Shown here piece after piece: positions 1-64,000 of a stretch of 64,000 nt of DNA; within the stretch, counting starts at the first letter, position 1, and each line of letters begins with the position of its first letter. This stretch comes from Pomacea canaliculata (Eukaryota; Mollusca; Gastropoda; Architaenioglossa; Ampullariidae). The stretch is from positions 11,334,758 through 11,398,757 of the forward strand of contig NC_037600.1 of assembly GCF_003073045.1 (NCBI RefSeq), read 5' to 3'. The notes under the pieces are model-generated. The model had not been told where the DNA came from. It ran no database searches and saw nothing but the letters and a program-made list of their open reading frames with translations. The position numbers and the translations under genes are program-made.

Positions 1-1110
1 ACTTTGGCTTCTGGTTGTGTTCATTAGTTCTAAAAAGGCTGTTCATAAGTTACTGTTCATCGATAATGTAAATAATCATCCGTTCTGTAATTTGCTTCTG
101 CTACCCAATAAGTAAAATTATTACTTACAGTGTCTGTGCCTCTCCCTGAAGAAAATGTCTCTATTCTTTAAAAAAAAACCTTCCATACTGAGTAGGTATA
201 TTGAACACTTTCACGAGGCACTGAGTCATAGCTCGCATCTTAATGTTTTGCTTTAGCTTTAACTCAGTTTTGTGAAAATGAGTGAAATGGACAGCAGACA
301 GTACAGTAGTTGTAAATGCACTGTACGTGACTTGTAAACACTTCTGTGGAAAGTTGCTGAACTGTGCCGTATAGTGGCGGTGGTACGACTGTGTTTATTG
401 TCTGTTTTCTTCTGGTTCAAGAAAAGATAAAATGGCCTCTAAAAAAGACGATCAAAGGAAAGCAAAAGAGAAAACCGGGAACTGGTAATAACGATAGTAT
501 GTTGAGGAGTTCTACTCATACACTACAAAGTTCAAAGGATGAAACCAAATGTAACTGCCTGTTAGTCTCAGAATAAACCTGTTAATAGGAAATATACTTT
601 AGAAATTCCTTCAAGATAATAATATGCATCCATCTGTGCTCAGGTTTGTTTTCTTAAGTCCGGCTTTAAAAATTGTGTGTCAGACACTTATGTTATTGAT
701 ATACTCAGGTGTGATTCTAACAAGACAATAAAGCGACTCACATTTCAGTTATCTGACACATCGATGAGCTAAGATGTTGAACTGATTTCTTGGCGATTTT
801 CTCAGTTCATTCTTTTCAGTTTGCACTTACTAAAGATGTGTTTTCCTGTTTATATGGTTTTAATATATCGGCTGAAAGCTATGGTTAATGTGTGAAGCCT
901 CTTCTTTGTCTTGGAAACACAGTCCGATTATACCACGTACGTGTAGACTGCTGTCTGTCTGCCGAGACCAACGGCCTCTTGTAAAGTTCTTCGCTGTTAG
1001 TCTCGGCTAGCCTTAACAATGAATATTACTTAAGCGGAAGCTTTGTATACACCAGCCTCGTTCTAGTAGTTAACTGTAAACAATCGTCACATGACTAAAG
1101 TATCAACAAT
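1..1110 (+). repeat. 3' flank of an upstream array unit (unit 0)
   Basis: No coding region is seen here. The sequence is recognisably paralogous to about 10220-11500, the region downstream of unit 1, with matching stretches such as the opening TTGGCTTCTGG and a shared block near 1040 and 11460. This makes the window's left edge the 3' flank of another array unit whose coding part lies outside. Short ORFs in this stretch are not supported by homology within the array. Confidence 0.6.
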
Positions 1111-2900
1111 CCTTTCCTCATACAGTTTCAAATGTACGTAAGCCACCATCATTGTCAGCAGATGTCAATCCTTTTCCTTCTGTAGCCAAAGTCACATGGT
1201 AGTTGTCAGGTATCCACACGATTCTGAAATAAGATAAACACAGTGAGTAAACTGAATTCTTTGTTCTGTGGTGGCACTGATCATCTACAATAACAGAGAA
1301 AATGTGATCATTCCTTGCAATTAACAAACATTAAACAGATTTACTTCAATTCATTTCACTTTTTTTGTCATTTTGTATACGCCCCAAAAAATTTTTTTCT
1401 AAAGTGTGTATTACTTAAAAGATCCATGCAAACAAGTCGATAGGATGTCAAGGGGATAGAACCCAGGTGTGATTAGACTACGGTGGACTTCTACCGATGT
1501 GACTGCGCTACTACAACTCCACTAAGAGATGGTGAGACGACCTCCGAGGTCTGTACTGTGCCAACCTCTGTGTTACTGATGTCATCACGTGACTTTCATA
1601 ATAGACACTAGGACTCCATGTGTGATGGAATGAAGATAGCGACTCCACATTCTGAGACAGCATGAAGCAGCTGATTTTTTACTTACTTTGTAAAATTATC
1701 GCTGTTTGTGATTGTGTATGCGACAGATGTGTCTTCCTGCTTTGTTTTAATATGTAGGCTGAACATAGGTTATATATTATATGTTAACGCTATCTGTCGG
1801 CCTTTGACCCTATAATCTACTTTATCCTATAATAATAAGTAAAACTTCGTGAGATTAGCTTGTATGTTAAAGAAACTGGTTAGTAATAAAATGTAATGAT
1901 GTGAAAATTTCTATATCGTGCATACTTGTTGTATTTTCTCCATACGCTTGGATTTTTTGTACATATTTTATATATTTTATATTTTATGTTTTTTACCGTT
2001 TGTATTTTCAAATTTGTATATGTCTATTGTCTGGCATAGAGAGATAAGCAATGAGCCTTTTTAAGTTTCTTATACCTTACATGGTTTAATTTTTAGAATT
2101 CTCTGTGCTTCTTAAATTGTAAGCATAAATTAAATAAAAATTATATAAAAGAACTCAAATGAAATCACCTATGCGTTTGATTTTGATTACCAGACAATAG
2201 AGTCTAATCTTTCATGAAGTTGCTACTGTCCATAAGTTTCTGTCTGGTGTATAGCCGACAACAACTCAAGTATTAAACATTAGTAAAAGAGGTTAATATT
2301 GAAAGTAGGTCAGATACCATTCCTCGGAAAGTTTGTAGCTGGAAAACTTAAAAAAAAACAACAGAAGTTAATATTTTTGAAGAAGTTTACTCCCGTGAGA
2401 AAGATGATGACATCAGTGAAAGAGAAATCAACGCACAAGTAGTGGATCGTACAGGAGGGCACTTGAATACATAGAAAAGAATTTTCGCGACACACTAAAG
2501 ACAATTAAATGTTTTGCTTTCACATACCAAAGTCTCTACAGTTAATCAAGACCACAAAGTGTGTGGCTCCCTAATTCACAGTCTGGGAGGCTTCATAAAC
2601 ACTGAGCTGTCTACTGTCTACACACCGACCTTCGTAGCTTCTTCAAGTAACGTGGTGACCACGTGTTTCTAGTTCCTTCCATTCTTATTAGCCTGGTTAC
2701 ATGGCAACTTACCCACACTTATACTCATTATGTAGAATAAAATTACAAATCACAATAGATAATGCTTTTGAACAAACTTCGACTTTAATGAATATCGGTC
2801 ACTGTACTTGAAGACAGTTATTTCTAATATATTATTGTTAAGTTTAAGCTGTCTAGAACAGTTTCCTTCCAATACACAAAAAAGCAAAATCTATTTGTGT
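1111..2900. other. Intergenic stretch without recognised gene
   Basis: AT-rich sequence between the unit 0 flank and the first promoter module of unit 1. No RING, B-box or NHR exon was found on either strand. From about 2680 it becomes similar to 3890 onward, the start of a roughly 1.2 kb duplication that carries a promoter module in each copy. Confidence 0.5.
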
Positions 2901-2917
2901 ACTAATTTATTTTAAAA

Positions 2918-3096
2918 GGGAATTTCCGAATTAGTTGTTGTTTCTATCAATGTCACGTGACGTGCACAGACAGGACCGGTCGTCGTAGCGAGAAACACTG
3001 AGTGAAAAAGTTGTCACTCTTAGTACTCAGGTAAACTGTCAAGTCAGGCAAATTAAAGCCTATCCAAATTAAGCAATTGTTTATCTCAAGGAGCAG
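2918..3096 (+). promoter_or_regulatory. Unit 1 promoter/exon-1 module, copy a
   Basis: A kappaB-like decamer GGGAATTTCC lies at 2918-2927 and a perfect CLEAR/E-box palindrome GTCACGTGAC at 2952-2961. A probable non-coding exon follows, ending at 3096 before the donor GTGAGT. The same order recurs upstream of other units. The transcription start is not visible; factor binding (Rel/NF-kappaB and USF/MITF/TFEB-type bHLH-Zip) is inferred from the motifs only. Confidence 0.6.
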
Positions 3097-3594
3097 GTGA
3101 GTACACTAACTACTTACACTACTTATCGTCGACACATTGAGTAAGTTCCTGGTCTGTGTGTCCCCTAACCGCCATATCTTGGTGAGTAGACGGTGACTCA
3201 GGTAGGTCAGCCATTGTGTAGTGACATTTATTGCTTCAGGTGTTCAGTTAAGTTCACAGTTTGCTTTAGCAGGTTGTGACTTTTACACAATAATAAATAC
3301 AAGTATTAGAGCTCAGTTGCTGGATCATAAGTATTTCAGTTTGGTAACTGGTCTTGTATCTAAACCTCACTGCTGCCGCTAGTCATTTTCTTGAAGTTAC
3401 CTCATTAAAGAAAAAAGTCTAATAAAAGAATTCCTGTAATCAATTAAAATTCTGTATTGTCTTTAATGTCAAGAGAAGTTGTTTTATTTCTTCTTCTATT
3501 TCATGCTTCATTTCTTTTTCTTCTTCTTTTCTTTTCTTTCTACATTCAGAACATTTAACCTGCAAGGTGCATGACTAAGAGAAAAGCAATCAGC

Positions 3595-3620
3595 AAAAAA
3601 AAAAAAAAAAAAAAAAAAAA
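3595..3620 (+). repeat. Poly(A) tract
   Basis: An uninterrupted run of about 26 A residues inside the first 5' intron of unit 1, next to pyrimidine-rich sequence. It could be a slippage tract or the tail of a decayed retro-insertion; no element body was recognised. Confidence 0.6.
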
Positions 3621-4116
3621 TGCAGGAACACTCAACGATGTCTACTAAACTCACATTGCTTTCATTCTTCCTTCCCTCCATTTCATACGTTAATAATCTT
3701 CTTCGATTGTACTCCTCTTTTTCTTGTTTTTGTTTCACTCGAAAATACCTCTTCAAAAACACAAAAAATGCGATTTACTTAAATGTCTTCACATTAAATT
3801 CTATTATACAGGGACAATTACTAACCTAGCACTACAAACTGTGCATTATGTTTGAATGTTTTGTATCTTCAGATTCTTCCAAGATGGATGAGCCACACGA
3901 CTTACCCAAAATTATTCTCATTATGTGCAACAAAATTACAGGTCATGATAGATAATGCTTTGAACAAAGTCTGACATGAATAAATATATATCAATATACT
4001 TGAAAACAGTTATTTCTTCCATATCATTGGATGGTTTAACCTGTCTAGAGTGGTTTCTTACAATGCACAAATATCCCAATTAAGCAAAATCTAATTGTGT
4101 ACTAAATTATTGTAAC

Positions 4117-4300
4117 GGGAATTTCCAAATTAGTTGCTGTTTCTATAAATATCACGTGACGTACACAGACGCGACCGGTCGTCGTAGCGAGAAACACTCT
4201 GAGCTAAACAGACTATTTGGTCTGAAATACTTACGTAGACTTACAAGTCAGGCAGAGTAAAGCCTCTACAAATTTAGCAATTGTTTATCTAAAGGAGCAG
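4117..4300 (+). promoter_or_regulatory. Unit 1 promoter/exon-1 module, copy b
   Basis: Second copy of the module 1.2 kb downstream. GGGAATTTCC is at 4117-4126, CACGTG at 4153-4158 (inside ATCACGTGAC), and the exon-1 donor GTGAGT follows 4300. It is part of a duplicated block together with 2680-3830. The nearest usable acceptor is the one at 5088-5089, just before the unit 1 start codon. Confidence 0.6.
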
Positions 4301-4685
4301 GTGAGTACACTAACGACTTACACTACTTAGTGTCGACACATTGAGTAAGTTCCTGGTCTGTGTGTCACCTACCCGCCATGTACTGTGAGTAGAGGGTGAG
4401 TGAAGTAGGTCAGCCGTTGTGTAGTGACATTTATTGCTTCAGGTGTTGAGTTATGTTCACAGTTTGCTGTAGCAGCCTAAAACTCCTACAGAATTATAAT
4501 AACAAGTATTAGAGGTCAGGTGCTGGATCATAAGTTCTTCACGACAGTTTCATGTCCTCAGTTCGCTAACTGGTTGTGTATCTGTACCTCACTGCTGCCA
4601 CTGATCACTCTGTTCAAATTACATCATTAAAAATTAAACAGAATTCATGTTTCTTTTTCGTAACATCAGTTACATAGACTCAAAG

Positions 4686-4909
4686 ATGGCTCAGCAGTAA
4701 GAAAGACACCGTCCAGTGATTAACACTAAATCATTACTCTGATAATTATACTATTTTGTTATCTACTGTGTCAACAATGTGTCATTTCTCCGACGGATTC
4801 CAAACATAAAACCGGTTGTCCGCTGTGTAGGTGTCCTATCGTAGAGCAGTTAGATCGAGGTTCGTCCTATACTCTTGACAACCTGCCGACAGATTTTCTT
4901 TTTCATTAA
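4686..4909 (+). pseudogene. Decayed RING-exon copy
   Basis: The sequence starts ATGGCTCAGCAG, as in a RING exon, but hits TAA at codon 5. It lacks the first zinc-ligand region and resumes recognisable homology at the CRQCVI-like, GCPLCRCPI-like and LPTDF-like stretches before ending. It is a broken, unexpressed-looking copy of the 5' part of the coding exon, and related decayed copies lie at 14304 and 15637. Confidence 0.7.
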
Positions 4910-5099
4910 ACCTTTACCTAACTCAAATGTACTTCTCTTTTTCTTGATTGTGTTCCACTCCAAAATAACTCCAAAAACACAGCAGTACTATTTGCCTAAA
5001 TGTCCTTTCACTAAATTTTGTTCTACCGAAATAATCACTAACCTAAGACTACAATCTGAGCATTATGTTTAAATGTTTTGTATCTTCAGATTATATAAT

Positions 5100-8000
5100 A
5101 TGGCTGAGCCACTTGAACGAGAGTGTGCTGTGTGTACGAATGACTTCACCACACCAAAGATTCTACCCTGTGGTCATCTCCTGTGTCGAGAATGTGTCAT
5201 TTCCTGGATAGATTCGAAATGTGCAGCTGGTTGTCCTCTGTGTAGATGTCCTATAGTACAGCAGTCAGATGGAAGTTCGTCCGACACTGTTGACGCCCTG
5301 CCGACAGACTTTGTGATGGAAGCGCTGGTGGAGAGCGCTCGTGTGCTGAGTAAAGATCACCTTTGTTGTGTGTGTGAGGACGTCAGGGCGGACTTCATCT
5401 GTATGCAGTGTCAGGTCATGTTGTGTACAACGTGTAAAAAAGCTCATAAAAAGCTCCCAGTGAGTCGCAGTCACGATGTGGAGAGTGTCAGCACTGTGAC
5501 ACCTGAACGTCTGGCTGCCAGCCGCCCTGCACTGTGTGCTGACCACGGCGACAAACACGCGGAGTTCTTCTGCAGCGAACACCGCCTCGCTGTCTGCTCA
5601 GCCTGTAAGTCTACCAAACACAAAGTATGTTTAGAAACAAACTATCTTGACGATGAAATAAAGTCAGTTCAAAACTCACTTACCGACATAACAAAAAATC
5701 TGGTAGAAGCGGAGCAGAAGCTAGAGCAGGCTATAGGTCAGCTGACGTCACGTCTACAGGAAGTTGATGTCAGTGAACAAGAAGACATGGCGCAGGTGGA
5801 CAAGGTGTGTAACTGTCTTTACAAGCTGGTGGAAGATGTTTGTAACAAGCTAAAGGACAAGTGTCGCAAGCAACATCTCAAAATCAGGAAGTCGCTATGT
5901 GACGTCAAGACTGGCTTTAGCAACCGTCTAGGGAAGGTGACGTCACACAGACACATTGTGACGCGAGCGGTGGCAGTATCACCACGTCCTGCACTGATAC
6001 ACATGACACAGGCTCTGACAGACAGGGTCAACAGCCTTGACCTCAGCACTGACCTGCTGGGAGACAAATGGGAGAAGCCCTTGTCAAGTGTAGAGTGCTG
6101 TAAAGAAGTTGTGAGACGAATAGAAGACGAGCTTCTCATGTTGAAGCAAGAGAAGACAGAGGCAAAGGTAAAATTTTATCCTTTTTAATCATTTATAAAT
6201 TTTTAGGTTTTGTTTGTAACATTTAAACAATATTTCTGTTTGCTAGTTTTTTTTCCCTTTTCTTGAGAAACCTTTTTTTCCCTCCCTGGTATCAGCAGCT
6301 AGTGACAAAGCGAAAAATGGAGTTATATGTAGTGTGTGTATGTGTGTTTCAAAACACGTTTGCCATATATCTGTGTTATCTGTGCCCGCTGAAAACTTAC
6401 CACGTTTGAGTGTATAAGTTTTAACAAGCAGGTCGTCAGAATCTTTAAACCATCTCAAGGACACACACACACACACAGTCTGTTGTAGTTTCATTAAATT
6501 TATTTCAGAATGCATGTTTTATTCATTCATCGCCTGTAAAGTCATCAAATGAATGTAAAGGTTAATGTGTGATATGATTTAATGTATGGGAAGTGAACTC
6601 TTACAGACACAAGACATTCCTAACGGTTTGATTCTAGATCTCTACAGAAAAAATAATTATAAAATACAACTCTATAATACATATAATAATACCAAAACAT
6701 TTTCAGTTAATACTTACAGTATACTATAGATCTGTTAATAATTTTCATATACAAGAGAATATTATTTACAGTTGGTCTCACAGCCACCAGTCCTTGTGTT
6801 CCACGACAACTGCGGAACCAACATTCGTTTGACGAACGGTAACAGGACCGCGGAGAAGACAGAACTGAATATGATCGGTGACGGGGTGGTTGTGTCACGT
6901 GACCCTATGTTAGCGAACGTCTTGTATGAAGTAAGACATTTGACTAAAACTATGATGATGACAACGATTCTCATTATAATGAAGATTAGTACTGTTATTA
7001 ATTAATCTGGCTATATAATAAAAATTACTTTTATTTACTTTTCTTTCTTTTACAGGATACAGACGCAAACAAAAAATTATTTTGAATTATTTTGTTTCCA
7101 TTTTCTAAAGATCTTTAATATAAGTTGATGACAGCTTACTGAGGACGGATTGAGTAGACTCAATACATTTTTTCTCTTTTCACGCTTGTGGCTTTACTGA
7201 GAGATTGACATCCTTTAGTGCAAATAGTCATCTAAATAAGCTGTCACAGCTTGACATGTCATGACACTGGGATGTTGACGCAGGTCAGAGTGGACGCAGG
7301 AAAAAATAGGTACAAGAAGCTATCACTGGGTGTGACAAGAATTTCTCCTGCTCACCTTACTGTCAAAGAGTGGTCTGAAGACCTGAAAGACTCCGTTATC
7401 ATCATGCCCGGTCATATCTTCCATCAGCGAAAACGTGTGAGTCTTCATGTCTTTGAGTGCAGATGACTTGTGGTTTGGTCTTCGTGTAAGAGATGAATCT
7501 TAGTATCATTCACTTATTCTCACTTTTTTAATACACAAAGCATGGTTGAATGTTTTGATGGATTTTCTTTTCTTTTCCCATGAGCTGGTAAAACTTAGGG
7601 ACAAATGTCGTGTGCGGACGTTTTGCCGACCGGCGTTTCTCCGCATTATGTCAGAGAGAGAGAGAGCTTACTTACTTCTCAAAGAATGAAAGTAACTACT
7701 AGATTACACAATAATTCTTTATTTCAAACAAATTTTACACACAGACTTCACACACAGTTCACTTTGATTGTCACAGATTATGCGCAACAGCTTTGAGAAA
7801 AAACATTGATACAATGGCGAGAGAAATGTGTGAGCTAAGGGGCGTCACACACTTGACTTCGGCTAAAGGTCCGCGTGAAATGCCGAAATGAAGTGCCCCG
7901 CGCCGAAACGTCCGTGTACCACAAATGTAATTCCCAAATTAAAATCAAAATCTTTACCTGCTGTAAATAAAAACCTACAGACATCTAAACATGTAGAATG

Positions 8001-9834
8001 AGGCCAATAAGAGAGACTTAGACGGATGTGCATATGTTGACTTAGGTGAGATAGGATAAGTTATTTAGGCGGTTTGATTTTTTTTTTGGACAGTAACTTT
8101 TATAAAATTGTGGATAAAACAATGGAAGTGTGTTATAACACTTGATTTGTAAAAATGTTTTCTGAAGCCGAGGAAAACCCGTATGGAGAAATTGAACTAA
8201 AGCTTTTACTGACCCAAATAAAGCAGACCCTAGTCGTTAAACAAAATCTTTTTTTTGTACATCAAGTAACGGTAAAATGAAATCACCCTGCTCATACCTA
8301 ACATTTCTTCTCGTACTCAGTTACAAAAAGATAATTGTCGAAAAGTGCGGGTTAGAGTTAAAGACGGAGGTCAAGGTGGGGGGCTCACTCCACGCCCAAT
8401 ATTTTATTAATAAGATTTAAAAAAGTCAGGTATTTATATGTAGGTGCCTACACCGCTCACAAAAGAACTCGGGAGACTTAAAGTCGGGAGTCGAGTCGGG
8501 GTACTGGTGACCTCATCCAACGAACTTCACCTCTACATCAACGGACAGGACCTGGGCGTTGCAGCAAACAATGTTACACAACCCTGGTTTGCTGTCTTTG
8601 ATATTGGCAGTTTAGTTAGTAAGGTAAGAGACACAGGTTATCACAAACACCACAATCAGTCATACAGGCAGACACTGACACTGACAGAAGAAAACAAGGA
8701 AAGATCAGTGGGTGTGTCAGTGTCCAGTGACATTTTTTTTCCTTGATTAGCTTCTTTTGTTGTTGTCATAGTTATTTTCTTTTATATTCTTTTTCTCTTT
8801 TCTAAGCATGATCCTTAATTTATATATGTTTACAACCAAACACTGTATCTTAAAGATTAATTTTACTATGGAACGTCATGCAGGGTCGAAATAAACACAT
8901 GAATTCCCCTATATCTATTTATATATTCTACACTATCGCACAGTTTTCTTAATTAACTAGGACCTCTTGGGTCACAGTCTATAAAGCTTTTTTTTCTTTC
9001 CAAAACCAAGAAATTCCATAGATAATAGAAATGGATCCACTAATTGGCTTTCACAAACTATAAACTACTTTCAAAAAGCAAAGGTAGCATCTCTGGGTCA
9101 CTAGGTTGTTAGACTTATCACAACACAGGAAGAAAATTATCCGTCAGTGGATCCTCTCCGTTAGTCTGGGAGTAGCGACGGTTATCCCCGCCTCCGAGTA
9201 AAATCTCAATATTCTTTGAAACAAATGAGCCTCGGTTGGCAGTACCAGTAGTTCCACCTGTTACAACTATGAGGGAGGTAGAACCTTTGTAATATTTGTA
9301 ATATTTCGGTGAGGTTCTTCTGTCAACTTTGGGACTTGTCCTACATGTTTCTTTATTTTGCCTCATTGGCTGGACAAGGAACTACATTCCTCCTGACTCT
9401 TTCGTTTACAAACTTCACACACTCTTTGTGCCCCACAGGCCTATTAGGGAATGCCTCAAATGAGTTTACAGTGAATACTAGTCTCCATACTAAACAATGG
9501 TTAGTTACCTGCAGTCACAACAACACACTACACTATCGTAACCAGTCGATTTCCTGACACAAACACACTTTATATCACACAGAGGAGTTTGGGATTGCCT
9601 GGTGAGACTATAACGGTCTCTTTAACGGTGATAACATGAAGGTGTCTAGAAAACTGACGTTAATGAGTAATAAAGAGAAGACTCTTGTCTTACCTATTTC
9701 CTGGAGTTTATTTTAGTAAAGTTGACATTTGTACAAGTGTTTTTTGTTTGATAAGTACAGCACTAAGCTTTGTACCTGCTGCTCTGTTGTCTGTTTTACA
9801 GGTGACAGCGCTTCCTACGTCTTTGAGAACATAA
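5100..9834 (+). CDS. Unit 1: TRIM-like RBCC-NHR protein, subfamily I
   Basis: Proposed coding exons are 5100-6167, 6772-6930, 7284-7436, 8444-8623 and 9802-9834, all phase 0 with GT..AG introns, giving 530 residues. RING C3HC4 ligands are C9, C12, C24, H26, C29, C32, C45 and C48. B-box1 spans about 89-125 and B-box2 about 146-174 (CxxH...CxxH...CxxC...H). A helical coiled-coil region covers about 180-265. Exons 2-5 encode the NHR: VFHDNCGTNIRL, a GVVVSRDP-like turn, then YEVRVDA across the exon 2/3 junction, LSLGVTRISP, VGSRVGVLV and LYINGQDLGV. This is probably a cytosolic E3 ubiquitin ligase that recognises targets through the NHR; substrate unknown. The start was chosen because an acceptor (TATCTTCAG) lies 10 bases upstream and sibling starts align. 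A MITE sits in intron 3. The 54 nt mini-exon of units 5 and 6 was not found. Confidence 0.85.
7609..7920. mobile_element. 312 bp MITE (hAT-like) in unit 1 intron 3
   Basis: The element is flanked by a direct repeat ACAAATGT at 7601-7608 and 7921-7928 (8 bp target duplication). Its ends are imperfect inverted repeats sharing CGGACGTTT. Sibling introns at about 20322 and 39498 read GTGACAA(A/T)TACTA without the insert and so act as empty sites. It is internally non-coding. The 8 bp duplication suggests hAT-type mobilisation; the ends differ from the other hAT elements here. Confidence 0.72.
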
Positions 9835-11633
9835 AGAATATCAGAGAACAAGAAGGCTGAGAGAATAAAACTAGAATATTTTTGTGATAGAGGATGACAC
9901 CAACCTGGGCGTTGATATTACCAATGAGAGCTCCAGTGAATTTGTTTCGTTAACCTGATTGCTATCCAAAACAAGACGAGTACACATTGCATCTGTATAG
10001 GATTTTTTTCAGTTGAAAGACATTAACAAATAAAAAAACTAGATGAGCTACCTTCTCCCCGCCCACACACACACACATAAAAAAAAAGGGAAACAACTTC
10101 TTAGCATGAAGAGAAGTTTGATGATATATTATTTCAACAAATAAATATATTGTGTAAACACTACAAAACTATACACATACGTGCTGCTGTAAATTAGTTA
10201 CTTGTTAAATACATTGAATCAATCATTGGCTTCTGGCTGTGTTCATTAAATTTAAAAAGACTGTTCATAAATTACTGTTCATCGACAATTAAAAGAAGTG
10301 TAAGCTAAGGTATTTTTTGAAACTGCTCCACTCGTCTTTTCCCATTCCCCTCATTCGGGAAGAAAGGTGTTAAAGATAGTAGCAACTGACCGATGTACTC
10401 AAGAATAGAAGATGAAAGAAGCTGGACTCTTTCAGGCGTGAAGTCTCTTTTAGTTTTGATTTGTTTTTATTTGCTTCTGCTACCCAATAGGGAAAATTAT
10501 TACTTAAGGTTTCTATGCCTCTGAGTGAAGAAAATGTTTTTATTAATTTTATTTTATTATTTTATTAATTTTAAAATAACTGTCAGGACTGTGTGGGTGA
10601 ATGAAACACTTTCATGAGACACTGTTTCATAGATCGCATCAAACACTTTTTGCTTTAGTTGGATTTTGACTCAATTTTGTGAAAAATAAGTAAAATGTTT
10701 AACAGGACATAACAGTAGTTGAGAAATGCACTGTACAGAGACCTGCAATTTTTTCTGTGGAAAGCGGCTGAACTGTGTCTTGCGGTGGCGGTGGTACATT
10801 TGTGTTAGTATCTGTTTTCTTCTGATTCAAAAAAGATAAGATAACCACTAAAATACGATCAAAGAAAATCAAAAAGAGGAAACAGGGAACTAGCTTCAAC
10901 CATAGTATGCTGAGCACTTCCACTCAAAACACTACAGAGCCTCAAAGAACAAATCCAATGTAACTGCCTGTTAGTCCAAGAATGAACGTGTTAATAGGAA
11001 ATGGACTTTTGTTAATTTTTTTAAAGCGTGGAAGCACTAAAATCCTGTCACAGGCACTTTAATGTGTACTGAGCTCTGTCAAGTGTAAGAGCAGTGATGT
11101 ACATGTGTGATGTACTTATGTTATTGATATACTCAGGTGTGATTCTAACAAGAGAATGAAGCGACTTAAACTTTCAGTTATCTGACATATCGATGTTTAA
11201 CTGATTTCTTGGTGATTTTGTGCAGTTCATAGTTTTAAGTTTGAACTCATTAAAGGTGTGTTTTCCTGTTTGTATGGTTTCGATATCTCGGTTGAAAATT
11301 ATGGTTGATGTGTGAACCCTGTTCTTTGTCTTGGAAACACAGTCCAATAATACCACGGACTTGTGTAGGTGGACTGATGTCTGTCAGCCGAGACCAACGC
11401 TAAGATTCTTGCAAAGTTCTCTGCTGTTAGTCTCGGCGAGTCATGTCTGAACCGGAAGCTTTGTATACACCAGCTCCATTCTAGCAGTTAATTGAAAACA
11501 ATCGTCTTCAAGCAGTACAGTAAATACAAGTTCGTGATAATACGTACGAAATGTTATGTCATTGCCTTCACGTGCAAATGTGAACTGTAGTCTATCATCT
11601 TGAAATGGGAAAAGAAAACTACTCAAATCTCTT
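9835..11633 (+). repeat. Unit 1 3' untranslated and flanking sequence
   Basis: The first few hundred bases after the stop match the sequence after the unit 5 stop (from 50602), including a shared GCGTTGATAT segment, so they are probably 3' UTR. A conserved block at about 10320-10480 recurs downstream of units 2-5. In those units it ends in GGAATAAAGTCTC, but here the AATAAA is degraded to GCGTGAAG. From 10220 on the sequence parallels the window's first 1.1 kb. No gene is seen. Confidence 0.55.
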
Positions 11634-11832
11634 GTGTGTGAGGATGTCAAGGATGACTTCATTTGCATGCAGTGCTTTGGCATGTTGTGTTCAGTGCGTA
11701 CAAAGGCTGATAAAAAAATTCTCAATGAATTGCTGTGGAGAGACTCAGCACTGTGACACCTGAACGTCTGGCTGCCAGCCGCCCTGCACTGTGTGCTGAC
11801 CACGGCGACAAACAGGCGGAGGCATTTTGCAG
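11634..11832 (+). pseudogene. Truncated B-box fragment
   Basis: The fragment resembles the GTGTGTGAGGA...CATTTGCATGCAGTGC part of B-box1, with several frame-breaking changes, then the linker and the start of B-box2. It stops abruptly at about 11832 where sibling exons continue. Despite the decay, 76 of 77 bases at 11745-11821 match the block shared by all six genes, which suggests recent conversion from an active copy or a recent origin of that part. Confidence 0.75.
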
Positions 11833-13835
11833 CGGTTAGCTTTTTTTTCTGCTGCTATATATATAAAACACACACACAGAACAAAACGTAGTAGTTCTTG
11901 TTATGGATGCAAGTCATCATATCCCTACACAGTATCACATAGATTGTCAGACTGCAAACCTTTAAATCTCATGGGTCCAAAGCATGACACAAGCTACTTT
12001 TTTAAATTCATCAAGCCTGCAGCAGAGAAATATAAGGTTAAAATGTTATTTACATCCATATGTGCACTTTTTCATATATATATATATAAATTGTCACCCA
12101 AAGATCCAAACTTTGTCATGCTATGATCAGCAAAGGTAGAGATACAGGTAAAAGAATACTTTAGGCAATACTAAGCAATATCTCAAAATTGCTGTCATAG
12201 CAAAAGAAGTAAGAGGTCCAGATTCAAGCATGTATACTAAAACAATTCTGTAAAGGATCTCTTTGAAATAAACAACAAAATCCTATATCTCTATCGATAA
12301 GTACAACTAATAGTATGACCCACTACAATATCACACTAGACAACCCCATGCAATGCCACATGCGCTGGGTGCAGGGGTAGGGGATGAAGCAAACACTAGT
12401 TTCGGTTAGAAAGTCCCTTAAAAATGTGAGTAAGGAACGAGGAACTACCAGGGTAGGGGACAAATAGTTCGGAGCTTAGCAAGAGATAAGGTGCCGTGTT
12501 GTCAGGTGTTGCTACTGTTTTGTACATTGCCGAGATAACCCCACAGTGAGCACACCCAGCCACTCACAAGCCATCCACAGAAGATATCATCTACAGGTTC
12601 TCTAAACACTCTGTCACACTCACGACAGTCACCGGTTACCTCGGCACACATATGCCGCAAGATTATTAATATGGTCATTCTAATTTCAAACCATAATGAG
12701 ATATAAAACCGAGCTGATTCATGTTCTAAGGTCTAGCTATTTTTCTTTAATTTGATACCTTTTTTTTTGGGGGGGGTTGTTTGTTTCTTCCTGTCGTTCT
12801 TTCGTCTTTTCTTGTTTTGTTCTTTTATTTTTTGGAATTGATGTAATGTTTAGACTTATTTACATGCTTACAAAGATAGATAAGTTAACCAGCTATCAGT
12901 GTGCTATTTATAGCAGTCTACTATTCAAGTAGCAAAGGTCAAGTGTTCTCTACGAGGTTCTAATCTATTCCTCACTGTGTCGCTGTTGCCACCTTCAAAA
13001 CACACTTGCCTTCTGGTGTTACCTAAAGGTAATCCATTTACGTGTTTTATTAATTGTTACATTACATAAGTATTGTAAACTCAGGTTTTCATGGTTAAAA
13101 CAAAAGGAGTCGTCAGCAAGTGTTTAATGTCTGATGTAATTTATTTGATGAAACTATTTTGAGGAGAGGCAGTGGATAGAAAAAACCAAACAACATAAAA
13201 TATGCCGTGTTTCTGACATCTATTAGTACAATTATTTACTTCCTTAAAACGTGAGTTATTTTTATGTTATTTTTACCCGTCATTTATCATTTTGATGTTG
13301 ATACTACAAATGGTTAAGATATTAATAACGTTTGCACCGCATTACCCATAATTCATCATAACATTACTTACAGTGCAATCACAAATAATAATATTGAATT
13401 CAATCAGTTTTATTCAGTCCATGCATTTTTGCTGGCGAAGAAGACTATTAAATTTCAGTGCATGGGATTTATTTTTGAAAATAAGAACTTATCTTTTCCT
13501 TCCTTTTTGAAGTATTAACATACTAGAATGTAGCATTCCGCTAATAGCTCCCTGGAATAAATTTAGTATTTTCTAATCTTAATTTGGTCTCTGGGAGATT
13601 ATTAGTTAATGCTTTAAACTTAAAAGTTACACGGTCCTTGTAAGGTAATAAATTAATGTATTTTTCACAGAATAAAAAAAGCTTGAAATATTCTGTAATT
13701 CCATTATATGTCCTTCACACAATTGAGAGAAACATTATTGTATATGCCTGTTAAGAGAGTGTAGATATAGGCTGCGTGTATAGAGGGGCTGTACTCCTTC
13801 TTTGTCCTTACTTGTTAAGAAAAGTTGCGTCCCTT
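11833..13835. other. 2 kb segment unique within the window
   Basis: The segment lies between a broken B-box fragment and the return of array-type sequence (13840 onward). No paralogous stretch, convincing ORF or terminal repeats were found. It contains a short AT microsatellite near 12077 and a G-rich tract near 12770. It could be an inserted element or a remnant of ancestral flanking DNA. Confidence 0.4.
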
Positions 13836-14303
13836 TGCTCCAGGTGTTAGGTTCAGTTCACAGTTCGCGTTAGCAGCCTGTGACTTCTAAAGATTCATAA
13901 TAAGTATTAGAGCTCAGCTCAATTACATCATTAAATAGAAATAATAAAAGAATTCCTGTAATCAGCTGAAATTCTCATATTGTCTTAAATGTCAAGAGAC
14001 AGTCATTTTATTTCTTATTCTATCTTCTACTTCATTTCTTTTCCTTCTTCTTTTCTTTCTACTACCATAACATTTAAGCTACAAGGCGACGGATAAAAAA
14101 AAATTGGAAATAGCAAAACTGAAGCAATACTCAACGATGTCTACTAATCTCACGTTTTTTCATTCTTCATTTCCTATATTTTACATTTCATAAACCTTCA
14201 TATTCACATTTCTATTATCAACGAAGAGGTTTTCCGATCCTGTAAAAAAAGAAAAAAGTTGTATAACGTTTCTGTTTCGTAACATCAGTGACATAGACTT
14301 GAA

Positions 14304-14524
14304 GATGGCTCAACCATACGATAGACAACCTCCAGTGATCAATAATAAATAATTTATTTTAAGATTTTACCATATTCTTATCTCCTGCGTCGACAATGTG
14401 TCATTTCCAAAACGGATTCCAAACCTGAAGACGGTTGTCCGATTTGTAGATGTCCTATCATAGAGGAGTCAGATGGAAACTCGTCCTATTCTCTACACGA
14501 CCTGCCAACAGATTTTCTTCTTCA
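14304..14524 (+). pseudogene. Decayed RING-exon copy
   Basis: The copy begins ATGGCTCAACCATACGA, loses the first RING half, and recovers similarity at the CRQCVIS-like and CPICRCPI-like stretches through the LPTDFL-like stretch. It has internal stops and no downstream B-box. It is close in structure to the copy at 4686, so both probably descend from one decayed ancestor spread by block duplication. Confidence 0.65.
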
Positions 14525-14724
14525 CATAAGCTTCATGTTTTCTTCGATTGTTCTCCTCTTTCTTTTCTTTTTCTTTGACTTAAAAATACCTCTGCAAAAC
14601 CAAATGACAATACGATTTACCTAAATGTCTTTAAATTAAGTTTTATTCTACAGATATAATCACTAACCTAACACTACAAACTGTGCATTATTTTTGAATG
14701 TTTTGTATCTTCAGATTATTCAAT

Positions 14725-14923
14725 ATGGCTGAGCCACACGAAAGAGAGTGTGCTGTGTGTACGAATGACTTCACCACACCAAAGATTTTACCCTGTGGTC
14801 GTAGCGAGAAACACTCTGAGTGAAAAAAGTTCTCACTCTTTAGTGTGAAATACTCAGGTAGACCGTCAAGTCAGGCAGATTAAAGCCTCTCCACACCTAG
14901 CAATTGTTTATCTAAAGGAGCAG
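14725..14923 (+). pseudogene. Chimera: RING-exon 5' end joined to exon-1 module
   Basis: An intact acceptor (TATCTTCAG, ending 14714) precedes ATGGCTGAGCC and a clean RING start as far as CCCTGTGG. At 14797-14800 the sequence switches to the exon-1 module (GTCGTAGCGAGAAACACTC...), which ends at the donor after 14923. The switch falls on a shared GGTC. The kappaB and E-box part of this module is absent, so the donor exon here may lack its promoter. The product would be a truncated RING. Confidence 0.75.
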
Positions 14924-15636
14924 GTGAGTACACTACCTGCTTACACTGCTTAACGCCAGAACATTGAGAAACATATCAGTATGTGTATCACCTAACCGCC
15001 ATACCTTGGTAAGTAGACGGTGACTCAGGTAGGTCAGCCGTTGTGCAGTGACATTGATTGCTCCAGGTGTTCAGTTAAAATCACAGTTTGCTGTAGCAGC
15101 TTGTGACGTCTAGAGAACAAGAATAACAAGTATTAGAGCTCAGATGGTGGATCATAAGTTTTTCAGGTTGCTTTCCATTTCCTCAGTTCGGTAACTGATC
15201 TTGTATCCACAACTCGCTGCTACCACTACTCATTGTGTTCAAGTTACCTTATTAAATAAATATAATAAAAGAATTCCTGTAATCAGCTAAAATTCTGCAA
15301 TTGTCTTTGATATCAAGAGACATTTGTTTTATTCCTTCTTCTATTCATGCTTTATTTCTTTTTCTTCTTTTTTTCCTTTTTTGTCTACATCCAGAACACT
15401 CAACAAGCTATGTGCATGACTAAGAGAAAAACAATCAGCAATAGATAAAACTGCAGCAACACTCAACGATGTCTACTAAACTCACATTTTTTTCTTCTTC
15501 CTTTTCTCCATTTCACATCTCATTAATCTTACTATACGAAATTTGCATTTTAAATATAGAGTTTATCTTGTCGAGTAAGAAAAGAAAAAAAAAGGTCTCG
15601 TTTTTGTTTTGTAACATCAGTAACTAAGACTCAAAG

Positions 15637-15691
15637 ATGGCTCAGCAATACGAAAGACAACCTCCACTGATCAAGAATAAATCATTGCTCT
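15637..15691 (+). pseudogene. 5' scrap of a RING exon
   Basis: ATGGCTCAGCAATACGAAAG and the following bases match the start of the decayed copies at 4686 and 14304. The homology ends where a different element begins near 15696. Confidence 0.55.
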
Positions 15692-15695
15692 AAAT

Positions 15696-15836
15696 CAGTG
15701 ATGCCCCCCAACCTTTTTCGGCCTGCGGGCCATATACATTTCCGACATGCGTGTCACTGGCCCCTTCGCCGCACAAATACAAAAAAAAAGAAAAAAATAG
15801 AGCAGATATCATTTTTATTAGAAACAAGTTGTCTTG
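15696..15836. mobile_element. Possible hAT-type element fragment
   Basis: The segment starts CAGTGATGCCCCCCAACC and continues TTTTTCGGCCTGCGGGCC, a layout I associate with hAT-family ends. No matching opposite end or target duplication was found. Sequence paralogous to unit 3 (25318 onward) resumes at about 15837. It is a fragment at best. Confidence 0.35.
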
Positions 15837-15901
15837 TCAAGGAGATGAACAGATGGGGTAAGAGAAAAAAAAAATCAATGCTAGTCTACTCACCAATAAA
15901 C

Positions 15902-15999
15902 GGAAATCCCCAATTAAGAAGAACAATCAATACACGAGAGTCACGTGACCTTTCGACGCAGACCATCATTGAGGCGTTCGTCTGTTCTATTTCTTAAAG
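15902..15999 (+). promoter_or_regulatory. Unit 2 proximal promoter/exon-1 module
   Basis: GGAAATCCCC at 15902-15911 is the reverse complement of kappaB-like GGGGATTTCC. A perfect GTCACGTGAC is at 15940-15949, and a donor GTGAGA follows 15999. Equivalent sequence stands at 25381 (unit 3) and, decayed, at 35082 (unit 4). With the distal module truncated, this is the best promoter candidate for unit 2. The matching acceptor is at 16899-16900. Confidence 0.55.
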
Positions 16000-16914
16000 G
16001 TGAGACTTTCTTGTTGTAATATTAGTAATTAACTTAGTAAATTATAAAAATAATTGCTGTAAATTCATTAGAAACGTTTTATGATATCTGTTCTCCGTTC
16101 GTCAAATGATGTTGACACACCAGTAATCCACCTGACACATCAATTTTCTGACTCATCTCACTGCACTAGTGTTGTGTTTATTATGACTTTACTAGGTTTT
16201 ATCAGTTCTAGTGTATATTGACTTATTTTTGAATGACTAGACTCCATGGCTAATTAAAGACACTTATTTTTATTTATTTTTTTACATCAGGAGTGCATAC
16301 TTTTTGAACTATTATAGAAAGTAATCATGAATGACAGAAGCCATTTTCTTCCGGAAGTACAGTATACAATCCCACTTTTTGCAATATTGCCATCATTTGT
16401 TGTTAGGATGAGATTGTCATTGTGTGTTGTGTGTCTTATTTCATGTTATGGCTACAAATTGTTCTCTTGACTTACAGCCAATAAAATACAACAGAATCCC
16501 CGCCGATCTTTTGGGTGATAACACGTGAAAACTCGTTAAAACAGCAGAATATGGGAGGCTATTCTGGAAATATGTCACTGTAGTGGCTGATGACTTCCCT
16601 CCCTTTTCAGCGCTTTTAAAACAGTGTTCCAGGGTACAAAGGGAGGACTATGTTAGAGTACAGAGAAAGGAGTGTATTAAACAGCTAGCTAGGGTACAGA
16701 GGAAAGATTGAGTTTAAAGATAAAGCTTTAGGAAGATGGGGAATGTTTGCCTCGGTACACTAAACACGTTTATTTTACTTTATCGCTATACTAATAATAA
16801 AATAAAAGTGTAAAAAAAAATGCTTTATCTATTTTGACGATCCGCTTTCTTGTGAATTAAAAATGCAACATATACATTTCTTTCATTTTTTTTATTTCAG
16901 ACTGGCATTTTATC

Positions 16915-17977
16915 ATGGAGGTAGCTCAACCACACGAGCGAGAGTGTGCCGTGTGCACTAATGACTTCACCACACCAAAGATTCTACCCTGTGGTCATCT
17001 CCTGTGTCGACAATGTGTCATTACCTGGATGGACTCTAAATCTGACGCTGGTTGTCCTCTGTGTACCTGTCATATAGTAGAGCATCAAGGTAATTCAGGT
17101 CAAAGTTCAGCTGATGTTGTCGACGCCCTGCCTACAGACTCTGTGATGGAAGCGATAGTAGAAAGTTCTCGCGTGTTGATGAACGATGACATGTGCACTG
17201 TATGTGATGACGTCAGAGCTGAATACATCTGTATGCAGTGTCTGGAAAAGATGTGTCCATCGTGTATGAAGATACACAAGAAGATGGTAGTGAGCCGCAG
17301 TCACGATGTGGAGAGTGTCAGCACTGTGACACCTGAACGTCTGGCTGCCAGCCGCCCTGCACTGTGTGCTGACCACGGCGACAAACACGCGGAGGCATTT
17401 TGCGCTGATCATCACCTTAGTGTCTGTGCATCGTGTTCCTCCATCAAACACAGAACATGTTTAGTTGTGAGAGATATCAACGACGAAATGAAAGCGGCTG
17501 AAAATGCACTTTGTTGTTTGACTGACCAGCTGGTTCAGGCCGAGTACAGTCTGAAGCAAGGTACAGAGCAGCTCACCATACGTCTTCAGAAGGTGGAGGA
17601 CATGGAACAAGAAGACATGACACAGGTAGACAACACATGCGACAAACTTCAGAGCATGGTGGAAAATTGTCGAAAAGAACTAAAGAAACAGATACATGAT
17701 TCAAGTTTACAAGTCAAGAATTCGTTATTGGAAGTTAAGCAAGAACTCGACAAACGTCTGGTGAAAGTGACGTCACACAGGAATATAGTGACGCGAGCTA
17801 GAGCAGTGGCGCCACGTGCGGGGCTAATACACGTGACCCAGGCTCTGACAGACAGGGTCAACAGCCTTGACCTCAGCGCCGATGTAGATGAAGGGTCTTG
17901 GAGGACTCCACCTGGCATAAGTGTGAAATGCTACAATAGATTGGAAAGAGCCATACGGAGTAAACTACATCAATTCC

Positions 17978-18011
<34 letters not shown>

Positions 18012-19693
18012 GACCAAGCCTAAAGTATACAGTTCTTTTATTTTGTAGTAATACCTATATTTTTAAAATATATTTTAAAGATGTTATGCTATTCTTTTGA
18101 TTTTAATTACTAGTTTTTCGCTGACTTGTCAGTCTTTTATTTTTAAGAGGCTTAGTATTATTTATACACTTATATGCAAATTAAACTCCATTTGGTGATT
18201 TTTTAGGCGTGTACCGTTAAGCTACATCTATATTTTAACTGTTTGTTGTTTATCCTATGACAGGCTGCTTACTTTCTAATGCGGAGCCAAAAAAGATGAT
18301 CAAATTATGTTGATGTTTTATGTTAAAACATTCGGTCCACTAATGGACTACAAATTAGTTTAGTGATTGTTTCAAGTCCTTCTTTGAGGTAGGCGGAAAT
18401 AACCTACTGACCAGTGACATAACTCCTAAGGCGATGAAAGTTAAAAATTACAAATAGGGACTGAGTTAACATAAGCTCTGGACTTTAAAAAATGAAAGAT
18501 TGTTTTTTTTTTTTTAAGGGAGAAAACTTTTTTTCGTTCAGTTGCAGCTAAAACAGAAGGTTAACATATCATTGACAGCAAACACCCGTGTCGACCTAAG
18601 TGAGACGGTAATATCAATATTGATGTTTGTGTGTGTATTAATATTATTCTGACAAAACTCTTGAACAAACGATTTTTTATTGTGTATTTTCGGGTTTGTT
18701 TCAATTAATCTGCACTAAGATGTAAACACACATAAACCACTATCCTTCAACTTTCTAAAGACAATTTTCACAGCAATAATTACTTTTCCTTTAAAGAGGG
18801 TGCTGGTATAGAGATGGCTGCATTCTAAGGTCGTGCTTTAACACTAAAACGCCTGTAATATTCTACTGAAGATCTTTATTGTTCCTACTGAAAGCAAAAC
18901 GGTACAATCTATTTGCTTGGTTCAAAACTAGTTTCTGGCAAAAAAAAAAGAAAAAAAAAAAACACTTTCTGGGCTCAAACACAATAATGTGCGCAAGTCT
19001 GCGTTTGTGTATGTATTAGAAAAATAGACAGCTGATGTGTCAAACATGTCAATGAATCTCAGGACTGACATTGTAAGTAGCAAGGTGCTTATCTCAATAC
19101 CTTACATGTAAAACGAAAGAAAACAACACACACACACAGACTCTCTCACTTCAAGCTTGTTAAAATTATTTCAGAATGCATGTTTTAATAAAATGCCATA
19201 ATTTGCCAACCGTAAAATGTATTTATCAAAATCACATCGTCATTAACTTCTTCAAACAAATGTAAAGTTTTGTGTGAGGTATGTTGTGATGTAATGTATG
19301 GGAAGAGGATTCGTACCGACACAAAACTGTATAATTATTGTATGATTGCAGATCTTAACAAGAAAAATAACCGTATTATAAATATTTGAGGTATTAAATA
19401 TTAAAGTATTATTAGTGTTTTATATTTCGATTTTCTTAACCATGTATTACTAAACATTATAATTGTCGAGTAAATATCTATTAATAAATTTTATTGACAC
19501 GAAAATGGATATTATTTACAGTTGGATGCACAGCCACCAGTCCTTGTGTTCCACGACAACTGTGGAAGCAACATTCGTCTGACGAACGGTAACAGGACCG
19601 CGGAGAAGATAAATCAATGTGTCTCTGGTAACGGGGTGGTCGTGTCACGTGACACTATGGTGCCGAACGTCTTGTATGAAGTAAGATATTAGG

Positions 19694-19724
<31 letters not shown>

Positions 19725-21551
19725 AATGAGTAATGTTACTAATAAAAACAGAAAAGAAATACTCTTATGCACATTTTTATAGTGCACAGACGCAAAGAAA
19801 ATAATCTGTATTTTTTTGTTTTAGTTTTTTTAATAGCTGACGCTACTTTAAAGAAAGTTTACTTAGGACAGGAGTCTCTATTCATAGTGTCCCTGTTTGG
19901 TCACATTTTTACTTTACTGAGACATATTTCAGTCCACGTATATAATTATCCTAACAAGCTGTCACAGTTTGGCATGTCATGACACTTTCATATTGACACA
20001 GGTCAGAGTGGACGCAGCATCAGTTAATCACAAAAAGTTATCACTGGGAGTGACAAGAACCTCTCCTGCATATCTCCTTGGGACAGAGTTGTCTGAAGCC
20101 CTTAATGATTCTGTTATCGTCTCCAGCAGTGGATTGTGCTACCAGGGAGGACGTGTACGTTTAATTGTTTCAGGTCCCTACAAATGGCTTTTTGTGATTT
20201 GGGCTATGCATTCAAGCTGAAGCTAATTATCATTCTCTTCTTTTTAAATTTGTATACAACAAATCATTCTTAAAGGTTTAGTTCTATATTCTTTCCATTT
20301 CTAGTGGCAGGTAAGATTCGGTGACAATTACTATTTCCTAAAATTGAATTTAAAAGATTATCCCCCTGCAAATAAAATCCTACGAACACCCCATTATACA
20401 GAACAAGAAAAACCTCAGTAACGGATGTTTAAATGTTGACGTAGACATGGTGACAGCCATGAGGTGGGATGGTATATGATATCAAGGCGGCTATGAGTTT
20501 AATATTATGCACAGTAAATTTTATAAAAGTGTACCTCCAAAATAGAATATTTGCCTAGATATCTGGGAATGTTTTCTCAAGCTAAAGAGTAAACCGTGAG
20601 GAGAAAGAAATTAACTAAGGCTATAACTCCGCAGTTCTCAAACGGTGGGGTGCCCCCCCCCCACCCACCCAGGGGCGATGTTCTTACAAGGGGGTGGGGG
20701 GCGAAGGTGGTCATTTTTTAAAAGTTTCTTATACCGGTATTAATGAAATTAGCTTACATTGCTGGCTAAAGGGGGCGTGCGGACGTACCTTTGTTCGTCA
20801 ACAAGTTAAAGGTTGAGAACCGCTGCTTTAACTGATCTCAATAAATCAGTATTATTCGTAAATAAAGAGCTCTTTCCTTTCTACATCTAGACACGATACA
20901 ATGAAATCAATCCTGTCCCTACTTTATATTTTTCTAAAAAAATCAAGCATCTTTTTTATCGTACACAGTAACATAAATAACTGTGGAACAGCTCACGCTA
21001 GAATGAAAGATGGGGACTAAGCTAGGTGCTCACTTCTTGCTCAATATTTTATTTAAAGGCAAAAGTATCAGGTATTTGTCTTCAGATGTTTACCACTCGT
21101 GAAGATCTCAAGAGACTTGAAGTTGGGAGTCGAGTTGGGGTCCTGGTGGACTCATCAAACGACGTTCACCTCTACGTCAACGGACAGGACCAGGGCGTTA
21201 TAGCGAAATATGTCACACCGCCCTGCTTTGCTGTATTTAATATCTGGAGTTCAGTAACAAAGGTGAGCGACAGAAGTACACTTTACATTACACATAGAAG
21301 TTTAGGACTGCTTGGGGAGACTATTCCGGTCTCTTGAACTAACATAACGTGAAAAATGTTCGGAAAATTTCAGTTAATAAATTCTATTTTATTACCTACT
21401 TTCTAGAGCTGAGCTACAGAAGCTTACTTCGTAAAGTGCACACTTATGCAAATTTTCTTGTTGTATATAGAAATCATTAGGTTTTGTACATTGAGCTTTG
21501 TTGTCTGTTGAACAGGTCACAGCCCTTCCTACATCTAGAATTATAAAATAA
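16915..21551 (+). CDS. Unit 2: TRIM-like RBCC-NHR protein with polyQ, subfamily II
   Basis: Proposed coding exons are 16915-18024, 19522-19680, 20002-20154, 21086-21262 and 21516-21551, all phase 0, giving 544 residues. The RING starts RECAVCTNDF, with the same C3HC4 spacing as unit 1. Two B-boxes (CTVCDDVRAEYICMQC and CADHGDKHAEAFC) and a coiled coil follow, then 12 glutamines encoded almost wholly by CAA just before the exon end. The NHR exons read VFHDNCGSNIRL, YEVRVDA, LSLGVTRTSP, VGSRVGVLVD and LYVNGQDQGV, ending VTALPTSRIIK. The acceptor at 16900 lies 14 bases before ATG. If intron 1 is retained the frame stops after VYSSFIL at 18048. The role is inferred as an E3 ligase with an NHR target-binding domain. 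A 197 bp hAT derivative lies in intron 3. Confidence 0.85.
19695..19725 (+). repeat. (GAT)n microsatellite
   Basis: Trinucleotide repeat just inside the intron after the first NHR exon. The same site carries GAT/GAC repeats in units 3, 4, 5 and 6. Confidence 0.8.
20629..20825 (-). mobile_element. 197 bp hAT deletion derivative (MITE)
   Basis: The ends are CCGCAGTTCTCAA and TTGAGAACCGCTG, near-perfect inverted repeats. The flanking 8 bp are CTATAACT (20621-20628) and CTTTAACT (20826-20833). The left part matches the reverse complement of the right end of the hAT at 42782-45460 (through GGTGGTCATTTTTT and TTTCTTATAC), and the right part matches that element's left end. It is therefore an internally deleted relative in the opposite orientation. 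Unit 3 shows the empty site, GGCTTTAACTGATCTC, near 30439. Confidence 0.85.
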
Positions 21552-23280
21552 ATATCAGAGAAGAAAAAGTCTGAGACAGTTAATGATGTTCATGTGTAAG
21601 TTACTGTTCATCTACAGTGAAAATACAGATAACCGCTCCACCCCCTTTGTCCAGTTCTCTCACTCAGTAACAAAGTTGTTGACGATAGTAGCAGCCGACA
21701 GATGTTTTGTACAACAGCGGAAAAGGTGGAAGAGCTACACACAGACAGACTGTGATGGACTTTCTCAGGAATAAAGTCTCGATTTCTGCTGTCCACTAAC
21801 TAAAATTATTACTCACTTGAAAGGGATATAGTTAGACTATGAAACTCTTCTTTATTTTATACCAGGTGAAAGAGTGTAGTTTATAGAAAATGATTCGCTG
21901 TAATCACGAACAATGATGTACTGTTTATGTACTGAATGATTGATTTTGTAGGGTGACGGGATTTCTCTTGGACTTATTAGTTTTTCAATATCGTGTGTTA
22001 ACATGTAAATAGCCTAGTCAATATTATTAAAATATGCACAATTCTTTTTTGTATTCGTTCAATATTTAACTGTGTGTATCCTCCTCCTGAAAGCATGCTT
22101 ACAAATGTACACTTATAATGAAAAAGAACAATACTGATCAATGATGAAGTATAAAAGACATACATACACAAACACCAACATACATTCATAAAAAAAAAGA
22201 GAGGTTAATCATTTAAGATATTGTTATTGTTCTTAACTGTCTGTCTGCCGCCTAATTCAGTCAGCTTACTTTCTAACAAACGGTTTTAACGGGTCAAATC
22301 TCTAATAAGATAAGCTTCTAATGGAATAAACACTTTACTCCAGTCAGAAAATGTGGACGTTAGTGACAAAGACAACATTACACATGTGGTGGGTGGCAGG
22401 CATTTGATACTTAGATAAGATTGTTAGCAGCAAACTAAATAAACATTTTTGTTTGTCTAGCTCTCTCGTCATAAATCACTTCCACTATTAAAGACCCGGT
22501 CTGTACAAGTGAATAGAGAGAGTGAGGTGGCACATTGAAAGTACACGTAGACATTTAATGTCAGCAAACAACGAAACACCATAGTTGTTGCTTCCTTCAT
22601 TATCACTATCTCTTTATTATTTATCTCAGTCTGCTGTATCATTAACAAAGGTGGAGTACTCTTTCTAGATGTCTCCAATTTGTATCGCTTTTATTTTTTC
22701 AACGTGTAATCAATTTGAGACTTTCTTTTCGGAGGAAACTAAAGATAATCATTTGTAAACCCGCACGTCGATGTGAGTCTTCAGTCGGAGACTGTACATG
22801 TTGGATATTTTTTAGTGTAGGTGCTTTAGTGTTTCCTTTGATATTAAAACTATTCTTTTACTTCTAAAACTGAGTGTAATATTAAAGTTTTAAGTGTGGA
22901 AGTACGGTGGTAGCTATTATCAGTAAATCGGGTGGAAAGATTTTCAGCGATTTCACTATCACTAGGACTTTCGTTAGCAACGGATACTGCTAATTGTTCA
23001 CATTGTGCTAAATTTTGCAAAAAATTATAAAATACATATCGCTACATCATTTCGAGTAACAAAAAGTATATATATATCAATGAATATTTACGTCGTTTTG
23101 GTGCCTTTGCCTAATAACATAAAAAACGGGAATTTAGGAAACCAATGTTATTGCAATCTAATCAGTGTGTACACTCACACTTCCATGAAGATTTAAAGAA
23201 CGAGCATGCCACATAAAAATATAAATGTCTAGAAGCACAACTTTCATGTCAAATAGTCTTTGTTTATACACGTATAGCTC
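21552..23280 (+). repeat. Unit 2 3' UTR, polyadenylation site and spacer
   Basis: A block conserved after units 1-5 lies at about 21625-21800 and contains AATAAA at 21770-21775, the likely polyadenylation signal. The spacer that follows (to about 23280) is closely matched by 31450-32990 after unit 3, showing that the spacer is part of the tandem repeat. No coding sequence is supported. Confidence 0.6.
21770..21775 (+). terminator. Polyadenylation signal, unit 2
   Basis: AATAAA within the conserved 3' block context CAGGAATAAAGTCTC, about 220 bp after the stop codon. The equivalent signals are at 31401 and 41099. Confidence 0.55.
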
Positions 23281-23603
23281 CCTGATCGACAGAAAGTGGA
23301 AGGGTTCAGAATCCCTGAGGTTTTTACTGTTCACACCTCATCCATCTTCAAGTCACGTGGTCACGCAGGTGTCTCTAGTACCTTGAATTCTTACTGTCCT
23401 GGGTACATGACAACGTGCCGACAATTATTCTCATTCAGTGTAACAAAATTACAGATTATGGTACATGTTTTTAAACAAAGTTCTACCTACAAAATATACA
23501 TCAGTGTCAAAATTATCCTTTTTATATTATTAATTGGTTAACGCTGTTTAATCCGTTTTCTTTACCACACCAAAAAGCTAATTATGTACTAAACTGTTTT
23601 AAC

Positions 23604-23791
23604 GGTAATTCCCAAATGAGTTGTAAGTCTATGAATGTCACGTGACCTACACAGACTCGACTTGTCATGGTAACAAGCAACAGTCGATGAGAAAAACTTC
23701 TCGACTCTGTAGTGTGAAATATTCAGCTAAACTGTCAGGCAGGTAGATTCATGCTTCACCCAACTTAACAATTGTTCATTTGAAGGATCCG
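23604..23791 (+). promoter_or_regulatory. Unit 3 promoter/exon-1 module a
   Basis: GGTAATTCCC (a weaker kappaB match) is at 23604-23613 and GTCACGTGAC at 23637-23646. A probable 5' non-coding exon ends at 23791 with donor GTGAGT. It is nearly identical to the unit 4 module at 33308. Confidence 0.55.
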
Positions 23792-24096
23792 GTGAGTAAA
23801 CTCTAGAAGTAAACTCTACATACTTACACCTCTTTACGTTAGCACCTTCGCTAAAATCCGGGTCAGTGTGCAGGTAACCGCCATTTTGTGACTCAGGTAA
23901 GTGAGCCGTTGTGTACAGAGAGGAACCTTTAGCCATTAGCATTTGTTTGTAACTTACAGAGCATGGTGGAAAGATTTTCTGTTTAAAGTCGCACAAAATT
24001 ATTACTTTGATATTAATCTCGATGGTTGTCTAAACTCTTTTCTCTACAATACAAAGAAAGAAAAACTAAAAGAAAAATCCTACTAAATTTTTAAAC

Positions 24097-24274
24097 GGGA
24101 ATTCCCAATTTAGTAGCCGTAATAAATGTCACGTGAGCAGCGCGGCCTGTGGGAGGAGCGAGGACACACTCTAGTCTAAAGAAAACATTTCTCGACTCTT
24201 AAGCGTTAAGTAATGAGGTCAACTTTAAGGTCAGGTAGATTGAAGCCTCACCTAACGTTCATTTAAAGAAGACG
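24097..24274 (+). promoter_or_regulatory. Unit 3 promoter/exon-1 module b
   Basis: A palindromic kappaB site GGGAATTCCC is at 24097-24106 and GTCACGTGAG at 24128-24137. The exon-1 donor GTAAGT follows 24274. It lies about 500 bp after module a, giving this unit tandem alternative first exons. Confidence 0.55.
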
Positions 24275-25380
24275 GTAAGTAAAGGATACTGGCTTTAACA
24301 TCCGGGTCAGTGTGTCCAGCAAACCGCCAAAACTTTGTGAACTACAGTGTGACTCAAGTAGGTCAGCGATTAAGTAACGAGAGTGATTGGTAAAGATATT
24401 CAGTTAAGTTCACTTAAAAAGAAATAATTAAAAGAAGAAAAGAAAGCTTTTCTACGTTTTTTATCAGTTCGGTGCTAGTCTTGTACAAAAGGAGCGCTGC
24501 AGCCTTTAGCATAATTAAGTTATCTAGAAATAAAATTCAAGATTTTGTACTTAAAACTCGCTGATGCCGTTAAACTATTACTTTATTAGTTTTACATTTC
24601 TATTCATTAGTTTGAAGAATTTGGTAATTAATGGAGAATCCAAACAGTCCTTCAGATTCGTGTGAACGGAAGACGTTGATGGGAAAAATGATAGAGTTTG
24701 TGTTTGATTAATATCAAAGTGTGGACAGGCCACTTGAAACGAAAACCTACTGAAAAGAGGCAACACATCTCCTTCCCTCCCTTCTCCAACGACTGGTCGC
24801 AGTTAAGGGACAAAGAAAGTCGGTGGAAAAAATAAGTAAGGAAAACAGTTGCTTTGATAAATTTAACGTTTCATATCGTTAAAGCCGTTGGCCTTTTTTT
24901 ACTGCTGACGTCAGCTGTACTTGGGCGGGAACGGAGGAATGATAGATGGGCATACAAAGACATATTCCTTCTAGACTAGACCAATCGGTAGGAATGGAAG
25001 AAAGATGTGGTCTGGCTGACACACACGAGAAGACCGTATAGTCGTATAAGTTATTCACTGATTTATATACAGTTTACACAGACAATAACCGGTATCCCTA
25101 CATGAATCGTGAGCGGACACCTGGGAGTGTCTAAATAATTTAAATCATTAAAATCGACTACAACCTGATGTCAATACTGCATTAGGAAACGAAGGTGACA
25201 TCTAGGCGATGGCAGTCACACACACAAAGTGTTTATAAAGAGGAGAGGATGCAGTCATATGCCTGTGTAACGCCCGTCTCCTGTGCTGAACACATCAAAC
25301 ACAAGTAGTGAAACATTACTAGGGAGATGAAGAGTTGGGGTAAGAAAAAAAAATTAATGATAGTCTACTCACCAAGAAAC

Positions 25381-25478
25381 GGAAATCCCCAATTTAGAAG
25401 AATAATCACTACACGAAAGTCACGTGATCTTTTGAAGGGGACCATCATTGAGACGTTCGTCTGTTCTATTTCTCGAAG
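25381..25478 (+). promoter_or_regulatory. Unit 3 proximal promoter/exon-1 module c
   Basis: GGAAATCCCC is at 25381-25390 and GTCACGTGAT at 25419-25428. The donor position corresponding to unit 2 reads GTTTTC after 25478, a weak donor, so use of this first exon is less certain than in unit 2. Confidence 0.45.
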
Positions 25479-26377
25479 GTTTTCCTGTTGTAATATTAGT
25501 AAACAGCTTACTAACTTATTAAGTTTAACCCTGTATATTCATTAGAATTGTTTTATAATGTATGTTATCTGTTCGACAAAAGATGTCGACACACCTTTAA
25601 TCCACCTGACATTCAACACCTTTCTCTGACTCATCTCGCTGCTAGTGCTGTGTTTATTGTGACTTTACTACTGAGCCAGGATTTTATAAGTCCACGTGAA
25701 TACTGACTTTTTTAATAGACTAGACAGCATGGCTGATTAGAGACACTTTTTAATATTTTTACACCATAAGTGCATACGCTTTTAAATATTTTAGAAAACA
25801 ATCATGGCTGACAAATGCCATTTTCTTCCGGAAGTACAATATACAATCCCCCTTCTTGCCCTATTGTCATAATTTCTTGTTAGTATGAGACTGTTATCGT
25901 GTGTTGTGTGTCTTATGTTATGGCTGTATGCCCTCTGGACATATACCCAATAAAAATAAAACGAAATCCCACCGGATCCTTTCGGCGATAACGCGAGATA
26001 ACTCGCCAACACGACAGAATATGGGAGATAATTCTGGAAATGTCACTGTATTGCCTGATGACTTCCCTCCCTTATCAGAGGTCTAGAATGAAAGGTTGCT
26101 CCAGGGTACAAAGGGAGAACTTTGTTAAAAAAACTAACTAGAGTACAGAGAAAGGAGTGTGTTAAACAGCTAGGGTACAGAGGAAAGATCGTGTTAAAAG
26201 ATTAAACTTACGGAAGATGGGCAGAGCTTGCCTCGGTACACTAAACATTATTTTATTTTACTTTATCGCTATACTAATAATATTATAAATGTGTTAACAA
26301 AATTATGATTTTATCTATTTTGACGATTCCTTTGTCGTAAACATCTTTGTTTTTTTATTTCAGCCTGGCATTTTAAC

Positions 26378-27448
26378 ATGGAGGTAGTAGTTCGATCACA
26401 CGAACGAGAGTGTGCCGTGTGCACGAATGACTTCACCACACCAAAGATTCTACCCTGTGGTCATCTCTTGTGTCGAGAATGTGTCATTAGCTGGATGAAA
26501 TCTAAACATCATGCGGGATGTCCTCTGTGTACATGTCCTATAGCAGAGCATCAAGGTTATTCATCTCAAAGTGCAGCGGATGTTGTTGACGCCCTGCCTA
26601 CAGACTCTGTGATGGAAGCCATAGTACAAAGTGCTGGCGTGCTGGGCAAGGATAACATGTGCACCGTATGTGATGACGTCAGAGCTGAGTACATCTGTAT
26701 GCAGTGTGTGGAAAAAATGTGTTCATCGTGTATGAAGATGCACAAGAAGATGTCCATGAGCCGCAGTCACGATGTGGAGAGTGTCAGCACTGTGACACCT
26801 GAACGTCTGGCTGCCAGCCGCCCTGCACTGTGTGCTGACCACGGCGACAAACACGCGGAGGCATTTTGCGCTGATCATCACCTTAGTATCTGTTCATCGT
26901 GTACCTCAATCAAACACAGAACATGTTTAGTTGTGAGAGATATCAACGACGAAATGAAAGATTCTGAAAAAACACTTTGTGGTTTGACTGACCAACTGGT
27001 TCAGGCCGAGTACAGTCTGAAGCAAGGTACAGAGCATCTCGCCATACGTCTTCAGAAGGTGGAGGACATGGAACAAGAAGACATGACACAGGTAGACAAG
27101 ACATGCGACAAACTTCAGAGGATGGTGGAAAATTGTCGAAAAGGACTAAAAAAACAAATACATGATTCACGTTTACAAGTCACGAATTCGTTAATAAAAG
27201 CTAAACGAGAACTAGACAAACGTCTGGGGAAAGTGACGTCACACAGGAATATAGTGACGCGAGCTAGAGCAGTGGCGCCACGTGCGGGGCTAATACACGT
27301 GACCCAGGCTCTGACAGACAGGGTCAACAGCCTTGACCTCAATGCCGATCTAGATGAATTGTCTTGGATGATTTCACCTGAGAGAAGTGTGGAATGCTAC
27401 AACCAATTGGAAAAAGCCATAGAGAATGAGCTCCATCAATTTCAACAA

Positions 27449-27493
<45 letters not shown>

Positions 27494-29427
27494 CAACAAC
27501 AACAGAAAAAGGCTAAAGTATACAGTTCTTTCATCCTGTAATATGTTTAACCTATATTTATAGAAATAATTTGAATTCTTTATGCTATTTTTTTTATCTA
27601 AGTTACTCTCTATTCACTGACTTGTCAGTCTTTCATTTGGAAGAGGCTTAGCATTATTATACATACGCTTACATGCAAATTAAACTCCGTTTGGTGATTT
27701 GTTCGCGTGTACTGGTAAACTACATCCATATTTTAGCTGTTTGTTGTGTATTCCATGACAGAGTGCTTACTTTCTAATCCGGAACCCAAACTTTCAGAGA
27801 TGATTCAATTATCGTGATGTTTTATGTTATAAGTGATCTGATAACTAATTTACTAGAAATTAGCTTAAAGAGTGTTTCAAGTCCATCTTTGAGGTAGGCG
27901 GAAAGTCCTATCAATCAGTGAGAAAGCAACTCCCATGGCAATGAAAGTTAAACATAACAAACAGGGACTGAATTAAAATAAGCTCTAGACCCTGAAAAAG
28001 GAGAGTTTGGTTGTTTTCAGCAAAGAAAACTTTTTTTTATCTATGAGCAGAAAAGACAGGAGGTTAACACATTACTGAGAAAAAAGATCGCAAACACCCT
28101 TGTCGACCTAAGTGAGACGGTAATATCATGTATTGATGTTTGTGTATTGATATTATTCTGACAAAATACTTGAACAAACGATTTTTTTCTTGCTGATTTT
28201 AGGGTTTGTTTCAATGAATCTGCACTAAGATGTAAAAACATAGTGTATATAAAAGGTATTCAGTTATTATATCTTCGATGTCAATTACTTGGTCTATTAA
28301 TTTATTTTATGTAATATGTATAAAATTATATATCTCTACCAAATGAAACTAAAATTTCATATTCCTTTTAAGAACTTTACTTTTAATGCATAAACTGTTA
28401 AGCCAATAAGTCTAATACTGTACTTCACTTGATCGCTATTTGTGAAGCAAACTTCGTTATTGTTTAGTCAACGATTTAAAAAAGAAAAACAGTAAACAGG
28501 AAGAGAGTTTTCTGAAAGTAAATATATGCATTCTAAGGTTGTGCTTTAACATTAAAACGCCTGTACTATTCTATTTAAGATGTCCTTTATTGTTTCTTTC
28601 TGAAAGCAAAAGGGGACAATCCATTTACTTAGTTCAGAACTAGATTTTAGCTTTAAGCAAACACGTTCTGGGCTCAGAGCACAATAATGTGTTCACGTCT
28701 GTGTGTGTGTTAGAACAATAGGCAACTGATATGTAAACTATGTCCTTTTAAATGTCAGCACTGACATATTAACTGGCAAAGCATTAAGTGCTTCTCTCAA
28801 TCCCTAACATCTAAAATACAAGAAAAAGAAACCACACACAGAAACAAACACAGTTCTAGCTCATTAAAATTATTTCAGAATGTATGTATCTGCCAACCGT
28901 AAAATGTATTTATAAAAATCACATCGTCAGTAACTTCTTCAAACAAATTTGTAGGGTTGTGTGTGGTATGTCGTGATGTAATGTATGGGAAGTTATATTT
29001 TTCCACACAAAAATATTTATAATTAGGGTATGATTGCAGATCTTAACCGAAAAACAACCCGTCTTAGAAAGTAAGTCTAATAGCACTAATACCAAAACAT
29101 TAGAGTTAGTAAATATTAAAATAATATTAGTGTTTTATTTTGCGATTTTCTTAACTTTTTATAACTAAACATTATAATTGTCGAGTAAATACCTGTTAAT
29201 AATTTTTTTTGACACGAGAATGGACGTTATTTACAGCTGAACACACAGCCACCAGTCTTTGTGTTCCACGACAACTGTGGAAGCAACATTCGTCTGACGA
29301 ACGGTAACAGGACCGCGGAGACGATAAATCAATTTGCCTTCAGTAACGGGGAGGTCGTGTCACGTGACCATATGGTGCCGAACGTCTTGTATGAAGTAAG
29401 ATACTAGGCTAGAATGATGATGACTAC

Positions 29428-29491
<64 letters not shown>

Positions 29492-31178
29492 ACGAAGATG
29501 ATAAGGATGAGGATGAGTAATGTTACTAATAAAAACAGAATAAAAGAAATTCTTATGTACATTTTTATAGTTCACAGACGCCAACAAACAAATTGATCTG
29601 TATTATTTTGTTTTATTTGCTTTTTTAAATAGCTGACGCTATTTTATAGAAAGCTTACCGAAAACAGTAGTCCTTATTCATAGTGTCCGTGTTTGGTCAC
29701 TATTTTTACTTTACTGAGAGACAGACATATTTTAGTCCACTTAGTTACCCTAATCAGCTGTCACAGTTTTGCATGTCATGACACTTTAATATTGACACAG
29801 GTCAGAGTGGAAGCAGAATCACTTCAACACCAGAACAAGTTATCACTGGGAGTGCTAAGAATTTCTACTGCACATCTCCGTGTGATGACAGACTTCTATG
29901 CAGCCTTTCGTGATTATGTTTTTGTCTCGTCCAGTGGGGTCTACTTCCAGGGATATCCTGTAAGTTTAATGGTTTCAAGGCCCCACAAAGGGCTTTGTAC
30001 TTTATGCTATGCATACAAGTTGAAGCTAATTATCATTTCCTTTTTTTTCACCTTTCTATAGAACAAAGCAATCTTAAGGATTTTGTTCGAAATTTTTTTT
30101 CCGTTTCTAATAAGCAAGTAACAATCATGGACAAAAACTATTTCCTAAATTAAATTTAAAAGATTTTCTCACTGCAAATAAAAACTAACCCTAACCCATT
30201 TCATAGAATAAGGACAACTAGAAAAACTTCAGTAACGGATATGTATATGCTGACGTAGGGAGGGGGACAGTCAATAGGTGAGCTGAAATATGTTATTTAG
30301 GCGGCTATGAGTTTGATATTATACACAGTAAATTTTATAAAGTGGACCTCATCAATGGAAATTGGTGATTTGCCTAGATTTCTGGGAATGTTATCTCAAG
30401 CTGAGGAGTATCCCGTGAGGAGAAAGAAATTCAATTAAGGCTTTAACTGATCTCAATAAATCCATCCTTAATTGAAAATTAAATCTCTTTTCTATGTACA
30501 TTAAGTCACGATACAATCAGTCCAATCCCTATCTTACATTTTTCTGAAGAAATCAAGCATTTCTTTTTTATCTTTCTCAGTTACATAAAGTTACATATTT
30601 ATGGAACAGCGCACGCTAGAATTAAAGACAGGGACTAAGCTAGGTGCTCACTTCCTGTCCAATATTTTATTGAAATTAAAAGGATCGGGTATTTGTCTTT
30701 AGCTGTCGGCAACGCTTGGAAAAGATCTCGACAGACTTGAAGTCGGGAGTCGAGTTGGAGTATTGGTGGACTCGTCAAACTACCTTCACCTCTACATCAA
30801 CGGAAAAGACAAGGGTGTTGTAGCGAAACCTATAACACAACCCTGTTTTGCTTTCTTTTATATCGGCAATTCAGTAACAAAGGTGAGAGATACAAGTGCA
30901 CCTTACATTACACAGAGAAGTTCGGGATTTCTTGGGGAGACTATAACGGTCTCTTCAACTAAAATATGTGAAAATGTTCGGAAATTTTCAGTTATGGAAT
31001 ACTAAACAGGGAACCATTTTATTACCTACTTTCTAGTGCAGATGTACAGGAGCTTGTTTTGTAAAGTGGACACTTGTACAAAATATCCTTGTTCTTTATA
31101 GAAATCATTAGGTTTTGTACCTGCTGTTTGTTGTCTGTTAAACAGGTGACAGCCCTTCCTACATCTACGATGCCATAA
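26378..31178 (+). CDS. Unit 3: TRIM-like RBCC-NHR protein with polyQ, subfamily II
   Basis: Proposed coding exons are 26378-27517, 29237-29395, 29801-29959, 30703-30882 and 31146-31178, all phase 0, giving 556 residues. RING, both B-boxes and coiled coil match unit 2 closely, for example CAVCTNDFTTPK and CADHGDKHAEAFC. The glutamine run before the NHR is longest here, about 21 residues in a mixed CAA/CAG tract, followed by KKAK. The NHR exons read VFVFHDNCGSNIRL, YEVRVEA, LSLGVLRIST, VGSRVGVLVD and LYINGKDKGV, ending VTALPTSTMP. Exon 3 is two codons longer than in siblings. The NHR shows several replacements at positions shared by the others, such as GEVVSRDH in place of GVVVSRD, so target specificity may differ. 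The acceptor before the start ends at 26363. Confidence 0.85.
29414..29490 (+). repeat. (GAT)n microsatellite, longest in the array
   Basis: A nearly pure GAT repeat of about 75 bases just downstream of the first NHR exon of unit 3. It produces meaningless poly-Met and poly-His reading frames on the two strands. Confidence 0.9.
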
Positions 31179-33300
31179 AAATACTAGAGAAGAAGAAGGC
31201 TGAGACAGTAAATGATGTTCATGTGTAAGTTTTTGTTCGTCTACAGTTAAAATGTAGTTAAACTGCTCCACCCCTTCTGTCCAGTTCCTCTCACTCGGTA
31301 ACAAAATTGTTGACGATAGTAGCAGCCGACAGATGGTTTGTACAACAGTAGATAAGGTTGAAGAGTTACACACAGACAGACTGTGATGGACACTTTCAGG
31401 AATAAAGTCTCGATTTTATCAATTTTGCTCTGTTTCTGCTGTAGACTAACTAAAATTATTACTCGCTTTAGAGTGATTTTGTCAGAGTGTGGAATTCTAT
31501 TTGATTCTATATCAGTTAAGTTGAAAGCGTGTAGCATGGAAGATGATTCGTTGTAGTCACCATAATTGTACTGCGCATGTACTGAATAATTGATTTTGTA
31601 GATTATGGGATTTCTATAGGACTTTTTAGTTTTTCAATATACATCGTGTGTTAACCTGTAAATAGTGTAGTCAATACTACTAAAATATTTACAATTTTTT
31701 GTGTATTTGTTCAATATTAAACAAAGTTAAATGTGTGTATCCTTCTTCGGAAAAACCTAAGCAAATCAACCGAATGTACACTTCAGATCAATACTGATCA
31801 ATAATGAAGTATAAAACACATACATATACAAATACCAACAATTATTCTCAAAATAAAGAGAGTCTAATCATTTAAGATATTGTTATTGTTCTTAACTGTC
31901 TGTCTGTGGCCTAATTCAGTCAGATTACTTTCTAACAAACGGTTTTAACGGGTAAAATCTCTAATAAGCTTCTAATGGAATAAACACTTTACTCCCGTCA
32001 GAAAATGTGGACATTAGTGACAAAGACAACATTACACAAGTGGTGGATGGCAGGCATGAGAATACTTAGATAAGATTGTTAGTAACAAACTAAAATAAAC
32101 AGCTTTGTTTCTCCAGCTCTCTAGTCATAAAATCACTTCTGTTAATTAAAGACCCGGTCTGTACAAGTGAGTAGAGATAGTGACGTGGCACACAGAAAGC
32201 AGAGATTTTTTTCCCGTCCATTGAAAGCACGTGTATATATTAAATTAAATGACAGCGAACAACTTATTTAGTGCAGTCTGCTATAGCATCAACAAAGTTG
32301 GAGTACTTTTTCTAGGGGTTTGATCTCTCCCGTTTGTATCGCTTTTATTTTTTTCAACCCGAAATCATTTTGAGACTTTCTGTTTGGAGTAAACTAAAGG
32401 TGACCATTTGTAACCTTTCACTTTGTAACTCAAGTCTTTGCCACCAAGTGTGTCAGCTGTTCCAGTCAGAAGCTAAGTGGCGTGTGTATGTGTATTGTAC
32501 GGAATGAGTGATTGTGCAGTGTTGTGAGTGTGGTAGTTAAGAAACCATTGACTCACTAGACATCTCGATAAGGGTTAAGGAGCTTAATTAGTGTTAAAAA
32601 TATAAAAGTTTTAAGTGTGGTAGCTATTATCAGAAAATCGGGTGGAAAGATTTTCGGCGATTTCACTAGGTTTTTCGTTAGCAACGGATACTGCTAATTG
32701 TTCACACTGTGCTAAATTTTACAAAAAAATTATAAAATACATATCGCTACATCATTTCGAGTAACAAAAAGTATATATATCAATGAATATTTACGTCATT
32801 TTGGTGCCTTTGCCTAATAACATAAAAAAACTGGAATTTGGGAAAAAAATGTTATTGCAATCTAATCAGTATGTACACTCACACTTACATGAAGATTTAA
32901 AGAACGAGCATGCCACATAAAAATATAAATGTCTAGAAGGACAACTTTCATGTCAAATTGTCTTTGTTTATGCACGTATAGCTCTCTGATCGACAGAAAG
33001 TGGAAGGGTTCATAATCCCTGAGCTTTTTACTGTTCACACCTCATCCATCTTCAAGTCACGTGGTCACGCAGGTGTTTCTAGTACCTTGAATTCTTACTG
33101 TCCTGCGTACATGACAACGTGCCTACAATTATTCTCATTCAGTGTAACAAAATTACAGATTGTGGTGCATGTTTTTAAACAAAGTTCTACCTACAAAATA
33201 TACATCAGTGTCAAAAATATCGTTTTTATATTATTTATTGGTTTAAGCTGTTTAAATCGTTTTCTTTACCACACCAAAAAGCTAATTATGTACTAAAGTG
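31179..33300 (+). repeat. Unit 3 3' UTR and spacer
   Basis: The conserved 3' block at about 31255-31450 has AATAAA at 31401-31406. The spacer that follows is closely similar to the one after unit 2, and from 32988 is nearly identical to 23281 onward, an offset of 9707 bp. No gene is supported. Confidence 0.6.
31401..31406 (+). terminator. Polyadenylation signal, unit 3
   Basis: AATAAA in the same CAGGAATAAAGTCTC context as units 2 and 4, about 220 bp after the stop codon. Confidence 0.55.
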
Positions 33301-33307
33301 TTTTAAC

Positions 33308-33495
33308 GGGAATTCCCAAATTAGTTGTAATTCTATGAATGTCACGTGACCTACACAGCCTTGACCTGTCTCGGTAACAAGCAACAGACGAAGAGAAAGA
33401 CATCTCAACTGTGTGGTGTGAAGTATTCAGCTAAACTGTCAGGCAGGTAGATTCAAGCTTCACTCAACTTAACAATTGTTCATTTGAAGGAGCCG
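33308..33495 (+). promoter_or_regulatory. Unit 4 promoter/exon-1 module a
   Basis: The palindrome GGGAATTCCC is at 33308-33317 and a perfect GTCACGTGAC at 33341-33350. The exon-1 donor GTGAGT follows 33495. Confidence 0.6.
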
Positions 33496-33811
33496 GTGAG
33501 TAAACTCTACATGTAAACTCTACATACTTACACCACTTAACGTTAGCACATTCGCTAACATCCGGATCTGTGTGCAGCTAACCGCCATATTGAGACGGAA
33601 GTAAGTGAACCGTTGTGTACAGAGAGGACCATTTAGCCATTAGTACTTGTTTGTAATGACCAGAGCATGATGAACAGATTTTTCTGTTTAAAGTCACAGA
33701 AAATTATTATGTTTATATTAATCGCGACGGTTGTCTAAACTCTTTTCTCTGCATACAAAGAAAGAAAGACAATATAAAAAAAATCCTACTAATTTTTTTT
33801 TTTTTTTTTAC

Positions 33812-33989
33812 GGGGATTCCCAATTTAGTAGCTGTAATAAATGTCACGTGTTCAGCACGGCCTGTGGGAGGAGCGAGGACACACTCTAGTCTACAGGTAA
33901 CATTTCTCGACTCTTAAGCGTTAATTAATGAGGTCAACTGTCAGGTCAGGTAGATTGAAGCCTCACCTAACGTTCATTTGAAGAAGACG
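33812..33989 (+). promoter_or_regulatory. Unit 4 promoter/exon-1 module b
   Basis: GGGGATTCCC, a full kappaB consensus match, is at 33812-33821 right after a T tract. GTCACGTGTT is at 33843-33852. The exon-1 donor GTAAGT follows 33989. Confidence 0.55.
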
Positions 33990-35081
33990 GTAAGTAAAGG
34001 ATACTGGCTTTAACATCCGGGTTAGTGTGTCCAGCAAACCGCCATAACTTGACTCAAGTAGGTCAGCGATTAAGTAACGAGAGTGATTGGTAAAGATATT
34101 CAGTTAAGTTCACTTAGAAATAAATAATAAAAAGAAGTAAAGAAAGGTGCTGTTTAATGAAGCTTTACCTTTGACCTAAACGCTACGTTTTTTATCAGTT
34201 CGGTGCTAGTCTTGTACAAAAGGAGCGCTGCAGCCTTTAGCATAATTAAGTTATCAGAAATAAAATACAAGTTTGTACTTAAAACTCGCTGATGCCGTTA
34301 AACTTTATTAGTTTTACATTTCTTTTCATTAGTTTGAAGAAATATGCAATTAGTGGAGAAATGTCATTCAGATTGGTGTGAACGGAGGACGTTGATGGGA
34401 AAAATAAGAGCTTGTGTTTGATTAATATCAAAGTGTGGACAGACCGCTTGAAAGGAAAACCTACTGAAAAAAGGAACATATCCTTCCCTCCCTTCTCCAA
34501 CGAATGGTCACAGTTAAGGGACAAAAAAACTCGGTGGAAAAAATAAGTAAGGAAAACAGTTGCATTGATAAATTTAACGTTTCATATCGTTAAAATCGTT
34601 GGCCTTTTTTTACTGCTGACGTCAGTTGTACTTGGGCGGGAACGGAGGAATGATAGATGGACATATTCCTTCTAGACTAGACCAATGGGTAGGAATGGCA
34701 GAAAGATGTGGTCTGGCTGACCCATACGAGAAGACCGTATAGTCGTATAAATCATTCACTGATTTTACATACAGTTTACACAGACAATAACCGTTATCCC
34801 TACATGAATCGTGAGCGGACACCTTGGAGTGTCTAAATAATTTAAACCATTAAAATCGACTACAACCTGATGTCAATATTGCATTAGCAAACGAATGTGA
34901 CATCTAGGCGATGGCAGTCCCACACACAAAGTGATTAATAAAGAGGAGAGGATGCAGTCATGTGAATGGGTAACGCCTGTCTCCTGTGCTGAACACATCA
35001 AACACAAGTAGTGAAACATTACTAGGGAGATGAACAGTGGTGATAAGAAAAAAATCTATGCTAGTCTACACACTAAGAAAC

Positions 35082-35175
35082 GGAAATTTGGGACTACGAA
35101 AAATACCCAAGTACACGAGAATCACGTAATCTTCTGAAGCAAACCTTCATTGAGGCGTTCGTCTGTACTATCTTT
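35082..35175 (+). promoter_or_regulatory. Decayed unit 4 proximal module c
   Basis: Positional equivalent of the unit 2 and 3 proximal modules. The kappaB position reads GGAAATTTGG and the E-box position ATCACGTAAT, so both motifs are broken. It is probably inactive. Confidence 0.4.
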
Positions 35176-36030
35176 GAACAGTGAGACATTCCCGATGTAA
35201 TATTAGTAATTAACTTACTAATTAATAAGAAATTTTTTCATGATATCTGTTACCTGTTCGTCGAATGATGTTGACACACCTTTAATCCACCTGACATTCA
35301 ACAACTTCCTCTGACTCATCTCGCTGCACTAGTGTTGTGTGAGCGTTATCACTTTACTTGGTTGGGTCAGGAATTTATCAGTGCGAGTGTATACTGAACT
35401 TTTTGTAATAGATTAGATTGAATGGCTGATTAAAGACACCTTCTAATACTTTTACATCAGCAGTGCAAACTTTTTGAAAGCAATCATGGCTGACAGATGC
35501 CATTTTCTTCCGGAAATACAATATACAATCTCCGTTTTCGCCATATTGACATGATTTGTTGTTAGTATGAGTTATTGTGTGTTGTTTGTCTTATCTCACG
35601 TTATGGCTAAAAATGCTCTCCAAACTTATAGCAAATAAAATATATTGAAATTACTCCGGATCTTCTCGGCGATAACGCGAGTCAACTCGCTAACACAACA
35701 GAATATGGGAGAGAAATCTGGGAATATGTCACTTTATTTGCTGATGACTTTCCTCCCTTATCAGCGGTCTAGAATGAAAGGGTGTTCCAGGGTACAAAAG
35801 AAGAACTTTGTTCAACAACTAAATGGGTACAGACAAAAAATTGCGTTACAAGATTAAAATTACGGAAGATGGGCATTGTTTGTATCGGTAGACTAGACAC
35901 GATCTTATTTTACTTTGTCGCTATACTAATAATATTATAAATGTGTAAACAAAATTATGATTTTATTTATTTTAACGACACCCTTTCTTGTTTACTTCTT
36001 TCATTTTTATTTCAGCCTGGCATTTTTAAC

Positions 36031-37096
36031 ATGGAGGTAGCAGTTCAATCACACGAACGAGAGTGTGCTGTGTGCACGAATGACTTCACCACACCAAAGA
36101 TTCTACCCTGTGGTCATCTCCTGTGTCGACAATGTGTCATTTCCTGGATGGACTCAAAATCAGACGCTGGCTGTCCTCTGTGTACCTGTCCTATAGTAGA
36201 GCATCAAGGTAATTCATCTCAAAGTACAGCTGATGTTATTGACGCCCTGCCTACAGACTCTGTGATGGAAGCGATAGTAGAAAGTTCTCGTGTGCTGGGA
36301 AAGGATGACATGTGCACTGTATGTGATGACGTCACAGCTGAGTACATCTGTATGCAGTGTCTGGAAAAGATGTGTCCATCGTGTACTAAGATACACAAGA
36401 AGATGGTAGTGAGTCGCAGTCACGATGTGGAGAGTGTCAGCACTGTGACACCTGAACGTCTGGCTGCCAGCCGCCCTGCACTGTGTGCTGACCACGGCGA
36501 CAAACACGCGGAGGCATTTTGCGCTGATCATCACCTTAGTATCTGTGCATCGTGTTCCTCCATCAAACACAGAACGTGTTTAGCTGTGAAAGATATCAAC
36601 GATGAAATGAAAGATTCTGAAAATGCACTTTGTGGTTTGACTGACCAACTGGTTCAGGCCGAGTACAGTCTGAAGCAAGGTACAGAGCAGCTGGCACTAC
36701 GTCTTCAGAAGGTGGAGGACAGCGAACAAGAAGACTTGACACAGGTAGACAAGACATGCGACAAACTTCAGAGCATGGTGGAAAATTGTCGAAAAGGACT
36801 GAAAAAAATGATACAGGATTCACGTTTACCAGTCAAGAATTCGTTATTGGAAGTTAAACAAGAACTCGACAAACGTCTGGGGAAAGTGACGTCACACAGG
36901 AATATAGTGACGCGAGCTAGAGCAGTGGCGCCACGTGCGGGGCTAATACACGTCACCCAGGCTCTGACAGACAGGGTCAACAGCCTTGACCTTAACGCCG
37001 ATCTAGATGAACTGTCTTTGATGACTCCACCTAGGATAAGTGTGGAATGCTACAATGAATTGGAAAAAGCCATAGAGAATAAACTACATCAATTTC

Positions 37097-37139
<43 letters not shown>

Positions 37140-40100
37140 CGCCAAACAAAAAGTATCCTTTTCTTTCATCTTGTCACATGTTTAAGCTATTTTTTAAAAA
37201 TAATTTAGTGCCGTTATGCTATTACTTGTATTTTAGTTACTAGCTTTTCACTGACTTGTCAATCGTTCCTTTGGAAGAGGCTTAATATTATTATACATAT
37301 GTTTACATGCAAATTAAACTCCATTTGGTGATTTCTTTACGTGTAGCGTTAAACTACATCCATAATTTAGCTTCTTGTTTTTCAGTCTATGACATTGTTA
37401 TTTCTTTCTAGTGCGGAACCAAAACTGTTAGTGATGATTCAATTATGTTGATGTTTTATAAGTGATCTGAGAGCTACAGGAATAGAAATTAGTTTAAGGA
37501 GTGTTCGAAGGCCATTCTTTCAAGTAGACAGAGAGTCCTATTGACCAGTGACATAACAACTCCTAACGCGATGAAAAAAACATAACAAATGGGGTCTGAA
37601 TTAATATAAGCTCTGGACTTTGAAAGAGTTACGATTGCTTTTTTTAAAGTGAGAAAACTTTTCTTGGTTCAGGATCAGCAAAGACAGGAAGTTAGCATAT
37701 CATTCAGAGCAAACACCCATGTCGACCTAAGTGAGAAGGGAATATCATGTGTTCATGTGTGTGGGTTAATATTATTCTGACAAAATACTTGAAAAATAAT
37801 TTTTTCTGGCTCCTTTTCGGGTATAACAAAAGTATTGAATTATTATATCTTCGGTGTAAATTACTTGCTGTGTTACTGACTTACTTAATGTTATATATAC
37901 AAAATTACATATCGCTACCAAAAAAATTATAATTTCATATTCGCTGTAAAAATTATACTTTCGAGGCATAAACTGTGTAGCCGATAAATCTCAATATTGA
38001 ATACTTCATTCAATCGCTCTTTGTGAAGCAATGTTCGTTCTTGTTTCGTGCGCTGAATAAATGATTTTGTAGAGTTACGGTATTTCTATTGTACTTACTA
38101 GTTTTTTAATATACATCGTGTGTTAACTTATAAATAGCCTAGTCAAACGCCTGTAATGTTCTACTTAATCCTTTTTTTTATTCCGTCTGAAATAAAAGCG
38201 GGACAATCTATTTACTTAGTTCAAAATAACTTTTAGCTCTAAGCAAACACATTCTAGGCTCAGAGCAATATAATGTGTCCACGTGTGTGTGTGTGTTTGA
38301 TAGAACAATAGGCAGCTGAAGTGTAAAATATGTCATTGAATGTCAGCTCTGACATTGTACCAGGCAAGACATAATCAAAGTGCTTCTCTTAATCTTCTTC
38401 GAACAAATGTATAGGTTTGTGTATGGTATGTTGTGATGTAATGTAAGGGAAGTGTATTCTTCTACACACAAATATTTAAAATTAGAGTATGATTGCAGAT
38501 CTTAAAAGAAAAATAACCGTCATATAAAGTACAACTAAGAGCACCAATACCAAATCATTTGAGTTTTTAAATATTAAAATAATATCAATGTTTTATATTT
38601 CGTTTTTCTTAACTATTTATTACTAAACATTATAAATGTCGAGTAAATATCTGTGAATAAATTTTATTGACACGAAAATGGACTTTATTTACAGCCACCA
38701 GTCCTTGTGTTCCACGACAACTGCGGATCCAACATTCGTCTGACGAACGGTAACAGGACCGCGGAGATGATAAATCAAGATGAAATCTACAACGGGGTGG
38801 TTGTGTCACGTGACGCTATGGTGCCGAACGTCTTGTATGAAGTAAGATATTAGGCTAGAATGATGATGATGACGACGACGACGACGATGACGATGACGAC
38901 GATGATGATAATGTTACTAATAAAAACAGAACAAAAATATTCTTATGAACTTTTTCATAATGCACAGACGCAAACTAAATGATTAATCTGTAATACTTTG
39001 TTTTAGTTTTTTTTAATAGCTTACTCTACTTTAAAGAAAGGTTACTTAGAACAGTAGTCTCAATTCACAGTGTCTGTGTTTGGTCACTGTTTCACTTTAC
39101 TGAGAGAAAGAAATATTTTAGTCTACGAAGTTACCCTAATCAGCTGTCACATTTTTGCATGTTATGACAATTTAATATTGACACAGGTCAGAGTGGACGC
39201 AGCATCATATAAGCACAACGAGTTATCATTGGGAGTGACAAGAACTTCTCCTGCACATCTCTCTGTGACAGAGTTGTTTGTAGACCTTAATGATACTGTT
39301 GTCGTCTGGTGGAGTGGGGTCCGCTACCAGGAAGAACGTGTAAGTTTTATGGTTTCCAGTTCCTACAAAAGATTTTGTGCTTTGGGCTTTGCATAAAAGT
39401 TAAAGCTTTATTATCATTCCCTTTTTTACCCTTGTATACAACAAAGCATTCTTAAAGTTTTCGTTCTATATTCTTTCTAATGAGCAGTTAAAATTCAGTG
39501 ACAAATACTATTGCTTAAAATTAAATTTAAAAGATTTTTCCCTACTGCAAATAAAAACCTACGAACATCTCATTATATAGAATAATGATAACATGAAAAC
39601 CTTGAATAACAGATGTGTAAATGTTGACGTAGACAGGGTGACAGCTTTTCTTTGTAAATCAAGTCACGATACAATCAAATCAATCTTGTCTCTACCTTAT
39701 CGTACAGAGTTAAATGAAAAATTGTGGAACAGGGCACGCTAGAATTAAAGACGAGGACTAAGCTAGAGTGTTCACCTATCGCTCAATATTTTATTAAAAG
39801 GTAAAAGTATCAGGTATTTGTCTTTAGGTGTTGACCACGCTCGGAAAAGGTCTCGAGACACTTCAAGTCGGGAGTCGAGTTGGGTTACTGGTGGACTCGT
39901 CAAACTACCTTCACCTCTACATCAACGGACTGGACCAAGGTGTTGTTGAGCGTTTCACACCGCCCTGTTTTGCTTTCTTTAATATCTGCAGTTCAGTAAC
40001 AAAGGTGAGAGACAAGTACTCATTATATTACACAGAAGAGTTTGTGATTGCTTTAAGAGACTTTAACGACTATTGAACTAAGATAACGTGAAAATGTTTA

Positions 40101-40878
40101 TAAATTTTCAGTTAACGAATAATAAAGAGTGAACCATTTTATTACTGAACACATTGTCAAACGTGGCCAGCAAAGAATGTACCTTTTGCGGAAGTTAAAT
40201 AGTTTCTCCGTTAGCAGAGCAATTGTAGGTCGTTTTTACCAATCTTTCATTGAGAGTCTTTTATCCTTTTCATTTGTATGCCTGTTTCATAATCTATCTG
40301 TCAATGACAGGAACAGTTTGAATAGCATTGTTCACATCTGTTCCAAGATAATTGGTATTAAACAGAGGGACTTGACTTCCTTCTGTAATCAACAACTAAT
40401 TAGGAAAGCTTCCCGCATTCTGTCCATACCTGAGCATGTGCTAGCGGGAGAATTTGTTTTATTAAGCTCCGGTAAACACTATGCCATGCCAGTGTGCAAA
40501 AGCAATAGGAATCTGAAATCTTTTGTGCCATCCGCAGTTCAGCTACTCAATCACAGATGAACTGTCAGCGGTGTGTGTGTGTGATGGGTAGGTGTGCATG
40601 TGTGTGGTTGTGTGTGTGTGTGTGGTTTTTTTTCTCCATATACATATATTTTGGAAACAGGGAGCATCTTCCATCTAAATTGCCCGTTGGGATTAATAAA
40701 GTCGGTTGTTATTGTTATTGTTACCTACTTTCTAGTTCTTCCGTACAGGAGTTTGTTTTGTAAAGTGGACACTTGTACAAAAAATCCTTGTTCTATATAG
40801 AAATCATTAAGTTTTGTGCGTGATTCTTTATCGTCTGTTGAACAGGTGACAGCCCTTCCTACATCTACGATGACATAA
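36031..40878 (+). CDS. Unit 4: TRIM-like RBCC-NHR protein with polyQ, subfamily II
   Basis: Proposed coding exons are 36031-37152, 38695-38841, 39187-39339, 39828-40004 and 40846-40878, all phase 0, giving 543 residues. The frame is open upstream to 35941, but an acceptor ending at 36015 and sibling alignment place the start at 36031. The domain order is RING (C3HC4), B-box1, B-box2, coiled coil, 14 glutamines (pure CAA) plus His, then NHR. The first NHR exon lacks the four leading codons of its siblings, because its acceptor sits directly before PPVLVFHDNCG; the frame is kept. NHR landmarks are YEVRVDA, LSLGVTRTSP, VGSRVGLLVD and LYINGLDQGV, ending VTALPTSTMT. A truncated LINE sits in the last intron. 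Likely an E3 ligase like its neighbours; substrate unknown. Confidence 0.85.
38860..38909 (+). repeat. GAT/GAC trinucleotide repeat
   Basis: A mixed GATGAC repeat after the first NHR exon of unit 4, at the position equivalent to the GAT tracts of the other units. Confidence 0.75.
40146..40724 (+). mobile_element. 5'-truncated LINE (L2/Rex1/CR1-like)
   Basis: An open frame running to the TGA at 40558-40560 has the look of the last part of a non-LTR retrotransposon polymerase: QQRMYLLRKLNSF, VGRFYQSFIESLLSFS, CSKIIGI, LIRKASRIL, FVLLSSGKHYAMP. It is followed by a TG-rich 3' UTR and a terminal ATTGTT microsatellite, typical of such elements. The insertion splits a sequence that unit 3 keeps uninterrupted (ATTTTATTACCTACTTTC near 31018), with TTAC on both sides. 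The ORF begins in flanking DNA, so no full protein is encoded. Confidence 0.8.
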
Positions 40879-41434
40879 GAAATATCAGAGAAGAAGGCTG
40901 AGACAGTAAATGATGTTCATGTGTAAGTTACTGTTCACCTACAGTTAAAATGTAGTTAAACCACTCCACACATTCTGTCCAGTTCCTCTCACTCGGTAAC
41001 AAAGTTGTTGACGATAGTAGCAGCCGACAGATGTTTTGTACAACAGCGGTAAAGGTGGAAGAGCTACACACAGACAAACTGTGCTGGACTCTTTCAGGAA
41101 TAAAGTCTCGATTTAATTAATTTCCTCGGTTTCTGCTGTCCACTAACTAAAGTTATTACTCACATTTAAATGATTTTGTCAGACTTTGGAATTCTGTTTG
41201 ATTCTATAAAAGGTTTAAAGCGTGTTGCTCATACAAGATGATTCGCTGTAATCATCAACAAGTATGTACTGCGCATGCGCTGAATAATTCATTTTTTTAG
41301 GGTTACTGGATTTCTATTGTACTTATTAGTTTTTCAATATACATTGTGTTTTAACCTGTTAATAGCCTTGTCAATACTACTAAAATATGTACAATTCAGT
41401 TGTGTATTTGTTCAATATAATACAAAGCAAACGT
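40879..41434 (+). repeat. Unit 4 3' UTR and flank
   Basis: Contains the conserved 3' block (about 40950-41150) with AATAAA at 41099-41104, then spacer matching units 2 and 3 up to about 41434. Confidence 0.6.
41099..41104 (+). terminator. Polyadenylation signal, unit 4
   Basis: AATAAA in the context CAGGAATAAAGTCTC, about 220 bp after the stop codon, equivalent to units 2 and 3. Confidence 0.55.
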
Positions 41435-42230
41435 TTTGCTGCGGTTGTGTAGAAAGAAGCTGGCAAGTCCCCGATACTTTGTCACTGTATTACTCTTTTA
41501 CTAACAGTCCTGTTCTCTGTTCTTCATACAACTGACCAAGCCAAACAATGAGAGATGACATAAGATTGTTGCACATCTGTGTCCAGCCATTTCTCTTTGG
41601 TGCCTAATTATCCTGTGAGGCCACACTCATGGTGATGTGTAAGAATGCTTTTCAAAGTTCAACTGTTTCTTTAAATGAATCAAACACAAAAATAGACTAG
41701 AAACATGGACGGAGCGAGATGGAGGATAACACGAAACGCATCTTATCACCAGAACATGGCAGGTGGTGTGAGCTTCTTCATAACTAACACATACAGCACG
41801 GAATGTACCGGTGTGTTCACACACTTGTATACTGACCTTGTAACGATAAGTATCCGCTGAAAAATTATTCTACTTCTCCAAGGAATTCAGCCCCATTATA
41901 CCAGTGGGCTCATATTTATATACAGTATAGACCTGAAGGGCACACACCAACCTGTTTGATGTATGTGTGGAACACCGAACATCCATAAGCTTACTCAGGT
42001 GTGAAATGGGTACCTGACTCCTTAGGGGCTGTGGACTTAAGGCGATGATGTAAACGGGGTGGGCGCCGCCTCATAAAAACCAGAGATAAGAGCTGTAACA
42101 CCTTACTTCACTACAACTGTTAACATTATGTAATTACCTTTGTTTTTTACTACACATTGGTCATCAAGTCTTGAATTGTTGCGTGTAAATAAAGATTTGA
42201 TTGAAATGTGTTTGTGTCGAGTTTAATTAA
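41435..42230. other. 0.8 kb insert unique within the window
   Basis: The segment interrupts the repeated spacer between units 4 and 5 and has no counterpart after other units. It carries GAAATGGGTACCTGACTCC near 42004 and an AATAAA at 42188-42193 near its right end. It could be a SINE-like repeat or the 3' end of an inserted transcript. No coding region was recognised. Confidence 0.35.
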
Positions 42231-42781
42231 TTTGCTAAGAAATGCTGAAAGTCTGCGAGCCTGGCACACACCATTCACATTATATTGGAATCTTTTTAAT
42301 AGCTTCAAGTCATTAGCTCCCTAATTATTGTGATAAGACAAGACAAGACCTTAGACTCACCGAGCTTCTTACTTTCTTCACTCTATCATAGCCTTTACCA
42401 GTCACGTGCTCACCCACGTGTTTTTAGCATCTACTATTCTAACACGCCTGGCTACATGGCAACTTGTCTACAATAATTCTTATACCATGTAACAAAGATA
42501 CAGATAATAATCAGTAATGATTTTTAAACAAAAACCTATTTAAATAAATTCCTTTATAAATACCTAATATATATATAGAGAGAAAAACTTATCAAAAATA
42601 AATTCAGGTCAGTGTTATTAAAATTATCTTTATCTATTAATCTCGCTTAAAAGGGTAAAAATCTGTTTCCTACAACACACAAAAAATATATAAAATTGAA
42701 AATTGAACTACACGATTTTAACAGGAATTTCCAAGTAGTCTTATGACTGTCAGGTGAGGTCCACAAAGATAACCTCTAGTG

Positions 42782-45460
42782 CAGCGGTTCTCAACCTTTT
42801 ACATGTGGCGACCCCCCTGACGAACACCGGTACGTCCGCGACCCCCCTTAGCCGGCTAGGTCGGTGGAAGAGCGGGTGGGGGGGGGGAGCTTTAGCTAAC
42901 CTCGAACGCCGCGTCGAGGAAATCAATGCAATTCAACAACGGAAGAACAAAGTTCGTATCTGCAAGAAGTATAACTGGTTAATGAAATTTTTACTAAAGC
43001 TAATAAATATTATTTTATTGGACACTCACTTTGATTAATGAGAAGGTTGAGCTGCTTGCTGTTGCATAAAGAAGCGAACCTGTGTGCGATGTTCGTACCC
43101 ACTGCTATTCGCAGCTCAGCCTCTGCGTCCACACGATTTCTGTATTTCGACTTCAGTGCTGCCAATGCTGAAATCCTTGCTCACACATATATGAAGTTGA
43201 AAAATGGCAGCAGAACTTTCATTGCTTTCTCAGAAAGGAGAGGATATTTCACCGTTGACGCTAATCCAGATGTTGGCACTGGTGTTGTTTGGAAGACCAT
43301 TTTCAGGGATTGGTCACTCGAAAGGTCGATGAGCTGCTCTTCTTCTTGCGTGGACAACCCGCTTGTGCTAGATCAGCCAGAAATGGATTACCAATCCAAT
43401 CGTATTTAGTCACATCAATTTCAGCGAAATAAATGCTGAAACCTTTCTTGCAGTCCGTTTAGATGGGCAATAATTACATTCTTCACCTGATCAAGATTCA
43501 AGTTGTCAGCCTTGCACTTACACAAGCACGGAAACATAATCAAAAATATTTTCTTGGCGTATCTTTTGCGTCCACAACGAAATTTTTCGGACGAAAGCAT
43601 TCATCTTGTCAGTTGTTTGTAACATGGTGGTGTCCTTCCCTTGCATAGAAGTATTCACAACGTTCAGCTTCTCAAATATGTCCGATAATAATGCCATTAG
43701 CAGCAGCCATCGGTCGTTCTTAAGCAGGTCAGCCTTGTTGAAAGAGTTCTCCTTCAGAAACACCCACAATTCTTCCCGCAATTCAAGACTCTTGCGAGAG
43801 CTTTTCACGCGACAACCACCTTGATTCGCAGTAATAGAGCAAGGTGTCATAGTCGCTCCATGTCTTGACATATAAGAGAAAAACATTCGAGATCTGGCAG
43901 AACTGTTCTTTACAAAGTTCACCATTTTATGACATCTGTTAGCACTGTGTTCAACTCAACACTCAAATCTTTGGAAGCTAGAACTTCACGGTGGATCATG
44001 CAGTGAGTCCAAACTACATCTGGAGCAACCTTTTTAATAAGAGATTGCAACCCTTGTTTCTTTCCAGCCATTGCAGGGCGCCATCTGTGCACAAGCCGAC
44101 GCAGGAACTCCAGGAAATGCCTTGGTCCTTAAGGAAGTCATCGACAATCCCAAAAAAATCTTGGGCTGTGCTCTGCGTTCAAATTTTCTTGCAAATAAAA
44201 AGTCTTCCAGAAGAGTATTTTCCCACACGTAACGAATGTAAGCAATCAAATGTGAGTCACCTGCAGTGTCAGTAGCTTCATCTAACTGCAAAGCAAAATT
44301 TTTTTTTTTATACGACTGATCAACTGATCAGACACGTCTTCAGATATCTCAGTTATTCTTCGGCGAACTGTGTCATTTGACAAAGGAATGGCTTGCAGTT
44401 GCGTAGCAGCATCTTCTCCTATCATGGTCCGTACAATGTCCATTGCTGCAGGCAATATTAATGACTCTCCGATCGTATGTGCTTTTTTGTTTTGAGCAAT
44501 GCGATAGGAAACTTGATACGAAGCCATCAAGCTTTCTTAGGAATTGATGTATGTGAGACAAATGTTTTTTTGGCTCTTTTGTATTCTTGCAATTTTCTTT
44601 TTCAAAAAAATCGAGAGTTTGCAAGCTAATTCCGCATGCTGAGTTTCCAAATGGCGCCGTAGTTTGTTTGGCTTCATACTCTCTGGAGCTAATATTGCGA
44701 GGCAAACAACACACTGTGGCCGTTCTTTACCATCAACAATAATGTTTGTAAAACCAGTTTTCAAGTATTCATTGTCATACCTTCTTACTTTCGTAGCAGG
44801 CCTTTCTGGTTTTTCATCGGCTCCAGCACCCAAAACTTGCACATCGCTCGTTTCTTCACTTTTTCTTTTCAAAAAACCACCGCAATCAGTTCCTTTTCGC
44901 AGCACAAATTTATCCATGGCTATCTTCTTCAGGACAAACACGTGTACTTGCATCCAAAATTTTGATTAAAACTGCTGTCCTTATCCAGTCGCAGCGCATT
45001 GTCTGGTCATGGCCTTCTGTCAGGGACCTAGAGTACTAGGACTGAGCACGTGCGAATGAAAGGGTGTGAATGATGGACGTTTCCTGAATGCGTGCCTTTT
45101 AGATGTTTAAAAACAAAGAGAGAGGTGTGACTGGAGAGGGAGAGGGTAGTCAGCGATGAGAAATTGGGGAAGAGAGAGGGCAAAAGGTGAGAGGAGGGAG
45201 ATTGGAGACTTAATTGTTTAGAGGGGGATTGTGTTTTGAGTTTTGGAAGTGAGAAGTCACTGCATTGCCGAGACAGTGTACTTGAATAGGAAGAAGAGAT
45301 TTGGAGTTTGAGCCCCCGCACCACTCGGTTACACAATGTAAACTAATTTCACTAATACCAGTATAAGAAACTTTTTTTAAAAAATGACCACCTTCGCGAC
45401 CCCCTTGTAGGCACGTCGCGACCCCCCAGGGGGTCGCGACCCACAGGTTGAGAACCGCTG
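42782..45460 (-). mobile_element. hAT transposon, 2679 bp, with target-site duplication
   Basis: The ends CAGCGGTTCTCAACC and GGTTGAGAACCGCTG are perfect inverted repeats. An 8 bp target duplication CTCTAGTG lies at 42774-42781 and 45461-45468. Subterminal GGGGTCGCGACC-type palindromes are present. Unit 6 has the empty site, reading GACCTGCAGTGATAACG at 52894-52910. The element carries a decayed minus-strand transposase. Confidence 0.92.
43060..44953 (-). pseudogene. Decayed hAT transposase (BED-finger, SCAND3/ZBED5-like)
   Basis: Minus-strand reading starts with a BED-type zinc finger (CVVC ... HLETQH) at about 44740-44640. It continues through KKAHTIGESLILPAA near 44475, then LQLDEATDTAGDSHLIAY near 44285, and ELREELWVFL near 43780. 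The pieces lie in different frames with at least three shifts and a damaged stretch between 44034 and 43925, so no single product is possible. The C-terminal dimerisation part is only weakly visible below 43400. This is the family from which vertebrate SCAND3 and ZBED5 genes derive. Confidence 0.85.
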
Positions 45461-46353
45461 CTCTAGTGATAGCGAGGACTTAATCTAAACGAAAAGTTCT
45501 CTAATCTTTAGTCTAAAGTACGAAGATAAACTGTCAGGCCAGATTCAGTCTTACCTCAGTTGTTTGTTTTGAAGGACACGGTGAGTAAACTGTACATGGT
45601 TACACTGCACATTCACTAACATTCAGGTCAGCGTGTAACAAACCGCCATCTTCATGATCTACAGTGTGACTTTAGCAGGTAAGTCCTTGTATAGTGACAT
45701 TCATTGCGGCAGATAGGTTGACAGATTCCTTTAACGGTCAAAAGTGCATAAAAACTGAAAGTAAGGTATTAGAGGAAAAGAGCTTAAATATTATGTCTTG
45801 TTTATGACATAAACGTTTCTACCCAGTTCATCAGTTCGTCAGTCTTGTACAATAAGATCGTTTTATACATTACTAAAATAGCGTTTGTAATGTCAAAACT
45901 ATAATGGACTAATATTTTAAACTAGCTGCTGCCGCTTGTGATGTTTCTAATTTTATTTAGAGTAAAAACCAAATACTACTTTACTAATTTAAAAAATAAT
46001 AAAAGTAGTTATGTGAACACCAGGATTTCTAAAATTTTTTCTTTAAGGCAACAAAAAGTTGTTATACTTCTTATTTATTTGTTACTTTTTGGGGTTACTT
46101 TTGCGAATTGAAGAACAAGTGAAAAGGCGCATGAATAAAAAAATGTAAATATTCAGCAAAGAAAAAGATGCTCTAAAACTTTAATTGATCTGACTGTCTT
46201 TATGTTTTCTTTTTTTCTTTTTTCTCTCCTTTGCTTTTCAAACTCACAAATAAATTCATCTGCAAAAGATGTACTTGAAATTTTTTTAGAATAAGATTTT
46301 TTTTAATTCCATTAATTTTTATGCTTTGTATCATCAGTGCCTTAGAATCCAAG

Positions 46354-49300
46354 ATGTCTCTATCACATGAAAGAGAGTGTGCTGTTTGCACGAATGACTT
46401 CACCACACCAAAGATTCTACCCTGTGGTCATCTCCTGTGTCGACAATGTGTCATTACCTGGATGGATTCCAAACGTGATGCCGGGTGTCCGCTGTGTAGA
46501 TGTCCTATAGTAGAGCAGTCAGATGGAAGTTCGTCCGACACTGTTGACGCCCTGCCGGACAGACTTTGTGATGGAAGCGCTGGTGGAGAGCGCTCGTGTG
46601 CTGAGTAAAGATCACCTTTGTTGTGTGTGTGAGGACGTCAGGGCGGACTTCATCTGTATGCAGTGTCAGGTCATGTTGTGTTCAGCCTGTACAAAGGCTC
46701 ATAAAAAGCTCCCAGTGAGCCGCAGTCACGATGTGGAGAGTGTCAGCACTGTGACACCTGAACGTCTGGCTGCCAGCCGCCCTGCACTGTGTGCTGACCA
46801 CGGCGACAAACACGCGAAGTACTTCTGCCGCGAGCACCGCCTCGCTGTCTGCTCAGCCTGTAAGGCTAACAAACACAAAGTATGCCAGGAAGTAAACATT
46901 CTTGACGATGAAATAAAGGCAGTTCAAAACTCAATGAAGCACTTGACAAAGATTCTGGTAAAAGCGGAGCAGAAACTAGAGCAGGCTATAGGTCAGCTGA
47001 CGTCACGTCTACAGGAAGTTGATGTCAGCGAACACGAAGACATGGCGCAGGTGGACAAGTCATGTGACCGTCTTCACAAGCTGGTGGAAGATTTTCGTAA
47101 CAAGCTGAAGGAAAAGACCCGCACGTCACATCTTAAAATCAGGAATTCATTACGTGACGTCAAGACTGACTTAAGCAACCGTCTCGGGAAGGTGACGTCA
47201 CACAAACACATTGTGGCGATAGTCACGGCAGTGTCACCACGTCCTGCACTGATACACATGACACAGGCTCTGACAGACAGGGTCAACAGCCTTGACCTTA
47301 GCGCTCACTTGCAACAAGAGGTGTGGGTGAAGCCCTTTTCAAGTGTAAAGTGCTGTCAAGAAGTTGCGGGACGGGTAGAAGAAGAGCTCCTGATGTGGGA
47401 CCAGCAGAAAACGGATACAAAGGTAAAAGTTAATGATAGATGTTTGAGTAGGCTGTCACACCCTTACTGTAGCCAATGTGCATAAAGCAACAAAAGACAT
47501 GTGTTTATATATACATATATCTGAAGACTTATTACACAAATATGCAACGAATCATGTGAACAATTACTTTATACATTTTTGTTTTTTGTCATGATTCGTT
47601 TCTGTAACAAGGAAGTATTGATTATGACAGTTATTAATGTATAACTTATAACAGTTCTGATCTTTACATTTTAAAGATTCCCTTTTTCTGACTTTTACTT
47701 TGGAATAAATGCCTGAGGCTACAACACGCATCTTACACGCGACTTTTTTTCCGAACCTCACAAAGAAGTTCGAGTTGACACCAAAAAGCATCAACAAGGG
47801 ATACCACTTACGCGAGAAAATAAAAGGTCACTGACCCGGATGTGACTCAAGTCAATGATTTACGATGTTTACTATTTCTGAATAACCTACCTTTTGGTGT
47901 AACAGAATGAAAGGAGAAGAGACAGAAATAAAGGAAAAAGCAGGAAACTATTTTTTTTTCCAAATTAAAACTGAGCAAACGACAAATATCAGAAAATGGC
48001 TTTTATTTTATAGAATGTGAATTAAGTTTGTAATATCAATAGTGAAAGGATTTTTCAATGCTCTCTGTTGGTTACTAGGCTTCCTTACCAAACCGCTCGC
48101 AAAAATTGAAGGAGGCTTTAAAAGCAATGCAGGTAAATAATCTTCTTTTAACGTGTTTGAAATTCTGTATGTTTATAATGTCCATAAACAGCTTTAAAAT
48201 ATGTTGATATTCTTTAACTTTAAACTACAAGCTCTGGTCGTTCTACCAGAAAGAATGTTGACAAAATGTTTCTAAAGTACATGGTCTTTTTTTAATTCTA
48301 AAGAAGCCATTTCTGAATTCAGATTCCATCGGCATGCAAAACTTTTCCAAAGCAGGTCATTAGAAAAGTTTAAGCATCCAAAACTACATGATGATAATTG
48401 TTTTTCTAGTACGAGCTTATTTTACACGGATTTAGTAAATTTGGATTTTAGGAAGCAGTGTAGTATATTCTAAGAATACTTTGTGTTTATCCTATAAATA
48501 GAGTCAACAATTTATAATATAAATTTATAATATAATATGAAATATAATAATATAATATAATAATATGAAATATCAGGACTGTCTTTGTACCTTGTAAAAT
48601 CGTGATCATAAAATGTTTATCTCCACTCCTTACACAAAAACGTAAACACACACACACACACACGGAAACTTGTAGTTGATTAAAACTGTTTATGTTTTCG
48701 AGAAGTGTCAAAATTTACAGTAAAGTCATCTGCCAACCGTAAAATGTATTTCCTATGATTACATGGACAGTAAATTCTTCACACGAATGTAAAGGTTTGT
48801 GTATGGCATGATGTGATTTAATGTATGGGAAGTTGATTCTTACAGACACAAGAGTATGAGTGCGGATCTTAACAGAGAAAATAACCTTATAAAATACAAC
48901 TAATAACACTAATACCAAAACATAAGCGTTATTAAATATTATTAATGTTTTGTAATTCTAATTACTTAAATATTTATTATTAAATATTATAGATGCCAAG
49001 TAAATATCTGTTAATAAATTTCATCGACAAGAGAATGATTATCATTTACAGTTGAACCCACAGCCACCAGTCCTTGTGTTCCACGAAAACTGTGGAACCA
49101 ACATTCGTCTGATGAACGGTAACAGGACCGCGGAGAAGATAAATTCGCAGGCCTTCAGTCACGGGGTGGTGGTGTCACGTGACGCCATGGTGGCCAACGT
49201 TTTGTATGAAGTAAGTATTGCGCAAGAACTAAATGTCGACGACGAGGACGACGATGATGATGATGAGTAATGTTATGTGCTAAACAGGCTTTACAACAGA

Positions 49301-50601
49301 AGTTACACAGATGCAAACACAATTATTAAGAACTATTTTTGTGTTTTTTTTTTAAATCGTTGACACAAGTTTGAGTAGTCTCAATACAGAGCGTCTGTCT
49401 CTCGTCACGCTTGTTGCTTTACTGAGAAAGAGATAGGGAGACATCCTTTAGGTCAAATAGTCACCCTAGTCAGCTGTCACAACTTCACAAGTCATGACAT
49501 TGTTATGGTGTCGTAGGTCAGGGTGGACGCGATATCAGTTGAGTACAAAGAGATTTTACTGGGAGTGACAAGAATTTCTCCTGCACGTCTCATTGTGACA
49601 GAGTTTTCTAACGACCTTGAAGACTCTGTTATTGTCGGACCCAAACTGGTCGACTACGAGGGAGAATGTGTGAGTTTTACTGGCTTAAGTCCTACAAGTG
49701 GCTTGTTGTCTGATCTCTATAAATTTTAAAAAGCTGATTATCATTCACTTGTATTTACTTTTTTATTTAACAAATCATTCTTAAAGGTTTCTGGTTATTC
49801 GCTCCTTTTCTGATGAGCAGGTAAAAGTAAGCAACAAATATTATTTAGCAAAATTCAATTTTAAAATATTTTTCCTTTTTCTACGGTAAAGCAGAGGAAT
49901 ACTCCCGTTTAAAAATATTGGCTTTAATTGATCTAAAGAAAATCAGTTTTTTCTTTGTACATGAAATTACCCTCCCCCTAATATTTTTCGGAAGTCATTA
50001 AGCACTTTTTTAAATCGTACACAGTAATAAAAATGTTTGTGGAAGAGTGACAGAATAATAGACCGTCAGGCTAGAAAGCTCACTTCCCGCAAAATATTTT
50101 ATAAAAAGTAAGGAGTATTAGGTATTTGTCTGTAGGTGTTGTCTCGACTCGGAACAAATCTCAGGGAGCTTCAAGTCGGGAGTCGAGTTGGGGTCCTGGT
50201 GGACTCATCAAACTTCCTTCACCTCTACGTCGACGGACGAGACCAGGGCGTTGTCCCAACACGTGTCATACCGCCATGTTTTGCTGTTTTCGATATGTGG
50301 AGTTCAGTCGCAAAGGTGAGAGATACAGGTACACGTTAGGTACACAGATAAGTCTGAGATCGCCTTGGCAGACCATAGCGGTCTCTTAGACTAAGATAAC
50401 GGGAGAATGTCCTAAAATCTGCAGCTAATGAATAATAATCAAAGGAATTAATTACCTTTTGTTGACGTGCAGGGAGGCTTTGTTTGTAAACTAGAGATTT
50501 TTACCAAGTTTGCTATGTTTTATAAGGCATTCAGTTTTGTACCTGCTGCCTTGTTGTCTGTTGAACAGGTTACAGCCCTTCCCACATCTAGGAGGACATA
50601 A
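46354..50601 (+). pseudogene. Unit 5: frameshifted RBCC-NHR gene, subfamily I
   Basis: Recognisable coding parts are 46354-47422, a 54 nt mini-exon 48079-48132, and NHR exons 49052-49210, 49517-49669, 50136-50315 and 50569-50601. One extra G at 46557/46558 (CCTGCCGGACAG against CCTGCCGACAG in units 1 and 6) shifts the frame between the RING and B-box1, so the initiated frame ends at 46608. The rest stays open: B-boxes, coiled coil, and NHR landmarks VFHENCGTNIRL, LLGVTRISP, VGSRVGVLVD and LYVDGRDQGV, ending VTALPTSRRT. The intact NHR suggests a very recent loss, a sequencing error, or use of an internal start that would give a RING-less protein. The promoter is also split by the hAT element. 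The equivalent of the unit 6 75 nt mini-exon has lost its acceptor (about 47700). Confidence 0.75.
48520..48575. repeat. AT-rich tract of repeated ATAATAT
   Basis: Short AT-only repeated motifs in intron 2 of unit 5, capable of local hairpins. An (AC)n tract follows near 48645-48663, as it does at the equivalent intron place in units 1 and 2. Confidence 0.6.
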
Positions 50602-52836
50602 AGAATATCAGAGAATGCTGAAACAGTAAAACGATAATTTTTTTTAAGACTGATGACGACATCAACCTTAGCGTTGATATCACCAACGAATGCTCCAGTG
50701 AATGTGTTTTGTCAACCTGTTTACTGTACAAACTCTTTCGCGTATATTTTTTTTTCGGTGATAGACATTAACAACCAAGAATAAACCTAGGAGCTGCCTC
50801 TACCCACCCCTGACAGAAAGAGAAAGAAAAAGTCTTCCTAGCAGTAAAAGGAGTCTGACAGAATATTATTTAAACAAATAAATATATTGTGTAAGCAATG
50901 CGAAAGAAGTATACACAACAGTTCTGCTGGAAGTTATCTTTTTAAATACCTTTAAATGATCATTGAGTCGACTTCTGTTTGTTTTCAAACCGTTCACTCC
51001 TCCTGTCCAGTTTTTCTCACTCAATAACAAACGTGTTGACCATAGTAGTGTCCGGCAAAAATTCTGTACAACAGCGGAAAAAGTGGAAGAGCCGCACACA
51101 GGCAGACTGTGCTGAACTCTTTCAGGCCTAAAGTCTTTCTTTGCTTTCAGCCATTTCGCTCTGTTTCTGCTGTCCACTAACTAACATTACTACTTACTGA
51201 AAATTATAGCTAAGTTAATAGTGATTTTATACGACAACAAAATCTTCTTTGATTCTAGTGCCTCCTTAACTTTTTGGTGTGTAAACAGCCTGGTCACTCT
51301 GACTATTTTTTTACAATTATATTTACAATTGTTTTTGCGTATTCCTTGTTTATATCCTTCTCCTGAGATTCTACTACAGAATCTACACATAAACAAATAC
51401 TGATCAATCCTGAAATATAAAACACATACGTACACAAACACATACTAATATAATTTTTCATAAAAAACAAAGCTTAATCAATCATGATATTTATATTGTT
51501 ATTGTTCTTAAGTGTGTGTGAGGTGTAAACTAGTCAGCTGACTTTCTGACAAACGGTTAGCGGGTAACATCACTAATGCAGATAAGATTGAAATGGAGGC
51601 AAAACTGAAGTTTACTTCCGTCAAAAAATGTGGACCATTAGTGACAAAAACAACATTACACAAGTGGTGAATAGCAGGCATTAGGATACGATTGATGGCA
51701 ACAAACGGAATAGAAAAACTTTTTTTCTTTAGCTTTCTAATTACAAAATCACTTCCATCAATAAAGACCCGGTCTGTACCAATGAATAGAGATAGTAACG
51801 TGACCTATTTTTTTTTCCTTATTAAAAGTACACGTAGATGTTAAACGACAGCAAAAAAAACAAAACAACAAAAAACAAAAAAAAACAAAAACAAAAAAAC
51901 AAGCATCCTAGTTGTTGTCCCTGTGTTAAGATCTACTTTCATTATCACTATCTTTGTATTATTTCTCGCAGTCTGCTGTATCATTCACAAATGTGAAGTA
52001 ATCATTCTAGGAGGTGGATCTCTCCTGTTTGTGTCCCTATTTTTATTTCAACCAGAAAACACTTCGAGACATTATTTTTGGAGTAAACTAAAGGTAATCA
52101 TTTGTAACCCGGCACGTCTAATTGGATATAACGTAGGAGATTCTACATGTTGGATATTTTTTTATGTGCATGTTCTGGTGTTTACTTTGTTACCAAAGTT
52201 ATTCTTCTAGTTCTAAAGTTAAGGAAGATATAAGTTTTAAAAGTGGAAGTAAGGTAGTGGCGCACTAGGCTTTTTGTTAGCAAAACGGATACTTCTAATT
52301 GTTCACACTGTGGACGATTTTGCAAAAAGTACAAAATACATATGGTTACATCATTTCAAGTAACAAAAAGTACAAAGAAATGAACATTTACATCCTTTTA
52401 AGGCCTTTGCTTCTTAACAAAATAACGAGAAATAAAAAAAATGTTCTTGCATTCTAATTAGCATGTACAAAAACAGCAAAGTACTAAAAAAATTAACAAA
52501 TGTTACAAAAGTGACTATAGAAATAAAATCACATCCAGGAAGATTTGGAGAATGGGCATGCTACATAAAATATGAATTTCTAGAAGCACAACCTTCCTAC
52601 AGTTGTTCTCATTCTGTGTAACAAAATTACAGATTATAATACATGTTTAAACAAAGTTTTACATACAAAATATACGTCAGTGTGTTTAAAGACGAAATCA
52701 TAGACGAAAAACTATCACAATAAATTTAGGTTATGGTAACAAAAATTATCTTTGTTATACTAACCTCGGTTAAAAGTGTCAAAATAGGTTTCTCTACAAC
52801 ACACACAAACTGAAAATTGAGATAAACGATTTTAAC
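50602..52836 (+). repeat. Unit 5 3' flank and spacer
   Basis: Similar to the unit 1 3' flank at first, then to the spacer of units 2-4. The conserved 3' block at about 50985-51190 has the signal degraded to GGCCTAAAGTC. An A/C-rich low-complexity tract lies at about 51850-51902. No gene is seen. Confidence 0.55.
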
Positions 52837-52995
52837 GGGAATTTCCAATAATTATTAGTAGTCTTATGACTGTCATGTGAGGTCCACAAAGATGACCTGC
52901 AGTGATAACGAGGACTTAATCGAAACGAAAAAGTTCTCTAGTCTTTAGTCCAAAGTACGAAGGTAAACTGTCAGGCCAGATTCAGTCTTACCTAA
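52837..52995 (+). promoter_or_regulatory. Unit 6 promoter/exon-1 module with broken donor
   Basis: GGGAATTTCC is at 52837-52846 and a decayed E-box GTCATGTGAG at 52872-52881. The exon-1 end reads GAGACGATGAGT where siblings have an ACGGTGAGT-type junction, so the donor GT is AT here. This module also provides the empty site for the hAT insertion in unit 5. Confidence 0.55.
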
Positions 52996-55387
52996 GTTGT
53001 TTGTTTCGAAGGAGACGATGAGTAAACTTTACATGGTTGCACTGCTTAACATCAGCTTATTCACTAACGTTAAACACTAAAATACAGTCATCTTGGTGAG
53101 CTGCAGTGTGACTTTAGTAGGTCTGCAGTTGTATAATGACATTCATTGCGGCAGGTAAGTTCTTAAAGATGCTTAAAGAATACAACAAGGTATTCGAGGA
53201 AAAGCGCTGAATAATGATGTCTTTTTTATGACATAAACGTTTCTACTCATTTCATCAGTTCATGGTCTTGCACAATAAGCTCGCTTTATCCGTTAGTAAA
53301 ATGACGTTTCCAATGTTAAAACTATAATAAAAGGGATTTATATTTTTGAACTAGCAGCTATCGATGGTTATGTTTCTATTTTTATTGAAAGTAAAGACAC
53401 ATACTAAGTCACTAATTAGAAAGAATAAAAGCAGTCATGTGATCAGAATCATTTCTAATATTTTTTATTTAAGGCAAAAGAAAGTTCTTATTCATTTGCT
53501 GCTTTAGGAAGTTATTTTTTTTCTAATTCAGGACACAGGGGAAATGACGCATGAAAAAAAATTTAACTTGCCAAAAAAAGAAAAGATGCTTCTAAAACAT
53601 TCATTAATCTTATTGTTTTGTTTTGTTTTGTTTTGTTTTTTTTGTCTCTATTCCTTTACAATCTTACAAATCTTCATCTCCCAAACCGGTAAATAATTTT
53701 TTAAAGCTAAGATTAGATTAGAAAGAAATTACATCATGTTTCTACGATTTGTATCATCAGTAACTTAGAATCCAAGATGGCTGAGCAAAACGAAAGAGAG
53801 TGTGCTGTGTGCACGAATGACTTCACCACACCAAAGATTCTACCCTGTGGTCATCTCCTGTGTCGAGAATGTGTTATTTCCTGGATGGATTCCAAAGCTG
53901 ATGCCGGGTGTCCGCTGTGTAGATGTCCTATAGTAGAGCAGTCAGATGGAAGTTCGTCCGACACTGTTGACGCCCTGCCGACAGACTTTGTGATGGAAGC
54001 GCTGGTGGAGAGCGCTCGTGTGCTGAGTAAAGATCACCTTTGTTGTGTGTGTGAGGACGTCAGGGCGGACTTCATCTGTATGCAGTGTCAGGACATGTTG
54101 TGTTCAGCCTGTACAAAGGCTCATAGAAAACTTTCAATGAGCCGCAGTCACGATGTGGAGAGTGTCAGCACTGTGACACCTGAACGTCTGGCTGCCAGCC
54201 GCCCTGCACTGTGTGCTGACCACGGCGACAAACACGCGGAGTTATTTTGCCGCTCCCACGGGCTCCCTGTCTGCTTAGCTTGTAAGTCTAACATACACAA
54301 AGTATGTCCGGAAGTAAACTTTCTTGACGATGAAATACAGTCAGCTCAAAATTTACTAAAAGACTTGACAAAGAGTCTTGTAGAAGCGGAGCAGAAGCTA
54401 GAGCAGGCTATAGGTCAAGTGACGTCACGTCTACAGGAAGTTGATGTCAGTGAACAAGAAGACATGGCGCAGGTGGACAAGACATGTGACCGTCTTCAGA
54501 AACTGGTGGAAGATTTCCGTAAGAATTTGAAGGAAAAGACTCGCACGTCACATCTCAAAATCAGGAATTCATTACGTGACGTCAAGACTGACCTTAGCAA
54601 CCGTCTAGGGAAGGTGACGTCACACAAACACATTGTGACTCGAGCGGTGGCAGTGTCACCACGTCCTGCACTGATACACATGACACAGGCTCTGACAGAC
54701 AGGGTCAACAGCCTTGACCTCAACGCTAACTTGGAAGGAGAGGTGTGGGAAAAGCCCTTGTCAAGTGCAGAATATTGTCAAGAAGTTGCTGGGCGGATAG
54801 AAAAAGACTTAATGATGTTGGCACCGCAAACAACAAAGACACAGGTATTCTTTCCTTATTATACCATTATTGAGTTTTTAATTGTTACACTTGATGAGAA
54901 ATTTATATGTAATGAAACTATACAAAAACACCAAGTTGTGGAAAATAATTTTATTTATTTTCAATTTGTTTAAAATATCTTTCCGAAATATGGTGGATTG
55001 TAGTGGTTGGAGGGAGGTAAAAGGTGTGGAAGTGGGTGTGCACGCTTATAATATTTTCTGCGCTGTCTTTGCAGTCTGAATAAAAATGTATATGACTTTG
55101 TGAGAATATAGGTGAGTGAGGAAGGATAACTGTATATATTTGGATTTATAGCCATAGTTTAGAAGGTTGTAGAAAACTTCCATAGCCAATGTGCTTAAAA
55201 CAATAAGTAATATCAATATCGCTGTGTGTATGTGTTTGTATATTACTGGAAACTTCAGTCTCTACGGTTCGTTCCTGTAACAAAGCAGTAATAAATTCTT
55301 GCACCTTTATTCATATTTTAGTAGGTTATAACTCGCAACATTGCTAAGCTTCCCTCTCATAAGATTGTTATCCAATTGTTATTTCAG

Positions 55388-55462
55388 AATGTAACTCCGA
55401 CCATGCAACACACATCTTTTCCACAACGTTTTTCCAGGCCTGACCAAGTTCAACCTCGCACA
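55388..55462 (+). other. 75 nt mini-exon of unit 6
   Basis: Flanked by acceptor TTATTTCAG and donor GTAAGA, and open in phase 0 (NVTPTMQHTSFPQRF...). It would extend the linker between coiled coil and NHR. A similar sequence in unit 5 has lost its acceptor, and none was identified in unit 1. Whether it is used is unknown. Confidence 0.5.
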
Positions 55463-55908
55463 GTAAGAAGCTGTTTTGGTCATCCATTCGATACCTCTAT
55501 GTTGATACTTTTGTGATGTACTAAGATGTAATATTTGGATTTAGCTGATAAGTTCATATATACATTTTTATTTTAATACATATATATTATATTATTATTT
55601 TTAATGCCTTAGCTATCCAAATGTAAGATCCTTTACTTGTCGTCAGGGAAGCAAGTTATTTATTTAGCGAAGTCGACGATTATAAATGTTGCATGCCTTT
55701 CTCCTACTAATCTGCTCTTTAGATTAACTGAGTGAAGAGTAACTGTTAAAAAAAAAATTAAGAGACTCCGTCAAAGAAAAGCAACATTTTGTTTTCATTC
55801 AGACTCAATAAATGACAAATATCACAAAACAGATATATTTATAGATTGAGAACTAAGTTCAAGACCTGAATAATGAAAAGATTATCAATGCTTTTTGTCT
55901 TCTACTAG

Positions 55909-55962
55909 ACTTCATTGTCAGACAGCTCGTTCAAAAAATGGTATGCTGCAAACAAGATGCCG
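55909..55962 (+). other. 54 nt mini-exon of unit 6
   Basis: Acceptor TCTACTAG and donor GTCAGT, open in phase 0 (TSLSDSSFKKWYAANKMP). The unit 5 counterpart at 48079-48132 has the same length, phase and flanking signals (ASLPNRSQKLKEALKAMQ). Conserved length despite diverged residues supports a real linker exon. Confidence 0.55.
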
Positions 55963-57506
55963 GTCAGTAATCTTTTTATATATCTTCAGCATTATATGTT
56001 AGAAAGAAAATGTTTACAACTGTTACATATATGTGTGTGTCTACACAGTTTTAAACATTTTATATATTTTATATATATTTTATATATTTTTTAAACATTT
56101 ATAATCATGCAGATACACAACACATAAAATATAATATTTACAATAAAAAACGAAAACATGCCTAGAAAGTGACAGTCATTTTAGAATACATCCATCTGCC
56201 AAACAAGCTAACAATGTAGAATCTTGCACAACAAAGTATGTGCTCTTTTCACATCTCACACAGACATTATAACAGACGCCTTGGGTCGTATGTGCTTTCG
56301 ACTAACGACAACACAATATCAATATATGTAATATCAATGCATAGATATTTTAAGTAATCATACAATTATATATATATAAAGTTAGTATTTATGTCTAGTT
56401 AACATGTTTTTAGATGATAGACAGTGTTTAACTAACTTTTCTTCCTTCATTTCTAAACATGCATTAATTTTTTTAAATTATTTATCTGTTTAAATATTCG
56501 AATAAAGGTTTCTAGATGGGGGATGATGCTTAATGATTCTAGGAAAAAAGTAAGTAATATTTTAATTGTAATGTATATTCTAATAACATATATGCTTGTT
56601 CAGTACTTTCTGTGTCTATATACTGGATAAATTCTGTTTTTTTTTTTATTTTCTAACTTTTGACGTACTTCCAGATTTGGGATTTCTCGGTCCTGTACAG
56701 TTACAGTTTTTCAATTTCTTTTACTGCAAGAAAACAAAATCTATAATTGTTAAAATTTACACCACGTAATATTTTGAAAAGGGCATTAAAACAGAGTATC
56801 ACAGATAGTTGTCTTTATTGTAGGTTGATACATATAAAATGATAAAAACACCGGTCCAAATTTCATTGGCCATTACGTGTGGAACGGCTAGCAATCGCGT
56901 GGACTCTCTTAGAGTAAACATAAACATAAAAAACGCACACAAAGAAACAAAGAACGACTTGTTAACTGGTTAAAATTATTTTAGAATGCATGCTGATAAG
57001 TGACTGTTGTCTTGCAGTAATAAAATCTGTAGTAAAGTCATCTGCCAGCCGTAAAATATTTAATTTGTAGTAAAATCTTCAAACGACCCCATGTAAGGTT
57101 TTTGTGTGTTTTATGATGTGATACAATAATATGTAATATGTTGTGATACAGTATATAGTGAGTTGAGATATAGTAAATAGTGACGACTAATACAGTATAA
57201 CACTTGAGTCATTAAATATTACTTCAATACTAGTGATTAATAAATAAAATTACTTCTAATATTATACATATTATGTAGAAGTCAATTAAATATCTTTTTT
57301 AAAAATTTCCCCCACAATAGCGTGGACGTCGCTTTCAGTTTGGTGCAAAGCGACCATTCCTTGTCTTCCACGAAAACTGCTGTTCAAACATTCGTCTGAC
57401 AAACTGTAACACGGGGGCAGAGAAGATAAATCCTACTAATACGTTCAACGACGGTATGGTTGTGTCACGTGAAGCTATGGAGACAAACTACTTCCCAGAT
57501 AGCATG

Positions 57507-57850
57507 CAAACGTTTTAAAAACGTTTTAAAAACGTTTTAAAATGTTTACATAAAACATTTTAAAAAGGTTTGCAGAAAACGTTTTAAAAATGTTTATCAT
57601 GCCCATCAAAGTAATGTTTTAAAAACGTTTTCTGCAAACATTTGTAAAACATTTTAAAAATATTTTTAAAACGTTTTATAAACATTTTTCTGTAAAACAT
57701 TTTAAAAACATTTAATAAATATTCGTATGTAAATGTTTTAAAAACGTTTTTAAAATGTTTTTTAAACCTAATTTAAATGTTTCGAAGGACACGTTTTTTA
57801 AACGTTTTAAAAATGTTTTTGAAACCTAATGTAAATGTTTCACAGTTCAC
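57507..57850. repeat. Left subterminal repeats of the 5.6 kb element
   Basis: A dense array of ACGTTTTAAAAACG and ATGTTTTAAAAAC-type palindromic motifs that are degenerate copies of each other. It mirrors 62866-63060 near the other end and is possibly a set of transposase-binding sites. Confidence 0.85.
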
Positions 57851-58537
57851 ACATACTTTTCACAGTTTCACTTCAAACATGGCATAAATGACGTACAGAG
57901 AAGATTTTCATTTGTTGTAATTAAAACATATTTCGTGTCGGGAATAAACCCAGGAGACATTTACATTATACAATAGCAAGTACAAAATGGTGACCATTTG
58001 TGATAAAAATGAATAAATGATACTCAAAAAAGAGAAAAAAGAATATAAATTAATTAAACACCGACAAATCAATGAATAGGATTTTTTCTTAAATTAATAC
58101 TTTTAAATATTTCAATTTCAAATACTTAAAGGTGAGGTGGTGCGGCACTGTGCTCTGTGCAGAGTGCCAAGGAATAATTAAACTAAAACTAAACTTATAG
58201 ACCTTTAGATTTACAAAAAACAGTGAATTGTAAATACAATTGGATGATGTACAAAATACACCAAAAAGTACAGTTACCCTGTTGTAGATAACAACATGCA
58301 CATTATCATCTCTACCCTTCTACAAGGGACATATCATTCCAATTAATTAATAATATGAGAATTTCCATACCGTAAAATAAGGCTGAACAATTAAAAGTTC
58401 ATGTATGTCTGGTAAAGTGGCTTTACGAAAAATGCACTTAGAACACTATCAGATCCACATGCCTTCATTTTAACATACTAAAACCTTCTTATATGTAATT
58501 ATTAGATATCTCAAATATGAGACATTGTTGCTAAATA

Positions 58538-59016
58538 TCAGCAAGCGTCCCAATTAGGGTCAAGAGTGGCTTGGTGATAAGCCTGATGTTCCTTATGCAG
58601 CAAAGTTAGGCATACATGCCAGTGTAGAGGAGTAAAAGGAGGCAAAAGCACAGAAGTGTTATATGTGGGAGACAGCTCTTGAGCGTGGAGGAGAGCCAGG
58701 GACAAAGGACTGTCAGGACTGCCTGCTGTTGCCGTTGGAAGCGAATGGCTATGTGACCAGTACTGGCATTCGGCGGCTGTAGGTGGCATTGCAGTCATCG
58801 TAGACATTACGTGTATATCTCTAGACTTCTCTGTCGCTGGGAGAGGAGTCGTCGCTCTCTGATACGGATGGCAGCTCGGGCGGGAAGGACGACGGACAGG
58901 TAGAACAGCACTGTCTGCTGAAGCATTGGTCTCCACTCTGTGATGGCTCCTGCACTAACTTTATCGGAAGCCTCCATACACCCACGGTTCTTCCGTACAG
59001 CTTCTGCAGATAGCAA
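58538..59016 (-). other. GC-richer segment with overlapping minus-strand reading frames
   Basis: Two overlapping minus-strand frames (132 and 69 codons) lie in a stretch of less AT-rich sequence inside the element. Neither product is recognised. The segment may be a 3' exon of the element's gene or non-coding. Confidence 0.3.
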
Positions 59017-59869
59017 AAATGGGATTTGTAGATTAAAGAAGCGCTACAGGTTTATAGATTAAAGATGGACTAAAGAAGTCTCACACTATACATATTGTTT
59101 CAGTTTTATGGTTATGCTTGTTCCCCATGTCTTTCCGTTTTTACGCTAGTTTCACCCATAGAAGCACAATTAATACTGACAAGAGCTACAGATAATTTTC
59201 AACTGTAGAGCTAGCAATGAAAAATGTCAATTCATGTTATACAAAAATAAGCACTTAGATCTGCACTTCTCTTTTTTGTCAAAGTATGTGTAGACAATAT
59301 ATCATATATCTATACCTTTAATAATAATATACACTAACATTTATACATCATCACTTACTGTAGATCATGTAGATCATTTCAGTCCCTTGAAAGCACACAT
59401 CTCTTCCTTTTGTCCTTTCCAGTTATAGTTCCGAGCAACCTTGTCGGTCAGGAGTCGCCGCATGATTCTTTTCGCACAATCCTTTGCATTCGTTCTACCC
59501 ACACAGGAGAGGCTTTTGACTTGCAAATCATTAGAAGACAAGAAACATATCTGTCAAAAGTAGGCCACACATCATAAACAAGAAAGGGTGTAGTGAAAAT
59601 ATACATGGCTTTAATTATTTACAATTCAAGGGCCATACAAAAATTATAAACTGAAAACTTTCACAAAAGCTGACATTTAATGTTTCCTTCCCAATAACCA
59701 TAAAGTTTATGAGGCTGAAACCCTTTGAAACTGGATTTAAAATTTGACTTATTGTGTTCCACACTATATATGTATGATAGATTGACAAGAACTGATCATT
59801 CTCAAATGAATTCCCTATAAAAACATAAGTTTTTCAAAAATGTCAAGCTATGCTTTAAAATTCCCCTAA

Positions 59870-60176
59870 ATTATTACAGATTATCATTTCAATCATGGCT
59901 TTAACAATGACATCTGCTTTACGTACGAGTAATTCATGAACGGAATCATCATCAAGGCGTCCATCCAGTTCCAACAGCTCTTGCTGTGTTCTAATCAGAA
60001 GGATCAAATCTTCTGGCAACATTCAGGCATCCTTTGCTGGAGCAGGCTGGTCTTTGCTTATCAGTGAATGAATCACCATATCTTTTACTTCCTGTAGCAT
60101 CAATTTCAATTCTCTGTCTTGTTTCAGAATGAGCCAGGCAAATGCTGCAACAGTATGAACATAGCACTGTGAGCAA
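59870..60176 (-). pseudogene. DUF4806-like gene segment in the 5.6 kb element
   Basis: Minus-strand reading gives AAFAWLILKQDRELKLML...KDMVIHSLISKDQ, then an in-frame TGA at 60025-60023, then MLPEDLILLIRTQQELLELD and RLDDDSVHELLVRKADVIVKAM. The second part resembles, from memory, the start of the DUF4806 domain found in transposon-associated animal proteins (a P-x-x-x-E-x-E-L-L-E-L-type pattern). Upstream segments in the same orientation may be its earlier exons: 61493-61376 with AYWPPSELTKHLKEGALPD, and 60631-60508 with LGLESPDEEEEDDFRW. The stop codon suggests decay. Confidence 0.45.
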
Positions 60177-61375
60177 AAGTGGACAATTAACTTTTATAGG
60201 TGAATGAAGCCAATCAACGGTGATTTGGGAGGCAGTAAGAAACTTGTATAACCAACACTATGTTCAACTTGAGATTGTGAAGGGAATTCACAACAAAATT
60301 AAATAGGCAAAACAAAAAGCAAGAAAAGTAACCCATAATATAAAATTGTCTGAATTACCTTCATTAGACACTCTCTGGGTACCGCCTTTTACTGCTGCAG
60401 TTGTGAGGTCTGTCCCCTCTTGTACTCCTTGCTGAGAGTCACTACGTTGGTCACTGGGGTGCTCACGTCGTGGTGCCAATATTCTGGTGGTTAGTGCATT
60501 TACCTGTGGGCATAAACGCTTGTTTTCCACTTGTGGTTGCAATGAGTCTGGCAATGGTCCTGCTGGCACTGCTGGATGCACTGATTTCCATCTAAAGTCG
60601 TCTTCTTCCTCCTCGTCTGGGCTCTCTAGCCCTAACCTAATTAACAAGCATACCTATTAATAAGTGTGCAGTGAAATGACAATTATGAAAATTTAAGAAT
60701 TTCTGGAGTAAAAGATTTAAGAAATAAAAATAATAAATAATTCCTAGGCTATACCTATCATAATATCAATATTACCCTCATGAAAAATTGAAATGAACTG
60801 CAATACTGAAATCTGTACTGATCTTGTAAGTTGTTCTCCAAACCTAGGGATTCCCTAATCCCTGTCATTCTATAACTCAAACAAGACACAATGTGACTAC
60901 TTGTTTCTCTTCCTCTTCCGATCTTTTCAACCTTTAGTGCTGTCAGCATCTGTTGTATCCAAGTTTGATGTATACTGGCTGTTATCCACTTTTCGTCTGG
61001 CAACCAAATACTCATCTGAAAGGGTTATTAATTTGTGAAGTTATAATAAACATCGAGAATAATGGCATGCAATGCTTTACCACACAATATGCATTTCACA
61101 TGACAAAATCAGTTAACTGTCTGTTCGCTGAGATGTTAATGGTCATGCGGCTGTATGTTCCAGTCTGTAACCACAATAAACCCTAAGCAAGGTCTGCGTG
61201 GACTAAAGACACTAACACTACCTTAAAACCTTTTACAAAATAAATATGAACAATACTTGTAAACTTTATCAAGAGACTGACCACAAAAATATTAACCAGG
61301 CTGACGAAGTCATCAAACATCTAATCTCTATAATATACATATATATGACAATGAGTAAAAAAGTATAAAAGTACC

Positions 61376-61493
61376 CTTTGAACCCAAAATGCAAACAGCT
61401 TGAAGAGTCCAGGTATGTCTATCTGGCAGAGCTCCCTCCTTAAGGTGTTTTGTCAGCTCACTTGGTGGCCAGTATGCTAACCGTTTCGCGTGC
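61376..61493 (-). other. Probable exon of the element's accessory gene
   Basis: Preceded on the minus strand by an acceptor (TTATTTTTCAG), open, and reading HAKRLAYWPPSELTKHLKEG then ALPDRHTWTLQAVCIL, ending near a GTACTT donor. The WPP...P...TW pattern is one I associate with the N-terminal part of DUF4806-containing proteins. Assignment is by pattern only. Confidence 0.4.
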
Positions 61494-61899
61494 TGAAAAA
61501 TAAACAATCCTCTATGAACTCTTACCAGGGAGGCTAACTGTGTGTCTTTATGGGAGTGTTGGACGTTTGACTTCATCTGTCATATTTCCGTCAGAGATTA
61601 TGACTGCATAAATTTTTATACACTGTTATACTCAAGGAACTATGGTAAATACAGGGAGGATAGCATGAATCTTGTTCAGCTGAGATATGATTGTATTGAC
61701 TGCAGTTTGCTTCTGTGGCATGCAATGTTATAATGTCACGTTATTTAATGTTATTAAAAACTCTATCATCCTTAAGTAAATTTTAAGAACATGTAACACA
61801 AATTTACACCATAATGAGAAATGATTACACAATACCAGGGGTACCATTTCAGCCATAGATAACGGTTTAGCAATGAATTCAAGCAAGCAGTTATTACAG

Positions 61900-62351
61900 G
61901 ATGCTTTTGTCCAACAAGGCAAGAAGTACTGAAAGTGAACTGTTGGAAATGTTAAATGTTGCGACCCAATATGCCAACTGTGTGGCCAAATCTGTATCTG
62001 TTTCACTGTCGCTGTCTGAAGATATCGCTGAATCAAACTGATCATCAATATAATCTTCAAATTCACTAAAATTAGATTTCACAACATCATCATCATTATT
62101 TTCATCCAAATTGTATTTAGTCGGTAAATATTGCTGGCGTGATGTTATCGCTGAGAGTTCTGGTGTCTGCTGGTTCGAACTGTTATTAATTTGACTCTGT
62201 AGATCTAAAACTGTGAGCACCTTCTCTACGACACTGGATCGTGAATGTTTGTATCAGTGTGTATTGAATACATCTTTCTTCTTTCAGTTCTGCCAACTCT
62301 GCTTCTACAAGTTTTATTAACTTTTCTCCGCTTCGTCCAGTAGGACGACAT
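61900..62351 (-). pseudogene. N-terminal fragment of a putative transposase
   Basis: Minus-strand ATG at 62351 opens MSSYWTKRRKVNKTCRSR. After a frame change near 62232 the reading continues through acidic DSAISSDSDSETDTD to LAYWVATFNISNSSLSVLLALL. A basic start, an acidic serine-rich middle and a W-x-x-x-x-N-I-x-x-x-x-L-x-x-LL motif resemble the N-termini of large uncharacterised transposon proteins in cnidarians and other animals (recollection, not a search). The catalytic part is not seen in the element, so this copy is probably non-autonomous. Confidence 0.4.
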
Positions 62352-62865
62352 GATGTGAACTATCAGCTGCCTTAACGTATTAGATTATGTACGAGCGCTC
62401 AATTCAGAAAGTAAACTTTGACACATCACACCCAATAAGCATACATTAAATGTGTGTTGTACTAGAACACGGTATATAGCGTTTTATAATTAAGAACCTG
62501 AAGTACGTGTATGGTAAACAAAGAGAAAAGATTACAACCTTGGTTTTCAAACATACAGTACATCAGCAGAGAAAATGTCGCGCCGCGTGGAATCATGGGA
62601 GTACGTGCATCCACAAGAAGAATAGCAAATATTTAGTTACGTAGCATTGATGTTTTAAAAACTGCAATGATTTTAAACTATCAAACCTAGTCATAAGACA
62701 AATATAACAAAGTCTTTAAAAATGCTTTTTGGTGAGGATTTTCAGTATCTACACCGTGGACTGGCTCTAAAATTCCATAGGAGAAGTGAATGCCGGCAAA
62801 TCAAATAGTGACGTCTTATAAAAAATTACGTCATGACGCGCAGCCATAAAGGTTAACATTGTAAA

Positions 62866-63060
62866 CGTTTATAAAACATTTATTTAACATTTTTGTTTTA
62901 AATGTTTTATTTTCAAACATTTTAAAAATGTTTTTAAAATGTTTTACTTAAAAATGTTTTTTTGGTAAATGTTTTTAAAATGTTTTTAAAACGTTTTATC
63001 TAAAACGTAAACCTTATTACAACCATGTAAACGTTTTTAAAACGTTTTTAAAATGTTTTC
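62866..63060. repeat. Right subterminal repeats of the 5.6 kb element
   Basis: Repeated AAACGTTTATAAAACATT and AAAATGTTTTTAAAACG motifs, the counterpart in inverted orientation of 57507-57850. Confidence 0.8.
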
Positions 63061-64000
63061 ATGCTATCTGGGTTGTATGAAGTAAGATATGAGGCTAGAA
63101 TGATGATGATTCATGATGATTGATTGATGATTGATGATGATTGCTGACGATTGATGATGATCATTAAACTTGCTGCAGAGCAAAGTTGCTGTTATGAACT
63201 GTTCTTTTGTTTGTAAGCGTATAGACGAAAGTATAAAAAAAATCCGTATAATTTCTATTTACTTGTTTGACACAAATTTAAGTAAACCTTATTTAAAAGG
63301 GGTTGATTATAATCAGTCTGTAGTATTTCTCTGGTGACGCTTTCTGTGAAAACTCTACTAAAAGATTGGCAACAAAACAGCTGTCACATATTCGCCTGTC
63401 ATGACACTGTAATGTTCACACAGGTCATAGTGGACGCAGTATCATCTAAAGACAACAGAGTATTCGTAGGTGTGACAAGTATCCCTCCTGCATGGCTTAA
63501 TATGACGAAGTATTCCGGACACCTGTACGATGTCATGATCTACCCCAGAGTGGTCTACCAAGAGGGAGAATATGTGAGTTTCCATGGCTTTAAATGCGTG
63601 AAACTTCATTTGTTATTTGGACTAGGTGTAAAAGTTGAGGTTAATTACATGATACATTTTTTTTAAATTCTTGAAATCAGGTGTTCCCCTCGCACTTCCA
63701 GGATGCACAACTAAAAAGTATTAACCACTGCCTCTACTTAATATTTTTCAAAAGGAATAAAAGATTAATGTTTTATTTCAGAGTTAAAAGAAAATTATGG
63801 AAAAGGTTATACAAGTAGGTTATTTGAAACTTAGATTGGGGTACTCGTAACATCAAAGAAACTCACTGCAAGCATTTATTAAAAGGTAAAGGTATCAGGT
63901 ATTTGTTTTCAGGTGTCTAACACGTTAGGACAATGTCTCAAGAAACTTCAAGTCGGGAGTCGAGTTGGGGTCATGGTGGACTCATCAAACGGCCTTCACC

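Follow-up and report, generated by a model that had tools for sequence, protein, structure and literature searches.

We found a tandem row of six RING-B-box-B-box-coiled-coil (RBCC) exons on the + strand of a 64-kb stretch of the Pomacea canaliculata genome (the whole stretch analysed, hereafter the window), each followed by exons for a Neuralized domain (NHR, PF07177). We propose, with a probability of roughly 60%, that these genes are a family of RBCC-NHR ubiquitin ligases acting as an innate-immune effector set. TRIM-type immune ligases are discussed mostly with B30.2 readers. In units 1 to 5 (u1-u5) the RBCC exon precedes four short phase-0 coding exons that jointly encode a near-complete NHR, and in unit 6 (u6) it precedes three NHR exons, the final one cut at the window end. 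The RBCC exons fall into class A (u1, u5, u6) and class B (u2, u3, u4), and the features are:

5100..6167, +, unit 1 exon 1: RING, B-box 1, B-box 2, predicted coiled coil; RBCC class A
6772..6930, +, unit 1 NHR exon 2
7284..7436, +, unit 1 NHR exon 3, fast-evolving exon
8444..8623, +, unit 1 NHR exon 4
9802..9834, +, unit 1 exon 5, NHR end and stop
16915..18024, +, unit 2 exon 1: RBCC class B, poly-Q tail
17296..17391, +, unit 2 copy of a 96-nt stretch identical across all six units
19522..19680, +, unit 2 NHR exon 2
20002..20154, +, unit 2 NHR exon 3
21086..21262, +, unit 2 NHR exon 4
21516..21551, +, unit 2 exon 5 and stop
26378..27517, +, unit 3 exon 1: RBCC class B, poly-Q tail
29237..29395, +, unit 3 NHR exon 2
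29801..29959, +, unit 3 NHR exon 3
30703..30882, +, unit 3 NHR exon 4
31146..31178, +, unit 3 exon 5 and stop
36031..37152, +, unit 4 exon 1: RBCC class B, poly-Q tail
38695..38841, +, unit 4 NHR exon 2
39187..39339, +, unit 4 NHR exon 3
39828..40004, +, unit 4 NHR exon 4
40846..40878, +, unit 4 exon 5 and stop
46354..47422, +, unit 5 exon 1: RBCC class A, frame broken 3' of the RING
49052..49210, +, unit 5 NHR exon 2
49517..49669, +, unit 5 NHR exon 3
50136..50315, +, unit 5 NHR exon 4
50569..50601, +, unit 5 exon 5 and stop
53777..54844, +, unit 6 exon 1: RBCC class A, open frame
57339..57493, +, unit 6 NHR exon 2, interrupted close to its 3' end by the insert listed next
57494..63072, no strand assigned, transposon-like element within unit 6 exon 2, with terminal inverted repeats and sub-terminal repeat arrays
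63424..63573, +, unit 6 NHR exon 3
63913..64000, +, unit 6 NHR exon 4, truncated where the window ends

The six RBCC exons start with Met at 5100, 16915, 26378, 36031, 46354 and 53777, and are open as a single frame in five sites and as two overlapping frames in unit 5. All coding introns of u1-u5 are in phase 0 (u5 exon 1 being taken in the frame of its 3' part), and 22 of the 23 examined junctions follow GT-AG, the sole exception being the end of u6 exon 2, where the element is inserted. The preliminary description had proposed six RBCC units with phase-matched NHR exons; the order recurs in all six and the phase in u1-u5, but only four units (u1-u4) are intact in sequence, with spliced frames open across 530-556 codons. 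These open frames, together with an RBCC omega of about 0.5, rule out a pseudogene array for u1-u4. The last coding exon (VTALPTS to the stop) is an addition to that description, as are the decayed RBCC fragments in the window, of which there are at least four (4748-4900, 11634-11833, 14361-14522, 14725-14799). The insert of about 5.6 kb in unit 6 interrupts the NHR coding sequence, and no Pfam family was found in its four tested ORFs; mobile-element-like stretches are present within the array. An Rfam search of the window gave no match at gathering score, and ARAGORN in its bacterial setting no tRNA.

PF07177, the RING and the two B-boxes were scored against curated cut-offs. All five complete NHRs (u1-u5) match PF07177 with E values of 7e-20 to 3e-24, over positions 1-146 or 1-147 of 149 and spread over four exons, so that the earlier assignment of the C-terminal region to the Neuralized domain stands. 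The exon-2 piece of u6 alone reaches 21.7 bits, under the 23.3 cut-off, and for exon 3 and the truncated exon 4 alone no match was obtained. The NHR profile also matches one solved NHR relative, structure 2e63 ('KIAA1787 protein', which we take to be NEURL4; E 7.4e-17). Each protein carries a single, C-terminal NHR, with the stop in exon 5. A B30.2/SPRY C-terminus was rejected: the PRY-SPRY that marks the TRIM B30.2 class was below cut-off, PF00622 appearing sub-threshold in u1 only (E 0.021) and in none of u2-u5 among the matches listed at E up to 0.1, with PF07177 far stronger. Alignment searches with the NHR returned 36 pattern-matching stretches from viral_contigs and 68 from genome_contigs, none of them a relative.

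In the RBCC module, the RING profile PF00097 (C3HC4 type) is above cut-off in u1-u4, u6 and the first-frame fragment of u5, and the B-box profile PF00643 matches two stretches each in u1-u4, u6 and the second-frame fragment of u5. A match of the RBCC profile to 6h3a ('Transcription intermediary factor 1-beta', presumably TRIM28) spans the RING, the two B-boxes and a portion of the helix, up to column 254 of 370. The coiled coil is predicted and short of firm, with a heptad periodicity of p 0.038-0.26 in five copies and an AlphaFold model that places long helices at 172-220 and 224-293 with low confidence (mean pLDDT 45.6). Among 39 stretches of viral_contigs matched in the RBCC alignment search, one was a weak relative (L001, 31% identity), which we judge to be helix similarity because of its position at residues 199-316. 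The profile scores, together with an order that recurs across six units, exclude chance as the origin of the RBCC-NHR arrangement.

Selection was assessed with our own codon-model code (M0, M1a, M2a), and the NHR is under diversifying selection. Its M0 omega is 1.04, and M2a is preferred over M1a with 2dlnL 34.95, a value that is open to inflation by gene conversion, as in all these codon-model tests, and was reached in 0 of 100 null simulations; about 24% of sites fall at omega 3.7 and about 34% at omega 0. The statistic stayed at 33.9-36.7 across five topologies, was 40.1 after gap-neighbouring columns had been dropped, 23.95 without unit 5 and 22.83 on u2-u4 only. Six of the 13 fast sites lie in exon 3, three in exon 2 and four in exon 4. 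A counting test on exon 3 of u2-u4 gave dN 0.324, dS 0.144 and omega 2.25 (bootstrap 1.27-5.14); it was weaker for all five NHRs (1.34, 0.85-2.15), and the whole NHR of u2-u4 gave 1.07 (0.76-1.58). In all three pairs the pooled dN of exon 3 lies above K of introns 1 and 2, but for the pair u2/u4 it stays short of K of introns 3 and 4 (0.40, 0.34). The RBCC module is for the most part conserved (M0 omega 0.50), with M2a-M1a differences of 9.25 overall (p 0.0098) and 14.25 on columns 1-340. Positive selection is concentrated in the C-terminal reader, yet RBCC columns also signal, chiefly those of the coiled coil, where the difference is 30.2 with an implausible omega of 56.

Diversifying selection fits reproductive or self-recognition proteins too, and neither the tandem array nor the diversifying NHR reveals the arena. 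The ligases could serve in sperm-egg interaction, self-recognition or the control of selfish elements, with the NHR set against host partners or transposon proteins, and the mobile-element-like stretches inside the array would suit this reading. We regard such an arena as unlikely, since both parent families have antiviral members (TRIM, PMC2657112; NEURL3, PMC12166272), as far as the available text of these sources goes, and the sequence appears to hold no pointer to gametes. A second alternative, developmental or Notch-pathway ligases whose NHR, as in Neuralized, recognises a conserved host substrate, Delta-like or another, while duplicates drift under relaxed constraint, would agree with the homology to the Neuralized family and with a mean NHR omega near 1, which is readable as relaxation. 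Relaxation, however, yields neither a site class with omega above 1, as the null simulations illustrate, nor the large fraction of NHR sites at omega 0, and six copies plus fragments within 59 kb are unlike a single developmental gene; we consider this reading very unlikely.

The two modules differ in their histories. RBCC exons split into two deep classes and NHRs do not, so that the divergence of the two modules is discordant; within class B, no difference in dS between them was seen (p 0.28-0.53). This discordance rests on divergence depth and not on branching order, because the NHR tree gives no resolved topology and, by an AU test, the RBCC topology is not rejected for the NHR (p 0.33). 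The identity of u1 with u5 and u6 is exon-limited. The 96-nt block contains a run of 33 identical codons. When all 380 codon columns were permuted 20,000 times, no permutation reached it; for the 180 columns with an invariant amino acid, Met and Trp excluded, the longest run is likewise 33 (p 0.0001), and at least one of 20,000 permutations of these columns gave runs up to 38. RNA structure as a cause of this identity is unsupported (fold z -1.48 and 0.10), and a 31-base exact pattern from the block occurred neither in viral_contigs nor in genome_contigs.

The different divergence depth of the modules would also fit a third and least credible alternative, in which RBCC and NHR exons are separate genes, the RBCC exon stopping within a few codons of its donor and the NHR exons being parts of other transcripts. 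The exon-1 donors (GTAAAA, GTATAC, GTATCC, GTATTC) seem, unscored and against the consensus as we assume it, weaker than the other donors, and an RBCC-only form is therefore possible; unspliced read-through of exon 1 meets a stop after 6 to 42 codons, and polyadenylation-type hexamers lie in intron 1 of all six units. Against separate genes stand the identical order in six of six units with phase 0 throughout u1-u5, a polyadenylation-type hexamer 218-222 nt downstream of the stop in u2-u4, and an intron 1 with no more than two ATG frames of about 61 codons (one each in u4 and u6) and none longer. In none of the six units does a Met follow the in-frame stop ahead of NHR exon 2, and the NHR, lacking a start codon of its own, therefore requires the upstream exon. 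Profile, phase and splice sites back the earlier reading, and RBCC and NHR probably form one gene.

In an innate-immune RBCC-NHR ligase, the RING would recruit ubiquitin-loaded E2, and the B-boxes and coiled coil would form an oligomeric scaffold. The C-terminal Neuralized beta-sandwich would stand where TRIM5alpha and finTRIMs carry B30.2/SPRY, and its variable surface could bind a pathogen protein, or a host protein targeted by pathogens, whereupon ubiquitination would mark the bound target or trigger signalling. By analogy with these families, we infer E3 activity, oligomerisation and ligand binding; that the ligand is a pathogen's is the step we put forward most cautiously. The array may have evolved via duplication and decay, its readers diversifying while the effector module stayed mostly constant, homogenised among copies and exchanged between units. 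More tentatively, and with rather less than even odds, this animal lineage may have built its own equivalent of B30.2-TRIM restriction factors with a Neuralized reader, plus a combinatorial germline repertoire in which two RBCC effector classes are shuffled onto a common pool of diversifying NHRs through recombination or conversion near intron 1. An array whose diversifying reader differs from B30.2 but is related to it in fold would imply that the plan of a conserved ligase plus a fast-evolving concanavalin-like reader arose more than once, and would offer candidate restriction factors for non-model animals that TRIM-SPRY gene searches overlook. The discordant exon histories of effector and reader make modular exchange testable.

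An open-access literature search pairing 'B-box' with 'neuralized' found, in the text available, no published RBCC-NHR protein, in agreement with the preliminary description, and a term search of the TRIM classification paper PMC3503706 gave no occurrence of 'neural'. The N-terminal RBCC plan is shared with the NHL, MATH and filamin classes of TRIM proteins, which differ in their C-terminal domain. The NHR itself is shared with the Neuralized family (NEURL1, NEURL3, NEURL4), in which NEURL3 is described as an E3 whose role in mice is antiviral (PMC12166272). Neuralized 1/2, in contrast, are described with a C-terminal RING that follows the NHRs (PMC6826584), and NEURL4 with six NHRs (PMC4565672), whereas the present proteins have an N-terminal RING, two B-boxes and one C-terminal NHR. 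SPRY-like domains including Neuralized have been placed in immunity (PMC8195603), and in a mollusc immune inventory the figure legend for Aplysia TIR/COR proteins includes an NHR domain, though its domain list is without RING or B-box (PMC9334734).

The closest likeness is to finTRIM and TRIM5alpha clusters, in which duplicated copies likewise encode RING, B-box and coiled coil followed by a reader. Positive selection is strongest in the reader here as in finTRIMs, where M2a placed 15.6% of B30.2 sites at omega above 1, according to the portion of PMC2657112 available. The differences are that the reader is Neuralized PF07177 instead of B30.2/SPRY and that the whole RBCC is one exon and the reader four phase-0 exons. 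The earlier suggestion of an analogue of antiviral TRIM clusters gains from the diversifying NHR, the tandem birth and decay and the discordant modules, while the antiviral role itself would follow by analogy. The array resembles the finTRIMs and other TRIM clusters of immunity that use B30.2 as reader, but its own reader is a different one.

The tandem RBCC-NHR array, in which RING, two B-boxes and a predicted coiled coil are followed by a C-terminal Neuralized (NHR) domain, is well supported at the sequence level. The RBCC module opens six long frames on the + strand (a single frame in five of the six units, two overlapping frames in unit 5), and an all-against-all comparison of open frames revealed three short exons kept 3' of every RBCC stretch. 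Reading of the gene tails added a fifth coding exon carrying the stop in units 1 to 5. The assembled models of these units comprise five coding exons each, with coding introns in phase 0 (the exon-1 phase of unit 5 being taken from the frame of its 3' part), and predict proteins of 530, 544, 556 and 543 residues for units 1 to 4. GT-AG borders were present at 22 of the 23 junctions examined; only the 3' end of unit 6 exon 2, the site of an inserted element, departs from this.

Features within and between the units (positions in the window)
17977-18011, + strand, long poly-glutamine run between coiled coil and NHR, unit 2
27443-27501, + strand, the same, unit 3
37096-37139, + strand, the same, unit 4
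57494-63072, element of 5579 bases with terminal inverted repeats in NHR exon 2 of unit 6
4748-4900, decayed RBCC fragment
11634-11833, decayed RBCC fragment
14361-14522, decayed RBCC fragment
14725-14799, decayed RBCC fragment

The poly-glutamine runs differ in length and occur in units 2 to 4 only. The end of NHR exon 4 is partly duplicated within intron 4 of unit 1 (about 9505-9636).

Pfam searches of the spliced models confirmed the expected domains: PF07177 is matched from model position 1 to 146 or 147 (of 149) in all five complete NHRs (units 1 to 5; E 7e-20 to 3e-24, well over the cut-off of 23.3 bits), and RING (PF00097) and two B-box stretches (PF00643) were matched in units 1 to 4 and in unit 6. 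In unit 5 the same RING and B-box matches are divided over two frames, and the NHR pieces of unit 6, searched alone against PF07177, stayed below cut-off. The preliminary description, which had all six units encoding an RBCC module with NHR exons in matching phase, holds, with the correction that only units 1 to 4 are intact, the frame being broken in unit 5 and the NHR interrupted in unit 6. Among solved structures, the NHR 2e63 was matched by the NHR profile (E 7.4e-17) and by a single NHR sequence (E 5.5e-15), the remaining profile matches having E 0.36 or worse, and the RBCC profile matched 6h3a (Transcription intermediary factor 1-beta; columns 10-254, E 7e-13). A coiled coil after the B-boxes is plausible, not proven: tests for heptad periodicity gave p 0.038-0.26 across five copies, and the AlphaFold model, of poor quality, contains two long helices.

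In all six units no Met lies between the NHR exon-2 acceptor and the in-frame stop nearest to it, so translation of the NHR cannot begin there on its own. An unspliced RBCC exon meets a stop 6 to 42 codons past its donor. Intron 1 holds polyadenylation-type hexamers, and the exon-1 donors look weaker than the others, judged against the usual donor consensus, which together leaves room for a putative RBCC-only form.

In our reading, the family was probably shaped by birth and decay, since unit 5 is broken (its RBCC exon changes length by one base 3' of the RING), unit 6 is interrupted, the window contains at least four decayed RBCC fragments, and units 2 to 4, open throughout like unit 1, repeat at a spacing of about 9.5-9.7 kb and are alignable along most of their length (72-85% identity). 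The region 3' of unit 1 (10719-11400) recurs at the window's left edge (338-1007), a resemblance that suggests a further unit upstream. The terminal inverted repeats of the element in unit 6 read CCCAGATAGCATG, and the element also has sub-terminal arrays of 11-base repeats; four of its minus-strand ORFs tested matched no Pfam family. Broken minus-strand ORFs at 43500-44970 resemble a hAT/ZBED-type transposase; one of four tested gave a weak, sub-threshold zinc-finger match (zf-C2H2_12). At 40126-40557, an ORF that overlaps intron 4 in unit 4 matches PF09004 barely over cut-off and resembles the terminal part of a reverse transcriptase from a non-LTR retrotransposon.

The two modules differ in history. 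RBCC exons form class A (units 1, 5 and 6) and class B (units 2, 3 and 4), with dS of 0.83-1.05 between and 0.12-0.24 within classes (part 3' of the unit 5 frame break), compared with NHR dS of 0.28-0.48 from one of these groups to the other and 0.40-0.52 inside group A (unit 6 included with its partial NHR); the NHR tree has no resolved topology. This contrast is significant in 9/9 between-class pairs (p 5e-7 to 1e-3), in two of three within-A pairs (p 0.0014 and 0.0003; units 1 and 6, p 0.076) and in none of three within-B pairs (p 0.28-0.53). The RBCC exon of unit 1 is 88-89% identical to those of units 5 and 6, and its 300-base flanks on both sides are at about shuffled-sequence level; between units 5 and 6 the 5' flank is still similar (0.73), the 3' flank not. 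We infer that, within class A, homogenisation has kept the RBCC exons alike, and that RBCC exons were also swapped between units.

A 96-base block over the B-box linker (e.g. 17296-17391 in unit 2) is identical in all six units and both classes, between which synonymous sites elsewhere differ by about half. In the five-copy alignment it forms part of 33 consecutive identical codons; permuting all columns 20000 times reaches 14 at most. Our simplest guess is recurrent gene conversion. Protein-level selection is unlikely in the decayed fragment at 11723-11818, which retains the block apart from 11 mismatches (10 within the first 22 bases), and RNA folding of the block shows no signal.

Codon models run with our own code on the five complete NHR copies (177 codon columns) gave a single omega (M0) of 1.04 and a 2dlnL of 34.95 for M2a, which has a positively selected site class, over M1a, which lacks it. 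M2a assigns about 24% of sites to omega 3.7 and 34% to omega 0, and the posterior exceeds 0.9 at thirteen sites (three in exon 2, six in exon 3, four in exon 4). The statistic was 33.9-36.7 across five topologies, 40.1 when restricted to the 147 of 177 columns that do not neighbour gaps, 23.95 leaving out unit 5 and 22.83 with units 2 to 4 only, and 0 of 100 M1a simulations matched it (maximum 7.99). By counting, exon 3 of units 2 to 4 has dN 0.324 and dS 0.144 (omega 2.25, bootstrap 1.27-5.14), exon 2 has omega 0.99, exon 4 0.64 and the whole NHR 1.07 (0.76-1.58); over all five copies, exon 3 reaches 1.34 (0.85-2.15), not clearly above 1. Pairwise K among units 2 to 4 is 0.24-0.30, 0.15-0.20, 0.24-0.40 and 0.21-0.34 for introns 1 to 4, and the pooled exon-3 dN therefore lies above most introns, not all.

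The RBCC module is not free of signal either. Its M0 omega is 0.50, and M2a against M1a gives 9.25 over all columns, 14.25 over columns 1-340, 10.34 with units 1 to 4 only and 6.39 with units 2 to 4 only; RING and B-boxes together give 5.15, and the coiled-coil columns give 30.2, the latter with 3% of sites at an implausible omega of 56. The whole-exon fit placed no site past posterior 0.9.

Most likely, the array encodes E3 ligases of immune type, arranged in tandem and carrying an NHR as their reader. In accordance with the earlier statement that no characterised RBCC-NHR protein is known, the passages covered in open-access papers that mention both 'B-box' and 'neuralized' describe none; databases may list predicted ones under automatic names. 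A figure legend on Aplysia TIR and COR proteins includes an NHR domain (PMC9334734), and NEURL3 is described as promoting the antiviral response in mice (PMC12166272). In finTRIMs, a TRIM family with a C-terminal B30.2/SPRY reader, the signal is described as strong in B30.2, with few sites in the N-terminal half (PMC2657112); the arrangement of selection in our units is similar to this reader-centred pattern.
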